Assembly (NCBI RefSeq): GCF_016862635.1
Contig: NZ_BONI01000006.1
Span: forward strand, 124,001-188,000
Direction of reading: 5' to 3'
Source of the DNA: Catellatospora coxensis
GTDB lineage: Bacteria; Actinomycetota; Actinomycetes; Mycobacteriales; Micromonosporaceae
Length of the DNA: 64,000 nt
The position numbers and the translations under genes were made by a program. A model generated the notes under the pieces. The model did no database searches, was not told the DNA's origin, and saw only the letters and a program-made list of their open reading frames with translations. Every line of letters begins with the position of its first letter. Position 1 is the first letter of the stretch. Shown here in pieces: positions 1 to 64,000 of the stretch.

Positions 1-564
<564 letters not shown>

Positions 565-579
565 GCCGCGCCTTCCACT

Positions 580-638
580 GACGTTGGCCTATCTCATCGA
601 ATCCGGCGCTCGGATTTTCGATGAGATAGGCCAACGTC
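580..638. repeat. Palindrome family B, copy 1
   Basis: A 59-bp inverted repeat whose arms read GACGTTGGCCTATCTCATCG on each strand, with a short centre. It starts 16 bp after the stop of the upstream gene. A second copy lies at 24501-24559. The pair also shares the flank TTCCACT outside one arm, so this is a repeated element and not a chance hairpin. Its position suits a transcription terminator. Confidence 0.8.
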
Positions 639-746
639 GATCAGGAGTCGAGCGGCACCACCAACCTCGGCGTCCGATGCGGGTTCGGGCGAGCGATAGT
701 TTCGCGGCTGTGGACGGCGCACGCCGGGTACGCGAAGCTGGCCGTC

Positions 747-2264
747 ATGCCGCCACCCCGCCCCGCCGCCGTCTTCCTCGACCCCCACTTCACCGTCGGT
801 GAGGTCGACCCGCTGCTGTTCGGCTCCTTCGTCGAACACCTGGGCCGGTGCGTGTACACCGGACTGTTCGAACCCGACCACCCCACCGCCGACGCCGCCG
901 GCCTGCGCACCGACGTGCTGGCCCTGGTCCGCGAGCTCGGCGTGACCATGGTCCGCTACCCGGGCGGCAACTTCGTGTCGGCGTACCGCTGGGAGGACGG
1001 CGTGGGCCCGGCGGACCTGCGCCCGCGCCGGCTCGACCCGGCCTGGCGCACGATCGAGACCAACCGGTTCGGCCTCGGCGAGTTCACCGCGTTCACCCGG
1101 TCCGCCGGGCTGGAGCCGATGATGGCGGTCAACCTCGGCACCCGGGGACCGGCCGAGGCCGCCGACCTGCTGGAGTACTGCAACCACCCGAGCGGCACCA
1201 CGCTGTCCGACCTGCGCGGGGCGCACGGCGCGCCGGAGCCGTACGGCATCCGGCTGTGGTGCCTGGGCAACGAGCTGGACGGGCCGTGGCAGGTCGGGCA
1301 CAAGACCGCCGACGAGTACGGGCGCCTGGCCGCCGAGACCGCCCGGCTGATGCGGATGATCGACCCGTCGGTGCGGCTGGTCGCCTGCGGCAGCTCCGGA
1401 TCGGGCATGCCGACGTTCGGCGACTGGGAGTCGACGGTGCTCGCGCACGCGTACGACCAGGTCGACTACATCTCCCTGCACGCCTACTACGACCCCGAGG
1501 CGGGCGACCCGGCCTCCTACCTGGCCAGCGCGTCGGACATGGAGCGGTTCATCACCGACGTGATCGCGCTGTGCGACGCGGCCCGCGCCCGGCACCGCTC
1601 GGCGAAGCGGCTGTCCCTGTCGTTCGACGAGTGGAACATCTGGTACATGTCCCGGCAGCGGCCCGGCCAGGGCGAGTGGCCGCGGGCGCCGCGGCTGCTG
1701 GAGGACGTCTACACGGTCACCGACGCCGTCGTGTTCGGCACCCTGCTGATCACGCTGCTGCGCCACGCCGACCGGGTCACCGCGGCCTGCCTGGCTCAGC
1801 TGGTCAACGTCATCGCCCCGATCATGACCGAGCCCGCCGGCCCGGCCTGGCGGCAGACCATCTTCCACCCGTTCGCCCAGGCCGCCCGGTACGGCCGCGG
1901 GCAGGTGCTGCGCCTGCACGTCGCGTCGCCGACGTACGAGACCCCGAAGTTCGGTGACGTGCCGCTGCTGCACGCCACCGCGGTGCACGGCGAGGACGGC
2001 ATGCTCACCGTCTTCGCCGTCAACCGCGACCCGGCGGCGGCCCTGCCGCTGACGGTGCACCTGGGCGGCTTCACCCCGGCCGGTCCGGCCACCCACTCGG
2101 TGCTCGCGGACGACGACCCCTCGGCCGCGAACACGATGACCGAACCCGAGCGCGTCACGCCCCGGGAGTCGGCCGCGCCCGCGGTCGACGGCGGCCGCCT
2201 CACCGTGACCCTGCCGCCGCTGTCCTGGAACGTGATCCGGCTACCGCTCGCAACGGATCGCTGA
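747..2264 (+). CDS. GH51 alpha-L-arabinofuranosidase
   Basis: A 505-residue enzyme matching intracellular GH51 arabinofuranosidases along its whole length, from FGSFVEHLGRCVYTG to the C-terminal beta domain. The acid/base Glu is E176 in the motif WCLGNELDG and the nucleophile is E295 in SFDEWNIWY; both are intact. There is no signal peptide, so it should act in the cytoplasm, removing terminal alpha-L-arabinofuranosyl groups from arabinan or arabinoxylan oligosaccharides after import. It is transcribed alone. The nearest likely suppliers of substrate are the secreted glycosidases and importers elsewhere in the window. The ATG at 747 is the only start that keeps the conserved N-terminus, though its ribosome binding site is weak. 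Confidence 0.93.
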   Translation: MPPPRPAAVFLDPHFTVGEVDPLLFGSFVEHLGRCVYTGLFEPDHPTADAAGLRTDVLALVRELGVTMVRYPGGNFVSAYRWEDGVGPADLRPRRLDPAWRTIETNRFGLGEFTAFTRSAGLEPMMAVNLGTRGPAEAADLLEYCNHPSGTTLSDLRGAHGAPEPYGIRLWCLGNELDGPWQVGHKTADEYGRLAAETARLMRMIDPSVRLVACGSSGSGMPTFGDWESTVLAHAYDQVDYISLHAYYDPEAGDPASYLASASDMERFITDVIALCDAARARHRSAKRLSLSFDEWNIWYMSRQRPGQGEWPRAPRLLEDVYTVTDAVVFGTLLITLLRHADRVTAACLAQLVNVIAPIMTEPAGPAWRQTIFHPFAQAARYGRGQVLRLHVASPTYETPKFGDVPLLHATAVHGEDGMLTVFAVNRDPAAALPLTVHLGGFTPAGPATHSVLADDDPSAANTMTEPERVTPRESAAPAVDGGRLTVTLPPLSWNVIRLPLATDR

Positions 2265-2344
2265 CGACGGTCCGGACAGGTGGTGCTGCGAGCGGCGGCC
2301 GGCCACAGCACGAGTCGTCGCCGCAGGTCGCAGCCCTATGAAGA

Positions 2345-2395
2345 TGGGAAGGGCACCTTCTACATCGCGGAGCGATGGGAAGGTGCCCTTCCTTT
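2345..2395 (-). repeat. 31-bp-register element A1 (inverted type)
   Basis: Half-sites at 2348-2360 (GAAGGGCACCTTC) and 2379-2391 (its reverse complement), starts 31 bp apart. The element lies between convergent genes, 10 bp from the aldo/keto reductase stop and in sense orientation to that gene. Confidence 0.9.
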
Positions 2396-2404
2396 GCTTC
2401 GGGG

Positions 2405-3391
2405 TTACCAGCGGTGGTGGATCTGGGGGCGGATCAGGTCGTCGTAGACCTCGGTGACGACGCGGAGCTGGTCGGGGAGCAGGGCGGGCAGGTCGGCGGC
2501 GGCGGCGTTGGCGCGGGCCTGCTCGGGATTGCGAGCGCCGGGGATGACCACGGTGACGCCGGGCTGGTCGATGATCCAGCGCAGCGCGAACTGGGCCATG
2601 GTCGCGCCGGACGGCACCAGCGGGGCGAGGCGGCGCACCGCGGCCAGGCCGGTGGCGAAGTCGACGCCGGAGAACGTCTCGCCGACGTCGAACGCCTCAC
2701 CGTGGCGGTTGTAGGTGCGGTGGTCGTCCGCCGCGAACGTGGTGTGCTCGTCGTAGCGCCCCGACAGCAGGCCGCTGGCCAGCGGCACCCGGGCGATGAT
2801 GCCCACCCCGGCGGCCGCGGCGGCGGGCAGCACCCGCTCCAGCGGCTTGAGCCGCAGCGCATTGAAGATGATCTGCACGGACGCCACGTGCGGCCGGGCG
2901 ATCGCGGTCAGCGCCTGGTCACAGGTCTCCACGCTGACGCCGTACGCGGCGATGCGCTTCTCCTCGACCAGGGTGTCCAGCGCGTCGTAGACGGCCTCGG
3001 CGGAGTACACCTCGGTCGGCGGGCAGTGCAGCTGGACCAGGTCCAGCGTGTCCACCCCGAGGTTGGCCCGGGACCGGTCGTTCCATGCCCGGAAGTTGTC
3101 CATGTTGTAGTTGGCCGCCTCCTGGGCGACCCGGCGGCCCATCTTCGTGGCCACGGTGATCCCGTGGTCGGCCCCGCGCTCGCGCAGGAACCTTCCGATC
3201 AGGGTCTCGCTGCGGCCGTCGCCGTACACGTCGGCGGTGTCGATGAAGTTCACACCCGCGTCGACGGCGGTGGCGAGCACTGCCAGGGCGTCGTCCTCAC
3301 TGACGCTGCCCCAGTCCGCGCCGAGCTGCCATGCGCCGAGCCCGACCACGCTCACATTCCGGCCTGTCCGGCCGAGCATTCGCTGCTGCAC
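2405..3391 (-). CDS. Aldo/keto reductase
   Basis: A 328-residue NADPH-dependent oxidoreductase of the aldo/keto reductase superfamily, (beta/alpha)8 barrel. The catalytic tetrad is visible as D51 and Y56 in DTADVYGDG, K83 in ATKMGRR and H122 in VQLHCPP. The C-terminal part contains the usual nucleotide-binding IPGARNPEQ motif. The physiological substrate cannot be told from sequence. The start is GTG at 3391 with no Shine-Dalgarno; a TAGGCT -10 box at 3398-3403 lies 6 bp upstream, which suggests a leaderless transcript. The gene ends against repeat element A1, its likely terminator. Confidence 0.92.
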   Translation of the reverse strand: MQQRMLGRTGRNVSVVGLGAWQLGADWGSVSEDDALAVLATAVDAGVNFIDTADVYGDGRSETLIGRFLRERGADHGITVATKMGRRVAQEAANYNMDNFRAWNDRSRANLGVDTLDLVQLHCPPTEVYSAEAVYDALDTLVEEKRIAAYGVSVETCDQALTAIARPHVASVQIIFNALRLKPLERVLPAAAAAGVGIIARVPLASGLLSGRYDEHTTFAADDHRTYNRHGEAFDVGETFSGVDFATGLAAVRRLAPLVPSGATMAQFALRWIIDQPGVTVVIPGARNPEQARANAAAADLPALLPDQLRVVTEVYDDLIRPQIHHRW

Positions 3392-3417
3392 CCCGACAGC
3401 CTAGCCGCGCGGCGGGG

Positions 3418-3948
3418 TCACAGGTCGCGGTGCATGACCACGCAGTCGCGGCCGGCTTGGAGGTCGGGGCGGCGGTCGATCTCGGCGTAGTCGAGCCGGG
3501 TCCAGAAGGCGAGCGCGGCCGGGTTGTTGACCAGCACCGCCAGCCGCACCCCGGGCCGGCCCGCGCGGCGCAGGCGCTCGTGGACCTCCTCCGCGACCTT
3601 CCGGCCCAGTCCCCGGCCCTGCCGCCGCGCGTCGACCATCAGCAGCCCGATCCAGGGAAAGCCGTCCACCGGGTGCTCGTCCAGCAGCGCCACGACCCCG
3701 GCCAGCGGATCGCCGCTGTCGGGTGCGGCTTCGGGACGGGGTACGCGCACGAGCAGCACCTCGACGCCGGGCATCGCCAGCTCGCCGGTGAGCGCGTCGG
3801 CCACCTCGGTCGGGCTGACGGTGTCCGGCTCGGGGCCGAACTCGCCGCTGAGGCGGTGGAAGGCGGCGTTTCCGGCGTAGAGCCTGGCGAGCTCGGCCAG
3901 CACGGGTGAGCCTGGAGCGAGGTCGCCCGGAGCGAGCGGGATGAGCAC
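3418..3948 (-). CDS. GNAT-family N-acetyltransferase
   Basis: A 176-residue GNAT protein. The acetyl-CoA pyrophosphate-binding motif A is RRQGRGLGRK at about residues 108-117, and the C-terminal NNPAALAFWTRLDY is the usual motif B region. The substrate is unknown. The GTG start at 3948 follows a TACTCT -10 box (3955-3960) by 6 bp with no ribosome binding site, so the message is probably leaderless. It ends 26 bp before the aldo/keto reductase start on the same strand. Confidence 0.88.
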   Translation of the reverse strand: MLIPLAPGDLAPGSPVLAELARLYAGNAAFHRLSGEFGPEPDTVSPTEVADALTGELAMPGVEVLLVRVPRPEAAPDSGDPLAGVVALLDEHPVDGFPWIGLLMVDARRQGRGLGRKVAEEVHERLRRAGRPGVRLAVLVNNPAALAFWTRLDYAEIDRRPDLQAGRDCVVMHRDL

Positions 3949-3968
3949 GGGCTGAGAGTACCCCCAGG

Positions 3969-4154
3969 TCAGCCCTGGTCGCGCTGGTTGCGGCGCGCCG
4001 GGTTGTTCGCCTTCTCGATGGCGCGTACCAGCTCGGCCTTGGTCATGTGCCAGCGGCCGGTGACGTTGAGCTTCTTGGCCACCCCGAGCAGCTGCTCCTT
4101 GGTCTGGCTCGACTGGTAGCGCAGCTTGCTGCGCATCTCCCGTTGGATCGGCAT
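3969..4154 (-). CDS. Small SAP/Rho-N-like DNA-binding protein
   Basis: A 61-residue basic protein. The central part (KEQLLGVAKKLNVTGRWHMTKAEL in outline) has the helix-extended loop-helix pattern of SAP and Rho N-terminal domains, in which residues such as L, V, G and MTKAELVRAI recur. Similar short proteins are common in actinomycetes and are thought to bind nucleic acid; no specific role is known to me. The ATG at 4154 has a clear GGGAGG ribosome binding site. It is followed by the acetyltransferase gene and preceded by the CBS-domain gene on the same strand, 26 bp away. Confidence 0.8.
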   Translation of the reverse strand: MPIQREMRSKLRYQSSQTKEQLLGVAKKLNVTGRWHMTKAELVRAIEKANNPARRNQRDQG

Positions 4155-4180
4155 GGGGCCTCCCGTCCCTTCGACACTGC

Positions 4181-4921
4181 CTACTCGACGATCCCCAGCG
4201 TGCCGTCGCGGGGACGTTCGGGTCCGTCCACCTCGGCGTTGAACTCGTAGCGCTTGTCCAGGCCCGGGGTGTCGTCGTACTCGAAGGTCAGCGCGTTGAC
4301 CACGTCGATCACTCCGGGCACGCCGCGCACCAGGCGCTCGGCGATCTGGGCCGAGCTGCGCCGGCCGGTGCCGCCGGTCAGGGTCACCACGCCGTCCTCG
4401 ACCGTCGCGTCGATCTCCGGCGGCTGGACGAAGAGCATGCCCTGGATGATGTCGTGCACGACGTCGTGCCGGATCGCCTCGTCCGAGCGGCGGTACGTGC
4501 GCAGCAGGTCGCGCCGCGACACGATGCCCACCAGCATGCCGTCGGCATCCACCACCGGCAGCCGTTTGAGCTGCTCGTCCTCCATGCGCCGGGCCGCCGC
4601 GACGACGGAGGCGTCCGGCGCGACCGTGATCACCGGGCTGGTCATCAGGTCCTCGGCCTGGTCGCCCTCCGCCTTGGCCCGGGCCACCGCGCGGCGCCGC
4701 CGCTCGAACAGGTGCCGCTGCGGCTCCTCGCCGCTCAGGGCCAGCTTGTGCAGCAGGTCGGCCTCGGAGACGATGCCGACCACCGTGCCGCCGGGGTCCA
4801 GCACCGGCACCGAGCTGATGCCGTGCTCGGCCAGCAGGTCGATGATCTCCTTGTACGGCGTCGCGGTGCCCACGCTGATCACCGGCGCGGACATCACCTG
4901 CCGCACGGTCCGCACCGACAT
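4181..4921 (-). CDS. CBS-pair protein with C-terminal BON domain
   Basis: A 246-residue cytoplasmic protein. Two CBS motifs make a Bateman module: residues about 8-60 (VMSAPVISVGTATPYKEI, then VVGIVSEADLL) and 95-150 (LMTSPVITVAPDASV, then LVGIVSRRDLL). A BON domain follows (about 165-220, IDATVEDGVVTLTGG). CBS pairs generally sense adenine nucleotides, and CBS-BON proteins are frequent in actinobacterial stress regulons; the ligand here is unknown. The ATG at 4921 has a strong GAGGAGG ribosome binding site 7 bp upstream, which rules out earlier starts in the frame. It is divergent from the DUF6158 gene. Confidence 0.9.
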   Translation of the reverse strand: MSVRTVRQVMSAPVISVGTATPYKEIIDLLAEHGISSVPVLDPGGTVVGIVSEADLLHKLALSGEEPQRHLFERRRRAVARAKAEGDQAEDLMTSPVITVAPDASVVAAARRMEDEQLKRLPVVDADGMLVGIVSRRDLLRTYRRSDEAIRHDVVHDIIQGMLFVQPPEIDATVEDGVVTLTGGTGRRSSAQIAERLVRGVPGVIDVVNALTFEYDDTPGLDKRYEFNAEVDGPERPRDGTLGIVE

Positions 4922-5086
4922 CGACGCACCTCCTCGTTCGGCCGGCGTGCCCCGGTTCGGCCGGTGCGGCCCACGTGAGCAGGCCAGACTGGAGAGGTGA
5001 GCCACCGCGGCCGGTGGGTACATGCCCACTGTGATCGTACCGAGCCGGACATGCCCGTCCGGCCCGGTTGACCCACCCGGAGGTGC

Positions 5087-5323
5087 ATGATGAGGTCCGA
5101 CGTGGCCGACCGCAGCGGTATACCGGCCGCCGCGCTGAGCAACCACGAGCTGTCCCGCGAGCTGGCGTCGCTGCACCGTACGCGGCACGACACGTTCGTG
5201 CACGGCTCGGACCACGCGCTGGCCAACCATGATCAGCGCAGCCGCGAGCTGGAGCTGGAGTACCTGCAGCGGTTCCCCGAACGCGATCCCGATCCGCGGC
5301 GGCTGCGCCCTGCCGACCAGTGA
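5087..5323 (+). CDS. DUF6158 family small protein
   Basis: A 78-residue protein with the pattern LSNHELSRELASLHRTRHDT, then FVHGSDHALANHDQRSRELE, which I recognise as the actinobacterial DUF6158 family. It is predicted fully helical and soluble. The function is unknown. Two ATG codons stand in tandem at 5087 and 5090; the GGAGG motif upstream serves either. A hairpin that overlaps the stop codon follows immediately. Confidence 0.8.
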   Translation: MMRSDVADRSGIPAAALSNHELSRELASLHRTRHDTFVHGSDHALANHDQRSRELELEYLQRFPERDPDPRRLRPADQ

Positions 5324-5349
5324 CGGCGGCCCGGCCGGCCACCGTCACT
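5319..5349 (+). terminator. Hairpin overlapping the DUF6158 stop
   Basis: Arms AGTGACGG (5319-5326) and CCGTCACT (5342-5349) with a GC-rich, self-complementary GGCCGGCC centre. The TGA stop of the upstream gene lies in the left arm. Confidence 0.6.
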
Positions 5350-5402
5350 ACAAAACGGGCGAAATATCCCTTTCGGACAAACCGCCCGAGTGTCCGATCA
5401 GG

Positions 5403-5642
5403 TCAGTGACCGGTGAAGAGCACCTTCACCCGGTGCTGGCCCCGCTGCACGCCGTCTCCGGCGGTCAACCGACCGGCGAGGCTGTCCGCGGCGTCACGGG
5501 ACTCGGTGGTGTGCTCGGCATCGCGCTGTTCCGGCCAGCGCAGCTCGTCCCGTCCGCCACCATTCGGGTCAAGCGGACGAACGCGGCTGACCACGACAAT
5601 CCACTTGCCGGCGGCCGACTTTCGCCTCCTCCACCAGAACAT
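5403..5642 (-). CDS. Hypothetical small basic protein
   Basis: A 79-residue reading frame starting MFWWRRRKSAAGKW and ending GQHRVKVLFTGH. The ATG at 5642 is preceded by GGAG at good spacing. No known domain is recognised. It has the look of a real gene (balanced composition, a plausible beta strand IVVVSRVR, good ribosome binding site), but it is short and unsupported by neighbours. It runs opposite to the next gene, with about 120 bp between the two starts. Confidence 0.5.
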   Translation of the reverse strand: MFWWRRRKSAAGKWIVVVSRVRPLDPNGGGRDELRWPEQRDAEHTTESRDAADSLAGRLTAGDGVQRGQHRVKVLFTGH

Positions 5643-5759
5643 CTCTGCCTCCGTCTCCCGCGTGCGCCGAGTGCCCACCGTACCGTGGCGCGTTCAACGG
5701 GACAGCCCTCGGTTGCGGGGTACGTTGGTAGACCGACCGACCTTGATGGGGAGGGCAAG

Positions 5760-6521
5760 GTGACAGGCCTTTTCGCTTCGATAGGCGTCGACCTCGCCCG
5801 GGAGGACCTGCGGCAGCTCACCATGTCGGTGGTCACCGCGGGCGTCGCGGTGCCGCACTCCCGCCGGTTCTGCGACCACGTGTGGACCGACACCTCGGGC
5901 GCACGAGTGGTCGCCCGGGCCCGCTGGGGCCGCATCCACCACGTACAACCCTCACTCGCCGGCGGCGCGGTGGCGGTGGCCTGCGAGAACATCCGCCTGA
6001 TCGACGACCGTACCGCGGTCATGGACCTGCTCGACGAGACCGACGGCGGCCTGCTCTGCCCCGTCGCCGTACACCTGGAGGACCACACCGCCCTGCACGT
6101 CGCCGGCGGCGCCCTCCCCCGCGGTCAGATCACCCTGTCCGCCCTGGCCGAATCCCTCGAACCGAACCCGCCGCCCACCCCGGACGACCCCACGCCACCC
6201 GGCCTCGTCTGCGACGACCTCACCCGCCCCCACCACGCCGACCCGGCCTGGACCCCCACTCCCCGCGCCCGCCTGCACGGTGCCGTCCGCCTCGCCGAAC
6301 TGCGCACCAACACCCTGACCGGCGAACCCTTCCACTGGCTGCGCCTACACGTCCACCCGGCCGTCACCCTCGACGTCGCCACCCCCGCCGCCCTCCTGCC
6401 CACCAGCCCACCCCCCGGCACCACGCTCCGCCTCCGCGCCACCCTCACCGGCCGCCTCAACCTCCCCCCAAAGGAAGGGCACCTTCATCACCAAATGCGT
6501 AGAGGAAGGGCACCTTCATAA
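5760..6521 (+). CDS. Hypothetical protein whose tail is encoded by repeat A2
   Basis: A 253-residue soluble protein of unknown function. The first 130 residues (IGVDLAREDLRQLTMSVV, then VWTDTSGARVVARARWGR) look folded; the remainder is rich in Pro and Thr. I chose the GTG at 5760 because GGGGAGGG lies 6-8 bp upstream; longer starts in the frame have no ribosome binding site. The last 17 or so residues (PKEGHLHHQMRRGRAPS) are the translation of repeat element A2, which also provides the stop. The original C-terminus has apparently been replaced or extended by the element. No homologue with known function comes to mind. Confidence 0.7.
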   Translation: MTGLFASIGVDLAREDLRQLTMSVVTAGVAVPHSRRFCDHVWTDTSGARVVARARWGRIHHVQPSLAGGAVAVACENIRLIDDRTAVMDLLDETDGGLLCPVAVHLEDHTALHVAGGALPRGQITLSALAESLEPNPPPTPDDPTPPGLVCDDLTRPHHADPAWTPTPRARLHGAVRLAELRTNTLTGEPFHWLRLHVHPAVTLDVATPAALLPTSPPPGTTLRLRATLTGRLNLPPKEGHLHHQMRRGRAPS

Positions 6522-6525
6522 CGCG
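6471..6525 (+). repeat. 31-bp-register element A2 (direct type)
   Basis: Half-sites GAAGGGCACCTTC at 6474-6486 and 6505-6517 in direct orientation, starts 31 bp apart. The element lies inside the last codons of the hypothetical gene and is read in sense orientation. Confidence 0.9.
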
Positions 6526-6576
6526 GCATGCGTGCTGGCCTGCGGCGGGATGGCAGCACGACGGGCAGTACAGTCC

Positions 6577-6608
6577 GGGACCTGTCTCACCATGCAGAGA
6601 CAGGTCCC
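6577..6608. terminator. Perfect 12-bp hairpin between convergent genes
   Basis: Arms GGGACCTGTCTC and GAGACAGGTCCC with an 8-nt loop. It lies in the 246-bp gap between the ends of the hypothetical gene and the acetyltransferase gene. I see nothing else in that gap apart from the end of A2. Confidence 0.6.
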
Positions 6609-6767
6609 GCCTGACGCCTCCAGGTCGTGCCCAGCGTGGGTGCGCCGCGTCCGGGGACCTCGTGGGACCCGGCCGCCGGCGCGGCTGAGATCTGGCGCCA
6701 TCATCACACCCGGCGGTTTCCGGCGCGTCCTCCGTCCGACCATGCGCGGCGCGGGCTTCGGCCGAGA

Positions 6768-7247
6768 TCACCGCTGCCCGACGGCCAATCGCAGCGCGGT
6801 ATGCGAGACCGGCGCGAACCCCAGCGCCCGGTAGAGCGGCTCACCGTCGGCCGTGGCCCGCAGATCGACCGTCGACACCCCGCGCTCGGCGAACCAGCCC
6901 AGCAACGCCTCCATGCACGCCCGCGAGAACCCCCTGCGGCGGTACGCCTCGTCGGTCACCACGTTGTACACGTACCCGGTCCGCCCCGACGGATTGCCCG
7001 GCCCACCCAGCCGCAGATCGATCGCGCCCACGGCGCACGCCGCCAGCCCCGCCCCGCCCGGCACCTCCACCACGTACGCCGCCATGACCGGATCCGGCTC
7101 CGCCAGCCGCGTCCGCAGCAGCGCGAGCGCCTCCTGCTGCCACGGCCCCGGCTCGACCGGCTGCCCCGCCATCGCGCCGAGCATCACCGCCCGCAACCTG
7201 ACCAGCTCCGTCGCATCCCCCGTCACCGCACGCCGCGTCTCGATCAC
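6768..7247 (-). CDS. GNAT-family N-acetyltransferase
   Basis: A 159-residue GNAT protein. Motif A is EAYRRRGFSRACMEALL at about residues 98-115, preceded by the beta strand GYVYNVVTD, and the C-terminus has LYRALGFAP. This resembles the RimI-like single-domain acetyltransferases; the substrate is unknown. The GTG start at 7247 lies 7 bp after a TAGCCT -10 box (7255-7260) with no ribosome binding site, so a leaderless transcript is likely. Confidence 0.88.
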   Translation of the reverse strand: MIETRRAVTGDATELVRLRAVMLGAMAGQPVEPGPWQQEALALLRTRLAEPDPVMAAYVVEVPGGAGLAACAVGAIDLRLGGPGNPSGRTGYVYNVVTDEAYRRRGFSRACMEALLGWFAERGVSTVDLRATADGEPLYRALGFAPVSHTALRLAVGQR

Positions 7248-7306
7248 GAACCGCAGGCTAGCCGAACCGCAGCACTGCGGCCGTCCCGCCGACCGGCGCC
7301 CGCCGG

Positions 7307-7552
7307 TCAGGTCACGTACGGGCAGTGCCGGCAGCCCCGGGTGCAGCAGAAACCGCGCTTGGCCAGGAAACCGGCACTCAGCACGAACAGCCCGGACGAC
7401 GGATCGAGGTAACCCGGGGAGCCCTCGCGCAGCGCCTCCGCGTGCCGGGCCAGGATCTCGGCCCGCTCCGGGTGGTCCTCGCGCAGCCGGGAAGGATGCG
7501 GTTCGTCCAGCTCACGTGGTGCCAGCGGCCATCGCTGCGGGGGTGCGGCCAT
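7307..7552 (-). CDS. DUF5522 family protein
   Basis: An 81-residue protein ending FCCTRGCRHCPYV, a Cys-rich motif (CCTRGCRHC) typical of DUF5522 proteins, with LDPSSGLFVLSAGFLAKRG before it. The clustered cysteines suggest metal binding. The function is unknown. I prefer the ATG at 7552 because a TATCGT -10 box (7559-7564) sits 6 bp upstream, the same leaderless spacing seen for many genes here; an in-frame ATG at 7585 would add 11 residues without a ribosome binding site. It overlaps the end of the next upstream gene by 41 bp. Confidence 0.82.
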   Translation of the reverse strand: MAAPPQRWPLAPRELDEPHPSRLREDHPERAEILARHAEALREGSPGYLDPSSGLFVLSAGFLAKRGFCCTRGCRHCPYVT

Positions 7553-8171
7553 CCGGCGACGATATCGTGCGGGCACCCACCGCATCGACGCCTGGTGACA
7601 TCATCGACGGAGCGGGCGGGGCCTGCTCGTCGGCGGCCACGCGGGCGTACAGCAGCATGTCACGACGCTCGCCGCCCAGCTCCATCCAGCTGCGCAGCAG
7701 GCCCTCGCGCCGGAACCCGGCTCGCTCGGCGGTGCGGATCGAGGCCGTGTTCCACGGCTCGACGTGCAGGTGCACCCGCGGTACGGCGAGGTCGGTCAGC
7801 GCCCAGCGGGCCACCGCCGCCAGCGCGTGCACGGCCGCGCCCCGCCCCCGGCCGGACGGCGCGATCCAGTACCCCGTCGCGGCCCGTCCTTCGGCCAGCT
7901 CGGTGAGCCACAGCCCGATCTGCCCGACCGCCCGGTCCCCGGCCCGGTCGGCGATGGCCAGGGAGTATCCGACGCCCTCCCGGGCCCGGTCGTGCTGCCG
8001 CTGGACGAACGCCAGCCCGTCGGCCGCGCTGTACGGCACCGGCACCGAACTGATCACCGGAATGTACGGGTCCGCGGCGGCCTCCTGGATCACCGGCAGG
8101 TCACCGGTCCGGAACGGGCGCAGCAGGAACGGTCCCGCGTCGAGTTCAGGGATCACCAGTCCGTCGGTCAT
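7512..8171 (-). CDS. RimJ/RimL-type N-acetyltransferase
   Basis: A 219-residue acetyltransferase of the RimJ/RimL branch: LDAGPFLLRPFRTGDLP at the N-terminus, the acetyl-CoA motif GRGRGAAVHALAAVARWA near residue 115-132, and HVEPWNTASIRTAERAGF, the signature of this branch. It may acetylate a protein N-terminus or a small amine; the substrate is not predictable. The last 40 residues are poorly conserved and overlap the DUF5522 gene by 41 bp, so the two are probably co-transcribed. It is divergent from the AraC gene, with 130 bp between starts. Confidence 0.87.
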   Translation of the reverse strand: MTDGLVIPELDAGPFLLRPFRTGDLPVIQEAAADPYIPVISSVPVPYSAADGLAFVQRQHDRAREGVGYSLAIADRAGDRAVGQIGLWLTELAEGRAATGYWIAPSGRGRGAAVHALAAVARWALTDLAVPRVHLHVEPWNTASIRTAERAGFRREGLLRSWMELGGERRDMLLYARVAADEQAPPAPSMMSPGVDAVGARTISSPDGRTPAAMAAGTT

Positions 8172-8301
8172 CGCGCGAGTCTGCCACCTGGGACGCGTCG
8201 GCCGCAGCGCCCCCGTGCCCGATCGGCACGGGATCAGCCCGACCCGGCCCGGCCGGATGCTCGGACCGGTTTCGTCGGCGGCCGGCTCTAGGCTCGGACG
8301 T

Positions 8302-8793
8302 ATGGCGAGGCTGACCCGGCCGGTGGCGGTGGAGCTGCTACCCCACCTGCGACGGGCGCGCGACCACATCGACCGCCACTACGCCGAGCCGCTCGACCTC
8401 GACCGGCTGGCCCGGGTCGCCCGGGTGTCGAAGTTCCACTTCGTCCGCAGCTTCGAGGCGACGTACGGGGAGACCCCGATCCGCTACCTCACCCGCCGCC
8501 GCATCGAACGGGCCCAGGACCTGCTGCGCCTGGCCAACCTCACGGTGACCGAGGTGTGCATGATCGTCGGGTTCGCCAGCCTGGGCTCGTTCTCGGCCCG
8601 GTTCTCGGCGCTGACCGGTGAGTCGCCGACCGGATACCGCGACCGCTGGGCCGCCCGGGGCGGGCCGCACGTGCCCGGCTGCTACCTGTTCATGCGCGGC
8701 GTGTTCGACCTCGGCGGCACCACCGGCCACCCGAACCGGGACCTGGCGGGCGGCGCAATCTCGGAGAAGCCCCAGCTCAGCGCCGACTCCTAG
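8302..8793 (+). CDS. AraC-family transcriptional regulator, DNA-binding domain only
   Basis: A 163-residue protein consisting of one AraC/XylS double helix-turn-helix domain: LDLDRLARVARVSKFHFVRS (first HTH, about 32-55) and VTEVCMIVGFASLGSFSARF (second HTH, about 84-104). There is no ligand-binding domain; the C-terminal 45 residues are unclassified. The ATG at 8302 follows a TAGGCT -10 box (8289-8294) by 7 bp. The gene ends 10 bp before the glyoxalase-like gene, and AraC-glyoxalase pairs of this kind are common in actinomycetes, so it probably controls that neighbour. Confidence 0.9.
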   Translation: MARLTRPVAVELLPHLRRARDHIDRHYAEPLDLDRLARVARVSKFHFVRSFEATYGETPIRYLTRRRIERAQDLLRLANLTVTEVCMIVGFASLGSFSARFSALTGESPTGYRDRWAARGGPHVPGCYLFMRGVFDLGGTTGHPNRDLAGGAISEKPQLSADS

Positions 8794-8803
8794 GCTTGAC
8801 GAC

Positions 8804-9244
8804 ATGATCACAAACATCTCGCTGGTCACGGTGTACTGCCTCGACCAGGACAAGGCCCGCGACTTCTACGTCGACGTGCTCGGCTTCCAGCCCGGCACCG
8901 ACATCACCATGGGCGAGGGTTTCCGCTGGGTCACCGTCCGCCACCCCAGCCAGCCCGAACTGCAGGTCACCCTGATGACGCCGGGGCCGCCGCTGGACGC
9001 CGACGCCGCCGACTTCGTACGCCGCCAGCTGGAGAAGGGCCAGATGGGCGGGCTCGGCCTGAGCGTCGACGACTGCCGCAAGACGTTCGAGGAGCTCAGC
9101 GCCAAGGGCGTGGTCTTCCTCCAGGAGCCGGCCGACCGCCCGTACGGCGTCGAGGCGGTCATGCGCGACAACTCCGGCAACTGGCTGGTCCTCGTCGAGG
9201 AGAAGCAGTGGACCCCGGAGAACTTCGACTACCCCCGGGGCTGA
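8804..9244 (+). CDS. VOC (glyoxalase/bleomycin resistance) family protein
   Basis: A 146-residue vicinal-oxygen-chelate protein with two beta-alpha-beta-beta-beta modules: NISLVTVYCLDQDKARDFYV at the start and DDCRKTFEELSAKGVVFLQE in the second half, ending with a strand DNSGNWLVLVEE that supplies a metal-ligand Glu. It could be a glyoxalase, dioxygenase or drug-binding protein. It follows the AraC regulator by 10 bp. Its own TAGGCT -10 box (8791-8796) overlaps the AraC stop codon and lies 7 bp from the ATG, so it may also be transcribed separately as a leaderless message. Confidence 0.9.
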   Translation: MITNISLVTVYCLDQDKARDFYVDVLGFQPGTDITMGEGFRWVTVRHPSQPELQVTLMTPGPPLDADAADFVRRQLEKGQMGGLGLSVDDCRKTFEELSAKGVVFLQEPADRPYGVEAVMRDNSGNWLVLVEEKQWTPENFDYPRG

Positions 9245-9264
9245 CCCGCGGTCCCGTACGCGAT

Positions 9265-9295
9265 GGCGAGGGCCCCGGCGGAGGGTGCCCTCGCC
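9265..9295. terminator. Hairpin between convergent genes
   Basis: GGCGAGGG (9265-9272) pairs with CCCTCGCC (9288-9295), with a 15-nt loop, between the ends of the VOC gene and the small secreted protein gene. Confidence 0.55.
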
Positions 9296-9319
9296 TGCCT
9301 CCCACCTGAGGTGTCGGTG

Positions 9320-9643
9320 TCAGCAGTACCGGGCCACACCGGCCTCCCACCCGTCGCCGAAACCGGCCTCGTAGCCCTGGGCGAACTTCCAGTTGTCGAA
9401 CTGCCGGCTGGCGTACGAACGCTGGCAGTCCTCCTTCGCGTCCTTGAAGCCGTCGCGGTAGCCCTGCCGGTAGCCGTCGCGCCACGGATCCATGACGGGC
9501 TGCTCCTGCACGGCCACCGTGGACGACCGTGCGGCGGAAACCGGTCCGGAGGACGCCGGCGCGGCGGAGGCCGGCGCGGACACGGCCAGGGTGGCCGCTA
9601 TCGCGGCGGTGCCGAATAGAATTGACACCTTTCGGGTACGCAT
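9320..9643 (-). CDS. Small secreted protein with GYxxGYxDG motif
   Basis: A 107-residue exported protein. A signal peptide (RTRKVSILFGTAAIAATLAV, cleavage near ASAAPA) is followed by a Ser/Ala-rich linker and a compact C-terminal part with the repeats DGYRQGYRDGFKDAKEDC and GYEAGFGDGWEAG and a final Cys. Two cysteines could form one disulfide. Similar aromatic/Gly repeats occur in many actinobacterial secreted proteins of unknown role. I chose ATG 9643 because GGGGAGGAA lies directly upstream. The gap to the next gene (9644-9848) holds a cluster of GTGACG motifs at 9704-9734 and no gene. Confidence 0.8.
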   Translation of the reverse strand: MRTRKVSILFGTAAIAATLAVSAPASAAPASSGPVSAARSSTVAVQEQPVMDPWRDGYRQGYRDGFKDAKEDCQRSYASRQFDNWKFAQGYEAGFGDGWEAGVARYC

Positions 9644-9848
9644 GGGGTCTTCCTCCCCTCGGTCGGTGATCAACGCTTCCGGTCACTCATTCTGGGTCGG
9701 ACGCCGTCACCCGAACGTGACGCGGGCGTGACGGCCCCGGCGGCGCAGCGGACAGATCGGGCATCCGGCCTGTACCGGCATGGTCAGGACCGTAGGCTGC
9801 TCGTGGGTGCGGTGGGCGCCGCAGCCGGGCAGGCGAGACGAGTTGGTG

Positions 9849-10280
9849 ATGTCCCTACCTCGGGCGCAGGACGACAGGGCGGCACCCGCGGCGCACCTCT
9901 CGCTGCTCGGCGGATTCGAGCTCGCCGTGCACGACGATCCCGTGCCGCTGTCGGGTGGATCGGCCCGGCTGCTGGCCTTCGTGGCGATGCGCTGCCGCGC
10001 CGCCGTGCCGCGAGCCCTGGTCGCGCAGACCCTGTGGCCCGCCGCGCCGGAACGGTGCGCGTACGCCAACCTGCGTTCGGCGCTGGCGCGCCTGCCCCGG
10101 CCCTCCCGGGACGCGCTCGACGTCCGTCCTGACGAGATCCACCTGGCCCATCACGTGAGCGTGGACCTGCACCGGGCCCGCCGGACGGCATACCGCGCCC
10201 TCGATCCGGCGGTCGCCGTACACGACCTCGGACAGAAGGCCGAGGTTAAGAAGGGCACCTTCTTATACGCGGAGCGATAA
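9849..10280 (+). CDS. Short SARP-like winged-helix protein, probably truncated
   Basis: A 143-residue protein with one OmpR/PhoB-type winged helix of the AfsR/SARP kind (HLSLLGGFELAVHDDPVPLS, then LWPAAPERCAYANLRSALAR). SARPs normally continue with a bacterial transcriptional activation domain of about 150 residues. Here that part is missing. The last dozen residues (EVKKGTFLYAER) are encoded by repeat element A3, which also provides the stop. This looks like a gene cut short, or a DNA-binding remnant. The ATG at 9849 is chosen because the domain begins just after it. Confidence 0.65.
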   Translation: MSLPRAQDDRAAPAAHLSLLGGFELAVHDDPVPLSGGSARLLAFVAMRCRAAVPRALVAQTLWPAAPERCAYANLRSALARLPRPSRDALDVRPDEIHLAHHVSVDLHRARRTAYRALDPAVAVHDLGQKAEVKKGTFLYAER

Positions 10281-10302
10281 GAAGGTGCCCTTCCTTTGCC
10301 TT
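10246..10302 (-). repeat. 31-bp-register element A3 (inverted type)
   Basis: Half-sites at 10250-10262 and 10281-10293, starts 31 bp apart. The element lies between convergent genes, 11 bp from the GH43 stop and in sense orientation to GH43. The opposing SARP-like gene reads into it. Confidence 0.9.
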
Positions 10303-10312
10303 GGACGGTGCC

Positions 10313-11902
10313 TCAGGCGGTGTAGGTGGCGTGGGCGAAGTCGGCGGGCATGGCGTTGCCGGACAGGTCGTGGGACCACAGGCCGACGAAGGCGCCGGTG
10401 AAGCCCCAGATCTGGAAGACGCCCTCGGGGCTGGCCTCGATGGCGTGCTCGTCGGACAGGATGCGAGCGTCCAGCGCCGAGCCCAGGCGCTGCCAGTCCT
10501 GGCCGTCCAGCGACCAGCTGAAGCGCAGGTCGGGCAGGTCCAGGTCGGCCCGGAGGTGGACCGGGCCGGTCGGCGGGACCGGGACCGGGGTGTGCGGCGG
10601 GCGGTGCAGCCGGCCCCGGTCGCAGGACAGCAGCTCCAGGCAGCGGCCCAGGCCCTCCCGCCAGGTCAGGTACGCGTAGTGCCAGTTGCGCGTGTTGTAG
10701 AAGGCGGTGATCCCCGCCAGCTGCTGCGGCGAGCGCGGATCGGCCTCGACGGACGCGGCGAAGCCGCACTTCGCCGCGGTGACCCGGCGCGCCACCAGGC
10801 TGGTGTCGAACTTCGACGACGGCGAGCGCCCGCCGTGCAGCCGCAGGTGGCCGGGCCGGGCATGCAGCGACGCCCAGTCGGCGTGGAACGGCCGCCGCAG
10901 CGTGCTCCACTGCGGGCCGAGCACGGGCGCGTCGAAGTCGTCGGTCGCCGGCTCGGCGGGCCACGGGTGCGGAGCGAGGTCGGGCGCCGGGACGGTCAGG
11001 GCGGGCCGTGCTCCCTCGATGCGCGGCCAGCCGTCGGTGGTCCAGTTCACCGGGGCCAGCGCGGTCTCCCGCCCGAGCACGCACTCGTCGCGCTCGGTGA
11101 GCGGCCGCCCGACCAGGTACGCCAGGTACCACTCCCCGGCCGGGGTGTCGACCAGGCTGCCGTGCCCCGCCTTCTGCAGCGGCAGCCTCGGCTCGCGCGC
11201 CGCGCTGACCAGCGGCGTCTGCGGATCGACCTGGTACGGCCCGAGCAGCGTTCGTGACCGCGCCACCGTGACCTGGTGGTCCCAGCCCGTGCCGCCTTCG
11301 GCGGTGAGCAGGTAGTACCAGCCGTCGCGCCGGTACAGGTGCGGCCCCTCGGTGTACAGCGCGGGCGTACCACTGAAGATCGTCACCGGTTCGCCGAGCA
11401 GCTTGCCGGTGGCCCGGTCGAACTCCTGCGCGATGATGCCCGCCGACCAGTGGTGCCCCGGCCGCCAGTCGAGGTCGTTGCTGAGCAGCCAGCTGCGGCC
11501 GTCCTCGTCGTGGAACAGCGACGGGTCGAAGCCCCGGGCGTGCAGCACCACCGGGTCCGACCACGGCCCCTCGACCGAGGTCGCGGTGACGACGTAGTTC
11601 GGCACGTCCCAGAACCCGCCCGCATACCCGGCGACGTTCGTGAACACCAGGTAGAACACCCCGTCGGCGTACGACAGGCAGGGTGCCCACACCCCGCCGG
11701 AGTCGGGCGTGCCGGTCAGGTCGAGCAGCCGCGGCTCGGTGAGCGCGCCGCCCAGCGGCCGCCAGTGCACCAGGTCGCGGGAGTGGTGCAGGCGCACCCC
11801 CGGCATCCACTCGAACGTCGACGTGGCGACGTAGTAGTCCTCGCCCACGCGCAGGATCGACGGGTCCGGGTGGAAGCCGGGCAGGATCGGGTTGCGGATC
11901 AT
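10313..11902 (-). CDS. GH43 beta-xylosidase / arabinofuranosidase
   Basis: A 529-residue cytoplasmic GH43 enzyme of the beta-xylosidase subgroup. The catalytic base is D13 in PGFHPDPSI, and the general acid Glu lies in ALYTEGPHLY in the five-bladed propeller. The C-terminal 200 residues (from DDFDAPVLGPQWSTLRRPF) form the beta-sandwich domain typical of these enzymes. No signal peptide is present, so it acts on imported oligosaccharides, probably xylo- or arabinoxylo-oligosaccharides. Its ATG overlaps the stop of the upstream permease gene by 4 bp (ATGA), showing translational coupling in the importer operon. Element A3 lies just downstream. Confidence 0.9.
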   Translation of the reverse strand: MIRNPILPGFHPDPSILRVGEDYYVATSTFEWMPGVRLHHSRDLVHWRPLGGALTEPRLLDLTGTPDSGGVWAPCLSYADGVFYLVFTNVAGYAGGFWDVPNYVVTATSVEGPWSDPVVLHARGFDPSLFHDEDGRSWLLSNDLDWRPGHHWSAGIIAQEFDRATGKLLGEPVTIFSGTPALYTEGPHLYRRDGWYYLLTAEGGTGWDHQVTVARSRTLLGPYQVDPQTPLVSAAREPRLPLQKAGHGSLVDTPAGEWYLAYLVGRPLTERDECVLGRETALAPVNWTTDGWPRIEGARPALTVPAPDLAPHPWPAEPATDDFDAPVLGPQWSTLRRPFHADWASLHARPGHLRLHGGRSPSSKFDTSLVARRVTAAKCGFAASVEADPRSPQQLAGITAFYNTRNWHYAYLTWREGLGRCLELLSCDRGRLHRPPHTPVPVPPTGPVHLRADLDLPDLRFSWSLDGQDWQRLGSALDARILSDEHAIEASPEGVFQIWGFTGAFVGLWSHDLSGNAMPADFAHATYTA

Positions 11903-12774
11903 CCCTTCACCGCGCCCGCCATGATGCCGCCGACGATCTGGCGGGCCAGCAGCAGGAACACGCCGAGCACCGGCAGCACGCCGAGCAGCGCGCCGGTCAG
12001 CATCAGCGCGTAGTCGGTGTAGTAGCCGCTGGCCAGCACGGACAGCGCGACCTGCACGGTGGGGTTCTCCGGGTTGAGCACGACCAGCGGCCAGAAGAAG
12101 TCGTTCCACGCGCCCATGAAGGTGAACAGGCCCAGCACCGCCGCGGCGGGCCGGATCGCGGGCAGCGCCACGTGCCAGAAGATGCGCACCAGCGAGCAGC
12201 CGTCCATCATCGCGGCCTCGACCAGCTCGTTGGGCACGGTCTCGTCGACGGCCTGGCGCATCCAGAACACGCCGAACGCCGACACCAGCGCGGGCACGAT
12301 CAGCGCCTGCAGGTGCCCGGTCCAGCCGAGTTCGGTGGTGAGCAGGTAGAGCGGGATGATGCCGAGCTGGGTCGGCACCATCATGGTCGCCACGACGGTG
12401 ACCAGCAGGGCGTTGCGGCCGCGGAAGCGCAGCCGGGCGAACGCGAAGCCGGCCAGCGCCGAGAAGAACACGTTGCCGACGGCGACGGTGGTGGCCACGA
12501 TCGCCGAGTTCATCAGCGCGAGGGAGAACTCGGAGCTCTCGAAGACGCGGCTGATGTTCTCCATCAGGTTGCCGCCCGGCACCAGCGGCGGGGTGGCCTC
12601 GCCGATGGCGCTGTTGTCGGAGCTGGCCACGACGAAGGTCCAGTACAGCGGGAATATCGACGAGGCGAGCACGGCGGCCAGCAGCATATAGATCAGCGGG
12701 CGGCCGCGTCCCCCGGCGGGGCGGGCGCGGCGCCGGCGGCGCGGCACGGCGGTGGCTGCGGTGGTGGTGGTCAT
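11899..12774 (-). CDS. Sugar ABC transporter permease, MalG/CebG type
   Basis: A 291-residue inner-membrane permease with six predicted transmembrane helices and the EAA loop NELVEAAMMDGCSLVRIFWH, which contacts the ATPase. The N-terminal 25 residues are basic and cytoplasmic. It pairs with the upstream MalF-type permease 10 bp away. The operon has no ATP-binding protein; in related actinomycetes a single MsiK ATPase encoded elsewhere serves many such importers, and I infer the same here. Confidence 0.92.
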   Translation of the reverse strand: MTTTTAATAVPRRRRRARPAGGRGRPLIYMLLAAVLASSIFPLYWTFVVASSDNSAIGEATPPLVPGGNLMENISRVFESSEFSLALMNSAIVATTVAVGNVFFSALAGFAFARLRFRGRNALLVTVVATMMVPTQLGIIPLYLLTTELGWTGHLQALIVPALVSAFGVFWMRQAVDETVPNELVEAAMMDGCSLVRIFWHVALPAIRPAAAVLGLFTFMGAWNDFFWPLVVLNPENPTVQVALSVLASGYYTDYALMLTGALLGVLPVLGVFLLLARQIVGGIMAGAVKG

Positions 12775-12784
12775 CGAGGGCTCC

Positions 12785-13684
12785 TCAGCGGCTCGCGACG
12801 GTGCGGCGTACCACCGCGAAGTTGAACAATGCGAAGAGGGCGACGATCAGGAAGAGCACCCAGGCGATGGTGGCGGCGGAGCCGGCGTCGAAGAGCGTGA
12901 AGCCCTTCTCGTACAGGTACATCGTGATCGTCTGGTACTGCCGGTCGGAGCCGCCGGTGCCGGTCGAGGCGCCCTTGGACTCGAACAGCAGGGGCTCGGC
13001 GAACAGCTGCAGGCCGCCGATGGTGGACACGACCGTGGTGAACAGGATCGTCGGTCGGATTATCGGCACCGTGACGGTCCAGAACGCCTTCCAGGTCGAC
13101 GCGCCGTCCAGGCGGGCCGACTCGTAGAGGTCGTTGGGCACCGCCTGCATCGCGGCCAGGTAGATCAGCGCGTTGTAGCCGGTCCAGCGCCACGTCACGA
13201 TGGCGGCGATGGCCAGGTGCGAGGACCACACGTTGGCGGGCCAGTCGATCGGCTCCATGCCGACCAGGCCGAGCAGCCAGTTGACGATGCCGAAGTCGCG
13301 GCCGAAGACCTGGGCGAAGACCAGGGCCACCGCGACCACGGACACCACGTTGGGCACCAGCACCCCGGCGCGCCAGAAGGTGCGCCCGCGCAGCTTGGTG
13401 TTGAGCAGCGCGGCCAGGCCGAGCGCGATGAACAGCTGCGGCACCGTCGAGATGACGAACAGGCTCAGCGTGTTGACCAGCGCGTTCCAGAAGTCCGGAT
13501 CGGCGAACAGGTCGCTGTAGTTGGCGAGGCCGATGTAACCGCCGTCGCCGTTGATGAGGTGCCAGTCGTGCAGCGACATCCACAGCGTCGCCAGCAGCGG
13601 GTATGCCCCGAACACGGCGAACAGCACGAAGAACGGTGCGACGAACAGGTACGGGGTGAGGTGCCGGTCGAGGCGCCCGCGCAT
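12785..13684 (-). CDS. Sugar ABC transporter permease, MalF/CebF type
   Basis: A 299-residue membrane permease with six predicted helices, a long periplasmic-type segment after helix 1, and the EAA loop NDLYESARLDGASTWKAFWT. It is the second half of the channel with the MalG-type partner downstream. It closely resembles the permease at 41244-42155 in the ceb-like locus, including the [19 protein letters not shown] stretch, so the two loci are paralogous. Confidence 0.92.
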   Translation of the reverse strand: MRGRLDRHLTPYLFVAPFFVLFAVFGAYPLLATLWMSLHDWHLINGDGGYIGLANYSDLFADPDFWNALVNTLSLFVISTVPQLFIALGLAALLNTKLRGRTFWRAGVLVPNVVSVVAVALVFAQVFGRDFGIVNWLLGLVGMEPIDWPANVWSSHLAIAAIVTWRWTGYNALIYLAAMQAVPNDLYESARLDGASTWKAFWTVTVPIIRPTILFTTVVSTIGGLQLFAEPLLFESKGASTGTGGSDRQYQTITMYLYEKGFTLFDAGSAATIAWVLFLIVALFALFNFAVVRRTVASR

Positions 13685-13710
13685 GTCAGCTCCTGGAAAG
13701 GGGTAGAAGG

Positions 13711-13747
13711 GGGCGGCACGGCGCCGAGAGGTAGCGCCGTGCCGCCC
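13711..13747 (-). terminator. Intercistronic hairpin after the binding-protein gene
   Basis: Perfect 14-bp stem GGGCGGCACGGCGC (13711-13724) with GCGCCGTGCCGCCC (13734-13747) and a 9-nt loop, starting 6 bp after the binding-protein stop. It probably stabilises the upstream message or partly terminates transcription, giving more binding protein than permease. The second importer locus has a hairpin in the same place. Confidence 0.7.
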
Positions 13748-13753
13748 GGGTTC

Positions 13754-15052
13754 TCACTTGCCGAGGGCCTTGCCGGCCTCGGACAGGGCCTGCGTCCAGG
13801 CGTCGGCCGCCGACTGCTTGCCCTGCTCGACGCGGGCCAGGGCCCGGCCGAAGACGGGGCGCACGTCGGCGTCCTTGGTGCCGCGGTAGTTCGGCTGCAG
13901 GGTCTCGCCGGACTTGGCGTAGATCTCGCCGACCGGGGCGTTGCTGAAGTACTCGTTCTTGAAGCCGAGCACGGCCGGGTTCTTCAGGGTCTCCGGCTGC
14001 GACGGCAGCGAGCCGACGTTCTGGAAGATCTTGGCCTCGGACTCCGGCGAGGTGAGGAACTTCGCCAGCTCGTACGCCTCCTTGGCGTGCTTGCCCTGCT
14101 TCGGCACGGTCAGGAACGACCCGCCCCAGTTGCCGCCGTTGCCGGGGATCTTGGCGATGTCCCACTTGCCGGCGTTCTCCGGGCCGGAGCCGTCCTTGAT
14201 CAGGCCCAGCATCCAGCTCGGGCACGGCAGCGTGGCGAACGTGCCCTGCTTGAAGCCGACGTTCCACTGCTGGCTGAACGGGTCGAGCTTGGCCGACATG
14301 CCCGGCTTGTTGGCCACCGCGGCGACCTTGTCGAACGCGGTCTTCACGGCCGGGTTGCTGTCGCCGACGTATGCGTCGGAGGTGTCGAAGTAGCCGTACG
14401 GGGTCTGGTTCATCATGGCCTGGTAGATGTTGCCCACGCCGTCGAACCACTTGGCCTTGCTGCCGGAGCCGATGAACCGGTCGCCGACCGCGAAGTACTC
14501 GTCCCAGCCGGTCCACAGCGCCGACACCGCGTCCCGCTCGACCGGCAGGCCGGCCGCCTTGAACAGGTCGGAGCGGTAGCACAGGGCCAGGCCGCCCATG
14601 TCGGTGCCGAGGCCCATCACGAAGTTGCCGTTGTCGGCCAGGCTCTGCTCCCACTTCCAGGGCAGCCACTGCTTGGCCAGGTCCTTGGCGCCGAAGTCGG
14701 CCAGGTTGACGAACTTGTCCTTGGACTGGCGGAACTGCGGGATGTAGCCCTCTTCGACGGCCTCGATGTCGGCCGCGCCGGCGCCCGCGCCCAGGCGGGT
14801 GGCCAGCTGCTTGTGGTGCTGGTCGAACTCGGTGACCCGGAGCTTGATCTCGATGTTCGGGTGCGCGGCCATGTAGTCCTTGACCAGCGGCTCGTACCCG
14901 AAGTCACTGAACGTGGCGACGGTGAGGGTGATCTTGTCGCCCTCGCCGGCGCTGTCGTCGCCGCCGCCGCAGCCGGTGAGCGCGAGCGCTCCGGCGACGA
15001 GACCGGCGGCCAGGCGAACGCCCCTGCGGGCGAACACGCCTCCTGCTGCCAT
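13754..15052 (-). CDS. Oligosaccharide-binding lipoprotein, CebE type
   Basis: A 432-residue extracellular solute-binding protein. The signal peptide ends in the lipobox ALTGC with lipidated C28, so it is anchored outside the membrane and delivers sugar to the permeases. The body has the family 1 solute-binding fold, with motifs KWEQSLADNGNFVMGLGTD and GGLALCYRSDLFKAAGLP that recur in the paralogue at 42246-43514. The ligand is probably a plant oligosaccharide; the GH43 gene in the operon suggests a xylo-oligosaccharide. ATG 15052 has a strong GAGGAGG ribosome binding site. It is first in its operon and divergent from the LacI gene. Confidence 0.92.
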   Translation of the reverse strand: MAAGGVFARRGVRLAAGLVAGALALTGCGGGDDSAGEGDKITLTVATFSDFGYEPLVKDYMAAHPNIEIKLRVTEFDQHHKQLATRLGAGAGAADIEAVEEGYIPQFRQSKDKFVNLADFGAKDLAKQWLPWKWEQSLADNGNFVMGLGTDMGGLALCYRSDLFKAAGLPVERDAVSALWTGWDEYFAVGDRFIGSGSKAKWFDGVGNIYQAMMNQTPYGYFDTSDAYVGDSNPAVKTAFDKVAAVANKPGMSAKLDPFSQQWNVGFKQGTFATLPCPSWMLGLIKDGSGPENAGKWDIAKIPGNGGNWGGSFLTVPKQGKHAKEAYELAKFLTSPESEAKIFQNVGSLPSQPETLKNPAVLGFKNEYFSNAPVGEIYAKSGETLQPNYRGTKDADVRPVFGRALARVEQGKQSAADAWTQALSEAGKALGK

Positions 15053-15191
15053 GCGTTCCTCCTCGATGAACGGGCCGGCGGGCGGCCCGGAAATGAGTTC
15101 TGGGGGGAGCGCCGCGCCGCCGGGATGCCGAGGAGCTCCGGCGGCGGCGCGGTGACAGCAACCTAGGAGCGGCCGAAACAAACGAGAACAA

Positions 15192-15201
15192 GTTTCGAAA
15201 C
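15192..15201. promoter_or_regulatory. LacI-type operator GTTTCGAAAC, site 1
   Basis: A perfect 10-bp palindrome between the divergent binding-protein and LacI genes. A degenerate second copy, GTTGCGAAAC, lies at 15225-15234. The same palindrome recurs before the two-module glycosidase gene (16335-16344). The central CG and the position fit LacI-family operators. Confidence 0.7.
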
Positions 15202-15241
15202 ATGGTGGTCATCCGGTCGAGGGTGTTGCGAAACTGTCTCG

Positions 15242-16288
15242 GTGACCGCAGCACCAGAAACCCCAGGCCGGACCGCCGCCGCCCCGCGCTGCACGCTGGG
15301 CGACATCGCCCGCGAGGCGAACGTGTCCGTGCCGACCGTGTCGAAGGTCCTCAACGGCCACAGCGACATCTCGCCGCAGACCCGCCGCCGGATCGAGACC
15401 CTGCTGACGCGGTACGGCTACCAGCGCCCCCGGGCCCCGCGCCGCAAGACACAGCGCGGCGACCTGATCGATCTGGTCATAAACGAGCTGGACAGCGCCT
15501 GGGGCCTGGAGATCCTCACCGGCGTCGAGCAGGTCGCCGAGGCCGCCGGGCTGGGCCTGGTCGTCTCCGCCGTGCACAACCGGGCCAGCCTGACCCGGCG
15601 CTGGCTGGAGGGGCTGATCTCGCGCGGCTCGCAGGGAGCGATCCTGGTCCTGTCGGACCTGTCCGACGACCAGCGCGCCGAACTCCAGCGCCGCACCCTG
15701 CCCTTCGTCGTGGTCGACGGGGTCAGCCAGCCCCCGCCGGACGTGCCCAGCGTCGGGGCGACGAACTTCTCCGGCGGGTACGCCGCCGCCGAGCACCTGA
15801 TCAAGCTCGGGCACCGCCGGATCGGGGCGATCGGCGGCCCCGAGCAGCTGCTGTGCAGCCGCGCCCGGATCGCCGGCTACCGCGCCGCGCTGGAGTCCGC
15901 GGGCCTGCCCACCGACCGCGACCTGGTCCGCTACGGCAACTTCCAGCACAGCGGCGGCCTGCGCGCCGCCCAGCAGCTACTCGCCCTGGCCGACCCGCCC
16001 ACCGCGATCTTCGCGGGCAGCGACCAGCAGGCCACCGGCGTCTACGAGGCCGCGCGCCTGGTCGGCCGCCAGATCCCGCACGACCTGTCCGTGGTCGGTT
16101 TCGACGACCTGCACTACGCCCAGTGGACCGCCCCGCCGCTGACCACGATCCGCCAGCCCCTGCACGAGATGGGCGCCTCCGCCGCCCGCCTGCTCCTGCG
16201 CCTGGTGAACGGCGAACACCTGGAAGCCCCCCGCATCGAGCTCCACACCGAACTCATCCTCCGCAACAGCACCGCCGCGTTGCGCTGA
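15242..16288 (+). CDS. LacI-family transcriptional repressor of the first sugar locus
   Basis: A 348-residue regulator. The N-terminal LacI helix-turn-helix is TLGDIAREANVSVPTVSKVL (about residues 18-37), with the hinge helix after NGHSDISPQTRRRI, then a periplasmic-binding-protein-like sugar sensor domain (LIDLVINELDSAWGLEILTG through the C-terminus). The GTG start at 15242 has no clear ribosome binding site. Divergent position and the shared GTTTCGAAAC sites suggest it represses both the importer operon and the two-module glycosidase gene that follows, releasing them when an oligosaccharide binds. Confidence 0.92.
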   Translation: MTAAPETPGRTAAAPRCTLGDIAREANVSVPTVSKVLNGHSDISPQTRRRIETLLTRYGYQRPRAPRRKTQRGDLIDLVINELDSAWGLEILTGVEQVAEAAGLGLVVSAVHNRASLTRRWLEGLISRGSQGAILVLSDLSDDQRAELQRRTLPFVVVDGVSQPPPDVPSVGATNFSGGYAAAEHLIKLGHRRIGAIGGPEQLLCSRARIAGYRAALESAGLPTDRDLVRYGNFQHSGGLRAAQQLLALADPPTAIFAGSDQQATGVYEAARLVGRQIPHDLSVVGFDDLHYAQWTAPPLTTIRQPLHEMGASAARLLLRLVNGEHLEAPRIELHTELILRNSTAALR

Positions 16289-16334
16289 CGCCGACCTTCA
16301 CCCAGCGCGACCGGGGCGGCGCGTTGCGGTGGGA

Positions 16335-16344
16335 GTTTCGAAAC
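16335..16344. promoter_or_regulatory. LacI-type operator GTTTCGAAAC, site 2
   Basis: Same perfect palindrome as at 15192-15201, flanked here by GGGA and TTCGCG, 73 bp before the start of the two-module glycosidase gene. It places that gene in the regulon of the neighbouring LacI repressor. Confidence 0.7.
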
Positions 16345-16417
16345 TTCGCGACATGTGTTCGTAACAGGCCCTAGCGTGCCCAGCCATCGATCCTTCGCTC
16401 CGGAAGGCAAGGCACTC

Positions 16418-19408
16418 ATGGGTTCTTCGCTCCCCCGCCGCGGTCGCGCCGCGTTCGGGGCAATACTGGCTGCCACCCTGGCGGCGGCAGGCGCGCTGGC
16501 GTTCGCGCCGGCCGCCGGGGCCGCGGTCAACGGCCGCAACCTCCCCGCCGACGGCAAGATCCGCTTCTTCATGGGCCAGGACAGCACCACGCTGGCCGAG
16601 TACAAGTCGGCGGTGCTGGACACCGACGCGACCGCGCCGCGCCCCGGCGGCGTCACCCTGTACACCAACATCGTCTTCCCGGACGCCCTGGCCGGGGTCA
16701 ACTCCGGCGTCGACTACGGCTCGGGCCTGGTCGACTTCAACGCCACCCTCGGGCAGTACCCGGGCGCGGCGCTGGCCGTCGGGCTGTACCTGTCCGACAC
16801 CAAGACCGGCTGCTACAACCAGCCGCTGCGGGCCATCGCGGGCACCGGCGACGCCGACGTCGTCACGCTGACCCCGCAGTACCGCGCCAAGGTCGACGAG
16901 CTGATCACCTGGTTCAAGAACACCGGGCGGGAGGTCTTCCTGCGTATCGGCTACGAGTTCGACGGCCCCTGGAACTGCTACAGCGCCGACTTCTACAAGC
17001 AGGCGTTCCGCTACATCAAGGGCCGCATCGACGCTCTCGGCGCGAGCAAGGTCGCCACGGTGTGGCAGTCGGCCGCGTGGCCGCTCAACGAGCACGCCGA
17101 CCACCCCGAGTGGAACTACGTGGTCACCGCCGCCAACCACTACGACGTCTGGTATCCCGGTGACGACGTCGTGGACTGGGTCGGCATGTCCGCCTTCTAC
17201 GGCAGCACGTACGCCGCGTACCAGTGGAGCTGCCGCGGGGTCGACGTGTCGCCGCGCGCCCTGCAGGACCGGGTGCTCACGTTCGCCCGCGGCCACGGCA
17301 AGCCCGTCATGATCGCCGAGTCCTCGCCGCAGGGCTTCACCACCGGCACCCGCACCGCCAGCTGCATCCTGAACAAGGCCCCGCAGCCGGTCACCGCCGA
17401 CCAGATCTGGAACACCTGGTACGCCGACTTCTTCGGCTACATCGCCGCTAACGCCGACGTGATCCGGGCCGTCGCCTACATCAACACGCACTGGGACGCG
17501 CAGACGATGTGGCAGTGCACCGGTTCGGCCGGCTCGGCGGGCTGCGCCAACGGCTACTGGGGCGACTCGCGCATCCAGGCCGACCCGACGATCAAGTCGC
17601 GCTTCCTGACCGAACTGCGCAACGCGCGGTACGTCAACGGCACCGGCACGTACTCCCCGCCGCCGACTCCGAGCACGGGACCGTCGCCGTCGACCCAGCC
17701 GTCCCCGTCGACCCAGCCGAGCCCGTCGGCCAGCCCGACCGCGTCGCCGAGCCCGTCCCCGTCGCCGACCGGCGGCACCGGCGGCAACCCGTACGGCCAG
17801 CTCCAGGCCGAGTCCGCGAACACACTCAGCCAGGCCTCGATCGTGTCCGACGCGGGCGCGTCCGGCGGCGCGAAGGTGCGCGGCAACACCGGCGGCGCAT
17901 CGCTGACCTTCACCAACCTGAACCTGGGCTCGCCCGCGCCGACGCAGATCAAGCTGCGCTACTCGTCGCAGCGGCCCACCAACTCCGCCTTCACCATCGA
18001 GGTCCGGTCCGGCTCCCCGACCGGCCCGGTGCTGGCCTCGCCGGGCGTGCTCGGCACCGGCTCCTGGACCACCTACCAGGACCTGACGTACAACCTCAGC
18101 AACGCCCCGTCCGGGGTCACCACGATCTCGATCGTGTTCAAGTCCAACGACTCGTCCCCGGTCGCCGACCTCGACTACGTGACGTTCATCGGCACCGGCG
18201 GCTCGGCCACCAACCCGCCGCCGAGCGCCTCGCCCAGCGTCCCGCCCAGCGCGTCCCCGACCACGTCGCCGAGCCCGTCGCCGACCACCACCCCGGGCGC
18301 GGGCCAGCGGCTGATGCTGGCCGGGCAGTCCACCGCCGGGTCCTACCAGGACATGGACAGCGTCGTGGACACCCCGGACGGCGGCTCGGTCTACTACGAG
18401 GTCAAGTCCGGGACCTGGGTCAACACCAACCATCGCGACTTCGCCACCCAGCTCGCCCAGCGCGGCCAGGTCGTCCAGGTAGGCGTGAGCTGGAAGGACA
18501 ACCCGCCCGGCTACACGAGCGGCGATGAGAACACCAAGGCGGCCCGCTCGCGGGCGGTCACCCAGGAACTCGCGAACGGCCAGCACGCGGCGCAGTTCAC
18601 GAACCTGGTCAACTTCATCAAGGCGTACCCCGCCGCGACGTTCCAGCTGCGGATCGACTACGAGGTCAGCAGCTTCTACCACTGCACGGACGCGTCGTGC
18701 GCGTCGTACAAGAACGCCTTCGCGAAGATCCGGCAGCTCATCGCCGGGCAGGTCGGCGGCAACGTGCGCTACGTCTACCACCCGGTGCGCGGCGAGTACG
18801 AGCAGCTCTACCCCGGTGACGCCGTCACCGACTGGATCGGCGTCTCCATCTTCGCGCACGAGCTGTGCATGCCGATCCACGACAACGGGTACCTGTACAA
18901 CGGCACCCCGCCCGCGAACTACGACGTGTCCACGTCGCAGTGCCGCAACGCGTACCTGGCCAAGGACGCGTACGGCAACGACACCGCGGTCTGGAAGAGC
19001 TGGGACCACGACGGCAACGTGCTGAAGATGATGAAGTTCGCCATGGACCGCGGCAAGCCGATGATCGTGTCGGAGTCCGGGATGATGAACTTCACCGCGG
19101 ACGGCTCCGACACCTCGGGCCTGGAGCCGGTCGCCGGCGACAAGTGGATGCAGCGCCTGTCCAGCCTGCTCGCCTACAACGGCCCCATCCCGAACCTGTC
19201 CGGCACGTACGACCTGTCCAACGTGATCAAGGCCGTCGTCTACATCAACCTGGACTTCCGCTACGGCTGGGACGGCATCAACGACGGCACCTTCGACTTC
19301 CCGGTCAACTCGACCTGGTTCGCCGACGGCCGCCTGACCCGATACACCAACGCCAAGTCCACCTTCTGCACCATGCTCGCCACCCGCAACTTCCACCCCC
19401 GCTGCTGA
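16418..19408 (+). CDS. Secreted glycoside hydrolase with two catalytic modules around a CBM
   Basis: A 996-residue exported enzyme. A signal peptide (to about residue 35, ending GAAVNG) is followed by module 1 (about 38-405), a Pro/Ser/Thr linker, a CBM6/35-like beta-sandwich (about 463-595, starting QLQAESANTLSQAS), a second linker, and module 2 (about 635-996). Each module shows a (beta/alpha)8 clan-A, GH26-like pattern: E180 in LRIGYEFDGPW with E301 in VMIAESSPQ, and E749 in LRIDYEVSSFY with E886 in MIVSESGMM. The first Glu of each pair is the likely acid/base, the second the nucleophile. The two modules are related but diverged, so they may cut different linkages, for instance mannan or xylan. 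The exact families are uncertain. The gene lies 129 bp after the LacI gene and carries its putative operator. Confidence 0.82.
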   Translation: MGSSLPRRGRAAFGAILAATLAAAGALAFAPAAGAAVNGRNLPADGKIRFFMGQDSTTLAEYKSAVLDTDATAPRPGGVTLYTNIVFPDALAGVNSGVDYGSGLVDFNATLGQYPGAALAVGLYLSDTKTGCYNQPLRAIAGTGDADVVTLTPQYRAKVDELITWFKNTGREVFLRIGYEFDGPWNCYSADFYKQAFRYIKGRIDALGASKVATVWQSAAWPLNEHADHPEWNYVVTAANHYDVWYPGDDVVDWVGMSAFYGSTYAAYQWSCRGVDVSPRALQDRVLTFARGHGKPVMIAESSPQGFTTGTRTASCILNKAPQPVTADQIWNTWYADFFGYIAANADVIRAVAYINTHWDAQTMWQCTGSAGSAGCANGYWGDSRIQADPTIKSRFLTELRNARYVNGTGTYSPPPTPSTGPSPSTQPSPSTQPSPSASPTASPSPSPSPTGGTGGNPYGQLQAESANTLSQASIVSDAGASGGAKVRGNTGGASLTFTNLNLGSPAPTQIKLRYSSQRPTNSAFTIEVRSGSPTGPVLASPGVLGTGSWTTYQDLTYNLSNAPSGVTTISIVFKSNDSSPVADLDYVTFIGTGGSATNPPPSASPSVPPSASPTTSPSPSPTTTPGAGQRLMLAGQSTAGSYQDMDSVVDTPDGGSVYYEVKSGTWVNTNHRDFATQLAQRGQVVQVGVSWKDNPPGYTSGDENTKAARSRAVTQELANGQHAAQFTNLVNFIKAYPAATFQLRIDYEVSSFYHCTDASCASYKNAFAKIRQLIAGQVGGNVRYVYHPVRGEYEQLYPGDAVTDWIGVSIFAHELCMPIHDNGYLYNGTPPANYDVSTSQCRNAYLAKDAYGNDTAVWKSWDHDGNVLKMMKFAMDRGKPMIVSESGMMNFTADGSDTSGLEPVAGDKWMQRLSSLLAYNGPIPNLSGTYDLSNVIKAVVYINLDFRYGWDGINDGTFDFPVNSTWFADGRLTRYTNAKSTFCTMLATRNFHPRC

Positions 19409-19422
19409 ACCCGGCCAAGAAC

Positions 19423-19475
19423 AAAGGAAGGGCACCTTCTTAACGCTCCGCGTTATAGAAGGTGCCCTTCTTAAC
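19423..19475 (+). repeat. 31-bp-register element A4 (inverted type)
   Basis: Half-sites at 19427-19439 and 19458-19470, starts 31 bp apart, centre CGCTCCGCG. It begins 14 bp after the stop of the two-module glycosidase and is in sense orientation to it; the other flanking gene is convergent. Confidence 0.9.
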
Positions 19476-19604
19476 ATCACTTGGCCGACGAGCTGCGCAA
19501 AGGCGATCCGAGTTCGTGGGCCGGGCCAGGTGCCGGCGCGCGGTCCAGCAGGTGGGGCCGGGTCAGGCGCCGAGGCGGGGCCCAGTCCAGCGGCCAGGGC
19601 CGGG

Positions 19605-20213
19605 TCAGGCGCTGAAGCGGCGCAGGGTCCAGCGGGTGGGCGGAGAGGCCGGGTCGCCGTCGGTGGTCCACTCGGTCAGCGAGCCCGGCGCGACCTCGGT
19701 GTCGAACGCGCGCAGCAGCGGCTGCATCCCCAGCACGTGGAACGAGCTGTTGACCGTCTCGCTGTGCCCGACCAGCACCACCGTCTCCCCGGCGTGCCGG
19801 TACGCGATGTCGATGATCGCCCGGCCGGTCCGCACCACCAGCTCCGCCCAGCTCTCGTTCTCCCGCTGGAACGGCCGGTGCACTCCCCCGCCGGGCAGCT
19901 CGGCCCCCTTGAGCACGTCGAGTGACTGCCCGTCGGCGTACGCCGGATAGTGCCAGGTGCACAGCCCGCAGTCGGTGTCCGCCACGACGCCCAGCGCCGC
20001 CGCGATCGGGGCCGCCGTCTCGACGGCCCGCCGCAGCACCGACGAGTACACCGAGACCGGCCCCGGCACATCCCCGGCGAGCCGCCGCGCGGCCGCCGCC
20101 GCCTGCTCGTGCCCTCGCGCCGTCAACCCGCGGCATCCCGCACGCCCGCCCACGATTCGCTCGACCGTGTGCACCGACTCCCCATGCCGTACGAAGATCA
20201 GCCGCGTCCCCAT
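19605..20213 (-). CDS. Histidine phosphatase family protein
   Basis: A 202-residue protein of the phosphoglycerate mutase-like (histidine phosphatase) superfamily. The phosphate pocket is formed by R9-H10-G11 in FVRHGESVHT; the second conserved His lies in VLVGHSETVN. Such proteins remove phosphate from small metabolites or act as mutases; the substrate here is unknown. The ATG at 20213 follows a TAGCAT -10 box (20221-20226) by 7 bp, indicating a leaderless message. This promoter abuts palindrome C1. Confidence 0.88.
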   Translation of the reverse strand: MGTRLIFVRHGESVHTVERIVGGRAGCRGLTARGHEQAAAAARRLAGDVPGPVSVYSSVLRRAVETAAPIAAALGVVADTDCGLCTWHYPAYADGQSLDVLKGAELPGGGVHRPFQRENESWAELVVRTGRAIIDIAYRHAGETVVLVGHSETVNSSFHVLGMQPLLRAFDTEVAPGSLTEWTTDGDPASPPTRWTLRRFSA

Positions 20214-20230
20214 CGGACAGATGCTACGAC

Positions 20231-20303
20231 CGCTGCAACGATCATGAAGTTATGGCAGCGACACGCCGCCGACCCGTGCCATAAGTTCATGATCAACGCA
20301 GCG
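20231..20303 (-). repeat. Palindrome family C, copy 1
   Basis: A 73-bp inverted repeat. On the minus strand it starts GCGTTGATCATGAACTTATG, and the arms pair over about 26 bp with three mismatches. The TGA of the FAD reductase gene lies inside the first arm. Copy 2 (34947-35010) uses the same TGA and shares the loop sequence GGCGTGTC. Confidence 0.85.
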
Positions 20304-21561
20304 TGGCGGGCAGGGGGACGGACGGGTCAGTGAGGCGGGCGGGGTCGGCGGGGGTGCCGGCGAAGCCCGCTTTGACCAGGGCGGAGAGGTCGTCCTGGAC
20401 GTCCCAGATGTTGATGTTCATGGCGGCGACGACGCGGTCGTCGTCGGTGAGCCAGAAAGCGATCACCTCGGGGGACTTGCCGTCGCGCAGGGACGGGTCG
20501 CCGCGGAACACGACCCGGTCGTAGTCGCCGGGGCCGGCCCAGCCGCAGTACTCCATGCCCAGGTCGTACTGGTCGGTGAAGAAGTACGGCACCTGGGCGT
20601 AGGTCACGTCCTGCCCGGCCATCGCCTTACCCGCCGCCTTGCCGCCGGCCCGGGCGTTGGCCCAGTGTTCCGTGCGCAGATGCCGGTCCAGCAGGGGGTT
20701 CAGGGACGAGGCCACGTCGCCGCAGGCGTAGATGTGCGGATCGGAGGTGAGCAGGCCCGCGTCGGTGACGACGCCGTTGTCCACGGCCAGTCCCGCCTGC
20801 TCGGCCAGCTCGGTGGCGGGCCGGATGCCGACGCCGACCGCCACGAGGTCGGCGGCCAACTCGGTGCCGTCGTCGAGCACCGCGCTGCGCACCGCCCCGT
20901 CCAGGCTGCCGAACGAGCTCACCCCGGTGCCGAACCGGAACTCGACCCCGTTGGCCTCGTGCAGCGCCCGGAACAGCGCGGCCAGCTCGTCGCCGAGCAC
21001 ATGGCGCAGCGGGGCGCGGTCGGGCGTCACGACGGTGACCGGGCAGCCGTAACCCCGGGCGGCGGCCGCGATCTCCAGGCCGATCCAGCCCGAGCCGACC
21101 ACCAGGACCTGCGGCCGCGGATCGGCCGTCAGTGCCCGGCGCAGTGCCTCCGAGTCGGGGTAGGCGCGCAGGTAGTGGATCCCGTCCGCGTCCGCCCCGG
21201 GCACGTCGAGGGTGCGCACCTTCGAGCCGGTGGCCAGCAGCAGCTTGTCGTACGAGACCTGCTCGTCACCGTCGAGCGTCACCGTGCGGGCGGCCGGGTC
21301 CACCGCCAGCGCGCGGCGGCCGAGCATCAGCTCGATGTCGTGCTCGGCATACCACTCGCGCGGGTGCACGTACGCCTTCTCCCGCGGGTCCTTGCCCTGC
21401 AGGAAGCCCTTGGACAGCGGGGGGCGCTCGTAGGGCACCTCCTCCTCCTGCCCGATCAGCAACACCCGGCCGGTGAACCCCTCGGCCCGCAGCGCCTCGG
21501 CGGCCCTGGCCCCGGCCAGCGACGCACCGACGATGACGAATACCCGCTCGTCCGCACTCAT
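20293..21561 (-). CDS. FAD-dependent ferredoxin/rubredoxin reductase-type oxidoreductase
   Basis: A 422-residue flavoprotein. An FAD-binding Rossmann motif begins at VIVGASLAGARAAEALR, an NAD(P)H-binding motif at VVGSGWIGLEIAAAARGYG (about 150-168), and the FAD motif YACGDVASS lies in the C-terminal half. This is the layout of the reductases that pass electrons from NAD(P)H to a ferredoxin, often for a cytochrome P450 or dioxygenase. No ferredoxin or oxygenase is adjacent. The ATG at 21561 has GGGAGG upstream. The gene ends within palindrome C1, whose TGA is its stop codon. Confidence 0.9.
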   Translation of the reverse strand: MSADERVFVIVGASLAGARAAEALRAEGFTGRVLLIGQEEEVPYERPPLSKGFLQGKDPREKAYVHPREWYAEHDIELMLGRRALAVDPAARTVTLDGDEQVSYDKLLLATGSKVRTLDVPGADADGIHYLRAYPDSEALRRALTADPRPQVLVVGSGWIGLEIAAAARGYGCPVTVVTPDRAPLRHVLGDELAALFRALHEANGVEFRFGTGVSSFGSLDGAVRSAVLDDGTELAADLVAVGVGIRPATELAEQAGLAVDNGVVTDAGLLTSDPHIYACGDVASSLNPLLDRHLRTEHWANARAGGKAAGKAMAGQDVTYAQVPYFFTDQYDLGMEYCGWAGPGDYDRVVFRGDPSLRDGKSPEVIAFWLTDDDRVVAAMNINIWDVQDDLSALVKAGFAGTPADPARLTDPSVPLPATLR

Positions 21562-21770
21562 GCCGTCCAGCCTCCCGCATCGCCCGTCCACCGGTCCATG
21601 GAAACGCGGCAGTCGTCCGGAAAACGTGCCGCGGAGCGGAGCGGGGCGAGCGCGCAGCCGCGCCGACCCGTAGCCTCGACGTCCCGGGCGACGGGGCCCG
21701 GCGACGCGGGGCGGCCGGGCGCGACGGAAGGAACCGGGAACATGGCCGGCGCGTGTGGGCAAGTACTGGC

Positions 21771-22382
21771 ATGACCGTGACGACCCAGCACGACCCGCCG
21801 CCGGGCGCCGCCCCGCCGGTCGAGGCCGCCGAACCGCCCGACGCCTTCGGCACGACCGAGCCGCCCGACCCGGCGGACCTCGGTGCCATGTTCGACGCGT
21901 ACGCGCGTGACCTGCTCCGCTACGCCGCCCAGCGGGTCGGCGAGCAGGTCGCCGAGGACGTCGTGGCGCAGACCTTCCTCGTGGCGTACGAGCAGCGCCA
22001 CCACTACGACAGCACCCGCGGCGCGATGCTGCCCTGGCTGTACGGCATCTGCGGCAACCTGCTGCGCCGCCACCGCCGCACCGAGGTCCGGGCGCTACGC
22101 GCCGTGGCCGCCGCCCAGTTCCACGCCGCTGACGAGGTCGCGCCGGACGCCCGCTCCGCGGAGCGCGTCGACGCGCAGCGCGCCGTGGCCCGCGTCGCGA
22201 CCGCCCTGGCCAAGCTGCCCCGCCGCCAGCGCGAGGTGCTGCTGCTGTTCGCCGTCGCTGAGCTGGAGTACGCCGAGATCGCCCAGGCGCTCGGCATCCC
22301 GCTGGGCTCGGTGCAGTCGGCGCTGCACCGCGCCCGTACGAAGATCAAGTCCGCGCTCGCCGCCACTGGAGGCTCCCGATGA
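21771..22382 (+). CDS. ECF-type RNA polymerase sigma factor
   Basis: A 203-residue sigma-70 family factor of the extracytoplasmic-function type. Region 2 (about 37-102, FDAYARDLLRYAAQRV through LRRHRRTEVRAL) binds core polymerase and the -10 box. Region 4 (about 140-197, LPRRQREVLLLFAVAELEYA then GIPLGSVQSALHRAR) contains the -35-reading helix-turn-helix. The gene overlaps the next one by 4 bp (ATGA), forming a two-gene operon. CU044_5270 partners of this kind often follow such sigma factors and may act as anti-sigma or membrane sensor proteins. Confidence 0.92.
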   Translation: MTVTTQHDPPPGAAPPVEAAEPPDAFGTTEPPDPADLGAMFDAYARDLLRYAAQRVGEQVAEDVVAQTFLVAYEQRHHYDSTRGAMLPWLYGICGNLLRRHRRTEVRALRAVAAAQFHAADEVAPDARSAERVDAQRAVARVATALAKLPRRQREVLLLFAVAELEYAEIAQALGIPLGSVQSALHRARTKIKSALAATGGSR

Positions 22383-23452
22383 CCCGCACCGACGCCGACC
22401 TCACCGCGGTCCGCGACCTGCCCCCGGGCTCGCCCGACCCGTCCGACGAGTCCGTCTCCCGCACCTGGTACCTGCTCAGCGCCCGGCAGGCCGCCGCACG
22501 CGGCCGGGCTCCGCGGCGGCTGGCCCGATGGCTGGTCCCGGTAGCCGCGGGCCTGACCGTGACGGCGGTCGCGCTCGGCGCGGTGACCGTCGGCGGGGTC
22601 GGCGGCCACCGGTTCGCCACCCCGAACATCGCCCTGGTCGAGGCCTCCCACCAGCCGCTGCCCACCGAGCGGGGCACGAACCCCGGGCTGACGCGGACCA
22701 CCCCGGAGGCGATCACGGCGCTGGAGGAGCTCGCCCGCACCGCCGAGCGCGCCCAGACCGTCGACCTGCGAGCAGGGCAGTTCGTACACGTGCTCATCGA
22801 GGGCTGGGCCGTCCACCTCACCGACAACTGGGCCGGGACGGTCGAGTTCCAGCCGCGCGAGTTGTGGCTGGACCCGCAGGGCATGATCCCGCTGAAGGTG
22901 CTGAACGGCGACGAGAACATGTTCGACAGCGGGCGCGCCGACCGCGAGGGCGACCTGGAGCACGCCCGCAACTTCCTGCGCGACAACGGCCCGAGCATCG
23001 TGTCGCCGACCCCGCAGTGGCTTGCCGGACTGACAACGGAACCGCAGGCGCTGCTGGCCCTGCTGCGGGCCGACGTCCCCGACAACGAGACGTTCACCAA
23101 GGACCAGCAGCTCTGGGACGCCATGACCTACCTCTACCAGAGGTGCGACATCCTGCTCAGCCCGCAACTGCGGGCCGCGCTGCTGCGCGCGTTCCAGGGC
23201 ATGGACGGGCTCACCGCCGGCACGGTCATGATCGATGACATCGAGCTGGTCGCGATCCGCCAGACCGACGGGAACTCGGCGATCGAGATCCTGTTCGACC
23301 CGGTCACCGCGTGGGCCGTCGGCCGGCGCAGCATCAGCCTCGACGACCGGCTGCGCCTGACCCCGCCCAGGTCCGGCCCGAAGTTCGACCCGCTCGTCGA
23401 CTACCACGCCACCTGGCGGCAGAACATCGTCGACAGCCTCGACGAGCGCTGA
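22379..23452 (+). CDS. CU044_5270 family membrane protein, putative sigma partner
   Basis: A 357-residue protein with a cytoplasmic N-terminus of about 50 residues, one transmembrane helix (WLVPVAAGLTVTAVALGAV, about 51-72), and a large extracytoplasmic domain with paired motifs (EAITALEELARTAERAQTV, then LDPVTAWAVG region). I recognise it as the actinobacterial CU044_5270 family, which regularly follows ECF sigma genes. Translational coupling with the sigma gene supports a regulatory role, probably sensing envelope state and controlling the sigma factor. No classical zinc anti-sigma motif is present. Confidence 0.82.
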   Translation: MTRTDADLTAVRDLPPGSPDPSDESVSRTWYLLSARQAAARGRAPRRLARWLVPVAAGLTVTAVALGAVTVGGVGGHRFATPNIALVEASHQPLPTERGTNPGLTRTTPEAITALEELARTAERAQTVDLRAGQFVHVLIEGWAVHLTDNWAGTVEFQPRELWLDPQGMIPLKVLNGDENMFDSGRADREGDLEHARNFLRDNGPSIVSPTPQWLAGLTTEPQALLALLRADVPDNETFTKDQQLWDAMTYLYQRCDILLSPQLRAALLRAFQGMDGLTAGTVMIDDIELVAIRQTDGNSAIEILFDPVTAWAVGRRSISLDDRLRLTPPRSGPKFDPLVDYHATWRQNIVDSLDER

Positions 23453-23472
23453 TCCGCTCGCCGGCGGCCTCG

Positions 23473-23503
23473 GCCGGGCCCGCGCCGCGTGCGCGGGCCC
23501 GGC
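23473..23503 (+). terminator. Perfect 13-bp hairpin after the sigma operon
   Basis: Arms GCCGGGCCCGCGC and GCGCGGGCCCGGC with a 5-nt loop, 20 bp after the stop codon. No T-run follows, as is usual in this type of genome. Confidence 0.75.
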
Positions 23504-23541
23504 TCCCGCACCCCGCCCGGTCGGGGGAGTATGAATGAGAC

Positions 23542-24441
23542 ATGTCTGAGTTGGGCGAATATCTGTCGAGCGAGGTCGTCGTCGACTACGCCGACGGCCT
23601 GATCTCCCGCCGCGAGGCGCTGCGCCGCCTGGGCCTGCTCGGCGTCGGCGCGGCGGTCGCAGCCCCGCTGCTGGCCGCGTGCGACGCCCAGCGCGGCACC
23701 ACCACACCTCCGCAGGCAGCGCCGACGCCCGCGGTGACCGGCCCGGCCGGTCCCAGCCCCGCCCCCACCGAGCCGATCACCTTCCAAGGCCCGAACGGGC
23801 AGCTGCAGGGACGCTGGGCCGCCGCCGCCACCCCCAAAGGGTCGATGCTGGTGGTCCACGAGAACAAGGGCCTGACCGAGCACATCGCCTCGATCGCCGG
23901 CCGGCTGGCCGCCGCGGGCTGGTCGGCGCTCGCGATCGACCTGCTCTCCGCGGAGGGCGGCACCGCGAAGTTCACCGACCCCGCCCAGGCCACCGCCGCG
24001 CTCAACGCCGCCCCGCCGGCCCGGTTCATCGCCGACATGAGAGCGGGCATCGACGAGCTGCTGCGGCGCAACCCCGGGCACACCGTCGGCGCGACGGGCT
24101 TCTGCTTCGGCGGCGGCATGGTCTGGTCCCTGCTGGCCGCGGGCGAACCCCGCCTGTCGGCGGCCGCCCCCTTCTACGGCCCGTTCCCCGCCGGCGCGTC
24201 CCTGTCGGGCTCCCCGCAGGCCGCCGTCCTGGGCATATACGCCCAGCTCGACGACCGCGTCAACGCCAGCCGCGACGCCGCCCGCGACGCGCTGCGCAAG
24301 GCCGGCCTGACGTACGAGATCGTCACCTACCCCGACGTCAACCACGCCTTCTTCAACGACACCGGCGCCCGCTACAACGCCCCCGCCGCCGCCCAGGCCT
24401 GGACCAAACTGACCACCTGGCTCACCGACCACCTCACCTGA
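23542..24441 (+). CDS. Exported dienelactone hydrolase family protein
   Basis: A 299-residue alpha/beta hydrolase of the dienelactone hydrolase family. The N-terminus has a twin-arginine-like motif SRREALRRLGLLGVG, a hydrophobic stretch and LLAAC with C47, so it is likely exported by Tat and possibly lipidated. The catalytic triad is C188 in GFCFGGG, an Asp in YAQLDDRV and a His in VNHAFFND; E107 in VVHENKG is the extra Glu that activates the Cys in this family. Proline-rich linker residues separate the membrane anchor from the enzyme. The substrate is unknown. It runs convergently towards PolX, with palindrome B2 in between. Confidence 0.88.
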   Translation: MSELGEYLSSEVVVDYADGLISRREALRRLGLLGVGAAVAAPLLAACDAQRGTTTPPQAAPTPAVTGPAGPSPAPTEPITFQGPNGQLQGRWAAAATPKGSMLVVHENKGLTEHIASIAGRLAAAGWSALAIDLLSAEGGTAKFTDPAQATAALNAAPPARFIADMRAGIDELLRRNPGHTVGATGFCFGGGMVWSLLAAGEPRLSAAAPFYGPFPAGASLSGSPQAAVLGIYAQLDDRVNASRDAARDALRKAGLTYEIVTYPDVNHAFFNDTGARYNAPAAAQAWTKLTTWLTDHLT

Positions 24442-24500
24442 CCACATCGGCCCCAGCCGGACCGGCCGGCGCCGGCGGACGCCCGCGCCTCACGCCGATA

Positions 24501-24559
24501 GACGCTGGCCTATCACATCGAATCCGAGTCACGATTTTTCGATGAGATAGGCCAACGTC
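24501..24559. repeat. Palindrome family B, copy 2
   Basis: A 59-bp inverted repeat between the ends of the dienelactone hydrolase and PolX genes. The arm CCAACGTC pairs with GACGCTGG, and the full arm matches copy 1 at 580-638. Placed in opposite orientation, the shared stretch including its flank is about 29 bp. It could end transcription from both sides. Confidence 0.8.
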
Positions 24560-24615
24560 AGTGGAAACCGCCGAGCGGCCGGATCAGCGCAACGCCGGCG
24601 GCCGCCGGCCGGCGT

Positions 24616-26343
24616 TCACGCGGCGCGCCGCTTTGCGGCGACGAACCCCTTGAGCCTGGTCAGCGTCCACGTGTTGATGACGTCGGCCGGGGTCAGCCAG
24701 CCGCGCTGGGCGATCCCGATGCCGAAGCGCAGCATGTCCAGGTGCACCGTGGAGTGCGAGTCCGTGTTGATCGCGAACTTCACCCCGCGCTCGCGCGCCC
24801 GCATGATCAGCTCGTCGGGCAGGTCGAGCCGGTCCGGGAACGCGTTCACCTCCATCGCGGTGCCGGTCGCGGCGGCCGCGTCGAAGACCGCGTCCCAGTC
24901 GGGCTCGACGGGCTTGCGCCGCCCGATCAGCCGCGTGGTCGGATGCCCGATGATGTTGACGTACGGGTTCTCGCACGCCTGCACGAACCGGTTGGTCAAC
25001 TCCGTCGGGGTCTGCGTGAAGTGCGAGTGCACCGAGGCGACGCAGATGTCGAACCCGGCCAGGAAGTCCGCATCCCAGTCCACCGCGCCGTCCGGGTCGA
25101 TGTTCAGCTCGCTGCCGTGCAGCAGCGCCATCTTGCCGTCCCCGGCCAGCGCCTGGAGCTTCTTGCGCTGCGCCAGCATCTTCGCGTCGGTCATCCGCTG
25201 CATCGGCATGTTCTTGGCGTGGTCGGTGACCGCGTAGTAGCGGTAGCCGCGGGCCCGCGCCGCGGCCAGCATCTCCTCCAGCGTGGACACCCCGTCGGTG
25301 AGGTTGGTGTGGGTGTGCAGGTCGCCGCGGATGTCGGCCTCGGTGACGAGCTGCGGCAGGGTGCCGTTGCGGGCGGCGGCCACCTCGCCGCGGTCCTCGC
25401 GCAGGGTCGGCGCGATCCAGGGCAGGCCGAGCCGCTCGTACACCTCCTCCTCGGTCTCCGAGACGAGCAGCGTGTCGTCCTCGGCGCGGAACAGCCCGTA
25501 CTCGGACAGCTTCAGGCCCTTGCGCACGGCGATCTCGCGTACCCGGATGTTGTGCTCCTTGGAGCCGGTGAAGTACTGCAGCGCCGCGCCCCACGACTCC
25601 GGCGGCACCACCCGCAGGTCCACCTGCAGCCCGCCGGTGGTGCGGATCGACGTCTTCGCCGGACCGCCCGCGATGACCTCGCCGACCAGCGGCAGCTCCG
25701 TGAACGCCGCCATGATCGGCTTCGAGTCGCGCGAGGCGACCAGGACGTCCACGTCGCCGATGCTGTCCCGCCCGCGCCGCAGCGACCCGGCGTACGTGCA
25801 CTTCTCGCACCCGGGCAGCGCCGACAGCGCCGCGATGACCTCCTCGGCGACCTCCAGCGCCGCCGAGACCAGCACCCGGCCGCCGCTGTGCCGCAGCACC
25901 TCGATGCCGTGCAGGATGTTCTCCGCGGTCTTCGCCCCGAACCCGCGCAGCCCGGCCAGCCTGCCCGCCTCGATCGCGTGCACCAGCTCGTCGATCGAAG
26001 AGATGCCCAGCTCACGGTGCAGCGCCATGGCCTTGGCCGGACCCAGGCCCGGGATGGAGATCAGCTCCAGCACGCCCGCGGGCACCTTGGCCCGCAGCTG
26101 CTCCAGGGCCGCCATCCGGCCGGTGGCGAGGAACTCGACGATCTTCTCGGCGGTCGACTTGCCGACGCCGGGGATCTGCTCCAGGCCCTTCGGGTCGAGC
26201 GTCGCCACGTCCGCGGAGTGCCCGGCCACGCCGCGGGCGGCCTTCTCGTAGGTGCGGGCCCGGAAGGCGTCACCGCCGGTGATCGAGATGAGATCGGCGT
26301 ACTCCTGCAGCGCCGCCGCGACGACCTCGTTTGGCCGGGCCAT
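24616..26343 (-). CDS. polX: Family X DNA polymerase/3'-5' exonuclease PolX
   Basis: A 575-residue DNA repair polymerase. The N-terminal helix-hairpin-helix segments (GLEQIPGVGKSTAEKIVEFL and LISIPGLGPAKAMAL) bind DNA. The polymerase palm follows, with the metal-binding Asp pair in SIGDVDVLVAS and a third Asp in QVDLRVVP. The C-terminal third is a PHP domain (GDLHTHTNLTDG, TDHAKN, LHGSELN, INTDSHS) giving metal-dependent 3'-5' exonuclease activity. It fills gaps in base excision repair. The ATG at 26343 lies 6 bp from a TAGACT -10 box that overlaps the divergent acylphosphatase promoter. Confidence 0.95.
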   Translation of the reverse strand: MARPNEVVAAALQEYADLISITGGDAFRARTYEKAARGVAGHSADVATLDPKGLEQIPGVGKSTAEKIVEFLATGRMAALEQLRAKVPAGVLELISIPGLGPAKAMALHRELGISSIDELVHAIEAGRLAGLRGFGAKTAENILHGIEVLRHSGGRVLVSAALEVAEEVIAALSALPGCEKCTYAGSLRRGRDSIGDVDVLVASRDSKPIMAAFTELPLVGEVIAGGPAKTSIRTTGGLQVDLRVVPPESWGAALQYFTGSKEHNIRVREIAVRKGLKLSEYGLFRAEDDTLLVSETEEEVYERLGLPWIAPTLREDRGEVAAARNGTLPQLVTEADIRGDLHTHTNLTDGVSTLEEMLAAARARGYRYYAVTDHAKNMPMQRMTDAKMLAQRKKLQALAGDGKMALLHGSELNIDPDGAVDWDADFLAGFDICVASVHSHFTQTPTELTNRFVQACENPYVNIIGHPTTRLIGRRKPVEPDWDAVFDAAAATGTAMEVNAFPDRLDLPDELIMRARERGVKFAINTDSHSTVHLDMLRFGIGIAQRGWLTPADVINTWTLTRLKGFVAAKRRAA

Positions 26344-26349
26344 GCCGCC

Positions 26350-26359
26350 AGTCTACGGT
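26350..26359. promoter_or_regulatory. Overlapping divergent leaderless -10 boxes (polX and acyP)
   Basis: Within a 22-bp gap between two start codons, TAGACT (minus strand, 26350-26355) serves polX and TACGGT (plus strand, 26354-26359) serves acyP. The two boxes share the TA at 26354-26355, and each is 6 bp from its ATG. The -35 regions must lie inside the opposing coding sequences. Confidence 0.6.
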
Positions 26360-26365
26360 TGACGG

Positions 26366-26641
26366 ATGATCCGCAGGCGGGTTGTGGTCTCGGGTGAGGT
26401 GCAGGGCGTCTACTACCGCGACACCTGCCGGCAGCAGGCCCGCGCGGCGGGCGTCGCCGGGTGGGTGCGCAACCGGCCCGACCGCACGGTGGAGGCCGTC
26501 TTCGAGGGTACGCCCGACGGCGTGGACCGCCTGGTCGCCTGGACCCGGCACGGCCCCGAGCTGGCCATCGTCGACGACGTGGCGGTATTCGAGGAGACCC
26601 CCGAGGGCCTGTCCGGCTTCGACATCCGCCCCACCGCCTGA
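26366..26641 (+). CDS. acyP: Acylphosphatase
   Basis: A 91-residue acylphosphatase, the usual size. The phosphate-binding loop is GEVQGVYYR with catalytic R18, and the second catalytic residue N36 is in GWVRNRPDRTVE. It hydrolyses carboxyl-phosphate bonds such as those of acetyl phosphate or 1,3-bisphosphoglycerate in the cytoplasm. The transcript is probably leaderless (see the TACGGT box). It is divergent from polX. Confidence 0.95.
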   Translation: MIRRRVVVSGEVQGVYYRDTCRQQARAAGVAGWVRNRPDRTVEAVFEGTPDGVDRLVAWTRHGPELAIVDDVAVFEETPEGLSGFDIRPTA

Positions 26642-26716
26642 CCTGCCCCCTCGGCTCCTGTAGGCGGGGGTCGATAGGATCGCGGCGGCGAGTCGAGTTC
26701 CTGGGGAGGCCGCGCC

Positions 26717-27391
26717 ATGGTGGATTACACGAACACGCCGCCGCGTAAGCCGGCGGTGCCCGTGTGGGCGTGGGTCGCGGGCGGCGTGGCCGTGCTGCTC
26801 TGCTGCTGCCTCGGGGTCGCCGGAGCGCTGTTCTACTACCTGCGGGACGGCGCCGAGACGCCGGGCGGCACGACGGCCGTCGCGCCGACCGGCACGTGGC
26901 AGCAGCAGCTCGCCGGGATCGACGGGGTGCGCAACTACCTGGCCGAGGGCTCGCTGAGCCAGGACCACGCGCCGGGCGCGGTGGTCTACCCGCAGCAGCC
27001 GCCGGTCGGCGGGCAGCACAACGGCACCTGGCAGAACTGCTCCGGGGCCGTCTACGACGCGCCGATCGCCAGCGAGCGGGCCGTGCACAGCCTGGAGCAC
27101 GGCGCGGTGTGGATCACCTACCGGCCGGACCTCGGCGACGGCGACGTCCGGGCGCTGGCGGCGAAGGTGTCGGGGCGGGAGTACCTGATGCTGAGCCCGT
27201 TCCCGGGCCAGGACAAGCCGATCTCGCTGCAGGCCTGGGGTTACCAGCTCAAGGTGGACAGCGCGGACGATCCGCGCATCGACTTCTTCGTCAACGCCGC
27301 CCGCCGGAACGCCGGGCCGGAGGTCGGCGCGCCCTGCTCGGGCGGCACCCGCGAGACCGGGGAGCTGCCGCCCGCCGGGACCGCGGCGTGA
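26717..27391 (+). CDS. DUF3105 family membrane-anchored protein
   Basis: A 224-residue protein with a short cytoplasmic N-terminus, one transmembrane helix (AWVAGGVAVLLCCCLGVAGA, about 18-40, with three adjacent Cys) and an extracytoplasmic DUF3105 domain. That domain shows the conserved HNGTWQNCSGAVYDAP, VHSLEHGAVWITYRPD and WGYQLKVD motifs. Its function is unknown. ATG 26717 has GGGGAGG upstream. The stop overlaps the GTG start of the peptide deformylase gene, so the two are translationally coupled. Confidence 0.9.
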   Translation: MVDYTNTPPRKPAVPVWAWVAGGVAVLLCCCLGVAGALFYYLRDGAETPGGTTAVAPTGTWQQQLAGIDGVRNYLAEGSLSQDHAPGAVVYPQQPPVGGQHNGTWQNCSGAVYDAPIASERAVHSLEHGAVWITYRPDLGDGDVRALAAKVSGREYLMLSPFPGQDKPISLQAWGYQLKVDSADDPRIDFFVNAARRNAGPEVGAPCSGGTRETGELPPAGTAA

Positions 27392-27924
27392 GCGAGCAGG
27401 CCGCCGGGTCCGGGATCCCCCGGGACATCACGCTGTACGGCACTCCGGTGCTGCACCGCCCCACCGCGCCGGTCACCGGCTTCGGGCCGGACCTGCACCG
27501 GCTGGTCGCCGACATGTTCGCCAGCATGTACGCCGCGAACGGGGTCGGCCTGGCCGCGAACCAGATCGGCGTCGGCCTGCGGGTGTTCGTGATGGACTGC
27601 CCCGACACGGCGGGCGGCCCGAACGTGGTGGCCCACGTGGTCAACCCGGTCCTGGAACTGCCCCCGCCGCCGCGCGAGCTGGCGGTGTCCGGGGAGGGCT
27701 GCCTGTCGCTGCCCGGCCGGCGCGGCGACGTGGCGCGTACGGCGGTAGCCGTGGTGACCGGGGTGGACATGCACGGCGAGCCGGTGCGCATCGAGGGCGC
27801 CGAGCTGATCGCGCGCTGCCTGCAGCACGAGTGCGACCACCTCGACGGCACGGTCTACGTGGACCGGCTGACCGCCAAGGAGCGCAAGAAGATCCTCAAG
27901 GCCGCCGCGCTGCCGGCGGACTGA
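27388..27924 (+). CDS. def: Peptide deformylase
   Basis: A 178-residue deformylase that removes the formyl group from nascent proteins. All three motifs are intact: GVGLAANQIG (residues 52-61), EGCLSLPG (C105 is a metal ligand) and QHECDHLDG (H147 and H151 metal ligands, E148 catalytic). It starts with GTG inside the stop of the DUF3105 gene (GTGA overlap). Many actinomycetes carry several deformylases; this one is not next to fmt, so it may be an accessory copy. Confidence 0.95.
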   Translation: MSEQAAGSGIPRDITLYGTPVLHRPTAPVTGFGPDLHRLVADMFASMYAANGVGLAANQIGVGLRVFVMDCPDTAGGPNVVAHVVNPVLELPPPPRELAVSGEGCLSLPGRRGDVARTAVAVVTGVDMHGEPVRIEGAELIARCLQHECDHLDGTVYVDRLTAKERKKILKAAALPAD

Positions 27925-28050
27925 CCACCGCAACCCATTCACGTTCTTGACACTGCCGAAGCTTCCTGCATAGATGTATTTATTGTCAACGCAGCAATCC
28001 CGCGGCGTCGGCAATGCGTCCCATCAGGACTTTCGTCAGGGAGTGAACCG

Positions 28051-28914
28051 GTGCTTCGTGCGTATTTCGCGCGCCACAAGTCTGCGTCGACCTGGGCCAG
28101 ATCCATCCTGCACGAAGCGGCCTTCGCGCTGAACCTCAAGGTCGACACGATCCACGTGCCGGACCAGTGGGCGCCGTACGACAGCCTCGGCGACTACATC
28201 CGCGCCACCCGCCCCGACCTGCTGATCATGACGAACGCCAAGCCGGAGTGGGTGGACACGCTGCCCGAGACGCGGGCCTTCCACCTCATCCGCGACCCGC
28301 GCGACATCGTGGTCTCCGGCTACTTCAGCCACCTGCACAGCCACCCGGAGGTGGTCGGCGGGGTGCCCTGGCCCGAGCTGGTGGCGCACCGGCGCAACCT
28401 GCGCACCCTCGACGAGGCCGGCGGCCTGCTGGCCGAGGTGGAGTTCAGCGGCATGTTCCTGGACCCGATGGCGCAGTGGGACTACGCCCGCGCCGGGGTG
28501 CTGGAGGTGCGCATGGAGGACGCCATCACCGACCCGGTGAAGTCCTGGAGCGCGATCCTCGGCCACCTGGACCTGCTCACCCCGGAGGGCTCCGGACCGG
28601 AGCAGGCCCGGATGGCCGCGGTCCGCTGGAACGTCGCGGCCCGCCGGGGCATCCCCAAGGCGCTGGCGTACCCGCGCCACGTGCTGCCCCGGCTGCCGCT
28701 GCGCCGGCTGCCGGGCGCCTACGTGGCCGACGCGTGCGCCCGGTTCTCGTTCAACCGCCTCGCCAAGGGCCGCGAGCGCGGGCAGGAGGACGTGCACAGC
28801 CACTACCGCCGCGGCGTCGCCGGGGACTGGCGCAACCATCTCGCGGCCGAGCACCTGACCGCGTTCCGGGCCCGCTACGGCGACCTCGTCGAGCGCCTCG
28901 GCTACGAGTGGTGA
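28051..28914 (+). CDS. Sulfotransferase
   Basis: A 287-residue PAPS-dependent sulfotransferase. The 5'-phosphosulfate-binding loop is HKSASTWARSIL (residues 9-20) and the 3'-phosphate-binding motif is RDPRDIVVSGYF (R81 to S89). The C-terminal HSHYRRGVAGDWRNHLA matches the end of this fold. The GTG start at 28051 has an AGGGAG site. The upstream gap is unusually AT-rich, with TTGACA at 27947-27952 as a possible -35 box. The gene overlaps the convergent ATP-grasp gene by 13 bp. Paired with that ligase it suggests synthesis of a small sulfated conjugate, which is inference. Confidence 0.85.
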   Translation: MLRAYFARHKSASTWARSILHEAAFALNLKVDTIHVPDQWAPYDSLGDYIRATRPDLLIMTNAKPEWVDTLPETRAFHLIRDPRDIVVSGYFSHLHSHPEVVGGVPWPELVAHRRNLRTLDEAGGLLAEVEFSGMFLDPMAQWDYARAGVLEVRMEDAITDPVKSWSAILGHLDLLTPEGSGPEQARMAAVRWNVAARRGIPKALAYPRHVLPRLPLRRLPGAYVADACARFSFNRLAKGRERGQEDVHSHYRRGVAGDWRNHLAAEHLTAFRARYGDLVERLGYEW

Positions 28915-30152
28915 GCCGGAGGTTCGCCGTTGACGCGCAGGGCCGCGCCCGCGGCGTCGAGTGCCCGCTCGCACTCGTGCGCGGTGGCGGCCACCGCGGT
29001 GGCGTACGCGACCCGGCCGTTGACCGTGCCCTGCGGCGGCGGTGAGCGCCGGTCGCCGGGGTCCGCGAGCAGCGCCAGCTCGTCCACGGCGCTCGGCAGC
29101 CCGGCCCGGTCGAACGCCAGCGTCTCGATGACGGTGTCCGGCCGCGCCGGGTAGAAGAAGCGCACCGCCGCCACCAGCTTGCGGTCGGGCTCCGCGACCG
29201 GGGGCAGCCCGCAGGCGACCGCGGCGGCGGCCAGCGCCACGTCGACGCCGGTGGCGCGCAGGCCCAGGTACGGGATCATGTCGCCGCCGAGCCGCCCGTT
29301 CACCTCGATGATCCGCGGCCCGCGCGAGGACAGCTTGATCTCGGTATGGGTGACGCCGTCGCGGAACCCGAGGGCGGTGTGCGCGTCCTGCAGCAGCCGC
29401 AGCAGCTGCGGATCGTGCAGCAGCGGGTCGTCGCCGTGCACGTAGTGCCCGATCTCGATGCAGTACGGCGGGTGCCCGATCTCCTTGCGGGCCAGGCACA
29501 GCGGGGTGACCCGGCCGTCGTGCACCGCCGCGTCGACGCTGATCTCCTCGCCGTCGACGTACTCCTCCAGCAGCACCTGCGGCCGCCAGTCCGGGAGCGC
29601 GCCGTGCCGCACGGCGCTGGTGAACTCGTACGCCGCGGCCAGCTCCGCCGGCTCCGCCACCTTGATCACGCCGACGCTGAGCGCGAGGTCGCTGGGCTTG
29701 AGGATGACCGGGTAACCGATGCGTGCGGCCTCGGCGAAGGCCTGCGACAGCGAACCGACCGGCACCGACGCGGGCTGGGCGACCCCGGCGGCGGCCAGGG
29801 CCCGGCGGGTCAGCAGCTTGTCGCGGCAGCGGGCGGTGACCGCCGGGTCGCCGGGCAGGCCCAGCGCCACGGCCAGCTCGGCGGTCTGCAGCGTGCGCGC
29901 CTCGTCCCAGGTGAACACGCCCGCGACCGGGCCGCCGGGCAGCCGCTGGGCGGCCTCGGCCATCGCCGTCACGTCCAGCAGGCTGCCCAGTTCGGTGGCG
30001 CCGGCGACGTAGTCCAGCTCCCAGGTCGGCGCGACCCCGGTGAACACGTGCACCCGGTAGGCCGGGGCCAGCGAGCGGAGCAGGTACTCCCGGAACTCGC
30101 GCTTGCCGGTGCGGACCATCAGCAGCAGTGGACGATCGTCGTGGACGGCCAT
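28902..30152 (-). CDS. ATP-grasp carboxylate-amine ligase
   Basis: A 416-residue ATP-grasp ligase. The N-terminal domain (about 1-95) binds substrate, the ATP lid contains GYPVILKPSDLALSVGV (about 145-165), and the metal-binding end is THTEIKLSSRGPRIIEVNGR (about 268-290, with E and N ligands). The layout resembles L-amino-acid ligases and BtrJ/carnosine synthase-like enzymes that join a carboxylate to an amine. The ribosome binding site GAGGAAGAGG precedes ATG 30152. It is convergent with the sulfotransferase gene. Confidence 0.87.
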   Translation of the reverse strand: MAVHDDRPLLLMVRTGKREFREYLLRSLAPAYRVHVFTGVAPTWELDYVAGATELGSLLDVTAMAEAAQRLPGGPVAGVFTWDEARTLQTAELAVALGLPGDPAVTARCRDKLLTRRALAAAGVAQPASVPVGSLSQAFAEAARIGYPVILKPSDLALSVGVIKVAEPAELAAAYEFTSAVRHGALPDWRPQVLLEEYVDGEEISVDAAVHDGRVTPLCLARKEIGHPPYCIEIGHYVHGDDPLLHDPQLLRLLQDAHTALGFRDGVTHTEIKLSSRGPRIIEVNGRLGGDMIPYLGLRATGVDVALAAAAVACGLPPVAEPDRKLVAAVRFFYPARPDTVIETLAFDRAGLPSAVDELALLADPGDRRSPPPQGTVNGRVAYATAVAATAHECERALDAAGAALRVNGEPPAHHS

Positions 30153-30186
30153 GCCTCTTCCTCTCGACCCCGGTGGTGCCCGATGT

Positions 30187-30220
30187 GCGGGACCGGCACG
30201 GGCAGCCGTGCCGGTCCCGC
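30187..30220 (-). terminator. Perfect 15-bp hairpin after the SGNH hydrolase gene
   Basis: Left arm GCGGGACCGGCACGG (30187-30201), right arm CCGTGCCGGTCCCGC (30206-30220), 4-nt loop GCAG. It starts 15 bp after the SGNH stop on the minus strand. Confidence 0.8.
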
Positions 30221-30235
30221 GGTGTCAGCGACGGC

Positions 30236-31489
30236 TCAGGACAGCAGCCACAGCGGCACGAAGTCGGCCATGGCCTGGTATCCGGCGTCGTTGGGGTGGA
30301 TGTGGTCGCCGCTGTCCCACTCGGCCCGCAGCTTCGACGGCGCGGCCGGGTCGCGCAGCAGCTGGTCGAAGTCGACCACGCCGGTGAACTCGGCCCGGTG
30401 GGTGCGGAGGTACTCGTTGATCGCCAGGCGGCTCTGCTCCTTCTCCGGCGTCCAGGACGAGAAGCCCTCGAACGGCGTGATCGTGGAGATCACCACGTCC
30501 ACTCCGGCAAGCCGGGCCTGCGCGGCGAGCTGCCGCAGCCCGCCGATGACCTTGTCGGCCGGGTCGGCGTAGATCTGCAGGTCGTTGATGCCGAGCGCGA
30601 GCACGACCGTCTGCACGCCGGTCTGGCTGAGCACGTCGCGCTGCAGCCGGGCCAGGCCGTTCACGCCCAGTTCGGCGTACCCGATCTCGGTGCCGTCGTG
30701 GCTGACCGCGTTGCCGGCCAGGCCCTGGTTGAGCACGCCGACCTCGGTGTGCGGGGCGTGCCCGGCCAGCAGGCGCGCGGCCAGCCGGTCGGTCCAGCGG
30801 GCGTTGCCGTTGATCGTGGACTGGCTGCCGTCGGTGATCGAGTCGCCGAGCACCACCACCGAACCGGGCGACCTGCGGCTGAGCACGTCGACGCCGGTGA
30901 GGAAGAACCACGAGTTGCGGGTGCCGGTCAGGGTCGCGCCGGTGGGCTCGGCGGCGGTGTCGCCGCTGCCGTAGTACGTCGCCTGCCGCGAGGTCCAGTG
31001 CCAGGTCGCCGGGCCGGTGGCGACCGGCAGGTAGATGCTGACCACCAGGTCGGACAGCTCGGGCACGGCCACCGGCAGCGGGTCGCTGACGATCTGGCCG
31101 CCCTTGGGGATGGTGATGCCGGGCGCGCCGTTGAAGGTCAGCTCGGCGACGCTGGCGGGCAGCACGTCGGTCAGCGCCGGGGTGGCCGCATCGGGCCGGG
31201 CCACGGTGGCGTGCCCGATGGTCACCGCGCCGGTGCCGAAGGTGTTGGACAGCCGGATGCGCGCCGCGCTGCCGCCGACCGAGGTGTGCACGATCATGCG
31301 GATGGTCTGGTCGGCGAAGCCGGTGCCGGACAGGCCCGCGCCCGCCCCGGTGGGCGCGGCCGACCAGGAGCCGACCCACTCGTCCTTCGCGCCCGCGGTG
31401 GCCCCGCCACCGGGCCCGGCCAGCACGCCGAGGGTCGTGGCCAGCAGGGCCGCGGCGAGCAGCGCCCGCCGCGTCGAGGGGTGCTTCAC
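30236..31489 (-). CDS. Secreted SGNH/GDSL hydrolase
   Basis: A 417-residue exported esterase-type enzyme. The signal peptide ends near ATAGA (residue 33). An N-terminal beta domain (WVGSWSAAPTGAG, IRLSNTFGTGAVTIG) precedes the catalytic SGNH domain: block I VLGDSITDG, block III ALGINDL, and the C-terminal DHIHPNDAGYQ with the catalytic Asp and His. Such enzymes act on acetylated or feruloylated plant polysaccharides or on lipids. The GTG at 31489 has AAGGAGG at a 9-bp distance. A role in plant biomass breakdown fits the neighbouring loci but is not proven. Confidence 0.9.
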   Translation of the reverse strand: MKHPSTRRALLAAALLATTLGVLAGPGGGATAGAKDEWVGSWSAAPTGAGAGLSGTGFADQTIRMIVHTSVGGSAARIRLSNTFGTGAVTIGHATVARPDAATPALTDVLPASVAELTFNGAPGITIPKGGQIVSDPLPVAVPELSDLVVSIYLPVATGPATWHWTSRQATYYGSGDTAAEPTGATLTGTRNSWFFLTGVDVLSRRSPGSVVVLGDSITDGSQSTINGNARWTDRLAARLLAGHAPHTEVGVLNQGLAGNAVSHDGTEIGYAELGVNGLARLQRDVLSQTGVQTVVLALGINDLQIYADPADKVIGGLRQLAAQARLAGVDVVISTITPFEGFSSWTPEKEQSRLAINEYLRTHRAEFTGVVDFDQLLRDPAAPSKLRAEWDSGDHIHPNDAGYQAMADFVPLWLLS

Positions 31490-31686
31490 AGGTTGAACCT
31501 CCTTGGCGCGGCCGTCCGGCCACGCGCCGTCGTGGGGAGCTGCGGCCCGGCCGCGGACTCAAATTACGAAGAAATGTTTGCACGAGTCAATATCTGCCGA
31601 CTCAGCTGATTGGACGGTCCGGACAGCTTTACCGCCTGGCGGTGTCAGCGGTGGAGCACACCGAGCTGCGGCACTATGGTGCGAAC

Positions 31687-32262
31687 ATGGACCTTCGTGA
31701 CCTCGACCGGCGTGCGCTCGCCGCGGCCGCAACGGCCGTGAACCGTGTCAAGCGCGCCGATCTCGCCCGGCCCTCGCCGTGCGGCGACTGGACTCTCGGC
31801 CAGCTGCTCGGGCACATGATCGGGCACAACCGCGGCTTCGCCGCCGCGGCGGCCGGCAAGCCCACCGATCCGGCCGTCTGGGACGACCTGACCCCGCCCG
31901 CCGACCCCCGCCGGGCGTTCGCCGACTCCGTCGCCCTGGTCACCAAGGCGTTCAGCGCGAAGACGCTGCTGGACCGCAAGATCGAGGTGTACGGCTACGG
32001 CGCGTTCACCGCCCAGACCGTGCTCGGCATGCACTTCGTCGACTTCCTGGTGCACGCCTGGGACGTGGCCAAGTCGACCGGCTCGGACGCCGTGCTCGAC
32101 CCTGACCTGAGCACGTCGGCCATGAAGATCGCCCTGCGCTGGCCCACCGACCGCCCCAGCAAGGCCTTCGGCGTCATGGTCGAACCGGCCGCGGACGCCC
32201 CGCCCGGCGATCGGCTCGTCGCCTACCTGGGCCGCTCCCCCGGCTGGCCGGGCGGCCACTGA
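31687..32262 (+). CDS. TIGR03086 family (DinB/maleylpyruvate isomerase-like) protein
   Basis: A 191-residue four-helix-bundle protein of the mycothiol-dependent maleylpyruvate isomerase/DinB superfamily, TIGR03086 branch: SPCGDWTLGQLLGHMIGHN near residue 38-56 and HFVDFLVHAWDVAKSTG near 115-131, whose His residues would bind metal. It may be a mycothiol transferase; the substrate is unknown. I prefer ATG 31687 to the GTG at 31642 because a TATGGT -10 box (31675-31680) lies 6 bp before it. The 3' end overlaps the convergent transporter gene by 40 bp. Confidence 0.85.
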   Translation: MDLRDLDRRALAAAATAVNRVKRADLARPSPCGDWTLGQLLGHMIGHNRGFAAAAAGKPTDPAVWDDLTPPADPRRAFADSVALVTKAFSAKTLLDRKIEVYGYGAFTAQTVLGMHFVDFLVHAWDVAKSTGSDAVLDPDLSTSAMKIALRWPTDRPSKAFGVMVEPAADAPPGDRLVAYLGRSPGWPGGH

Positions 32263-33827
32263 GCCGACGCGGCCCGCAGCTCGGTCAGCGTCGACTCGAG
32301 CTCGCGCAGGTTCGCCCGCACCGCCGCCGCCCGCAGCTGCGCGTCCCGGCGGCGGGCCAGGTGCACCTCTTCCACCGTCTCGTACACCTCGGGCAGCTCC
32401 AGCGCGGCGACGTGCTGGAGCGCCGCGGCGGACGTGACGGCGTACGGCCGCGCCAGCCGCCGCCTGCCGCGGCGGGCGGTGACCGTCCAGCCGCCCCCGG
32501 CGTACGCCAGCGTCACCGACACCGGCACGGCCGGCCCGGTGTCCACCAGCCCCATCCGGCGGCCCAGCTCGGACAGGTACTCCTGCCACAGCGGCACGTC
32601 CGGGGCGGCCCTGCCGGAACCGATGTCGTTGATCTGCCGCCACATCCGCCACCCGAACACCGGCGTCAGCGTGGCCGCGAAGTAGGCGACCCCGGCCAGC
32701 CACAGCCCGCCGGACAGGCCGAGCGTCTCCACCGCCCACGCGCCGACCATGCCGCCCAGCGGGATGCCGCCGAACGTGATCGCGCCGGTCAGCCCGAACA
32801 CGCGGGTCTGCATCGCCCGCGGCACCCGCTCGAACATCAGCAGCCCGTACGTCGGGTTCACCGACGACATGGCCATCCCGGACACGAACGACACGGCCAG
32901 CGCCACCCGCAGGTCGTCGCTGAGCGCCAGCACCAGGAAGCGCGGCGCGCCGCCGACGAAGTATCCGATCACGAGGGTCGCGTACCGCGGCAGCCGCATC
33001 ACCAGCGCCGCGAACGCCGCCCCGCCCGCGATCGCGCCGAGCGCGAAGGCCCCGCCGATCCAGCCCAGCGCCACCGGCGAGCCGAGGTGTTCGCGTACCC
33101 ACATCGGGATGAAGACGACCGCGCTGGCCTGGTTGAACAGGTTCGTCACGAACATCATGCCGACCAGGCTGCGCAGCAGCCGCTCCCGCCGCACGAAGCC
33201 GAACCCGGTGCGCAGCCCTTGCCAGTAGGATTCCTGCGCGCCCCGGGCCGGGTGGTTCTGCTCCCGGGTGATGCGCACCAGCACCACGACCACACCCGCG
33301 CAGGCCGCGAACGTCGCAGCGTCGGCCCAGATCGCGCCGACCGGGCCGAGCCACGCGATCAGCACCCCGGCCACCGCCGCGCCGATCACCATCGCCATCC
33401 GGTTGAGCGCGGAGAAGACCGCGGTGACCCGCGCCATCGGCGTGCCCGACGCCTCCACCACCGGCGGCAGCAGCACCCGCTTGGACTTGTCGCCGACCCC
33501 GCGCAGCGCGCCCAGCGTCGCGACGAGCGCCACGAGCACGGTGAAGTCGCCGCCACCGAACGCGGCGATCGCGCCCACCACCAGCGCGCTGCCCAGGTCG
33601 GTGCCGATGGACACCTCGCGCACCCCGAACCGGTCCGCCAGCGGCGTGCCGAAGATCCCGGCCAGGATGTACGGCAGCGCCTCGGCGAACGCCACCACGC
33701 CGACCTTCGTCGGATCGTCGGTCGTCACCAGGACCAGCCAGGGAATGGCCAGAAAGGACATACGCGAGCCGACGGTCGACACCAGCTCGGCGCCGAGCAG
33801 CCCGATCAGCGCCGCTCTGCGCCGCAT
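32223..33827 (-). CDS. MFS transporter with C-terminal cytoplasmic extension
   Basis: A 534-residue major facilitator with about 12 membrane helices over the first 410 residues (LIGLLGAELVSTVGSRMSFL at the start, WLAGVAYFAATLTPVFGWRM near the end). It resembles drug-efflux type MFS proteins (MFS_3). About 120 extra residues follow the last helix and include a charged, helical tail (EVHLARRRDAQLRAAAVRA). The ATG at 33827 is preferred over GTG 33833 because AGGAGG lies 5 bp upstream. The substrate is unknown. The last 40 bp overlap the convergent TIGR03086 gene. Confidence 0.87.
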   Translation of the reverse strand: MRRRAALIGLLGAELVSTVGSRMSFLAIPWLVLVTTDDPTKVGVVAFAEALPYILAGIFGTPLADRFGVREVSIGTDLGSALVVGAIAAFGGGDFTVLVALVATLGALRGVGDKSKRVLLPPVVEASGTPMARVTAVFSALNRMAMVIGAAVAGVLIAWLGPVGAIWADAATFAACAGVVVVLVRITREQNHPARGAQESYWQGLRTGFGFVRRERLLRSLVGMMFVTNLFNQASAVVFIPMWVREHLGSPVALGWIGGAFALGAIAGGAAFAALVMRLPRYATLVIGYFVGGAPRFLVLALSDDLRVALAVSFVSGMAMSSVNPTYGLLMFERVPRAMQTRVFGLTGAITFGGIPLGGMVGAWAVETLGLSGGLWLAGVAYFAATLTPVFGWRMWRQINDIGSGRAAPDVPLWQEYLSELGRRMGLVDTGPAVPVSVTLAYAGGGWTVTARRGRRRLARPYAVTSAAALQHVAALELPEVYETVEEVHLARRRDAQLRAAAVRANLRELESTLTELRAASAQWPPGQPGERPR

Positions 33828-33969
33828 CGCCACCTCCTGGACCAGGCCCGGCGGGGCCGTCCTGCCGGCTCGACCCTACCGACGAGTTTCGATCTCCGTC
33901 CATACCGGCCGATCGGATGATCGCGCTCGACACCTTCCCGGGCCGCCGGTGCGGCCATAACATCAGCGG

Positions 33970-34953
33970 GTGAGGTTGGAGCTGCGGCACCTGCGGGTGG
34001 TCTGCGCGATAGCCGACGCCGGCAGCGTGACCAAGGCGGCGGCGGTCCTCGGCCTGGCCGCGCCCGCGCTCACCACCCAGTTGCAGCGCATCGAGCAGGC
34101 CTTCGGCGGCCGGCTGTTCGAACGTGACCGCCGCGGCGCCCGCCCGACCCCGCTCGGCGAGCTGGTGCTGGCCCGCGCCCGGGTGCTGCTGCCCGCGGTG
34201 CAGGGATTGCAGGACGAGGCGACCCGGTTCGCCGGGCTGGCCCGCGACTCGGGCGGCGACGGGCTGCCCGGGTACCGGATCGGCGCGGTGAACGGCCCGC
34301 TCATCGGCGGCGTGGTGCACCGGCTGGCCGCCGCGCAGCCCAGCGCGCAGCTGAGCACGTACCCGTCGTGGTCGTCGGCGGAGCTGGCGGCGATGCTGGC
34401 CGACGCCCGGCTCGACTTCGCGTTCATCGGTGCCTGCGGCGAGGCCACCCCGCCCGACGACGGCCGCCTGAGCTGGCACACCGTCGCCATAGCACCGGTG
34501 TTCGTGCTGCTGCCCGCCTCCCACCCGTACGCCGACGCCGACGAGATCGAGCTCGCCGACCTGGCCGGCTCCCGCTGGGCGGCGACTCCCGGCGACGGCT
34601 GCTTCGCCGACTGCTTCGCCGCCGCCTGCGCCCGCGCCGGCTTCACCCCCAGCCCGATCCACGAGAGCGACCTCGGCGGCTGCTCCGACCTGGTCCGCGG
34701 CGGCAGCGTGGTGGCCCTGTGCCAGCCCACCTTCCGCGAGATCGCCGGCGTACGCACCGTCCCCCTCGCCGGCACCCCCCTGCGCTGGCGCCACCTCCTC
34801 GGCTGGCACCCCGACTCCCCCGCCGCCCGCGTGGCCCCCCGCCTGATCCGCTACGCCGAAGAGTCCTACACCGACGCCACCACCCAATCCCCCGCCTACA
34901 CCCGCTGGCTGACCCACCACCCCCACCCCACCACCCCCACCTCCCCGCGTTGA
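33970..34953 (+). CDS. LysR-family transcriptional regulator
   Basis: A 327-residue LysR regulator. The N-terminal winged helix-turn-helix is ELRHLRVVCAIADAGSVTKA followed by LAAPALTTQLQRIEQAFGG (residues 4-47); a two-lobed inducer domain follows. The GTG start at 33970 lies 6 bp after a TAACAT -10 box (33958-33963), suggesting a leaderless message. The divergent neighbour is the MFS transporter, 142 bp away, so control of that transporter is plausible. The TGA stop lies inside palindrome C2. Confidence 0.9.
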   Translation: MRLELRHLRVVCAIADAGSVTKAAAVLGLAAPALTTQLQRIEQAFGGRLFERDRRGARPTPLGELVLARARVLLPAVQGLQDEATRFAGLARDSGGDGLPGYRIGAVNGPLIGGVVHRLAAAQPSAQLSTYPSWSSAELAAMLADARLDFAFIGACGEATPPDDGRLSWHTVAIAPVFVLLPASHPYADADEIELADLAGSRWAATPGDGCFADCFAAACARAGFTPSPIHESDLGGCSDLVRGGSVVALCQPTFREIAGVRTVPLAGTPLRWRHLLGWHPDSPAARVAPRLIRYAEESYTDATTQSPAYTRWLTHHPHPTTPTSPR

Positions 34954-35010
34954 TCATGAACTTATGGGCAGGTTCGACGGCGTGTCACCGCCACAACTTC
35001 ATGATCATCC
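34947..35010 (+). repeat. Palindrome family C, copy 2
   Basis: About 64 bp. It begins GCGTTGATCATGAACTTATG and ends ACAACTTCATGATCATCC, with GGCGTGTC in the loop, matching copy 1. The TGA of the LysR gene is the TGA of the first arm, exactly as for the FAD reductase gene at copy 1. Confidence 0.85.
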
Positions 35011-35101
35011 AAACCGGTGGGAGCCCGGACAGGTAGCGCCGGGGCGGGATGGGATGACACGTTGATCCCACGAACGCCGTTAGCCTGGCTAAGCTCACAC
35101 G

Positions 35102-35644
35102 GTGCTCAGATTCCGTGCGCCGGTGACGGCGGTGCTCGCGGTGGTGACCATGTTCAGCCTGCAGGGCTGCATCGGCGTCGGCGACTCGTGGACCCGCGAC
35201 CAGGCCACGCCTGAGAGAGTCACCTCACCCGCCGCCGCCCGGCCCACCGGAAGCCCCGCCACCGCGGGCCCGGCCACCACCACGACGTCCGGCGGCGCGA
35301 CCATCAGCCGCGTGGAGTCCAATGTGGCCGCCGTCGGCAACCCGACCTGCGGCGGCGTGCCGCCGCAGACCGTCGCGGTGACCGCGGAGATCGCCGACGG
35401 CGGCACGCCGGTGACCGCCAAGGCGCGGTACACGATGACCGGCGGCGACTACACCGGCGAGGTCACGCTGACCCGCGACGCCACCATGGCCCGGTACACC
35501 GCGACCCTGCCCAAGCTGGAGAAGAAGCACTTCACCGGCGCGGCCACGAACATCTTCGTCACGGTGACCATCCAGGGCGCCACCGCCCAGCAGGGCTTCA
35601 CCTCCATCACCGTCACCCCCTGCGGCGGCAGCACCCGAGCCTGA
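35102..35644 (+). CDS. Putative lipoprotein of unknown function
   Basis: A 180-residue protein with a signal peptide ending in the lipobox SLQGC (C23), a Thr/Pro/Ala-rich linker and a C-terminal domain of about 110 residues that looks like an immunoglobulin-like beta-sandwich (VAVTAEIADGGTPVTAKARY, then TATLPKLEKKHFTG). It should sit on the outer face of the membrane. No family is recognised. The GTG at 35102 follows a TAAGCT -10 box (35090-35095) by 6 bp. Confidence 0.75.
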   Translation: MLRFRAPVTAVLAVVTMFSLQGCIGVGDSWTRDQATPERVTSPAAARPTGSPATAGPATTTTSGGATISRVESNVAAVGNPTCGGVPPQTVAVTAEIADGGTPVTAKARYTMTGGDYTGEVTLTRDATMARYTATLPKLEKKHFTGAATNIFVTVTIQGATAQQGFTSITVTPCGGSTRA

Positions 35645-35705
35645 CCAGATACCGCCTCGCGGCCCGCCGAGCACGTCCGGCGCGGTGCCGGGCGACCGGC
35701 GCGGC

Positions 35706-36515
35706 TCAGCGAGAGACCGACGGCAGGCGGCGCAGGAAGTGCCGATCCGCCGGCGCGATGTCGGCCACCGGGCGGCTCGCCGCGAGCACCACGTCCAGCG
35801 CCCCGTCCGGGTCGGCCGCGTAGTGCCCGCTCGCCCACGCAGCGTTCGCCTCGATCACCGCCCACTCCGGACGCCCGGTCGCCGGGTCCGCGAGCAGCCC
35901 GACGTCGATCACCACCGCGCTCGGCAGCTCGGGCATCCCCGCGGCGAACAGCCCCGCCGCGAATGCCGATGCCTCCGCACACCGCGCGTCCTCCGCGGAC
36001 GTGGCGAGGTCCAGCTCGCCGCCCACGGCATACCTGCTCGCGGCGAGCACCCGGCCCGCCGCCACGAACAGGCGGAACTCCACCTCGAACGCCACCACGT
36101 CGCTGATCAGCACCGCGGTGCCGTCCTCCAGCACGTCCGTGCCGGGCAGGTCCGCCCCGGACGGGTACACCCTCGCCGGGAAGCTCTTGTCGTCCGGCGG
36201 TTTCACGAACGCGGGCCGGTCCAGCAGGCGCGCCTGCGCGAGCGTGGTGAAGACGATGTCGCGGCGGGTCGCCTCGCGCGGCAGCCGGGCCAGCCAGTCC
36301 TGATCCGGTTCCAGCAGCCCCGCGCCGAGCTCCGCACCGACCGCGTCGGCGAACAGCGGCCCGGCGTAGAGGTGCGCCCCGGGGTGGCCCGCCAGGTGCT
36401 CGGGCAGCCGCCAGGTGTGCAGGGTCTCGACACGCATGCCGCGCCGGCGCGCGGCGTCCGCGAAGGCCAGCCCGGTCTCGGTCACCCGCGGCGGCAGGAT
36501 CAGCACTCGTTCCAC
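35706..36515 (-). CDS. ATP-grasp domain protein (DUF4343-like)
   Basis: A 269-residue protein with a compact ATP-grasp fold: DRPAFVKPPDDKSFPARVY (about 98-117, lid lysines), a central EVEFRLFVAAGRVLAASRY (about 144-162), and the metal-binding end VVIDVGLLADPATGRPEWAV followed by VIEANAAWASG. It may ligate a small carboxylate; the substrate is unknown. The GTG start at 36515 has no strong ribosome binding site. The 115-bp gap to the next gene shows no clear structure. Confidence 0.75.
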   Translation of the reverse strand: MERVLILPPRVTETGLAFADAARRRGMRVETLHTWRLPEHLAGHPGAHLYAGPLFADAVGAELGAGLLEPDQDWLARLPREATRRDIVFTTLAQARLLDRPAFVKPPDDKSFPARVYPSGADLPGTDVLEDGTAVLISDVVAFEVEFRLFVAAGRVLAASRYAVGGELDLATSAEDARCAEASAFAAGLFAAGMPELPSAVVIDVGLLADPATGRPEWAVIEANAAWASGHYAADPDGALDVVLAASRPVADIAPADRHFLRRLPSVSR

Positions 36516-36630
36516 GCCGCGCCATGCTGCCAGCCTGGGCGGTGCGGGACCAACCCGATTCCCGTTCGCCGCCGCACTGCCACCCGGGGTTCGACCAGCT
36601 CGGGCGAGAGCGGTCCGCCGCCGGGCCGGG

Positions 36631-37131
36631 TCAGGCCGCTTGCGCGGCGGCGGGCGTACGCCCCCGCCGGATCGCCCCCGCCCCCGGCCGGGTCACCACC
36701 TCCCGCGGCGAGCCCACCTCGTGCCCGTCCGCGCAGGCCAGCGACACGTGCACGGGCGACCCGCAGTCCCGGTGCACCATGTCCACCGGCGGCCCCGCCG
36801 GATCGGCCAGATACCGGTCACCCCACTCCCGTACGGCGACCAGCACCGGATACAGGTCGAAGCCCTTCTCGGTCAACCGGTACTCATGCCGCTCGCGCTC
36901 GCCCGGCTCCCGGTACGGCACCCGGCGCAGCACACCCTGCTCGACCAGCATGGCGAGCCGGTTGGCCAGCACCTGCCGGGGCATGCCGCTGTGCTCGCGC
37001 ATGTCCTCGAAGCGGCGGATGCCGTTGAAGACCTCCCGCAGCACCACCAGGGTCCACCGCTCGCCGAGCACGGCCATGGCCCGGGCGACGGTGCAGTTCT
37101 CGGCCGACCAGTCGAGTGCGCTAGGTCTCAC
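36631..37131 (-). CDS. HxlR-family winged-helix regulator
   Basis: A 166-residue regulator with the HxlR fold: NCTVARAMAVLGERWTLVVL (residues 12-31), GIRRFEDMREHSGMPRQVLA, and YREPGERERHEYRLTEKG in the wing. The C-terminal 50 residues contain a Cys pair (HRDCGSPVHVSLACADGHE) that could be redox-active or bind metal. The GTG at 37131 follows a TAGCCT -10 box (37138-37143) by 6 bp. It is divergent from a thioesterase gene, which it probably controls through the inverted repeats in the 55-bp gap. Confidence 0.9.
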   Translation of the reverse strand: MRPSALDWSAENCTVARAMAVLGERWTLVVLREVFNGIRRFEDMREHSGMPRQVLANRLAMLVEQGVLRRVPYREPGERERHEYRLTEKGFDLYPVLVAVREWGDRYLADPAGPPVDMVHRDCGSPVHVSLACADGHEVGSPREVVTRPGAGAIRRGRTPAAAQAA

Positions 37132-37143
37132 CCCACCAGGCTA

Positions 37144-37185
37144 AGTCTCGTTGACAGACTCAGCAACCGCCTGCGAGGCTGAGTC
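37144..37185. promoter_or_regulatory. Inverted repeats between hxlR-type and thioesterase genes
   Basis: GACTCAG (37157-37163) pairs with CTGAGTC (37179-37185), and AGTCT (37144-37148) pairs with AGACT (37156-37160), all within the divergent 55-bp gap. They are good candidates for HxlR binding sites. TTGACA at 37151-37156 may be a -35 box. Confidence 0.5.
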
Positions 37186-37186
37186 C

Positions 37187-37714
37187 ATGACCCAGACCCA
37201 GACCGAGCCGACAGCGCCCCTGGCGGCCGCGGAGCGCACGCGCACCTTCTCCTGGTCCGACCCGCGCCGCAACGCCGCCGAGCTGGGCCGGTTCAGCGGC
37301 CTGGAGCTGCTGCAGGCGATGTCGCGCGGCGAGCTCCCGGCCCCGCCGGTGATGCACCTGCTCGGCATGGACGGCCTGGAGGCCGAGGAGGGCCGCGTCG
37401 TGGTCACCATGCGCGCCCAGGAGTTCCACTACAACCCGCTCGGCGGCGTGCACGGCGGCATCCTGGCCACCCTGCTCGACACGGCCGCCGCCTGCGCCGT
37501 GCACAGCACGCTGCCCGCCGGCACCGCCTACACCTCACTCGACCTGACCACGAAGTTCCTCCGTCCGGTCAGCGTCGACTCCGGCCTGCTGCGCTGCGAG
37601 GGCACCGTCATCTCCCGCGGCCGCCGCACCGCCCTCGCCCAGTCCCAGCTCACCGACGACCGGGGCCGCCTCCTCGCCCACGCCACCTCCTCCTGCCTCA
37701 TCTTCGAGGCGTAA
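37187..37714 (+). CDS. PaaI-type hotdog-fold thioesterase
   Basis: A 175-residue thioesterase of the hotdog superfamily. The core motif is HYNPLGGVHGGILATLLDTA (about residues 85-104), where the conserved Asn, Gly-Gly and Asp/Glu-side residues form the active site, followed by YTSLDLTTKFLRPVS. It hydrolyses an acyl-CoA thioester; the substrate is unknown. I chose ATG 37187; an upstream ATG/GTG at 37151 would cover the regulatory gap. The gene is divergent from the HxlR regulator and ends 5 bp before element A5. Confidence 0.87.
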   Translation: MTQTQTEPTAPLAAAERTRTFSWSDPRRNAAELGRFSGLELLQAMSRGELPAPPVMHLLGMDGLEAEEGRVVVTMRAQEFHYNPLGGVHGGILATLLDTAAACAVHSTLPAGTAYTSLDLTTKFLRPVSVDSGLLRCEGTVISRGRRTALAQSQLTDDRGRLLAHATSSCLIFEA

Positions 37715-37718
37715 GGAC

Positions 37719-37775
37719 AAAGGAAGGGCACCTGCACATCGCGATAGGTAGCGCAAGGGCACCTTCTTAACGCGG
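37719..37775 (+). repeat. 31-bp-register element A5 (direct type, decayed)
   Basis: Half-sites at 37723-37735 (one mismatch at the end) and 37754-37766 (first base changed), starts 31 bp apart, same orientation. It begins 5 bp after the thioesterase stop, in sense orientation. Confidence 0.8.
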
Positions 37776-37970
37776 CCCCAGCGTTCACCTGCGGCGATGA
37801 CCCAGCCGCCGTGGCCGCACACCCGCCGCCCGTGACGCCGTCCGCGTCACGGGCGAGGTGACGGCGTACCCCCCGAAGGTCCGTTGAGGCGCACCCCATC
37901 GGCTTGGAACCATGTCCATCAATCGATGCGCGATCCGTCCCACCGGGCGGAGCTCATCAGGGGAGGACAT

Positions 37971-38969
37971 GTGAGGGCCACCAGAATCGTCCTGGCGATC
38001 GCGACCGCCGCCACCGTGGCAGCCGGCCTCGTCGGGATCACCGCACCCGCCCAGGCGGCGCCGTCCCACGTGGACGGCGTCGCGCTCGCCGCCTCGCTGG
38101 GCGACGACCGCAGCGCCGGCAGCTATGTCGACACCGCCGGGCGCACCGTCGTCAACGTCACCGACGCCGCGGCCGCCGACGCGGTACGCGCCACCGGCGC
38201 GCAGGCGCGCCTCGTCACCCGCAGCACCCGGCAGCTCGACCGGCTCCTGGCGGCGCTGGACCGCGGCCTGGTCGGCACCGCCTGGTCGGTCGACCCGGTG
38301 AGCAACCAGATCGTCGTGGACGTCGACAGCACCGTCACCGGCGCGCGCTACACGGGCCTCGCGCAGGCGGTCGCCCGTTCCGGCGGCGCGGCCCGGCTGC
38401 AGGCGGTCGCCGGGCGGCTCACCCCGACCATCGGGGCCGGCGACGCGATCTACGGCGGCGGATACCGCTGCTCGCTCGGGTTCAACGTGCGCAACGGCAG
38501 CACGTACTACTTCCTGACCGCCGGGCACTGCACCGACCTGGCCAGCGAGTGGTTCGCCAACGCCACCCACACCACCAAGCTCGGCGACCGGACCGGCACC
38601 AGCTTCCCGGGCAACGACTACGGCATCGTGCGGTACACCAACACGTCCGTCACCAAGACCGGCGGCTTCAGCTCCGCCGCGAACCCGGTGGTCGGCCAGT
38701 CGGCGACCCGCCGCGGCAGCACCACCGGCACCCGCTCGGGCACGGTGACCGGCCTGAACGCGACCGTGCACTACGCCGAGGGCACCGTCAAGGGCATGAT
38801 CCGCACCGACATCTGCGCCGAGGGCGGCGACAGCGGCGGCCCGCTCTACTCCGGCAGCACCGCGCTCGGCCTCACGTCCGGCGGCTCGGGCAACTGCCGG
38901 ACCGGCGGCATCACCTACTTCCAGCCCGTGGTGGAGGCGCTCGGCAAGTACAACGTCTCCGTCTACTGA
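37971..38969 (+). CDS. Secreted S1 serine protease with pro-domain (streptogrisin type)
   Basis: A 332-residue extracellular protease. The signal peptide ends at AQA (residue 29); a pro-domain of about 125 residues follows ([20 protein letters not shown]), then the chymotrypsin-like domain. The catalytic triad is H186 in LTAGHC, D216 in GNDYGIV and S288 in GGDSGGP, with disulfide partners C167/C187 and C282/C309 likely. The GTG at 37971 with GGGGAGG upstream is preferred over longer starts. The mature enzyme resembles streptogrisins and alpha-lytic protease, which cut after specific hydrophobic or acidic residues. Confidence 0.93.
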
Positions 38970-38981
38970 CCGCCGAACGCG

Positions 38982-39034
38982 GCGATCCCGCACGGGCCGG
39001 TCGACACGTCGTCGTCCGCTCCGTGCGGGATCGC
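38982..39034. terminator. 14-bp hairpin between convergent genes
   Basis: GCGATCCCGCACGG (38982-38995) pairs perfectly with CCGTGCGGGATCGC (39021-39034) around a 25-nt loop. It lies between the protease and GH1 stops and can serve both. Confidence 0.75.
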
Positions 39035-39043
39035 GCCCGCGCC

Positions 39044-40438
39044 TCAGAGCGTGTTGGCCCGGGTCACGTCGCGGTACCAGAGCGCCGAGTCCTTCGGGTA
39101 GCGGCGCTGGGTCTCGTAGTCGACGTACACCAGACCGAAGCGCTTGTCGTAGCCGAACGCCCACTCGAAGTTGTCCAGCAGCGACCACGCCAGGTAGCCC
39201 CGCACGTCCGCGCCCCCGGACAGCGCCGCGTGGACCGCGCGCAGGTGGCCGTCGAGGTACGCGATGCGCTCCGGGTCGGCCACCCGGTCCCCGGCCCGCG
39301 CGTCGGCGTACGCCGCGCCGTTCTCGGTCACCATCAGCGGCGTGCCCGGGTACTCCCGGGACAGCCGCAGCAGCAGGTCGGACAGGCCGCTCGGGTCGAC
39401 CGTCCAGCCCATGTCGGTGACCGGGCCGGGCTGCGGCAGGAACGCCACCCCCTCGCTGCCCGGGTACATCGGGTGCGCCGCCGCGCCGACCTGGGCCCGT
39501 ACCAGGGCGGGCTGGTAGTAGTTGATGCCCAACAGGTCGATCGGCGCGCCGATGACGGCGAGGTCCCCGTCGGCGATCGCGTCCGCGGCCCCGAACCGCT
39601 CGAACAGCCCCAGCATGTCCAGCGGGTACCGGCCGCGCAGCACCGGGTCCAGGAAGATCCGGTTGAGCACCCCGTCGACGCGCCAGGCCGCCGCCACGTC
39701 GTGCGGGTCGCCCGGGTCGTCGGGGCTGACCCGGGCCAGGTTCACGGTGAGCGACAGCTCCCGTACGCCCGCCGCGCGCAGCGCCTGCGCGGCCAGCCCG
39801 TGCCCGAGCAGCAGATGGTGCGCGGCCCGAAAGGCCTGCCGGTTGTCGGTGTGCCCCGGCGCGTGGTCGCCGCTGGCGTACCCGAGGAACGCCGCGACCC
39901 ACGGCTCGTTCAGCGTGGTCCAGGTGCCGACCCGGTCCGCGAGCCGGGACGCGGTCACCGCGGCGTACTCGCCGAAGTACGCCGCGGTGTCCCGGTCCCC
40001 CCAGCCGCCCCGCCCGTGGGACTGCAGCGCGAGCGGCAGATCCCAGTGGTAGAGCGTCACCATCGGCTCGATCCCGTGCGCCAGCAGCTCGTCCACCAGC
40101 CGGTCATAGAAGTCCAGCCCGCGTACGTTGACCGGCCCGGTCCCGTCGGGTTTGACCCGCGGCCACGCGATCGAGAACCGGTACGTGCCGATGCCCAGCT
40201 CGGCCATCAGCGCGACGTCCTCGCGGTAGCGCCGGTAGTGGTCGCACGCGACGTCCCCGGTATGCCCGGCGAACACCCGCCCGTCCCGGCGCGCGAAGCT
40301 GTCCCAGATGGACGGCCCGCGCCCGTCCTCGGCCGCGGCCCCTTCGATCTGGTACGCCGCCGTCGCGGCCCCCCACCGGAAGCCCTCCGGGAATTGCAGC
40401 GTCTCCGCCGCCACCTCGGCCTGTGCCATCTGGCTCAT
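39044..40438 (-). CDS. bglC: GH1 beta-glucosidase
   Basis: A 464-residue cytoplasmic GH1 enzyme. The acid/base is E178 in TLNEPW and the nucleophile E372 in [19 protein letters not shown] near the start and the substrate-binding [12 protein letters not shown] are also intact. It should hydrolyse cellobiose and short cello-oligosaccharides brought in by the adjacent importer. The ATG overlaps the stop of the upstream permease gene by 4 bp (ATGA). Its place at the end of a binding protein, permease, permease operon matches cebEFG-bglC of Streptomyces, the basis for the symbol. Confidence 0.93.
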
Positions 40439-41247
40439 CCCTTCACCGCGCCCTGCATGATGCCGCCGATCAGCTGCTTGCCGAGCAGGCCGAACACGAG
40501 CAGCAGCGGCAGCGTGGCCAGCATCGTGCCGGTCAGCGCCAGCGAGTAGTCCTGCACGTAGCCGGCCCGCAGCTGGGACAGCGCGACCTGGACCGTCTGG
40601 TTCTCCGGCGAGGCCAGCACGACCAGCGGCCAGAGGTAGTCGTTCCAGACGTTGAGGAAGGTCAGCATGCCGAGCACGGCCGCGGCGGGCCGGGCCACCG
40701 GCAGCACCACGTGCCAGAACAGCCGGTGGGTGGCCGCGCCGTCGATGCGCCCGGCCTCCAGCAGCTCGGTCGGCAGCGCCTCGGACAGGTACTGCGTCAT
40801 GAAGAACACACCGAACGCGTTGACCAGGGCGGGCACCGTCACCGCGAGCAGCGTGTCGTGCCACTCCAGCTTGGTGACCAGCATGAACAGCGGGATGATG
40901 CCGAGCTGCATCGGCACCATCATGGTGCCGACCACGGTGAGCAGCAGCGCGGTGCGCCCCTTGAACTTCAGCTTCGCGAACGCGAACCCGGCCAGCGTCG
41001 AGAACAGCACCACCGAGGCGGTGTTGACGCCCGACACGATCACCGAGTTGAGCAGCGCCTGGTCGAACGGCACGGTCTCGAACACGCGCTTGATGTTCTC
41101 GATCAGGTTGGCGCCCGGCAGCACCGGCGGCGGCACCTGCGAGAGTGCGGAGTTGTCCTGGCTGGCCACGACGACGCTGAAGTACAGCGGGAACGCGGTC
41201 AGCATCAGGACCCCGGTCAGCGTCAGGTAGACGAGTCTGCGTGTCAT
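40435..41247 (-). CDS. cebG: Cellobiose-type ABC permease CebG
   Basis: A 270-residue MalG-type permease with six transmembrane helices and the EAA loop [20 protein letters not shown]. It overlaps both neighbours by 4 bp (ATGA at 40435-40438 and 41244-41247), so it is translationally coupled on both sides. The motif [15 protein letters not shown] matches the paralogue at 11899-12774. No ATPase is encoded here. Confidence 0.9.
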
Positions 41248-42155
41248 CGGGAGCTCCGGATCCGGCGCGTGATCAGGTAGTTGACGGCGGCGGCGAGCAC
41301 GATCAGCCCGAACATCACCCAGGCGGTGGCCGAGGCGTAGCCGAACTCGAAGCCCCGGTTGAAGCCGTGCTCGTACATGTAGAGGGTCAGGGTCTGGAAC
41401 TGCCGGTCGGGGCCGCCGATGATGCCGTTGGGCCCGCCTCCGGCGAACAGCTGCGGCTCGGCGAAGACCTGCAGGCCGTAGATCGTCGACACGATGACCA
41501 CGAAGATGATGGTGGGCCGGATCGACGGGATGGTGATCTTCCGGAGCTGCTGGCCGGCGGTGGCCCCGTCGAGGGTGGCCGACTCGTACAGCTCCTTGGG
41601 CACGGCCTGCATCGCGGCCAGGAAGATCAGCGCGTTGTAGCCGGTCCACCGCCACGTGATCATCGCGGCGATGGCCACGTGCGAGGACGCGACCCCCGCC
41701 TGCCAGTCGATGCGCCCGAGGCCGAAGCTCTCCAGCAGCCAGTTGATCAGGCCGAAGTCGCGGCCGAACAGCTGGCTGAAGATGACCACGACCGCGACCA
41801 CGCTGGTGACGTTCGGCAGCAGCATGCCCAGCCGCCACAGCGTCTTGGCGCGCAGCGGCCGGTTCACCAGGTGCGCCAGGATCAACGCGAGGATCAGCTG
41901 CGGGATGGTGGACAGGGCCAGGATGGACAGGGTGTTGCGCAGGGCGTTCCAGAAGTACGGGTCGGCCAGCAGCTCGGAGTAGTTGCCCAGGCCCACGAAC
42001 GAGTGCTCGTCGGACAGCAGGCTCCAGTCGTGCAGCGACACCCAGGCGGTGTAGCCGAGCGGGAACAGGCCGAAGACCGCGAAGAGGATGAAGAACGGCG
42101 AGATGTAGACGTACGGGGACAGCTGCGTGTCCGCCTTGTAGAGCCAGGTGCGCAC
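41244..42155 (-). CDS. cebF: Cellobiose-type ABC permease CebF
   Basis: A 303-residue MalF-type permease with six helices and the EAA loop [20 protein letters not shown]. The GTG start at 42155 has a GGGGAG ribosome binding site that lies inside the sequence GGAGCGCTCC (42156-42165), so a repressor bound there would also cover the translation start region. The stop overlaps cebG by 4 bp. The closest relative in the window is the permease at 12785-13684. Confidence 0.9.
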
Positions 42156-42165
42156 GGAGCGCTCC
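42156..42165. promoter_or_regulatory. Possible third CebR-type site, GGAGCGCTCC
   Basis: A perfect 10-bp palindrome with the same AGCGCT core as the sites at 43580-43594 and 43676-43689. It overlaps the cebF ribosome binding site. It may be a real operator or a chance result of a purine-rich ribosome binding site. Confidence 0.4.
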
Positions 42166-42187
42166 CCTTCCCTGAAGGGCCCGGTGA

Positions 42188-42216
42188 CCGGGCGGGCATC
42201 GATGTGCGCCGCCCGG
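42188..42216 (-). terminator. Intercistronic hairpin after cebE
   Basis: CCGGGCGG (42188-42195) pairs with CCGCCCGG (42209-42216). A second hairpin, GCCCGG/CCGGGC (42179-42193), shares bases 42188-42193 and cannot form at the same time. It sits between cebE and cebF, as in the first importer locus, and probably sets the ratio of binding protein to permease. Confidence 0.55.
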
Positions 42217-42245
42217 CCCCCGGAAATCGGTGGATGCTCTGCGCG

Positions 42246-43514
42246 TCAGCCCAGCTTGGCCACGTCGGACAGGACCTGGGTCCAGGCGTCGGCGGCGTTC
42301 TGCTTGCCCTGCTCGATGCGGCCCAGCCCGGCGCCGATCGTGTTGAACACGTCGCCCTGCTTCGGGCCCTGGTGCTGCGGCTGCACCGCCTGCGCCGAGG
42401 CCGTGAAGATCTTGCCGAGCGGCGCGTTGTTGAAGAAGGGCTTGCTGAACCCGGTCAGGTCCGGGTCGGTGTACAGCGACGGGGTCGACGGGAAGTTGCC
42501 GGTCGCCTTGAAGATCTTCTTCTGCTGCTCCGGCGCGGTCAGCCACTTGATCAGGTCGTACGCCGCCTGCGCGTTCTTGCCCTGCTTGGGCAGCGCCAGG
42601 TGCGAGCCGCCCATGCTGCCCGCCCCGCCCGGCACCGCGGCGATGTCCCACTTGCCGGCCGCGTCCTTGGCGTTGGTCTCGATGTATGCCGTCATCCACG
42701 CCGGGCACACGATGGTGGCGAAGGTGCCCTTGCCGAACGCCGCGCTCCACTCCGGCGTCCAGGCCGCGAGCTTCGCGGACTGGTCCGAGGCGATCGCGTC
42801 GACGGTCAGGTCCCAGGCCTTCTTCACGGCCGGGTTGCTGTCCACGATGAGCTTGTCGGCGTCGTCGTACACACCGGTCGAGGCCTGCTCGACCATGGCC
42901 CGGAACATGTTGCCCGAGGCCTCCATGAAGTACGACTTCGGCGCGGCGGCCTTGTACTTCTTGCCGGTGGCGACGTACTCCTCCCACGTCGGCCACAGCT
43001 TGGACACCTCGTCGCGGCCGGTGGGCAGGCCCGCCGCCTTGAACAGGTCGGTGCGGTAGCACATGGCCATGCCGCCCACGTCGGTGCCGAGACCGATCAG
43101 CGTCTTCTTGTCGGTCGACAGGCCCTGCTGCCACTTCCACGGCAGCCACTGGCTCTCCAGCGAGCCCGCGCCCAGGTCGAGCAGGTTGTGGAAGCGGTTC
43201 GGGGTGGCCGTGAAGCTGGACAGGTAGCCGATCTCGACGGCCTCGATGTCGGCCGCACCGCTGCCGGTGGCCAGATGCGAGATCAGGCTCTGGTGGTGGG
43301 CGGCGTAGTCGGAGATCCGCTCCTTGATCGTGATGTTCGGGTGCGCTTTCTGGTACTCCTCGTACAGCGGCTTGAAGCCGAAGTCGCCGAAGAGTGCGAC
43401 GTTCAAAGTGATCTTCTCGTTGCCGCCGGGCTGCTCGTCGGAACCGCACGCGGCGGTCGCCAGCAGTCCGGTCACCATGATCGGGACCAGCAGGCGGCGC
43501 AGGGAGGCACGCAT
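42246..43514 (-). CDS. cebE: Cellobiose/cello-oligosaccharide-binding lipoprotein CebE
   Basis: A 422-residue solute-binding lipoprotein. The signal peptide ends at the lipobox ATAAC (C23). The body has the family 1 binding-protein fold; motifs KWQQGLSTDKKTLIGLGTD and GGMAMCYRTDLFKAAGLP align with the binding protein at 13754-15052. Neighbouring GH1 and CebR-type operators point to cello-oligosaccharides as ligand. It is first in its operon and divergent from cebR. The promoter must lie in the 285-bp gap with the two AGCGCT palindromes. Confidence 0.9.
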   Translation of the reverse strand: MRASLRRLLVPIMVTGLLATAACGSDEQPGGNEKITLNVALFGDFGFKPLYEEYQKAHPNITIKERISDYAAHHQSLISHLATGSGAADIEAVEIGYLSSFTATPNRFHNLLDLGAGSLESQWLPWKWQQGLSTDKKTLIGLGTDVGGMAMCYRTDLFKAAGLPTGRDEVSKLWPTWEEYVATGKKYKAAAPKSYFMEASGNMFRAMVEQASTGVYDDADKLIVDSNPAVKKAWDLTVDAIASDQSAKLAAWTPEWSAAFGKGTFATIVCPAWMTAYIETNAKDAAGKWDIAAVPGGAGSMGGSHLALPKQGKNAQAAYDLIKWLTAPEQQKKIFKATGNFPSTPSLYTDPDLTGFSKPFFNNAPLGKIFTASAQAVQPQHQGPKQGDVFNTIGAGLGRIEQGKQNAADAWTQVLSDVAKLG

Positions 43515-43579
43515 GACGACCCTCCTTGGGGGTGTCAGTAGGAACCCGGCCGCTCATCAGGGCAATTCGCGGCCGGGTT

Positions 43580-43594
43580 GAGAGAGCGCTCTCA
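43580..43594. promoter_or_regulatory. CebR-type operator, site 1
   Basis: TGAGAGAGCGCTCTCA spans 43579-43594, with a perfect 12-bp core GAGAGCGCTCTC. It lies 65 bp upstream of cebE. The known CebR site of Streptomyces, TGGGAGCGCTCCCA, has the same centre. Confidence 0.75.
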
Positions 43595-43675
43595 CAGCAG
43601 AGGATGGAGTCGTCCTCAAGCCCTGTCAAGGGCTGATTACCTTCTCGTTACCAAGCTGTGCAAACGCTCTCTCCC

Positions 43676-43689
43676 TGAAAGCGCTCTCA
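43676..43689. promoter_or_regulatory. CebR-type operator, site 2
   Basis: TGAAAGCGCTCTCA, a near-palindrome with the same AGCGCT core, about 110 bp before cebR. With site 1 it brackets the divergent promoters and suggests autoregulation. Confidence 0.7.
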
Positions 43690-43799
43690 CGTGCAGCTTC
43701 GTGCCGTAACGAGGACGGGGTAAGGTCACGGTCGCCGGGATGTGATCCGGCACAGGTCGGCGGCATTGCCACCGGCGATGAGCACAATGAGGAGAAGGC

Positions 43800-44810
43800 A
43801 TGAGCCAGGCACATGAGCGGCCGACGCTGGAGGCCGTGGCACGTCTGGCGGGGGTGTCCCGGGCGACGGTGTCGCGGGTCGTCAACGGCTCGCCCAAGGT
43901 CGCCGAGCCGATCCGCAGCGCGGTGCGCCGGGCCGTCGAGGAGCTGGGCTACATCCCCAACGCGGCCGCCCGGAGCCTGGTCACCCAGCGCACCGACTCG
44001 ATCGCCCTGGTCCTGCCGGAGAGCGCCAGCCGCGTCTTCTCCGACGACCCGTTCTTCCCGAGCATCATCCACGGCGTCAGCCAGGAGCTCGACGCCGCCG
44101 ACAAGCAGCTCGTGCTGATGATGACCAACACGGTCGGCGGGTACGAGCGGGTCGAGCGCTACACCACCGCGCGCCACGTGGACGGGGTGCTGTTCGCCTC
44201 GACGCACGGCGTGGACCCGCTGCCCGGGCAGCTGCACCGGCTCGGCATGCCGGTCGTCGTCAGCGGCCGCCCGCTGGGCCGCTCGGCGGTCCCGTACGTC
44301 GACGTGGACCACATCGGCGGCGTGCGGGCCGCCGTACGCCACCTGCTCGACTCGGGCCGGTCCCGGATCGCCACCATCGCCGGGCCGCAGGACATGGTCG
44401 CCGGCATCGACCGGCTCGCCGGCTACCGGGCCGAGCTGCGCGGCTCCGACCGGCGCTCGATCGTGGCCGTCGGCGACTTCACCCGCGAGTCCGGCGCGAC
44501 CGCGATGCGCCAGCTGCTGGAGGACGACCCGCTGCTCGACGCGGTCTTCGTCGCCTCGGACCTGATGGCGCACGGGGCCATCACCACGCTGCGCGAGCTC
44601 GGCCGGCGCATCCCCGAGGACGTCGCCGTGGTCGGCTTCGACGACTTCGACATCTCCCGGTACACCGACCCGCCGCTGACCACGGTCCGGCAGCCGATCC
44701 TGGAGCTGGGCCGCGAGCTGGCCCGCCAGCTGCTGCGGGTGATCGCGGGCGAGGAGGTCCCGCCGTCCGTGGTCCTGCCGACCGAACTCGTGGTACGCGC
44801 ATCAGCCTGA
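43800..44810 (+). CDS. cebR: LacI-family repressor CebR
   Basis: A 336-residue regulator. The helix-turn-helix is TLEAVARLAGVSRATVSRVV (about residues 9-28), the hinge follows NGSPKVAEPIRSAV, and a sugar-binding domain fills the rest, ending GFDDFDISRYTDPPLTTVRQ. ATG 43800 has a GAGGAGA ribosome binding site. Position, divergence from cebE and two AGCGCT palindromes in the gap match CebR, which is released from DNA by cellobiose. Confidence 0.9.
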   Translation: MSQAHERPTLEAVARLAGVSRATVSRVVNGSPKVAEPIRSAVRRAVEELGYIPNAAARSLVTQRTDSIALVLPESASRVFSDDPFFPSIIHGVSQELDAADKQLVLMMTNTVGGYERVERYTTARHVDGVLFASTHGVDPLPGQLHRLGMPVVVSGRPLGRSAVPYVDVDHIGGVRAAVRHLLDSGRSRIATIAGPQDMVAGIDRLAGYRAELRGSDRRSIVAVGDFTRESGATAMRQLLEDDPLLDAVFVASDLMAHGAITTLRELGRRIPEDVAVVGFDDFDISRYTDPPLTTVRQPILELGRELARQLLRVIAGEEVPPSVVLPTELVVRASA

Positions 44811-44833
44811 CCGGATTCGGATATACAGGACTC

Positions 44834-46183
44834 ATGGCTGAAGAAGTGGACGTCATCGTCCTCGGCATGGGCGTCGGCGGCGAGGAGGTCGGCGGCAAGC
44901 TGGCCATGGCCGGGCTGAGCGTGCTCGGCATCGAGAACCGGCTCGTCGGCGGCGAGTGCCCGTACTGGGGCTGCATCCCGAGCAAGATGATGATCCGGGC
45001 TTCCGGCCTGCTGGCCGAGGGCCGCCGGATCAACGGCATGGCGGGCTCCTCGGAGGTCTTCCCCGACTGGGCGCCGGTCGCGAAGCGCATCCGCGAGGAG
45101 GCCACCGACTTCTGGGACGACAAGGTCGCCGTCGACCGGTTCACCGAGCGCGGCGGCCGCTTCCTGCGCGGCACCGGCAAGCTGGCCGGGCCGAAGCGGG
45201 TCGAGGTCGACGGGCAGGTGTACACCGCGCGCAAGGGCGTGGTCCTCGGCACCGGCACCAAGGCCGCGGTCCCGCCGATCCCCGGGCTGGCCGAGACCTC
45301 GTTCTGGACCAACAAGGAGGCCATCGAGGTCGAGGAGCTGCCGACGTCGCTGACCGTGCTCGGCGGCGGCGCGATCGGCCTGGAGCTGGCCCAGATGTTC
45401 CAGCGCTTCGGGGTGCGGGTCACCGTCATCGAGGCGATGGACCGGCTGATGGCGTACGAGGAGCCCGAGTCGTCGGAGCTGATCACCGAGGTGCTCCAGC
45501 GGGACGGCGTCGCCGTGCACACCGGCTGCCGGGCGGTCCGGGTCGAGGGCAACACCGTGCACCTGGCGGACGGCCGATCGTTCGCCTCGGAGAAGCTGCT
45601 CGTCGCCACCGGGCGCACCGCCGACCTGCACAAGCTCGGCCTGGACACGGTCGGCCTGGACCCGGCGGCCAAGGAGATCACCGTGGACGGGCACATGCGG
45701 GCCGCCGACGGGCTGTGGGCCGTCGGCGACTGCACCGGCCACGGCGCGTTCACGCACATGGCGATGTACCAGGCGGCCATCGCGATCCGCGACATCCTCG
45801 GCCAGGAGGGGCCGCCCGCCGACTACCGGGCGCACCCCCGGGTCACCTTCACCGACCCCGAGATCGGCTCGGTCGGGCTGACCGAGGAGGCGGCCCGCCA
45901 CCAGGGCATCCACGTGCAGACTGCGTACACCAAGATCCCCGAGGCGACCCGCGGCTGGATCCACAAGGCGGGCAACGACGGGTTCATCAAGCTCGTCGCC
46001 GACCGCGACCGGGACGTGCTGGTCGGCGCTACCTCGGCCGGGCCGACCGGCGGCGAGGTGCTCAGCGCGCTGGCCGTCGCCGTGCACGCCCAGGTCCCGG
46101 TGCACGTCCTGCAACACATGATCTACGCGTACCCGACCTTCCACCGCGCCATCGAGGCGGCCGTACAGCAGCTGGAGGTGTAG
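44834..46183 (+). CDS. Pyridine nucleotide-disulfide oxidoreductase, not a lipoamide dehydrogenase
   Basis: A 449-residue FAD enzyme with the class I disulfide reductase layout: FAD motif VIVLGMGVGGEEVGGKLA, redox-active C42 and C47 in GGECPYWGCIPSK, an NAD(P)-binding motif LGGGAIGLELAQMFQRFG, and a dimerisation domain. At the C-terminus lipoamide dehydrogenases have HAHPT, with a catalytic His; here the stretch reads YAYPTFHR, with Tyr in that place, closer to mercuric reductase-like proteins. The substrate is therefore open (a metal, quinone or small disulfide). It starts 23 bp after cebR, in the same direction. Confidence 0.85.
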   Translation: MAEEVDVIVLGMGVGGEEVGGKLAMAGLSVLGIENRLVGGECPYWGCIPSKMMIRASGLLAEGRRINGMAGSSEVFPDWAPVAKRIREEATDFWDDKVAVDRFTERGGRFLRGTGKLAGPKRVEVDGQVYTARKGVVLGTGTKAAVPPIPGLAETSFWTNKEAIEVEELPTSLTVLGGGAIGLELAQMFQRFGVRVTVIEAMDRLMAYEEPESSELITEVLQRDGVAVHTGCRAVRVEGNTVHLADGRSFASEKLLVATGRTADLHKLGLDTVGLDPAAKEITVDGHMRAADGLWAVGDCTGHGAFTHMAMYQAAIAIRDILGQEGPPADYRAHPRVTFTDPEIGSVGLTEEAARHQGIHVQTAYTKIPEATRGWIHKAGNDGFIKLVADRDRDVLVGATSAGPTGGEVLSALAVAVHAQVPVHVLQHMIYAYPTFHRAIEAAVQQLEV

Positions 46184-46197
46184 GGCACACTGCGGCC

Positions 46198-46272
46198 ATG
46201 AGCGAGCGGCAGCGAGCGAATCATGAGCCCAGTGGCCATGCCTGCGACGAGCGCAGCGAGGAGCAGGCATGA
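46198..46272 (+). CDS. 24-codon leader peptide coupled to the next gene
   Basis: ATG at 46198 opens a 24-residue frame (SERQRANHEPSGHACDERSE) that stops with TGA at 46270-46272, overlapping the next start codon (ATGA). Its last part runs through a hairpin, CATGCCTGC (46237-46245) with GCAGGCATG (46263-46271), that hides that start codon. A ribosome translating the leader would open the hairpin. Whether the peptide is made is unknown, and this sequence may be a dispersed repeat of the family. Confidence 0.45.
   Translation: MSERQRANHEPSGHACDERSEEQA
46237..46271 (+). promoter_or_regulatory. Hairpin burying the start codon of the membrane protein gene
   Basis: Perfect 9-bp stem CATGCCTGC with GCAGGCATG and a 17-nt loop. 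The ATG of the downstream gene is the last part of the right arm, and the GAGGAG ribosome binding site lies in and next to the loop. Confidence 0.55.
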
Positions 46273-46697
46273 CGCAGCTCATCGTCCGGCTCGGGCTGGC
46301 CGGCATGGCGGTGGTGCACCTGTGGTGGGGGCTGTGGGCCTACTCCGCCCCGCGCCACTTCTTCACCACGTTCCCCGGCCTCGGCCACCACTGGACCGCC
46401 GCGTACCCGCCGTACAACGAGCACCTCACGGCCGACCTGGGCGCGACGTTCCTGACCCTGGCCGTCCTGCTGGCCGTACCCGCGATCCGCTACCGCCGCG
46501 CCACCGCCCGCCTCGCCCTGGCCGGCTCCATCACCTTCAACACCCTCCACCTGGGCTTCCACACCTTCCACCACGGCACCCTCACCGGCCTCGACCTCGG
46601 GGCGAGCCTCGTCACCCTCGTCGCGGGCCTGGGCGTGCCGGTCGCACTCTTCCTGCTGGCCCCAAAGGAAGGGCACCTTCTTCACGCTCCGCGTTAA
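46269..46697 (+). CDS. Four-helix membrane protein with repeat-encoded tail
   Basis: A 142-residue membrane protein with about four hydrophobic helices (LIVRLGLAGMAVVHLWWGLW, LTADLGATFLTLAVLLAV, a third near FNTLHLGFHTFHHG, a fourth near LVTLVAGLGVPVALFLL). His residues are numerous (HFFTTFPGLGHHW, HLGFHTFHH), so heme or metal binding is possible. No family is recognised. It starts with GAGGAG upstream and is coupled to a leader peptide. The last residues, PKEGHLLHAPR, are encoded by repeat element A6, which supplies the stop. Confidence 0.7.
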   Translation: MTQLIVRLGLAGMAVVHLWWGLWAYSAPRHFFTTFPGLGHHWTAAYPPYNEHLTADLGATFLTLAVLLAVPAIRYRRATARLALAGSITFNTLHLGFHTFHHGTLTGLDLGASLVTLVAGLGVPVALFLLAPKEGHLLHAPR

Positions 46698-46717
46698 AGA
46701 AGGTGCCCTTCTTAACC
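46664..46717 (+). repeat. 31-bp-register element A6 (inverted type)
   Basis: Half-sites at 46668-46680 and 46699-46711, starts 31 bp apart, centre CGCTCCGCG. It overlaps the end of the membrane protein gene in sense orientation and lies between convergent genes. Confidence 0.9.
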
Positions 46718-46746
46718 TTCGGCACCCGCTGAGCTGCGGATTTTCT

Positions 46747-48513
46747 TCAGGCGAGCTGGGTGGACTGGAGGCGGGCGTACGAGCCGCGGCGGGAGAGAAG
46801 CTCGCCGTGGTCGCCGATCTCCTCGATGCGGCCGTCGCGCATGACGATGATGCGGTCGGCGTTGCGGATGGTGGACAGCCGGTGCGCGACGACGAAGACG
46901 GTACGGCCCGCGACCAGGCGCTCCATGGCCTGCTGGATCAGCGCCTCGGAGTGGGTGTCCAGAGCGGAGGTCGCCTCGTCGAGGATCAGCACACGCGGGT
47001 CGCGGATCAGCGCCCGCGCGATGGCCAGGCGCTGGCGCTGGCCGCCGGACAGGCGCGCGCCGCGCTCGCCGACGACCGTGTCCAGGCCGTCGGTGAGCTG
47101 GTCGACGAAGTCCAGCGCGTTCGCGTCGGCCAGCGCCTGGCGGACCCGGTCCAGGGGCACGTCGGCCATGCCGTACGTGACGTTCTCGAAGATGCTGCCC
47201 TCGAACAGGATCGGCTCCTGCGGCACCACCGACACGAAACGCCGGTAGGTGCGCAGGTCCAGGGTCTCCATGTCGCGGCCGTCGAGCAGCAGGCGGCCCG
47301 AGGTCGGCCGGAGGAAGCCGATGACCAGGTTCAGGATGGTGGACTTGCCCGCGCCCGACGGGCCGACCAGCGCGATGCGCTCACCCGCCGCGACGTCGAG
47401 GTCGAAGTCGCGTACGGCGCTGCCTGCCGCTCCGTCGTACGCGAAACCCACGCCCTCGAACCGCACCGCGCCGCGCACCTCGTCGACCCGCAGCTTGCCC
47501 GCGTTGACCTCCAGGTCGGGGGCCTGCAGCAGCTCGCCCGCCGAGCGCACCGACTCCAGCCCCTTGACGAAGATCGGGCCGAGGCTCATCAGCGTCATCA
47601 CCGAGCCGGTCAGCGTGGAGAAGTACGCGCTCAGCATCACCACGTCGCCCTCGGTGATCGGGGCCCAGCCGTAGTACGCGACCAGCGCCGACCCGGCCAG
47701 GCAGGCCACGCTCAGCACCTGCATCTGGGTCCAGGCCAGCGCGCCGAAGCGGCCGTTGAGCAGGTCCAGGCGCAGACCCGCGCGCAGTACGCGGTCCAGC
47801 GAGCCGTCCACCCGGCGCAGCGCGTCGCGTTCCAGGCCGTGCGCGCGGGTGATCGGGATCAGCGTGGTCATCTCGGCGACCCGCGACGACAGCCGCTCGA
47901 CCTCGCGGCGGAACGACTCGTTGTCGGTGCGCATCCGGTTGCGCAGCTTCATCACCAGGAACGCCGCGCAGGGCACCAGCACCAGGAACACCGGCAGGAA
48001 CAGCGGGGCCCGCAGCGCGATCACGACGGTGCCGCCGAGCAGCATCATCAGCGCGCCCACGCCCACGTCGCCGGCCTGCTGCACCATCTGCTCGATCGCC
48101 TCGACGTCGCGGATCACCTTCGACTGCAGCACGGCCGCGCTGGAGCGGGAGTGGTAGCCGATGGACAGCTCCTGCATCCGGCGGCACAGGGCCGAGCGCA
48201 GGCGGGTGCCCATCCGGCGGACGGAGCCGCTGTGGTTGCGTACGAACAGCACGTGGAAGGGGTAGTTGAGGCTCAGGCAGGCGAGCATGAGGCCCGCGTT
48301 CCACCACAGCCGCTCGACCGGTTCGTGGCGCACCACGACGTCGATCACGTTGGCGGTGACCAGGGGCAGCAGCCAGGTCGGGCTGTGCTTGACGGCGAAC
48401 GCCAGCACCCCGAGCAGCAGCCGCCAGCGGTCCTCGCGCAGCAGGTAGGCGACGGTGCGTACCGGGTGTTCGCCGTGGTAGCGGTGGTCAAGGGGATGCT
48501 GGGCCAGCGCCAT
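46747..48513 (-). CDS. ABC exporter half-transporter (fused permease-ATPase)
   Basis: A 588-residue protein with a six-helix membrane domain (about 30-320) and a C-terminal ATPase: Walker A GPSGAGKST, signature LSGGQRQR, Walker B VLILDEATSALD, and switch His in VVAHRLST. This is the MsbA/LmrA-like exporter layout and it should work as a homodimer or with a second half. The substrate (lipid, peptide or drug) is unknown. I chose ATG 48513, preceded by a modest AGG ribosome binding site; longer starts lack support. The 300-bp region upstream to 48813 holds only element A7. Element A6 follows the gene. Confidence 0.9.
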   Translation of the reverse strand: MALAQHPLDHRYHGEHPVRTVAYLLREDRWRLLLGVLAFAVKHSPTWLLPLVTANVIDVVVRHEPVERLWWNAGLMLACLSLNYPFHVLFVRNHSGSVRRMGTRLRSALCRRMQELSIGYHSRSSAAVLQSKVIRDVEAIEQMVQQAGDVGVGALMMLLGGTVVIALRAPLFLPVFLVLVPCAAFLVMKLRNRMRTDNESFRREVERLSSRVAEMTTLIPITRAHGLERDALRRVDGSLDRVLRAGLRLDLLNGRFGALAWTQMQVLSVACLAGSALVAYYGWAPITEGDVVMLSAYFSTLTGSVMTLMSLGPIFVKGLESVRSAGELLQAPDLEVNAGKLRVDEVRGAVRFEGVGFAYDGAAGSAVRDFDLDVAAGERIALVGPSGAGKSTILNLVIGFLRPTSGRLLLDGRDMETLDLRTYRRFVSVVPQEPILFEGSIFENVTYGMADVPLDRVRQALADANALDFVDQLTDGLDTVVGERGARLSGGQRQRLAIARALIRDPRVLILDEATSALDTHSEALIQQAMERLVAGRTVFVVAHRLSTIRNADRIIVMRDGRIEEIGDHGELLSRRGSYARLQSTQLA

Positions 48514-48749
48514 GTCGTAACCTGCCTCGCCGGGCGGCCCGCGCGCTTCGGGGTCCTCGGGCGCGGCGAGCGGCCCTTCGCCTTCGAAGTCCAGGCACGA
48601 GCCTAGGCGACGGCGACCTCGCGGGCCAAGGCGGTCGGCGTCGAGCCGCTGCGCCCTGCCCACCGCGGCCGGCCGGGCGGCCGCCTGGGCGACGCGGCGC
48701 ACCCGTCTCCAACCGGGCACGTCTGCCCTGCTCAGCCGCATCGCGACGT

Positions 48750-48800
48750 CAGGAAGGGCACCTTCTACAACGCGGAGCGTTAAGAAGGTGCCCTTCCTGA
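48750..48800 (-). repeat. 31-bp-register element A7 (inverted type)
   Basis: Half-sites at 48753-48765 and 48784-48796, starts 31 bp apart. It lies 14 bp after the peroxiredoxin stop on the minus strand, in sense orientation. Confidence 0.9.
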
Positions 48801-48813
48801 CGCTTGCTCTTGT

Positions 48814-49281
48814 TCAGGCGAGGGACTGGACTACTTCCAGGGCGCTGGTGACGTGTTTGCCGATGTTGGCCTGGGAGGAGAAGACGTTGCGGACCACGCC
48901 CTCGCGGTCGATGACGTAGGTGACCCGGCCGGGCAGCAGACCGAAGGTGGCCGGGACGTCGTACGCCTTGCGCACCTCGCCGCCCGCGTCGGCCAGCAGC
49001 AGGAACGGCAGCCGGTAGCGCTGGGCGAAGCCGTCGTGCGACTCGACGGAGTCCGAGCTGACGCCGATGACCTGCGCACCGGCCTCGGTGAAGACCTCGT
49101 AGCTGTCCCGGAAGGAGCAGGCCTCGGCAGTGCAGCCGGAGGTGTTGTCCTTGGGGTAGAAGTACAGGACCACGGTCTGCTTGCCGCGGAAGTCGCTGAG
49201 CCGCACCGTCTCACCGCCCTGCGAGGGCAGCTCGAAGTCGGGGGCCACCTCGCCCACCTGCGGACCACGTGCCTTCGCCAT
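48814..49281 (-). CDS. bcp: Peroxiredoxin, BCP type
   Basis: A 155-residue thiol peroxidase of the bacterioferritin comigratory protein group. The peroxidatic Cys is C50 and the resolving Cys C55 in SGCTAEACSF, five residues apart as in atypical 2-Cys BCPs. Thr and Arg of the active site (YPKDNTSGCT and a later SSDSVESH) are present. It reduces hydroperoxides in the cytoplasm using thioredoxin or mycothiol. ATG 49281 has a GGAGG ribosome binding site. It is followed by element A7. Confidence 0.93.
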   Translation of the reverse strand: MAKARGPQVGEVAPDFELPSQGGETVRLSDFRGKQTVVLYFYPKDNTSGCTAEACSFRDSYEVFTEAGAQVIGVSSDSVESHDGFAQRYRLPFLLLADAGGEVRKAYDVPATFGLLPGRVTYVIDREGVVRNVFSSQANIGKHVTSALEVVQSLA

Positions 49282-49366
49282 GCCTGCCTCCACTGTCACC
49301 GGAACATCCACCGTAGGACCCGAATCGTATTCGTGTCCGCCCGGGCCGACCACATGCGCCGACGGC

Positions 49367-49397
49367 GGAGGGCCGATACAGAGCGTATCGGCCCTCC
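49367..49397 (-). terminator. Perfect 13-bp hairpin after the GH6 gene
   Basis: GGAGGGCCGATAC (49367-49379) with GTATCGGCCCTCC (49385-49397), 5-nt loop. It lies 18 bp downstream of the GH6 stop on the minus strand. Confidence 0.8.
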
Positions 49398-49415
49398 GGT
49401 CCTGCTCAGCCGCTC

Positions 49416-50879
49416 TCAGCTGCAGGTGACGTTGTTCAGTTTGAAGGCGGTCGGATTCGTGTTGGTCCCGCTGTACGTCGCCTGGAAGCCGAAGTTCGCG
49501 GTCCCGTTCGTGGCGATGCTGCCGTTGTGCCCGGCGTTGCGGGCCGTGACGTTCGCCCCGCTGGCCGTGACCGTGGCGTTCCAGGCGTTGGTGACCGCCT
49601 GGTTGCCGCTGTACGTCCAGGTCAGCGTCCACGACGTGAGCGCCGGCCCACGGTTGGTGATGACCACCGACGCCACGAAGCCGTTGTTCCACTGGCTGTC
49701 GATCTTGTAGCTCACCGAGCAGGCCCCGGTGCCCTGGCTGGCCGACGGGGACGGCGAGGGCGGGGTGGACGGCGAGGCCGAGGGCGACGGCGGAGCCGAC
49801 GGGGACGGCGACGCCGAGCGCGACGGGGACACCGACGGCGACGGCACCGTGGACGGGCTCGGCGGCGGGCTGGTCACGATGCCGTTCTGCGCCAGCGAGT
49901 ACGCCAGGTCCGGCACGAACTGCCCCGCGGCCGCGGCGCAGCCGTCCGCCTCACCCGGCGGCTTGATCCAGATGAACGCGTCGACGGTCGCCTCGTTGGT
50001 GGCGGTCGTCGGCGCCTGCCCGGTGCCCCGGCCCGCCGGGTCGCACCACTCGCTGCCCAGCGGGCCCTTGCCGTTGCGGGCGGTGTCGATGACCTGGTGC
50101 AGGTTGCCGTTGCCGAGCGCGGTGAGCACGTTGCGGCCGAAGCTGATCTCGTCGGCGGTCCAGCGGAAGTTGGAGGCGTTGGAGTAGAAACCGGCCGCGT
50201 TGGCCACGCCCGCCGCCTGCAGCCGCGACGCGGTGTCCGCCGCGCTGTTCCAGGCCGAGTGACCCGCGTCGAGATACACCTTCACGCTCGGGTTGACCTG
50301 CTTGAACTTCGTCACCGCGTAGCTGATCGCGGAGTTGCGGTCGGCCTTCTCGGTCGACGACAGGCAGGTCTGCAGGGCCAGCGAGTCCGGCTCCAGGATG
50401 ATCACGGCGGTGCGCGTGCCGAGGCCGGCGGCGAAGCTGTCGATCCAGGTCCGGTACGCGCTGATGGTCGGCGCGCCGCCCGCGCTCGCCCCGCCGCAGT
50501 CGCGGTTGGGCAGCATGTACGGCACGAGCACCGGGATCTGGTTCACGCTGTTCGCGGCGTTGACGTATGACGTCACCTGAGACTGGATCGTGCTCTGGTT
50601 GTAATTGGCGAACCAGCGCGCCTGCGGCTGGCTGCCGATGCGCTGGCTGATCAGCGACGCGCGCGAGTCGTTCGGGTTGGCCGCGAGCCACTGGTTCACG
50701 CCGGACGTGGGATCGCGGTAGAAGCTGCCGGTCAGGGTGCCGGCCGAGGCTTCGGTGGTCGCCAGCAGCACCCCGGCCAGGGCGGTCGCGGCGGTCATGG
50801 CGGCGGCCGCGCCGAGCGCGACCAGGCGCCGGTCAGACCGGCGGCGGTGGTGCGGCGATGACGTGAGATCGGGGGTCAA
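49416..50879 (-). CDS. Secreted GH6 cellulase with C-terminal CBM2
   Basis: A 487-residue exported cellulase. After a signal peptide (hydrophobic core AAAMTAATALAGVLLAT, cleavage near ASAGT) comes a GH6 catalytic domain with the general acid D165 in IILEPDSLA, LDAGHSAWN, and WIKPPGEADG. A Pro/Ser-rich linker leads to a CBM2 (SYKIDSQWNNGFVASVVITN through VTCS), which binds crystalline cellulose with exposed Trp residues. The closed-tunnel or open-cleft type cannot be told, so endo- or cellobiohydrolase. The start is TTG at 50879, chosen because AAGGAG lies 6 bp upstream and no ATG or GTG leaves an intact signal peptide. Confidence 0.9.
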   Translation of the reverse strand: MTPDLTSSPHHRRRSDRRLVALGAAAAMTAATALAGVLLATTEASAGTLTGSFYRDPTSGVNQWLAANPNDSRASLISQRIGSQPQARWFANYNQSTIQSQVTSYVNAANSVNQIPVLVPYMLPNRDCGGASAGGAPTISAYRTWIDSFAAGLGTRTAVIILEPDSLALQTCLSSTEKADRNSAISYAVTKFKQVNPSVKVYLDAGHSAWNSAADTASRLQAAGVANAAGFYSNASNFRWTADEISFGRNVLTALGNGNLHQVIDTARNGKGPLGSEWCDPAGRGTGQAPTTATNEATVDAFIWIKPPGEADGCAAAAGQFVPDLAYSLAQNGIVTSPPPSPSTVPSPSVSPSRSASPSPSAPPSPSASPSTPPSPSPSASQGTGACSVSYKIDSQWNNGFVASVVITNRGPALTSWTLTWTYSGNQAVTNAWNATVTASGANVTARNAGHNGSIATNGTANFGFQATYSGTNTNPTAFKLNNVTCS

Positions 50880-50972
50880 CGCACTCTCCTTGAGACGTCT
50901 GTGATTCGGTCGACGTGCAGATTCCTGCCCGGACCCGGCTACGACAGACGTCACGGCCTACGCCACCCGTAC

Positions 50973-50986
50973 GAACCAAATGGTTC
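50973..50986. promoter_or_regulatory. Possible operator upstream of the cellulase gene
   Basis: GAACCAAATGGTTC, a perfect 6-2-6 palindrome 94 bp before the TTG start. It differs from both LacI-type motifs in the window, so a different regulator may bind here. The rest of the gap to 51042 shows nothing else. Confidence 0.5.
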
Positions 50987-51042
50987 TGCCCTTCGCACGA
51001 CGGCGCCTCAGCTCCACCTCCATCATTCCCTCCCACCACACC

Positions 51043-51100
51043 AAAAGGAAGGGCACCTTGTTAACGCTATTGGTAGAGGAAGGGCACCTTGTTAACGCTC
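51043..51100 (+). repeat. 31-bp-register element A8 (direct type)
   Basis: Half-sites at 51048-51060 (last base changed) and 51079-51091 (last base changed), both direct, starts 31 bp apart, spacer containing GGTAGAG as in A2. It lies 35 bp from the AEC transporter stop but in opposite orientation to it: the one copy that breaks the orientation rule. Confidence 0.85.
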
Positions 51101-51134
51101 CACCCTCCGTGAGCAGGCACGGAGCAGGTCCGCG

Positions 51135-52202
51135 TCAGGCCGGGCCGAGCAGCCAGAGGATCAGGGTGAGGGTGCCCATCGACAGCAGGCTGGAGAACAG
51201 GATCGCGTCCCTGCTCAGCGCGGTCGAGGCACGGAACTCCGAGGCGTACACGAAGGTGTTCTGCGCCGTCGGCAGGCCCGCGACCAGCGTCACCGCCAGC
51301 AGCGCCGCACCGTCCAGGCCCAGCAGGTATCGCCCGATCAGATAAGCCGCCAGCGGCTGCGCGACCACCTTCAGTAGCACCGCCGCGGTCACCTCGCGCC
51401 CCGGCAGCCGCCACGACGACGCGTCCGTCTGGTGCAGCGACATGCCCAGCGCGAACAGCGCCGCCGGCACCGCCGCGCCGCCCAGCAGCTCCAGCGGCCG
51501 CAGCAGCCACTCCGGCGGCAGCCACCCGGCCGCGCTCGCGGTCACACCTGCCATCGACCCCAGGATCACGGGGGTACGCAGCGGCAGCATCGCCAGCCGC
51601 CGCCAGCGCGACACCGCGACGCTACCGGCCCGCTCCCCCGCCCCGGTGCCGCGCGCCGGCCCGGTCGCCCCGGCGTGCACACCCTCCCCCGTGCTCACGC
51701 CCGTGGCCGCACCGTTCACGGCAGCCCGTGCCGCTTCCTCGGCCGCCAGCCGGTCCAGCTCGGCCCGGTGCGCGGAGGCGTCGAGCCGCCCGACGATCAG
51801 CGGGGTCAGCAGCATGGTCTGGAAGACCAGCACCGCCATGATCAGCGAGACGTCGTCGAGCACGTACACCGCGACCGGCACGCCGAGGTTGCCCGCGTTG
51901 AGATACGCCGAGGCCATCGCCGCGATGACCCGGTCCCCGTCGGGGCCGGGCATGAGCCGGCGCGCGACGGCGTACACCGACAGCCCGATCAGCAGCGTGC
52001 TCAGCGCGATGGCGGCCAGCGGGCGCAGCGGCAGGTCCCCGAGCGGCACCTTGACCAGCGACGTGAACAGCACGCACGGGATCGCGATGACGAAGGTGAA
52101 GTGCGCCAGCGCCTGCTGGGTGGCCCGGGTGAGCACCCCGAAGCGCATCGTGCCCCAGCCCAGGGCGGTGATCATCCAGATCGGAGCGAACGCGGCGAAC
52201 AC
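51135..52202 (-). CDS. AEC-family (auxin efflux carrier-type) transporter
   Basis: A 355-residue membrane protein with about ten helices in two sets of five (MFAAFAPIWMITALGWGTM at the start, GLPTAQNTFVYASEFRAST near the end), as in the AEC family of secondary exporters of malonate- or amino-acid-like compounds. A hydrophilic, Gly-rich insert of about 50 residues (AATGVSTGEGVHAGATG) separates the halves. The GTG at 52202 follows a TAGCGT -10 box (52209-52214) by 6 bp and has no ribosome binding site. The substrate is unknown. Confidence 0.87.
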   Translation of the reverse strand: MFAAFAPIWMITALGWGTMRFGVLTRATQQALAHFTFVIAIPCVLFTSLVKVPLGDLPLRPLAAIALSTLLIGLSVYAVARRLMPGPDGDRVIAAMASAYLNAGNLGVPVAVYVLDDVSLIMAVLVFQTMLLTPLIVGRLDASAHRAELDRLAAEEAARAAVNGAATGVSTGEGVHAGATGPARGTGAGERAGSVAVSRWRRLAMLPLRTPVILGSMAGVTASAAGWLPPEWLLRPLELLGGAAVPAALFALGMSLHQTDASSWRLPGREVTAAVLLKVVAQPLAAYLIGRYLLGLDGAALLAVTLVAGLPTAQNTFVYASEFRASTALSRDAILFSSLLSMGTLTLILWLLGPA

Positions 52203-52266
52203 CTGGTCACGCTAGTCCTCGGCCCGCCGCACCCGCACAGCCGGGTGCCGCGCGCGCCGAACCACC

Positions 52267-52358
52267 GCCGCCATGATCGCCCGATTTGCGTGGCATATGG
52301 TCGTATCGGCGCTCAAGATACGCACAGGTGCCCGGCACATCGACCGATCTTGGCGGCG
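52267..52358. repeat. Single-copy long palindrome (type F)
   Basis: CGCCGCCATGATCG (52267-52280) pairs with CGATCTTGGCGGCG (52345-52358) with one mismatch; an inner hairpin GTATC/GATAC lies inside. With element A9 this is all that the 318-bp gap from 52203 to 52520 contains. Confidence 0.6.
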
Positions 52359-52446
52359 CGAACACGCCGATGCGGGCGCCGGTCACGTGGACCGGCGGAC
52401 GACCGGCCCGTTCACGCGCGATCGGCCCTGCTCACCCCGCATCCCG

Positions 52447-52501
52447 CGTTAAGAAGGGCACCTTCTTTAACGCGGAGCGTTAAGAAGGTGCCCTTCCTTT
52501 G
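52447..52501 (-). repeat. 31-bp-register element A9 (inverted type)
   Basis: Half-sites at 52453-52465 and 52484-52496, starts 31 bp apart. It lies 20 bp after the CoA ligase stop on the minus strand, in sense orientation. Its halves match the consensus fully. Confidence 0.9.
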
Positions 52502-52520
52502 CCCACACCCCCCGCGGCAG

Positions 52521-54071
52521 CTACAGCTGGGCGCGGAGGTCCTTGCGGAGGATCTTGCCGGAGGCGCTCTTCGGGATGGCGTCGACGAAGGTGACCGCGC
52601 GGACCCGCTTGTACGGGGCGACCCGCTCCGCGACGTAGTCCTTGACGTCCTGGGCGCTCAGCTCGGCGCCGGGGGCGGCCGCGACGAAGGCGTGCGGGAT
52701 CTCCTCGCCCTCGGCGTCGTGCCCGGCGACCACCGCCGCGTCCGCGATCGACGGGTGGCCCAGCAGCACCGCCTCCAGCTCAGCCGGCGGCACCTGGTAA
52801 CCCTTGTACTTGATCAGCTCCTTGACCCGGTCGACGATGAACCAGTCCCCGTCCGCGTCGACCAGGCCCACGTCACCCGTGTGCAGCCAGCCGTCGGCGT
52901 CGACGGTCGCGTCGGTGTCGGCGCGGCGGCCCAGGTAGCCCTGCATCACCTGCGGGCCCTTGATCCACAGCTCGCCGGGCTCGCCGGTGCCGAGGTCGTC
53001 GCCGGTGGCCACGTCCACGACCCGGGCCAGCGTGTTCGGGATCAGCGGGCCGACGGTGCCGGGCTTGACCCGGGTGTCGCCGTGGACCTGCGCGTGCGAC
53101 ACCGGCGACAGCTCGGTCATGCCGTAGCCCTGCTGCACCACGCAGCCCAGCCGGGTCGCGCAGGCCTGCGCGAGTTCGCCGTCGAGCGGGGCCGCGCCGG
53201 AGAACACGACCTGCAGGGCGGACAGGTCGTACTGGTCGACGAGCGGGTGCTTGGCCAGCGCCAGCACGATCGGCGGCGCGACGAACGCGCGGCTGACCTT
53301 CTGGTCCTGCATCGCGGTCAGGAACTCGGCCAGGTCGAAGCGCGGCAGCACGATCAGCGTCGCGCCCTTGGACAGGGCCATGTTCATCAGCACGGTCAGC
53401 CCGTAGATGTGGAAGAACGGCAGCACCGCCAGCACCTTGTCGGCGGGGTCGTACTTCACGACCTGCTGGGTCTGCGCGATGTTGGCGACCAGGTTGCGGT
53501 GGGTGAGCATGACGCCCTTGGCGACGCCGGTGGTCCCGCTGGAGTACGGCAGCACGGCCAGCGCCGTGGCCGGGTCGATCTCGACCACCGGCGCGGGCTC
53601 GGTCGTGGCCATCAGCTCCTGCACCGAGCGGTATCCCTCAGCCGTGTCGCAGACGAGGATCTCCTGCACCTGGGCGGCGGCGGCCGTCGCGCGGTCGAGG
53701 AACGGCGACACGGTGACCAGCAGCTTCGCGCCGGAGTCGCTGAGCTGGGTGGTCAGGTCCTTCGGCGTGGCCAGCGCGTTGACGGTGGTGACCGTCGCAC
53801 CCGCGGCCAAGGCGGCGTGGAAGACCACCGGGTAGAGCAGCGTGTTCGGGCTGAACAGGGCCAGCACGTCACCCGGCTTCAGCCCGGCCCCGGCCAGCCC
53901 GGCGGCGAGCCGGTCCACCATGTGCGCGAGCTGCCCGTACGTCAGCGTCTGCCCGGTGCGGCCGTCGACGAGCGCGGGATGGTCGCCGCGCGCCGCCGCG
54001 GGTCCGATCACGAGCTGCGGGACGGAGACCTCGGGGATCTCGACGTCGGCCATGGGGCTGGAAAAGGGCAT
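52521..54071 (-). CDS. 4-coumarate-CoA ligase-like AMP-dependent synthetase
   Basis: A 516-residue acyl-CoA synthetase. The ATP-binding P-loop is PYSSGTTGVAKGVMLTHRN (about 177-195), the adenylate motif VQQGYGMTELSPVSHAQ, the hinge GDWFIVDRVKELIKYKG and the catalytic Lys in PKSASGKILRKDLR. It activates a carboxylic acid to its CoA thioester through an acyl-AMP; similarity is to plant-type 4-coumarate ligases, so an aromatic acid released from plant material is possible. A more internal ATG (54053) is also possible. Confidence 0.88.
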   Translation of the reverse strand: MPFSSPMADVEIPEVSVPQLVIGPAAARGDHPALVDGRTGQTLTYGQLAHMVDRLAAGLAGAGLKPGDVLALFSPNTLLYPVVFHAALAAGATVTTVNALATPKDLTTQLSDSGAKLLVTVSPFLDRATAAAAQVQEILVCDTAEGYRSVQELMATTEPAPVVEIDPATALAVLPYSSGTTGVAKGVMLTHRNLVANIAQTQQVVKYDPADKVLAVLPFFHIYGLTVLMNMALSKGATLIVLPRFDLAEFLTAMQDQKVSRAFVAPPIVLALAKHPLVDQYDLSALQVVFSGAAPLDGELAQACATRLGCVVQQGYGMTELSPVSHAQVHGDTRVKPGTVGPLIPNTLARVVDVATGDDLGTGEPGELWIKGPQVMQGYLGRRADTDATVDADGWLHTGDVGLVDADGDWFIVDRVKELIKYKGYQVPPAELEAVLLGHPSIADAAVVAGHDAEGEEIPHAFVAAAPGAELSAQDVKDYVAERVAPYKRVRAVTFVDAIPKSASGKILRKDLRAQL

Positions 54072-54173
54072 CGTCGCCTCACTCTCGTACGCGGTGCACG
54101 TCGAAGTTCCGTCATCATGCGTGCACGTTCACCGTTCGGCAATACCCCGGCAACGGTCGGCGACCCCCGCAAC

Positions 54174-54240
54174 GATCTTGCGTAAGTGTCCCCCACGACA
54201 CGCCCATAACGGACGGACGCGAGGCCACCCGCGCAAGATC
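54174..54240. repeat. Single-copy palindrome (type E) between divergent genes
   Basis: GATCTTGCG (54174-54182) pairs with CGCAAGATC (54232-54240); GTGTC and GACAC pair inside. Unlike the other palindromes it lies between two divergent gene starts. The rest of this 312-bp gap (54072-54383) must hold both promoters, but none is obvious. Confidence 0.5.
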
Positions 54241-54383
54241 GCCAGACGGGCCCCGGTGCCGCTGCGCGTCGTGGTGGTTCGGGGGCGGGCGTGGGATACA
54301 ACTAGCGACGAGGCCGTGAGCTGCGCATTTGTTGCGCGCTCGGGGGTGGCCGACTCATGTCGCAACCATGCGGGGGAACGTAC

Positions 54384-55655
54384 ATGCGACCTATCACGAC
54401 AGGACTGCGCGTCCTGGGCGTTGTCGCCGCCAGCACCATCATCGCCCTGGCGGCGCCACACGCCGCCGGAGCGGAGGACGTGAAGGGCGGGGGCAGCCAC
54501 GGTGGCGGGGGCAGCCAGGGCAAGCCGAAGCCGAAGCCGAAACCGGAGCTGCCGGTCGCGGGCGTCGAGTCCTGGGGTTTCAACGACTCCGGTCAGCTCG
54601 GCGACGGCACGCTGATCACCCGGCCGAGCGCGGTCACCGCCCGCGTGCCGGACGAGGTCCGCGACGTCGAGGGAGGCGGCCGGTTCAGCCTGGCGCTGCT
54701 GCACAACGGCACGGTGAAGGCGTGGGGCGACAACGGGGACGGCCAGCTCGGCGACGGCACCACCATCGACCGGCCGGTGCCCGGCTCCGTGCCGAACGTG
54801 CGCGGGGTGAAGGCGCTCGCCGCGGGCGGGGCGCACAGCCTCGCCCTGCTCACCAACGGCACCGTGCTGGCCTGGGGCGACAACGACCGCGGCCAGCTCG
54901 GCGACGGCACCACCGACGACCGCACCACCGCGGTCCCCGTCACCGGGCTGACCGGGCTGAAGGTCGTCGGCATCGCCGCCGGCTCGCAGTTCAGCCTGGC
55001 GCTGCTGGCCGACGGCACGCTGCGCGCCTGGGGCGACAACCGCTCGGGTCAGCTGGGCATCGGCGAGGTCGGCCTCGACCCGCAGACCACGCCGGTGACG
55101 GTGGGCGGCCTCGCGGGCGTACGGGTCAAGCAGGTCGACGCGGGCGACAGCCACGCGCTGGCCGTGCTCGGCAACGGGACCGTCCGCGGCTGGGGCGAGA
55201 ACTCGCGCGCCCAGGTCGGCAACGGCACCGCCAGCACCGACCCCGTGCCGACCCCGACCCAGGTCGTCGACCTCACCGGGGCCAGGACCGTGAACGCGGG
55301 CGGCTTCTCCAGCTTCGCGATCCTGGTCAACGGCCGGGTGAAGGGCTGGGGCGCGAACGGCGACGGCCAGCTCGGCCTCGGCACGACGGCGACCCCGCAG
55401 CTGCGCCCCGCCGAAGCGGTCGGCCTGACCGGTGTCGCCGACATCTCCACCGCCGGGTCCGGCGCCGGCCTCGACGGCGGTTTCACCGTCGCCATCAGCA
55501 ACGGCGTCATCAAAGCCTGGGGCGACAACAGCTCCGGCCAGGTCGGCATCGGGTTCACCGGGTTCGACCCGGTGCTCGTCCCGGCGACCGTGGTGACCGG
55601 CCTGGACAAGCCGAAGGACGTGTCGACCGGCTTCCAGTTCGCCCTGGCGACCTGA
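54384..55655 (+). CDS. Secreted RCC1-repeat beta-propeller protein
   Basis: A 423-residue exported protein. A signal peptide ends near AAGAED (residue 31), a short Gly/Lys/Pro linker follows (QGKPKPKPKPELP), then about seven RCC1 repeats, each with the pattern VKAWGDNGDGQLGDGT and FSLALLHNGT. RCC1 repeats form a seven-bladed propeller used for protein binding; in secreted actinobacterial proteins the partner is unknown. I chose ATG 54384 with GGGGG at a useful distance; longer starts would break the signal peptide. Confidence 0.9.
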   Translation: MRPITTGLRVLGVVAASTIIALAAPHAAGAEDVKGGGSHGGGGSQGKPKPKPKPELPVAGVESWGFNDSGQLGDGTLITRPSAVTARVPDEVRDVEGGGRFSLALLHNGTVKAWGDNGDGQLGDGTTIDRPVPGSVPNVRGVKALAAGGAHSLALLTNGTVLAWGDNDRGQLGDGTTDDRTTAVPVTGLTGLKVVGIAAGSQFSLALLADGTLRAWGDNRSGQLGIGEVGLDPQTTPVTVGGLAGVRVKQVDAGDSHALAVLGNGTVRGWGENSRAQVGNGTASTDPVPTPTQVVDLTGARTVNAGGFSSFAILVNGRVKGWGANGDGQLGLGTTATPQLRPAEAVGLTGVADISTAGSGAGLDGGFTVAISNGVIKAWGDNSSGQVGIGFTGFDPVLVPATVVTGLDKPKDVSTGFQFALAT

Positions 55656-55676
55656 GCGGCGGCAGCCCGAACGGAA

Positions 55677-55705
55677 CGGGGCGGCACGCACGGCGTGCCG
55701 CCCCG
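55677..55705. terminator. Perfect 12-bp hairpin between convergent genes
   Basis: CGGGGCGGCACG (55677-55688) with CGTGCCGCCCCG (55694-55705), 5-nt loop, between the ends of the RCC1 and membrane BNR-like genes. Confidence 0.8.
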
Positions 55706-55774
55706 GTGTCTCTTCGAGTACGAGCGTCGGTGGCCGCCCTGGCGCGTATCGCCGAGCACCGCCGCCCGATGCGC

Positions 55775-56800
55775 CTACGCCAACGCGGGCGGTGGCTCCA
55801 GTACGCCGCCCTGCCACGAACCGAGCCGGGTCCACTGACCGTCGGCGCCGCGGCGCAGGATCCCGTCACGCCCGTTGGCCACCAGCACCACGTGCCCGTT
55901 GCCCACCTCGCGCACGACCAGCGCGAACGACATCAGGTCACCGGTCGGCTCACCCGTCGGGCCGAAGAGCCCACGTCGCTCGTAGGCTTCGGTCAGCTTC
56001 GCCAGCTGACTGCCGCTGATCTCCCAGGCGGTCTGCCAGGTCACGCCGCCGTCCGCGCTGGACTCGACCCGCAGTCCGCCCGTGACGACCCGGTAGCAGG
56101 CACTCCCGGCGCAGTCCTGTCTCGACGCCTGCAGCGCGGTCGCGCTGTCCGGTTCGCGGTCGAGGGCGGTCCAGGTGAGCCCGTCGTCGGCGCTGACGGC
56201 CCACTCGACGTCGGACCTGCCGTTCACGCCGAGCACCACCCGCCCGCCGTCCTCGTGCAGCAGGATCGCCTCCGGCCCGCGCTGCGGGCTGGCAGTGGTG
56301 GCGGTGGTGGCCAGCAGCGCGACCGGCAGCAGGAGCGCCCCGCGCACCAGGCGGGCCGTGCCACGGCTCGGGGCCGGTCGCCGGGCGGTGCGCTGCCAGG
56401 CCCACCGGCACAGCGCCAGCGCGGGTAGCGCCAGCAGGTCGGTGACGTCGGCTCGGACCAGGGACGGCTCGTTGACCAGCGACCACGCCTGCGAGGCGAG
56501 CTGTGCGCCGTACGCCGTCGCCTTCACGAACGCGAAGCCGGCGGCGGTCGCGGCCAGCGCGCCGACCGCGAGCGCGCGGGCCGGCACGCGCGGCACGACG
56601 GCCGCCACCAGTACCGCCAGCAGCGGCGGGAACATCAGCATCCCCGCGACGTCGCTGAGCTTGCCGGTGACCGGCCCCGGCTGCCAGGCCTTGAACAGGT
56701 GGTCATTGGCCAGCAGCAGGGCCAGTCCGGCCACGCTTATCGGATGCGCCGACCACGCCAGCGCGCGGCGCATTGCGTCGTGAGAATCCCCGTCGTCCAT
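55775..56800 (-). CDS. Membrane protein with sialidase/BNR-like extracellular domain
   Basis: A 341-residue protein. The N-terminal half has about four transmembrane helices (LAWSAHPISVAGLALLLAN, a helix near GMLMFPPLLAVLVAAVVP, another near ALCRWAW, and RGALLLPVALLATTATTA). The C-terminal 170 residues hold BNR/sialidase-like blocks (WAVSADDGLTWTALDREPD, VESSADGGVTWQTAWEISG), the Asp-box motif of beta-propellers. Only two blades are clear, so it is unlikely to be an active sialidase. ATG 56800 is chosen over a GTG at 56827. The role is unknown. Confidence 0.75.
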   Translation of the reverse strand: MDDGDSHDAMRRALAWSAHPISVAGLALLLANDHLFKAWQPGPVTGKLSDVAGMLMFPPLLAVLVAAVVPRVPARALAVGALAATAAGFAFVKATAYGAQLASQAWSLVNEPSLVRADVTDLLALPALALCRWAWQRTARRPAPSRGTARLVRGALLLPVALLATTATTASPQRGPEAILLHEDGGRVVLGVNGRSDVEWAVSADDGLTWTALDREPDSATALQASRQDCAGSACYRVVTGGLRVESSADGGVTWQTAWEISGSQLAKLTEAYERRGLFGPTGEPTGDLMSFALVVREVGNGHVVLVANGRDGILRRGADGQWTRLGSWQGGVLEPPPALA

Positions 56801-56848
56801 GCCGCACAGGATGACGGCCGGACGCAACCAGCGCGGGCCCGTGCCGGG

Positions 56849-57760
56849 TCAGCCCTCGTTCTTGTCGCCCTTGCTGTGCTCGGCGAGGAACCTCTCCAAC
56901 TCCGCGCCCAGCTCGTCGGCGGTGGGCAGCGGCGCGGGCTCGGTCAGCAGGTTGCTGGCGCGGCCGCGCATGAACGCGTCGTACTGCTCCTCCAGCGCCT
57001 TGACCACGGCCGCGGCCTGGTGGTTGTCGGTCAGCTGGCGCTCGATCTCGGCGCGCACCCGGTCGCCGGCCTCGCGCAGGTCCTCGGTCGGCAGCAGCAG
57101 GCCGGTGGCCCGCGACACCGACGTCAGCAGCAGCTCGGCGGCCTGCGGGTACTCGCTGTCGGCGAGGTAGTGCGGCACGTGCGCGGCGAAGCCCATGGCG
57201 TCGTGCCCGGCCTCGCCCAGCCGGTACTCCAGCAGGTTGGTCATGCTCGCCGGGACCTGCACGTCGGCGATCCACGGCTCGTGCCCGACCACCAGCTCCG
57301 GCCGGGTGCCGTGGGCGGTGATGCCGGCGGGGCGGGTGTGCGGCACGGACATCGGGATGGCGTGCACCCCGATGGTCAGCCGCACCTGGAGCTGCTCGAT
57401 CAGGCCCGTCGTGGCGGCCACGAAACGCTCCCACTGGAAGTCCGGCTCGGGGCCGGTGAGCAGCAGGAACGGGGTGTCGTCGTGGTCGCGCAGGGCGTGC
57501 AGCTCCAGCTTGGGCTCGTCGTACGCCTCCCAGTGGTCGGCCGAGAAGTGCATCAGCGGCCGGCGGGAGCGGTAGTCGTAGAGCTGGTCGAGGTCGAACT
57601 CGGCCACCACGGTCGAGTCGAGCGAGTCGAGCAGGTGCTCGCGGGCGAGCTTGCCGGCCGAACCGGCGTCGACGAACCCCGAGAGCGCGTGCAGCAGGAC
57701 CGGACGGCCCAGCTCGGGCAGTTCGTCGGTCAGCTGGTAGAGCTTCTGTGGGTCGAGCAC
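56849..57760 (-). CDS. PAC2 family (proteasome assembly chaperone-like) protein
   Basis: A 303-residue soluble protein of the PAC2 family. Key stretches are PVLLHALSGFVDAGSAGKLA (about 20-39), FDLDQLYDYRSRRPLM, PFLLLTGPEPDFQWERFV, and YQAAELL-type helix ahead of a C-terminal coiled region (EEQYDAFMRGRAS). Bacterial members are widespread in actinomycetes, which have proteasomes, but their role is unproven. The GTG at 57760 has GGAGG 8 bp upstream and gives the conserved N-terminus. Confidence 0.9.
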   Translation of the reverse strand: MLDPQKLYQLTDELPELGRPVLLHALSGFVDAGSAGKLAREHLLDSLDSTVVAEFDLDQLYDYRSRRPLMHFSADHWEAYDEPKLELHALRDHDDTPFLLLTGPEPDFQWERFVAATTGLIEQLQVRLTIGVHAIPMSVPHTRPAGITAHGTRPELVVGHEPWIADVQVPASMTNLLEYRLGEAGHDAMGFAAHVPHYLADSEYPQAAELLLTSVSRATGLLLPTEDLREAGDRVRAEIERQLTDNHQAAAVVKALEEQYDAFMRGRASNLLTEPAPLPTADELGAELERFLAEHSKGDKNEG

Positions 57761-57890
57761 GTCGTTCGCCTCCTGCAGATGGTCGTTCCACCGGAGCCAA
57801 CAACGCGCACGGGGAGCGCATTCCTGTTCCGGAACACCATCGTTCCGGATTCCCGTACCGCGGGTACGGGGGACCCCGTTTCGCAGGGGG

Positions 57891-57926
57891 ATACGCCGGG
57901 CGCGCAGGCGGGCGCGCCCGGCGTAT
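57891..57926 (-). terminator. Perfect 15-bp hairpin after the membrane protein gene
   Basis: ATACGCCGGGCGCGC (57891-57905) with GCGCGCCCGGCGTAT (57912-57926), 6-nt loop, 6 bp after the stop of the minus-strand gene at 57933. The rest of 57761-57890 holds no gene. Confidence 0.8.
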
Positions 57927-57932
57927 GTCAGC

Positions 57933-58952
57933 TCAGGCAGCCACCGTAGCGCCGAGACGGCGGGCCGCCTCATGGGCCTCATCGTCGGCCGGCGCCGCCT
58001 GCTCCTTGCGGCCGAGCCAACCCACGGCGACCAGCGCGAGGCCGATCAGCGCCCAGGAGACCAGCACCCAGGCCGCCGCGCCGCCGCCCGCGCCGCCGAA
58101 CCAGGCGGCCGAGCGCAGCAGGGTCGCGCCCGCCCCGATGGGCAACCACTGGCCGACCTCGCCCCAGGGCTGCGGCAACATCTCCGGGGCCGCGCCGACC
58201 GCGCCGAGCGCGTTGCCGACCAGCAGGACGAGCACCGCGCCCACGCCGATGCCGCGCGGGCCGGCGACGCTGGCCAGCCCGTGGATGGTGGCGCTGATGG
58301 CCAGGGTGAGCAGCGAGATGACACCGGCCACCGCCCACCAGTCGCCGCCGACGACCCCGAGCCAGCTGTGCAGCACGGCCGCACCGCCGGCACCGGCCAG
58401 CGCGGCGAAGGTGAACAGGCCGACGACGCGGGCCGCGAAGGCCGGCACGGCGAAGTAGAGCGCGATCGCGGCGGCCATGGCCGTGATGATCAACGGGAAG
58501 AAGCCCGCGGCGAAGCCTGCCCCGTGCGGGTCGTCGGCGGTCAGCGGAGCCAGGTCCTCGACCGTGACCTGCATGCCGGTGCCCGCGCCGAGCTGCGTGG
58601 CGGCGGCGGCGAACAGGTTCGCGACGGCCGGGGCGGCGCCCGACGCGGTGTGCAGGGTGACGCCGGTGGGGCTGAGGATGAAGGCGGCGTACGCCTGCCG
58701 GTCGAGCACCGCCGCGTCGGCCGCGGCGGCGTCGGCGACCGCGGTGACCTCGAACGCGCCCGGGCTCATCGATTCGATCCTGGACGTGAAGGCCTCGACG
58801 GCCGGGGCGGGCCCGGCGACGGCCACGGGCAGGTCACGCGGCCCCAGGTTGGCGGCGGGTCCGGCGAACAGGGGCAGCAGCAGGGCCTGCAGGGCCATCA
58901 CCCCGACGGCGATGACCACGGCCAGGGCCGCCGGGGGCGGGGTGCGGCGCAT
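57933..58952 (-). CDS. ABC-2/YhgE-type membrane protein
   Basis: A 339-residue protein with one N-terminal helix (AVVIAVGVMALQALLLPLFA), a 130-residue extracytoplasmic domain (AFTSRIESMSPGAFEVTAV region) and five or six C-terminal helices. The layout matches YhgE/Pip-like and ABC-2 permease-like proteins, some of which are phage or bacteriocin receptors or part of exporters. No ATPase is adjacent. ATG 58952 has a strong AAGGAG site. It is divergent from a TetR gene, whose operators lie in the gap, so it is likely repressed by that protein. Confidence 0.8.
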   Translation of the reverse strand: MRRTPPPAALAVVIAVGVMALQALLLPLFAGPAANLGPRDLPVAVAGPAPAVEAFTSRIESMSPGAFEVTAVADAAAADAAVLDRQAYAAFILSPTGVTLHTASGAAPAVANLFAAAATQLGAGTGMQVTVEDLAPLTADDPHGAGFAAGFFPLIITAMAAAIALYFAVPAFAARVVGLFTFAALAGAGGAAVLHSWLGVVGGDWWAVAGVISLLTLAISATIHGLASVAGPRGIGVGAVLVLLVGNALGAVGAAPEMLPQPWGEVGQWLPIGAGATLLRSAAWFGGAGGGAAAWVLVSWALIGLALVAVGWLGRKEQAAPADDEAHEAARRLGATVAA

Positions 58953-58967
58953 GGTGGATCTCCTTAA

Positions 58968-58981
58968 AACGAATGTTCGTT
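58968..58981. promoter_or_regulatory. TetR-type operator near the membrane protein start
   Basis: AACGAATGTTCGTT, a perfect 6-2-6 inverted repeat, 16 bp upstream of ATG 58952. It resembles the second site at 59024-59038. Confidence 0.7.
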
Positions 58982-59016
58982 CTCTTTAGCGAAACCATGC
59001 GCCTGCTGCCCGCCAC

Positions 59017-59045
59017 CTGTCAAGAACGATCGTTCGTTTTACGAT
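59017..59045 (+). promoter_or_regulatory. TetR promoter with operator in the spacer
   Basis: A -35 box CTGTCA (59017-59022), 17-bp spacer, -10 box TACGAT (59040-59045), 7 bp before ATG 59053. The spacer carries GAACGATCGTTC (59024-59035), a perfect palindrome, then TCGTT. A repressor bound here would block the promoter directly. Confidence 0.65.
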
Positions 59046-59052
59046 GAGAGCC

Positions 59053-59655
59053 ATGCCACGCGTCTCCGAAGCCCACCTCGCCGCCCGCCGCCAGCAGATC
59101 CTGGACGCCGCCCGGGCCTGCTTCGCGCGCAACGGTTTCCACGCCACCTCGATGCAGGACGTGATCTCCGAGGCCGGGCTGTCGGTCGGGGCGTTCTACC
59201 GCTACTTCAAGAGCAAGGAGGAACTCGTCACCGCCATCGCCGAGCAGGTGATCGGCCGAGTCAGCGACCTGCTCGACGAGGTGCGCGCGATCAACCCCCC
59301 ACCGCCGATCGAGGACGTGATGCGCCGCCTGCTGCAGACCGTCGACCCGCAGTTCAGCCCGGACGGCGTGTTCCCGATGGCCCTGCAGGTCTGGGCCGAG
59401 TCGCTGCGCAACCCGGAGTTGGCCGCGTTCGTCCGCACGATCTACGGGCGGGTCCGCGGCCACTTCGACGAGATCGCTCGCGACCAGCAGGCCGCCGGGC
59501 GGCTGCCCGCCGACGCCGACCCCGAGGCGGTCGGCGCCGTGCTGTTCAGCATGGTGCCCGGGTACGCGCTGCAGCGCGTGCTGCTCGGACGGCCCGATCC
59601 GGACACCTTTCTCGCCGGCATCACGGCGCTGCTGCACGCTCCTGACAAGAACTGA
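59053..59655 (+). CDS. TetR-family repressor
   Basis: A 200-residue TetR regulator. The helix-turn-helix is GFHATSMQDVISEAGLSVGA followed by FYRYFKSKEEL (about residues 29-58); the ligand domain fills the rest. ATG 59053 is preferred over the in-frame ATG at 59044 because the TACGAT -10 box ends 7 bp before it, the leaderless arrangement seen elsewhere. It should repress itself and the divergent membrane protein through the paired palindromes. Confidence 0.9.
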   Translation: MPRVSEAHLAARRQQILDAARACFARNGFHATSMQDVISEAGLSVGAFYRYFKSKEELVTAIAEQVIGRVSDLLDEVRAINPPPPIEDVMRRLLQTVDPQFSPDGVFPMALQVWAESLRNPELAAFVRTIYGRVRGHFDEIARDQQAAGRLPADADPEAVGAVLFSMVPGYALQRVLLGRPDPDTFLAGITALLHAPDKN

Positions 59656-59710
59656 GGCCCCGTCATACGGCTGTGACCTGGGTGACCACTGCGGTTCATG
59701 CGAGCTTTGT

Positions 59711-59739
59711 TGACTGATGACTCAGTCAGCAAGTAACCT
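59711..59739 (+). promoter_or_regulatory. Promoter and operator of the CocE-type hydrolase gene
   Basis: -35 box TTGACT (59710-59715), 18-bp spacer, -10 box TAACCT (59734-59739). TGACTGA (59711-59717) and TCAGTCA (59722-59728) form a perfect 7-4-7 palindrome that overlaps the -35 box, typical of TetR-family control. Confidence 0.65.
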
Positions 59740-59766
59740 TGCGGGGGAACCGGGAGGGGTGTCGGC

Positions 59767-61740
59767 ATGGCCACGCGGGCCGCAGGGCGCAGCGAGCAGG
59801 TCTGGATCACCATGGACGACGGGGTCCGCCTTGCCGCGTCCCTGTACCTCCCCGCCGCCGACGGCCCGCAGCCCTGCCTGCTGGAGGCGCTGCCCTACCG
59901 CAAGGACGACATCACCTCCTCGTACGCCGAGGAGTACGAGCGCCTGCGCGACGAGTTCTCGTACGCCGTGTGCCGGGTCGACCTGCGCGGCACCGGCAGC
60001 AGCGAGGGCATCGCCGTCGACGAGTACCCGCTGCGCGAGCAGGACGACCTGGTCGCCGTCATCGCGTGGCTGGCCGGCCGGCCCTGGTGCGACGGGAACG
60101 TCGGCATGTACGGCACGTCCTACTCCGGGTTCAACGCGATCCAGGTCGCCATGCGCCGCCCGCCGGCGCTGAAGGCGATCGTGCCGATCTACGCGACCGA
60201 CGACCGGTACACCGACGACGTGCACTACATGGGCGGCTCGCTGCGGCTGCTCGACGTCGTCGACTACCCGACGTACATGATCGCGATGAACGCGCTGCCG
60301 CCCGTGCCGTCTATCGCGGGGCCGGACTGGCGCGAGCGCTGGCACGACCGGCTCGACCGCACCGAGCCGTGGCTGCTGCGCTGGCTCGACGAGGCGACCG
60401 ACGGCCCGTACTGGCGGCACGGCTCGCTGCGCGACCCGTCGCTGGACACCGACGAGGTCTACGGCAACGACTACGGCCGCATCGCCGTACCCACGATGAT
60501 CGTCGCGGGCTGGGCCGACGGCTACCGCAACAACAGCTTCCGCACCGTCGCGCAGCTGCGCGACGCGGGTACCCCGGCGCGGCTGCTGGCCGGGCCGTGG
60601 AGCCACATGTCCGCCGAGTCCGCGCTGCCCGGCCCGCACCTCGACCTGGTCGCCGAGCTGGCGCGCTGGTTCGACCGCTGGCTGCGGGGCGCCGACAACG
60701 GGGTGGACGCGGAGCCGCCGTACACCTTCTTCCTGCGCGAATCCGGCGGCACCCCGGAGCCGGACGCGGCGCAGGTCGCGGGGTCCTGGCGGTCCATGCC
60801 GGACTGGCCGAACACGACCTGGCGCCGCCCGCTGTCCTGGGCGATCGGCGGCGGCACCCGGGTGCTCGCGGTCCGCGCCGACACCGGCACCGCCGCGTGG
60901 AACAGCTGCGCCGGGCGGCTGCCCTGGGGCCAGCCCACCGACCAGCGCTTCGACGACGCCGCCTCGCTCACCTGGGACTTCCCCGCCGAGACGGAGCCGC
61001 TGACGCTCATCGGGCTCGGCTGGGTCAGCCTGCGTATCGCGGCCGACCAGCCGGTGGCGAGCGTGTCCGTGAAGTTGTGCGACGTCGCCGACGACGGCAC
61101 CTCGACGCTGATCACGCGCGGATTCCTCAACCTGACCCACCGCGACGGCCGCACCGAGCCGGTCCCGCTCACGCCGGGGGAATTCACCGACGCCGAGGTC
61201 GAGCTGGAGACCTGCGCCTACACGGTGCTGCCCGGACGCCGGCTGCGGCTGTCGATCAGCGGCGTGGACTGGCCGAACACCGTCGCGCCGCCGCGCCCGG
61301 TGACCCTGGCCGTGGACGGCGACCGCAGCACGATCCACCTGCCCGCGCTGCAGGCCCACGACCCCGCGCCCCGCTACGACCAGGGGCAGCGCGCGGTCGA
61401 GGGCGACCCGGTCGCGTGGCGGATCAGCGACGACGTCGTCGACCGTGTCACCACGGCCACCGTGGAGCACGGCTCCACGTGGGACATCACCGGCGGCACC
61501 TGCACCGACCGGTACAGCGCCTCGGTCAGCGTCGACCGGCGCACCTGGCGGCAGACGTCGACGTCCACCGCCCGGTTCACGCTCACCTGGGGCGAGACCA
61601 GCGTGAGCACCGAATGCGCGGTCGAGCTGACCGCCGACGCCGACCACCTGACGGTCGCGATCACGCTGCAGGCGTACGACGGCGACGCCGTCGTGAGCAA
61701 GCGCTGCTGGAACCACCAGGCGGCCCGCCGCTTCGGTTGA
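59767..61740 (+). CDS. CocE/NonD family hydrolase (X-Pro dipeptidyl-peptidase type)
   Basis: A 657-residue serine hydrolase. The alpha/beta-hydrolase domain begins VWITMDDGVRLAASLYLP; the nucleophile is S118 in MYGTSYSG, the Asp lies in GWADGYRNNSF and the His in GPWSHMSAES. The C-terminal 250 residues (from about 400) form the jelly-roll domain of this family. Members include cocaine esterase and X-Pro dipeptidyl-peptidases; the substrate here is unknown. There is no signal peptide. A GGGAGGGG site precedes ATG 59767. The MFS gene begins 58 bp downstream, so the two may be co-transcribed. Confidence 0.9.
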   Translation: MATRAAGRSEQVWITMDDGVRLAASLYLPAADGPQPCLLEALPYRKDDITSSYAEEYERLRDEFSYAVCRVDLRGTGSSEGIAVDEYPLREQDDLVAVIAWLAGRPWCDGNVGMYGTSYSGFNAIQVAMRRPPALKAIVPIYATDDRYTDDVHYMGGSLRLLDVVDYPTYMIAMNALPPVPSIAGPDWRERWHDRLDRTEPWLLRWLDEATDGPYWRHGSLRDPSLDTDEVYGNDYGRIAVPTMIVAGWADGYRNNSFRTVAQLRDAGTPARLLAGPWSHMSAESALPGPHLDLVAELARWFDRWLRGADNGVDAEPPYTFFLRESGGTPEPDAAQVAGSWRSMPDWPNTTWRRPLSWAIGGGTRVLAVRADTGTAAWNSCAGRLPWGQPTDQRFDDAASLTWDFPAETEPLTLIGLGWVSLRIAADQPVASVSVKLCDVADDGTSTLITRGFLNLTHRDGRTEPVPLTPGEFTDAEVELETCAYTVLPGRRLRLSISGVDWPNTVAPPRPVTLAVDGDRSTIHLPALQAHDPAPRYDQGQRAVEGDPVAWRISDDVVDRVTTATVEHGSTWDITGGTCTDRYSASVSVDRRTWRQTSTSTARFTLTWGETSVSTECAVELTADADHLTVAITLQAYDGDAVVSKRCWNHQAARRFG

Positions 61741-61798
61741 CGTCCCCCATCGCGCCGACGTCGACCCTTTCCTCACTTCCTGCTTGGGAGACCTTTCC

Positions 61799-63112
61799 AT
61801 GTCCGGCCTCGCGGTCGTCACCGCTGCCCGCCGTTACCGTGCCCTCATGGCCAGCCCGGGTGTCGCCCGGGTGGCCCTGCCGTCCCTGATCGGCCGCCTG
61901 CCCTACGGCATGGCGACCCTCGTGTTCATCCTCGCCGTCCAGCACGGCACCGGCTCGTACGCCGTGGCCGGCATCGCCACCGGCGCGCACTCGGCGATCA
62001 CCGCGTTCACCTCGCCCTGGCTGGGGCGGCTGTGCGACCGCGGGCACGCCGTCGCGGTGCTGCGGGTCACCGGCGTGCTCTACGCGCTGCTGCTCACCGG
62101 CATGGTCGCCGCGCTGTGGACGCACCAGCCGGTGGCCCTGATCATCGGCCTCGCCGCGCTGGCCGGGGCCGCGAACCCGCCCGTCGGCGCGGTCACCCGC
62201 GTCGTGCTGCCCGGTCTCGCCCCGGGGCACGTGCAGACGGCGTACGCCTTCGACGCCATCACGGTCGAGCTGACCTACGTGCTCGGCCCGGTGCTGATCG
62301 CCCTGGTCACCGCGGTCAGCAACCCGTACGTCGCGGTGGTCGTCACCGCCCTGCTGGCCACCGTCGGCTCGCTCGGCCTGGCCGCGGCGCCCGGGCTGAC
62401 CGCCCGCTACCGCGAGGTGCGCACCGCCGCGCTCGCCACCGCGGCCACCAGCTCGGACGGGAGCGCCGCCGCTCGTGACCGCGCGCTGCGCGCCAACCGG
62501 CTGATGCGGCTGAGCCTCGTCGTCGTGCTGGTCGTCGGCGCGCTCGAAGCCGCCGCGTACGGCGTGATGGAGGTGGCGATCCCGAAGTACGCCGCCGACC
62601 TGGGCGCGCCGCAGGCCGCGGGCGCGGTGGTGGCCGCCTGGAGTGCGGGCTCCATCGTCGGCGGCGTCTGGTTCTCCGGCATGAACCCGAAACTCGGCCA
62701 GGCGAAACTGTTCGCGCTGCTGCTGTGCCTGAACACGATCGGCTTCGGCGCGATGCTGCTCGCCTTCGGCCTGCCCAGCCTGGCGCTGATCCTGTTCCTC
62801 GGCGGCATGGTCATCTCACCGACCACCGCGGTCGAGTGCGCGCTGGTCACCCGGATCGCCCCGGCCGGGCGCAGCACCGAGGCCTTCACCTGGGTCGGCA
62901 CCGGCATCTACGTCGGCTTCGCGGCCGGCTCGTCGCTGTCCGGCCTGGTCATCAACCAGGGCACCAGCCTGACTGTCGTCATCCTGATCGCCACCGCGAT
63001 GGTCGCCACCGGCGCCCTGCTGGCCACCACGGCCAGCCGCCGCATCGCCGCGGACGCCGCCGCCAACCCCGACCCCACCACCCTCCCCACCCCCGCCCCC
63101 GCCGCCCACTGA
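61799..63112 (+). CDS. MFS transporter
   Basis: A 437-residue major facilitator with 12 predicted helices (ALPSLIGRLPYGMATLVFIL at the first helix, FTWVGTGIYVGFAAGSSLSG near the 11th) and a hydrophilic loop between helices 6 and 7. It resembles MFS_1 exporters. ATG 61799 is chosen because GGGAG lies 8 bp upstream. Its place after the CocE-type gene suggests export of a related compound or resistance. The tail is a Pro/Thr-rich disordered stretch. Confidence 0.88.
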   Translation: MSGLAVVTAARRYRALMASPGVARVALPSLIGRLPYGMATLVFILAVQHGTGSYAVAGIATGAHSAITAFTSPWLGRLCDRGHAVAVLRVTGVLYALLLTGMVAALWTHQPVALIIGLAALAGAANPPVGAVTRVVLPGLAPGHVQTAYAFDAITVELTYVLGPVLIALVTAVSNPYVAVVVTALLATVGSLGLAAAPGLTARYREVRTAALATAATSSDGSAAARDRALRANRLMRLSLVVVLVVGALEAAAYGVMEVAIPKYAADLGAPQAAGAVVAAWSAGSIVGGVWFSGMNPKLGQAKLFALLLCLNTIGFGAMLLAFGLPSLALILFLGGMVISPTTAVECALVTRIAPAGRSTEAFTWVGTGIYVGFAAGSSLSGLVINQGTSLTVVILIATAMVATGALLATTASRRIAADAAANPDPTTLPTPAPAAH

Positions 63113-63123
63113 CCCCTCCCCCA

Positions 63124-63196
63124 CCTGCCGCAACTCTTGAAGAGTCGCGGCTTCAGGCCTCTCGTGAGGCCGCAGGTTTTTAAGAGTTGCGGCAGG
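63124..63196. repeat. Single-copy long palindrome (type D)
   Basis: CCTGCCGCAACTCTT (63124-63138) pairs perfectly with AAGAGTTGCGGCAGG (63182-63196). An inner hairpin GGCCT/AGGCC (63156-63160 with 63167-63171) is present. It starts 12 bp after the MFS stop codon. Confidence 0.75.
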
Positions 63197-63281
63197 AAGG
63201 GCGGCCGCGAGGCGGGCGGGTGGGCTGGTCGGCGAGTTGGTGGATGGCGGGGCATGGACGGGCGTGCGTTAGGGTTCAGCG

Positions 63282-63884
63282 GTGGCTCGACGAACTGCCG
63301 AAGTGCGCCTGGACGCGCTGCTGCGCACCGCAGTGGACGTGATCGTCGAGCGCGGCTTCGCCAACACCCGCACCGCCGACGTCGCCAAGGCGGCCGGGGT
63401 CAGCCAGGCGCTCGTCTTCTACCACTTCACCAGCAAGGACGCGCTGCTCGCACAGGCCTTCGCGTACGCCGCCGAGCAGGACATGGCCCGGCTGCACGCG
63501 GTGATCGACTCCAACGCGTCGTCCGTCGAGAAGCTCAAGAAGCTGGTGAAACTGCTCGCCCCGACCGGGCGGTCCAAGTCCTGGATGATGTGGATCGACG
63601 GCTGGTCGGAGGCGCTGCGCACCCCTGAGCTGGAGAAGGTGTCGCGCCGCATGGACCTGCGCTGGAAGGAGGGCCTCACCGAGGTCATCGCCAACGGGGT
63701 CGCCGACGGCTCGTTCACCTGCGACGACCCGGCCGGCGCGGCCTGGCGCATCAACGCCATCATCGACGGCCTCGCCGTCCAGCTCACCGTCCACGAAAAG
63801 GCCATCTCCCGCAAGCAAGCCTTCGAATGGATGCGCATGGCCGCCGCCCGCGAGGTCGGCCTCGACCCCGCCGCCCTCGCCTGA
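63282..63884 (+). CDS. TetR-family regulator
   Basis: A 200-residue TetR protein. The helix-turn-helix is GFANTRTADVAKAAGVSQAL followed by VFYHFTSKDALL (about residues 24-55). The ligand domain includes KSWMMWIDGWSEALRTPEL, a pattern seen in BetI-like regulators. The GTG at 63282 follows a TAGGGT -10 box (63270-63275) by 6 bp, so the message is probably leaderless. It may control the CocE-MFS pair upstream through the TGACTGA/TCAGTCA palindrome, which is inference. Confidence 0.9.
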   Translation: MARRTAEVRLDALLRTAVDVIVERGFANTRTADVAKAAGVSQALVFYHFTSKDALLAQAFAYAAEQDMARLHAVIDSNASSVEKLKKLVKLLAPTGRSKSWMMWIDGWSEALRTPELEKVSRRMDLRWKEGLTEVIANGVADGSFTCDDPAGAAWRINAIIDGLAVQLTVHEKAISRKQAFEWMRMAAAREVGLDPAALA

Positions 63885-63897
63885 CCCGCCGCGCGGC

Positions 63898-64000
63898 TCA
63901 GTCGCTGATGACGACGCGGAGGGCGCCGGTGCGGGTGTCGCCTGCTTCGATGGTGCGGGTGTGCTCGTAGGCCCAGGCCGCGCAGACCCCCGGATACCCG
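63898..64000 (-). CDS. C-terminal end of a minus-strand gene
   Basis: The last 33 residues of a gene that continues beyond the window, with the stop at 63898-63900. The visible piece reads PGVCAAWAYEHTRTIEAGDT and ends LRVVISD. It resembles the end of DUF6807 or aldose-1-epimerase-like beta-sandwich proteins, but the piece is too short for a firm call. Confidence 0.45.
   Translation of the reverse strand, partial: GYPGVCAAWAYEHTRTIEAGDTRTGALRVVISD

Follow-up and report, generated by a model that had tools for sequence, protein, structure and literature searches.

Nine short elements dispersed over a 64,000-nucleotide stretch of the Catellatospora coxensis genome (the window) each hold two half-sites in a constant register, which raises the question of whether that register serves a DNA-binding protein, an RNA hairpin or the propagation of the element itself. 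The nine (A1 to A9, Table 1) belong to a short dispersed repeat family that is scattered by the hundreds in Catellatospora genomes and is patchy in related soil bacteria. A first-pass annotation of the window had described two copies of the 13-mer GAAGGGCACCTTC per element, starting exactly 31 bp apart in six inverted copies (centre CGCTCCGCG on one strand) and three direct copies (A2, A5 and A8). Re-measurement of the half coordinates bore out the spacing in 9/9 elements as well as the division into six and three; the 13-mer is exact in 7/9, whereas A5 and A8 carry one mismatch in each half, and the element starts given there lay 3-6 bases ahead of the first half. With up to three mismatches the 13-mer has 70 matches, against a shuffle mean of 17.1 and a shuffle maximum of 28.

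Table 1. The nine elements, with neighbouring gene ends, downstream GASCWG motifs and orthologous sites. Positions are those of the window; G numbers designate genomes, G000 being the present one.
Element	Class	Position	Strand	Half starts	Fold z	Gene end	Downstream GASCWG	Orthologous site
A1	II (inverted)	2343-2396	-	2348/2379	-9.7	core 14 nt from stop of - gene 2405-3355; between convergent genes	2324-2329 (-)	
A2	I (direct)	6469-6522	+	6474/6505	-1.5	upstream predicted ORF extends into element		direct-type in G003 (cores GCA/GCG) and G006 (GCG/GCG)
A3	II	10245-10298	-	10250/10281	-8.5	20 nt from stop of - gene 10313-11902		
A4	II	19422-19475	+	19427/19458	-9.5	19 nt past stop of + gene 16418-19408	19490-19495 (+), 31 bp past start of second AAGG	
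A5	I (direct)	37718-37771	+	37723/37754	-2.5	8 nt past stop of + gene 37187-37714		inverted in G001, direct in G006
A6	II	46663-46716	+	46668/46699	-7.4	upstream predicted ORF 46269-46697 terminates within element	46731-46736 (+)	direct in G001; empty in G003, G004, G010
A7	II	48748-48801	-	48753/48784	-10.5	18 nt from stop of - gene 48814-49281	48728-48733 (-)	
A8	I (direct)	51043-51096	+	51048/51079	+0.1, +1.5	44 nt past stop of - gene 51135-52202, facing opposite way to that gene (polarity exception)	51111-51116 (+)	direct in G002, G004, G006, G007
A9	II	52448-52501	-	52453/52484	-6.4	25 nt from stop of - gene 52521-54071	52428-52433 (-)	

The consensus is about 54 bp long and polar, (c)AAAGG-AAGG-NNN-CCTT-N20-AAGG-NNN-CCTT-(C)TTAAC, and occurs in two classes that have their ends and their register in common. 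Class II has mostly complementary cores, an often self-complementary spacer and a long, strong predicted hairpin; class I has identical cores and/or a spacer ending in GTAGAGG, and its hairpin is mostly weaker. The cores are complementary in 92/137 elements, identical in 34/137 and neither in 11/137. In a long class the halves are spaced by 63-64 bp and flank an additional covarying hairpin, with CGTC after the left half, and arrays of three halves with 30-31 bp steps also exist (five in G150). A core variant, AAGG-N4-CCTT, was rejected, being present in 17/200 genomes with at most two matches each. Integron attC-like ends, suggested by the CTTAAC/GTTAA spacer, were dropped on inspection, as the motifs are internal and the outer ends differ.

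The register extends well beyond the window. There are 193 strict pairs in G000 and none in a reversed-pattern control. When one mismatch is tolerated in each half, the pairs in 857 kb of this genome have spacings of 30 (1), 31 (35), 32 (2) and 64 bp (1), which is the peak that the first-pass annotation had anticipated; a single shuffled control gave one pair only, at 30. In four genomes of three genera, 137/148 pairs are spaced by exactly 31 bp even though the spacers differ on average at 6.9/20 positions. The 69 exact half-sites include 32 pairs (64 sites) at 30-32 bp, and with isolated exact sites so few the lone half-site was rejected as the unit. Copy number ranges from 0 to 266 among genomes and is patchy within genera. 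Literature searches returned, among the matches listed, no paper on an AAGG-N3-CCTT pair family.

The position of the elements relative to genes is equally constrained. Orientation was set from sequence alone for 137 elements, a set from which A5 was left out owing to its mismatches. The upstream gene ends towards the left end of the element in 116/137 cases, and in 91 of those 116 the stop codon is 0-30 nt away, compared with 16-19% for random intergenic placement; the predicted gene overruns into the element in 14/116. Convergent contexts account for 78/137 elements (null 14-21%) and divergent ones for 7/137 (null 27-35%). The gene-end bias proposed earlier is also evident in G000, where 19/37 elements lie between convergent genes as against 82/459 intergenic gaps of at least 60 bp (a 38th element lay at the edge of a segment and was excluded). 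The stop of the opposing gene is within 0-30 nt in 29/61 class II and 5/31 class I elements, and the median distance from stop to element is 8 nt for class II and 4 nt for class I.

With a probability of roughly one half, judged from sequence comparison, the family is a REP-dimer-like polar repeat which acts at transcript 3' ends as a hairpin or terminator and is homogenised within genomes. When transcribed from the upstream gene, the element would form a hairpin and thereby terminate or protect the mRNA; class II may act for both members of a convergent gene pair and class I mainly for one. The register could come from descent, since in its direct form the element looks like a 31-bp unit duplicated in tandem, and also from a need to hold the halves in pairing register. 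Copies would have been spread or overwritten within a genome by gene conversion or by some enzyme that is not a Y1/RAYT transposase. Class is retained between orthologs in 74/78 pairs, while orthologous spacers are no more alike than copies of one genome (0.690 versus 0.698), from which the copies appear to be homogenised within genomes; a collapse by 31 bp to one half is seen in G007 versus G002. The earlier suggestion that the element replicates under a structural constraint, in addition to any terminator activity, agrees with the evidence. Predicted folding is strong in class II (n=95, mean -34.4 kcal/mol, z -7.3) and weaker in class I elements with identical cores (n=34, mean -23.0 kcal/mol, z -2.6); a statement that class I forms no hairpin, based on three elements, was withdrawn once all 42 were folded. 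The first-pass annotation had argued that a hairpin would not need fixed spacing between direct halves and had inferred a DNA-binding protein, or a replicating element, partly on that ground. The argument for a protein is weakened because a single half is itself almost palindromic (GAAGG-NNN-CCTTC), so direct halves pair too, and it loses further ground to compensatory changes in the inverted copies and to the long class, in which the halves enclose an extra hairpin.

Double changes in pooled class II (n=95) numbered 30 in the core, against 6.3 in shuffles, and 33 in the inner stem, against 19.7, and G000 alone had 17 in the inner stem against 6.7, each value being reached by 0/500 shuffles, which ignore relatedness. 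Most of the pooled core signal reflects differences between genera, the cores being nearly invariant within the Catellatospora samples. Class II double changes were not significant in G007 or G150 alone (72/500 and 329/500 shuffles reach the value), and the class I spacer had no excess (5 against 6.2). In the long class, two-sided changes occur at 3/19 predicted pairs (in 3, 3 and 1 of 35 sequences), and the RNAalifold covariation term is small, -0.21 of -18.48 kcal/mol. Of the features of an intrinsic terminator, a stable hairpin soon past the stop is present and a U-rich tract directly after the hairpin is absent: T per 10 nt after the hairpin is 2.1-2.7 on the sense strand and 2.7-3.8 on the other, compared with 1.4-1.9 in intergenic DNA. 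A scan of 44001-54000 for U-tailed terminators missed A6-A9 altogether. Rfam 15 gave no match over the window at the gathering score, and permissive Rfam searches with A4 and with a single long element returned sub-threshold matches only.

Selection on a hairpin alone leaves unexplained the near-constant loop length, the position of a third motif and a lean in the helical phase of neighbouring elements. These observations bear on a possible, if rather doubtful, alternative in which a dimeric protein reads AAGG-N3-CCTT at two sites separated by three helical turns and, once bound, blocks or anchors transcription where genes end. Consistent with it are the constancy of the 31-bp register in three genera with divergent spacers, the palindromic nature of each half, and the fact that direct and inverted pairs hold the same register and position. 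The 63-64 bp of the long class is about six turns, and the three-half arrays advance by comparable steps. The third motif, GASCWG, lies 20 or 21 bases past the last CCTT in 18/33 G000 elements, where its start follows the second half by 30-31 bp; the chance expectation is 0.011 per element and four-base window. It was found downstream of 0/64 elements in G007, 0/22 in G150 and 0/18 in G084, which counts against this alternative.

Distances between facing neighbours were collected by hand in a list that contains related copies. The 24 distances in it lean towards one 10.5-bp phase (R 0.53, reached by 2/5000 random draws), as do the 14 distinct values (R 0.50, 130/5000) and a set of 40 that includes half-decayed copies (R 0.47, 1/5000). 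Matches that resembled coding sequence or a single variant element (e.g. 137-base matches, G007 2335318 and G003 6634115) had been removed from the list, as had two G150 cases of ambiguous status. A judgement by eye that neighbours are not helically phased was withdrawn after this test. An automatic rule applied to fetched DNA yielded only 8 distances of up to 400 bp, and the phase among them was not significant (401/5000). The spacings within elements (31 and 63-64 bp) and to GASCWG (30-31 bp) are near integral turns, and the neighbour lean is confined to the hand-picked list. GASCWG and the phase lean add weight to paired protein sites and to the more specific proposal below, and the hairpin reading lost some. 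The compensatory changes of the core and of the inner stem, like the long-class hairpin, indicate pairing and speak against paired sites, as does the patchiness of copy number within genera; symmetric sites, moreover, would not predict strong polarity relative to the gene. A more specific proposal, advanced with considerable reserve, is that a dedicated Micromonosporaceae protein reads the paired palindromes (plus GASCWG in one Catellatospora clade) at a fixed three-turn pitch and acts as a sequence-specific roadblock to transcription behind genes, the hairpin being a second, RNA-level layer.

It is also conceivable, though unlikely, that the family is a selfish, REPIN-like miniature mobile element whose insertion behind genes is tolerated and whose terminator effect is a by-product. 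The high and patchy copy number and the genes that overrun into elements agree with this, as do short empty sites in presence/absence comparisons (e.g. G009 25001 versus G005) and cores and spacers that are genome-specific at sites common to several genomes. On the other side, the fixed orientation to the gene and the retention of class at orthologous sites look selected, and the empty-site comparisons, inspected by eye, gave no evident target duplication. A Y1 transposase (PF01797) match was found in 8/24 genomes, the G000 copy having an internal stop, and PF01797 had no match in G002 (245 strict copies), G005, G006, G008, G009, G020, G064, G090 or G150; mobilisation by a RAYT is unsupported, given its absence from several high-copy genomes.

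That the elements are ordinary factor-independent terminators, alike by recent common origin and with nothing special in their register, is highly improbable: unrelated GC-rich gene-end hairpins in G081 and G089 (60 kb each), sisters nearly without the family, and the long, stable, U-poor hairpins reported for terminators of Streptomyces (PMC12207403) would suit it, but the remaining gene-end hairpins of that sample look unrelated in sequence by eye, the same register recurs across genera, and the weaker-folding class I is kept at orthologous sites.

REP, BIME and REPIN dimers of the GTAG and CGTC types are, according to PMC3733652, paired short palindromes mostly 20-100 bp apart, arranged head-head, tail-tail or head-tail, many of them downstream of coding regions and with spacers that have complementary ends or small stem-loops. 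The present family resembles them in being high-copy, extragenic, palindromic, paired and behind genes. It differs in its one dominant spacing, in its fixed orientation past the stop codon, in that several high-copy genomes lack a RAYT, and in that the tag is not at both palindromes (GTAG is three bases ahead of the right half in 64/137 elements and of the left half in 2/137). RNIE, ascribed to Gardner et al. 2011, is said to include TRIT, a Mycobacterium tuberculosis terminator model for a lineage-specific actinobacterial terminator family. TRIT and RNIE are cited in PMC3526491. The likeness to TRIT, which belongs to another lineage, is one of description. In a Term-seq atlas, the intrinsic terminators of Streptomyces are described as U-poor hairpins of considerable length and very high stability (PMC12207403). 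In this they resemble the present elements, and they too come from a GC-rich actinobacterium; they are defined by mapped ends, with no repeated sequence mentioned in the text consulted, whereas the present family is defined by repeated sequence alone. In Neisseria and Haemophilus, pairs of DNA uptake sequences serve as terminators, repeated words being paired at gene ends as hairpins. The idea is mentioned in PMC2267715. Unlike uptake sequences, exact halves of the present family are rarely single. We know of no link between the AAGG-N3-CCTT family and DNA uptake.

The family bears on how transcripts end in GC-rich, U-tract-poor actinomycetes. It offers a natural test set: polarity is fixed, two hairpin strengths occur at equivalent positions, a single spacing predominates and variants are numerous, and those that differ in spacing could distinguish RNA pairing from the action of a DNA-bound factor. 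The family is also REP-like and reaches high copy number in genomes in which no REP transposase was found. Within the window, A8 counts against the hairpin reading, having no stable fold and the wrong orientation; its G007 ortholog folds at -22.7 kcal/mol.

The repeat finding in the window is real and wider than first described. In all nine elements, A1-A9, the half starts lie exactly 31 bp apart, as the first-pass annotation had claimed, and its division into six inverted elements with the centre CGCTCCGCG and three direct ones (A2, A5 and A8) holds. The 13-mer that it placed twice in each element, GAAGG-N3-CCTTC with N3 as the core, is exact in both halves of seven elements, but A5 and A8 have one mismatch per half. 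The spacing plot that it proposed as a check has its peak at 31 bp: when each half was allowed a single mismatch, 857 kb of the window's own genome (G000; eight segments on contigs with known pairs, C10 and C15 being chosen near known matches) gave 35 pairs at 31, one at 30, two at 32 and one at 64, and allowing two mismatches there added no pair at 31. Scanning all spacings from 21 to 41 in four genomes of three genera placed 137 of 148 pairs at 31, five at 30 and two at 32, while the other four (40, 40, 41 and 41) join halves across neighbouring elements.

The whole G000 genome (9.35 Mb, 222 contigs) contains 193 GAAGG-N3-CCTTC pairs with 4-34 bases between halves, and the reversed-pattern control in the same search gave none. 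Every one of the 11 genomes examined in the genus, G000 among them, has such strict pairs (37-245 each), as do 4 of 50 outside it (23 in G020, one in each of the others). A 29-base pattern derived from A4 and A9, searched in named genomes, matched 22 stretches, all within four Catellatospora species. The shorter pattern AAGG-N3-CCTT has matches in 74 of the 200 genomes of the family and in 19 of the 44 genera, many singly and perhaps by chance, and inside a genus high counts are distributed patchily (G020 165 versus G081 1; G064 85 versus G089 0). Element densities in the samples of the relatives G007, G150 and G084 are uninformative because those stretches were mostly chosen where elements were already known. 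The first 943 kb of contig C1 of G003 holds no element among the matches listed, where about 15 were expected; this could reflect the listing, masked sequence or a real desert.

Once oriented by flanks and spacer, the elements begin with AAAGG in Catellatospora or TAAGG in G150, a genome of another genus, and end with CTTAAC. Elements sampled from G000 and G007 have GCA as their first core and TGC or GCA, once TGT, as their second; G150 cores are mostly GCC, paired with GGC or GCC, and that of G084 is variable. Class I (n = 42) comprises elements whose two cores are identical (34) or whose spacer ends in GTAGAGG (36 in all); class II is the other 95 of 137 elements, with complementary cores in 86. 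A long class has an additional hairpin after the left half and a half-to-half distance of 63-64 bp. Spacings of 59-69 number 66 across 16 genomes, led by G007 (16), G005 (14) and G002 (12), and include three-half arrays (five in G150, three in G084, one each in G006 and G064). The RNAalifold consensus of 35 long elements has 19 predicted pairs, three of them with two-sided changes (3, 3 and 1 sequences), and a small covariation term (-0.21 of -18.48).

Placement is polar. With genes called by a codon-usage script written for this analysis rather than a standard gene finder, the upstream gene ends towards the left end in 116 of 137 oriented elements; 91 of these sit 0-30 nt past the stop, and the predicted gene enters 14. 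Contexts are convergent (78), tandem in the same direction (38), tandem against (14) and divergent (7), and both classes share the pattern. In the window A8 opposes its gene and the other eight each follow one. The opposing gene's stop lies within 0-30 nt in 29 of 61 class II versus 5 of 31 class I elements, the pattern that class II would show if it served both genes. A2 and A6 lie inside predicted gene 3' ends, where they would provide the final codons and the stop codon; in relatives lacking the element the gene ends differently.

Class II folds strongly, and class I with identical cores folds moderately because every half is near-palindromic. The more stable strand is sense in 78 elements and antisense in 41, G007 alone supplying 50 versus 10. 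In a shuffle test that ignores the relatedness of copies, pooled class II double changes were more numerous than in any of 500 shuffles, both in the core (30 versus 6.3, largely a between-genera signal) and in the inner stem (33 versus 19.7), the latter also in G000 alone. Tested singly, class II of G007 and of G150 was not significant and G084 was marginal; the class I spacer showed no excess. A slid register (sum 19, that of symmetric copies) also rose (35 versus 28.1, reached in 7 of 500 shuffles), and a second did not.

Other species carry elements at the same gene ends, and class is kept in 74 of 78 orthologous pairs. Orthologs have a spacer identity of 0.690, against 0.698 for copies within a genome and 0.648 for unrelated copies from two genomes, in a set that counts C. 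sichuanensis and C. vulcania twice and includes misoriented spacers that lower identity. The A7 and A9 orthologs of G004 are identical, ten flanking bases on one side included. We read these comparisons as homogenisation. Flank-matched sites had an intact element in 170 cases and none in 171, collapsed and decayed copies being among the latter. Gene ends of sister genomes with almost no elements carry unrelated hairpins.

The elements are most economically explained as polar hairpin repeats of 3' ends, similar to REP dimers. They resemble REPs in copy number and palindromes but not in the REP tag or transposase; they share the hairpin of textbook terminators but not the U-tract. Streptomyces terminators are reported to be long hairpins with few U (PMC12207403).

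That a DNA-binding protein reads the elements is kept alive by what the hairpin account explains least, the exact 31 together with a third site. GASCWG (as TGAGCAGGG, TGAGCTGCGG or GACCTGCGG) lies 20 or 21 bases beyond the second half in 18 of 33 elements of the G000 sample, starting 30 (6) or 31 bp (12) from the second-half start, against about 0.011 per element expected from gene ends at large; the opposite strand has six in all across 100 nt. It occurs in six window elements (A1, A4 and A6-A9), with near-matches by eye in A2 and A5. Two C. sichuanensis sets, which share some of their DNA, carry it in 11 of 17 and 3 of 3 elements, and C. vulcania in 2 of 10 and 2 of 6. The motif is absent beyond the second half in the G007 (0/64), G150 (0/22) and G084 (0/18) samples.

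A lead for the protein reading is helical phase. Facing elements in compiled lists are 40 to 113 bp apart, and hand-collected distances lean to one 10.5-bp phase (n = 24, R 0.53, 2 of 5000 random draws), although the phase is non-zero and several pairs are related copies. For the 14 distinct distances the figure was 130 of 5000; with half-decayed copies included, which gives 40 distances, it was 1 of 5000. Under a fixed rule applied to retrieved sequence, only eight distances remained (401 of 5000 at 10.5, 1 of 5000 at 10.7). Facing pairs 100-101 bp apart, with GASCWG-like words near the ends of their middle segments, are possibly a larger composite element.

Coordinates of individual elements, facing pairs and other repeats
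Feature	Source	Contig	Positions
A2	window		6469-6522
A6	window		46663-46716
Facing pair, 100-101 bp	G000	C7	110675-110785
Facing pair, 100-101 bp	G000	C73	44205-44315
Facing pair, 100-101 bp	G000	C35	73266-73377
Facing pair, 100-101 bp	G000	C97	15102-15213
Facing pair, 100-101 bp	G000	C97	32133-32244
Facing pair, 100-101 bp	G003	C1	2903628-2903738
Facing pair, 100-101 bp	G004	C11	290926-291037
Long class, 74-75 bp, covarying hairpin between halves	G007	C1	889746-889820
Long class, as above (among others)	G000	C1	294559-294633
TTGGCCTATCTCATCGAA repeat	window		568-601; 24538-24571
TTGGCCTATCTCATCGAA repeat	G000	C1	20594-20642
CGCAACTCTTAAAGAGTTGCG-like gene-end hairpin	G000	C1	6612-6674
Multi-gene block, two copies	window		11896-16174; 40432-44711
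ORF with internal repeats	window		54384-55655

Other repeats were also seen. In two species (G003 and G001) the element at the A7 orthologous site is replaced by a gene-end hairpin with a CGCAACTCTTAAAGAGTTGCG-like word as its basis. Another dispersed repeat, TTGGCCTATCTCATCGAA with its complement, was seen on G000 contig C1 as a long hairpin where two genes converge. The two copies of a multi-gene block lie about 28.5 kb apart, their aligned pieces 71-83% identical. One window ORF has at least five repeats of about 150-162 bp each, reading like WGDNxxGQLGDGT, which we take to be RCC1-like.
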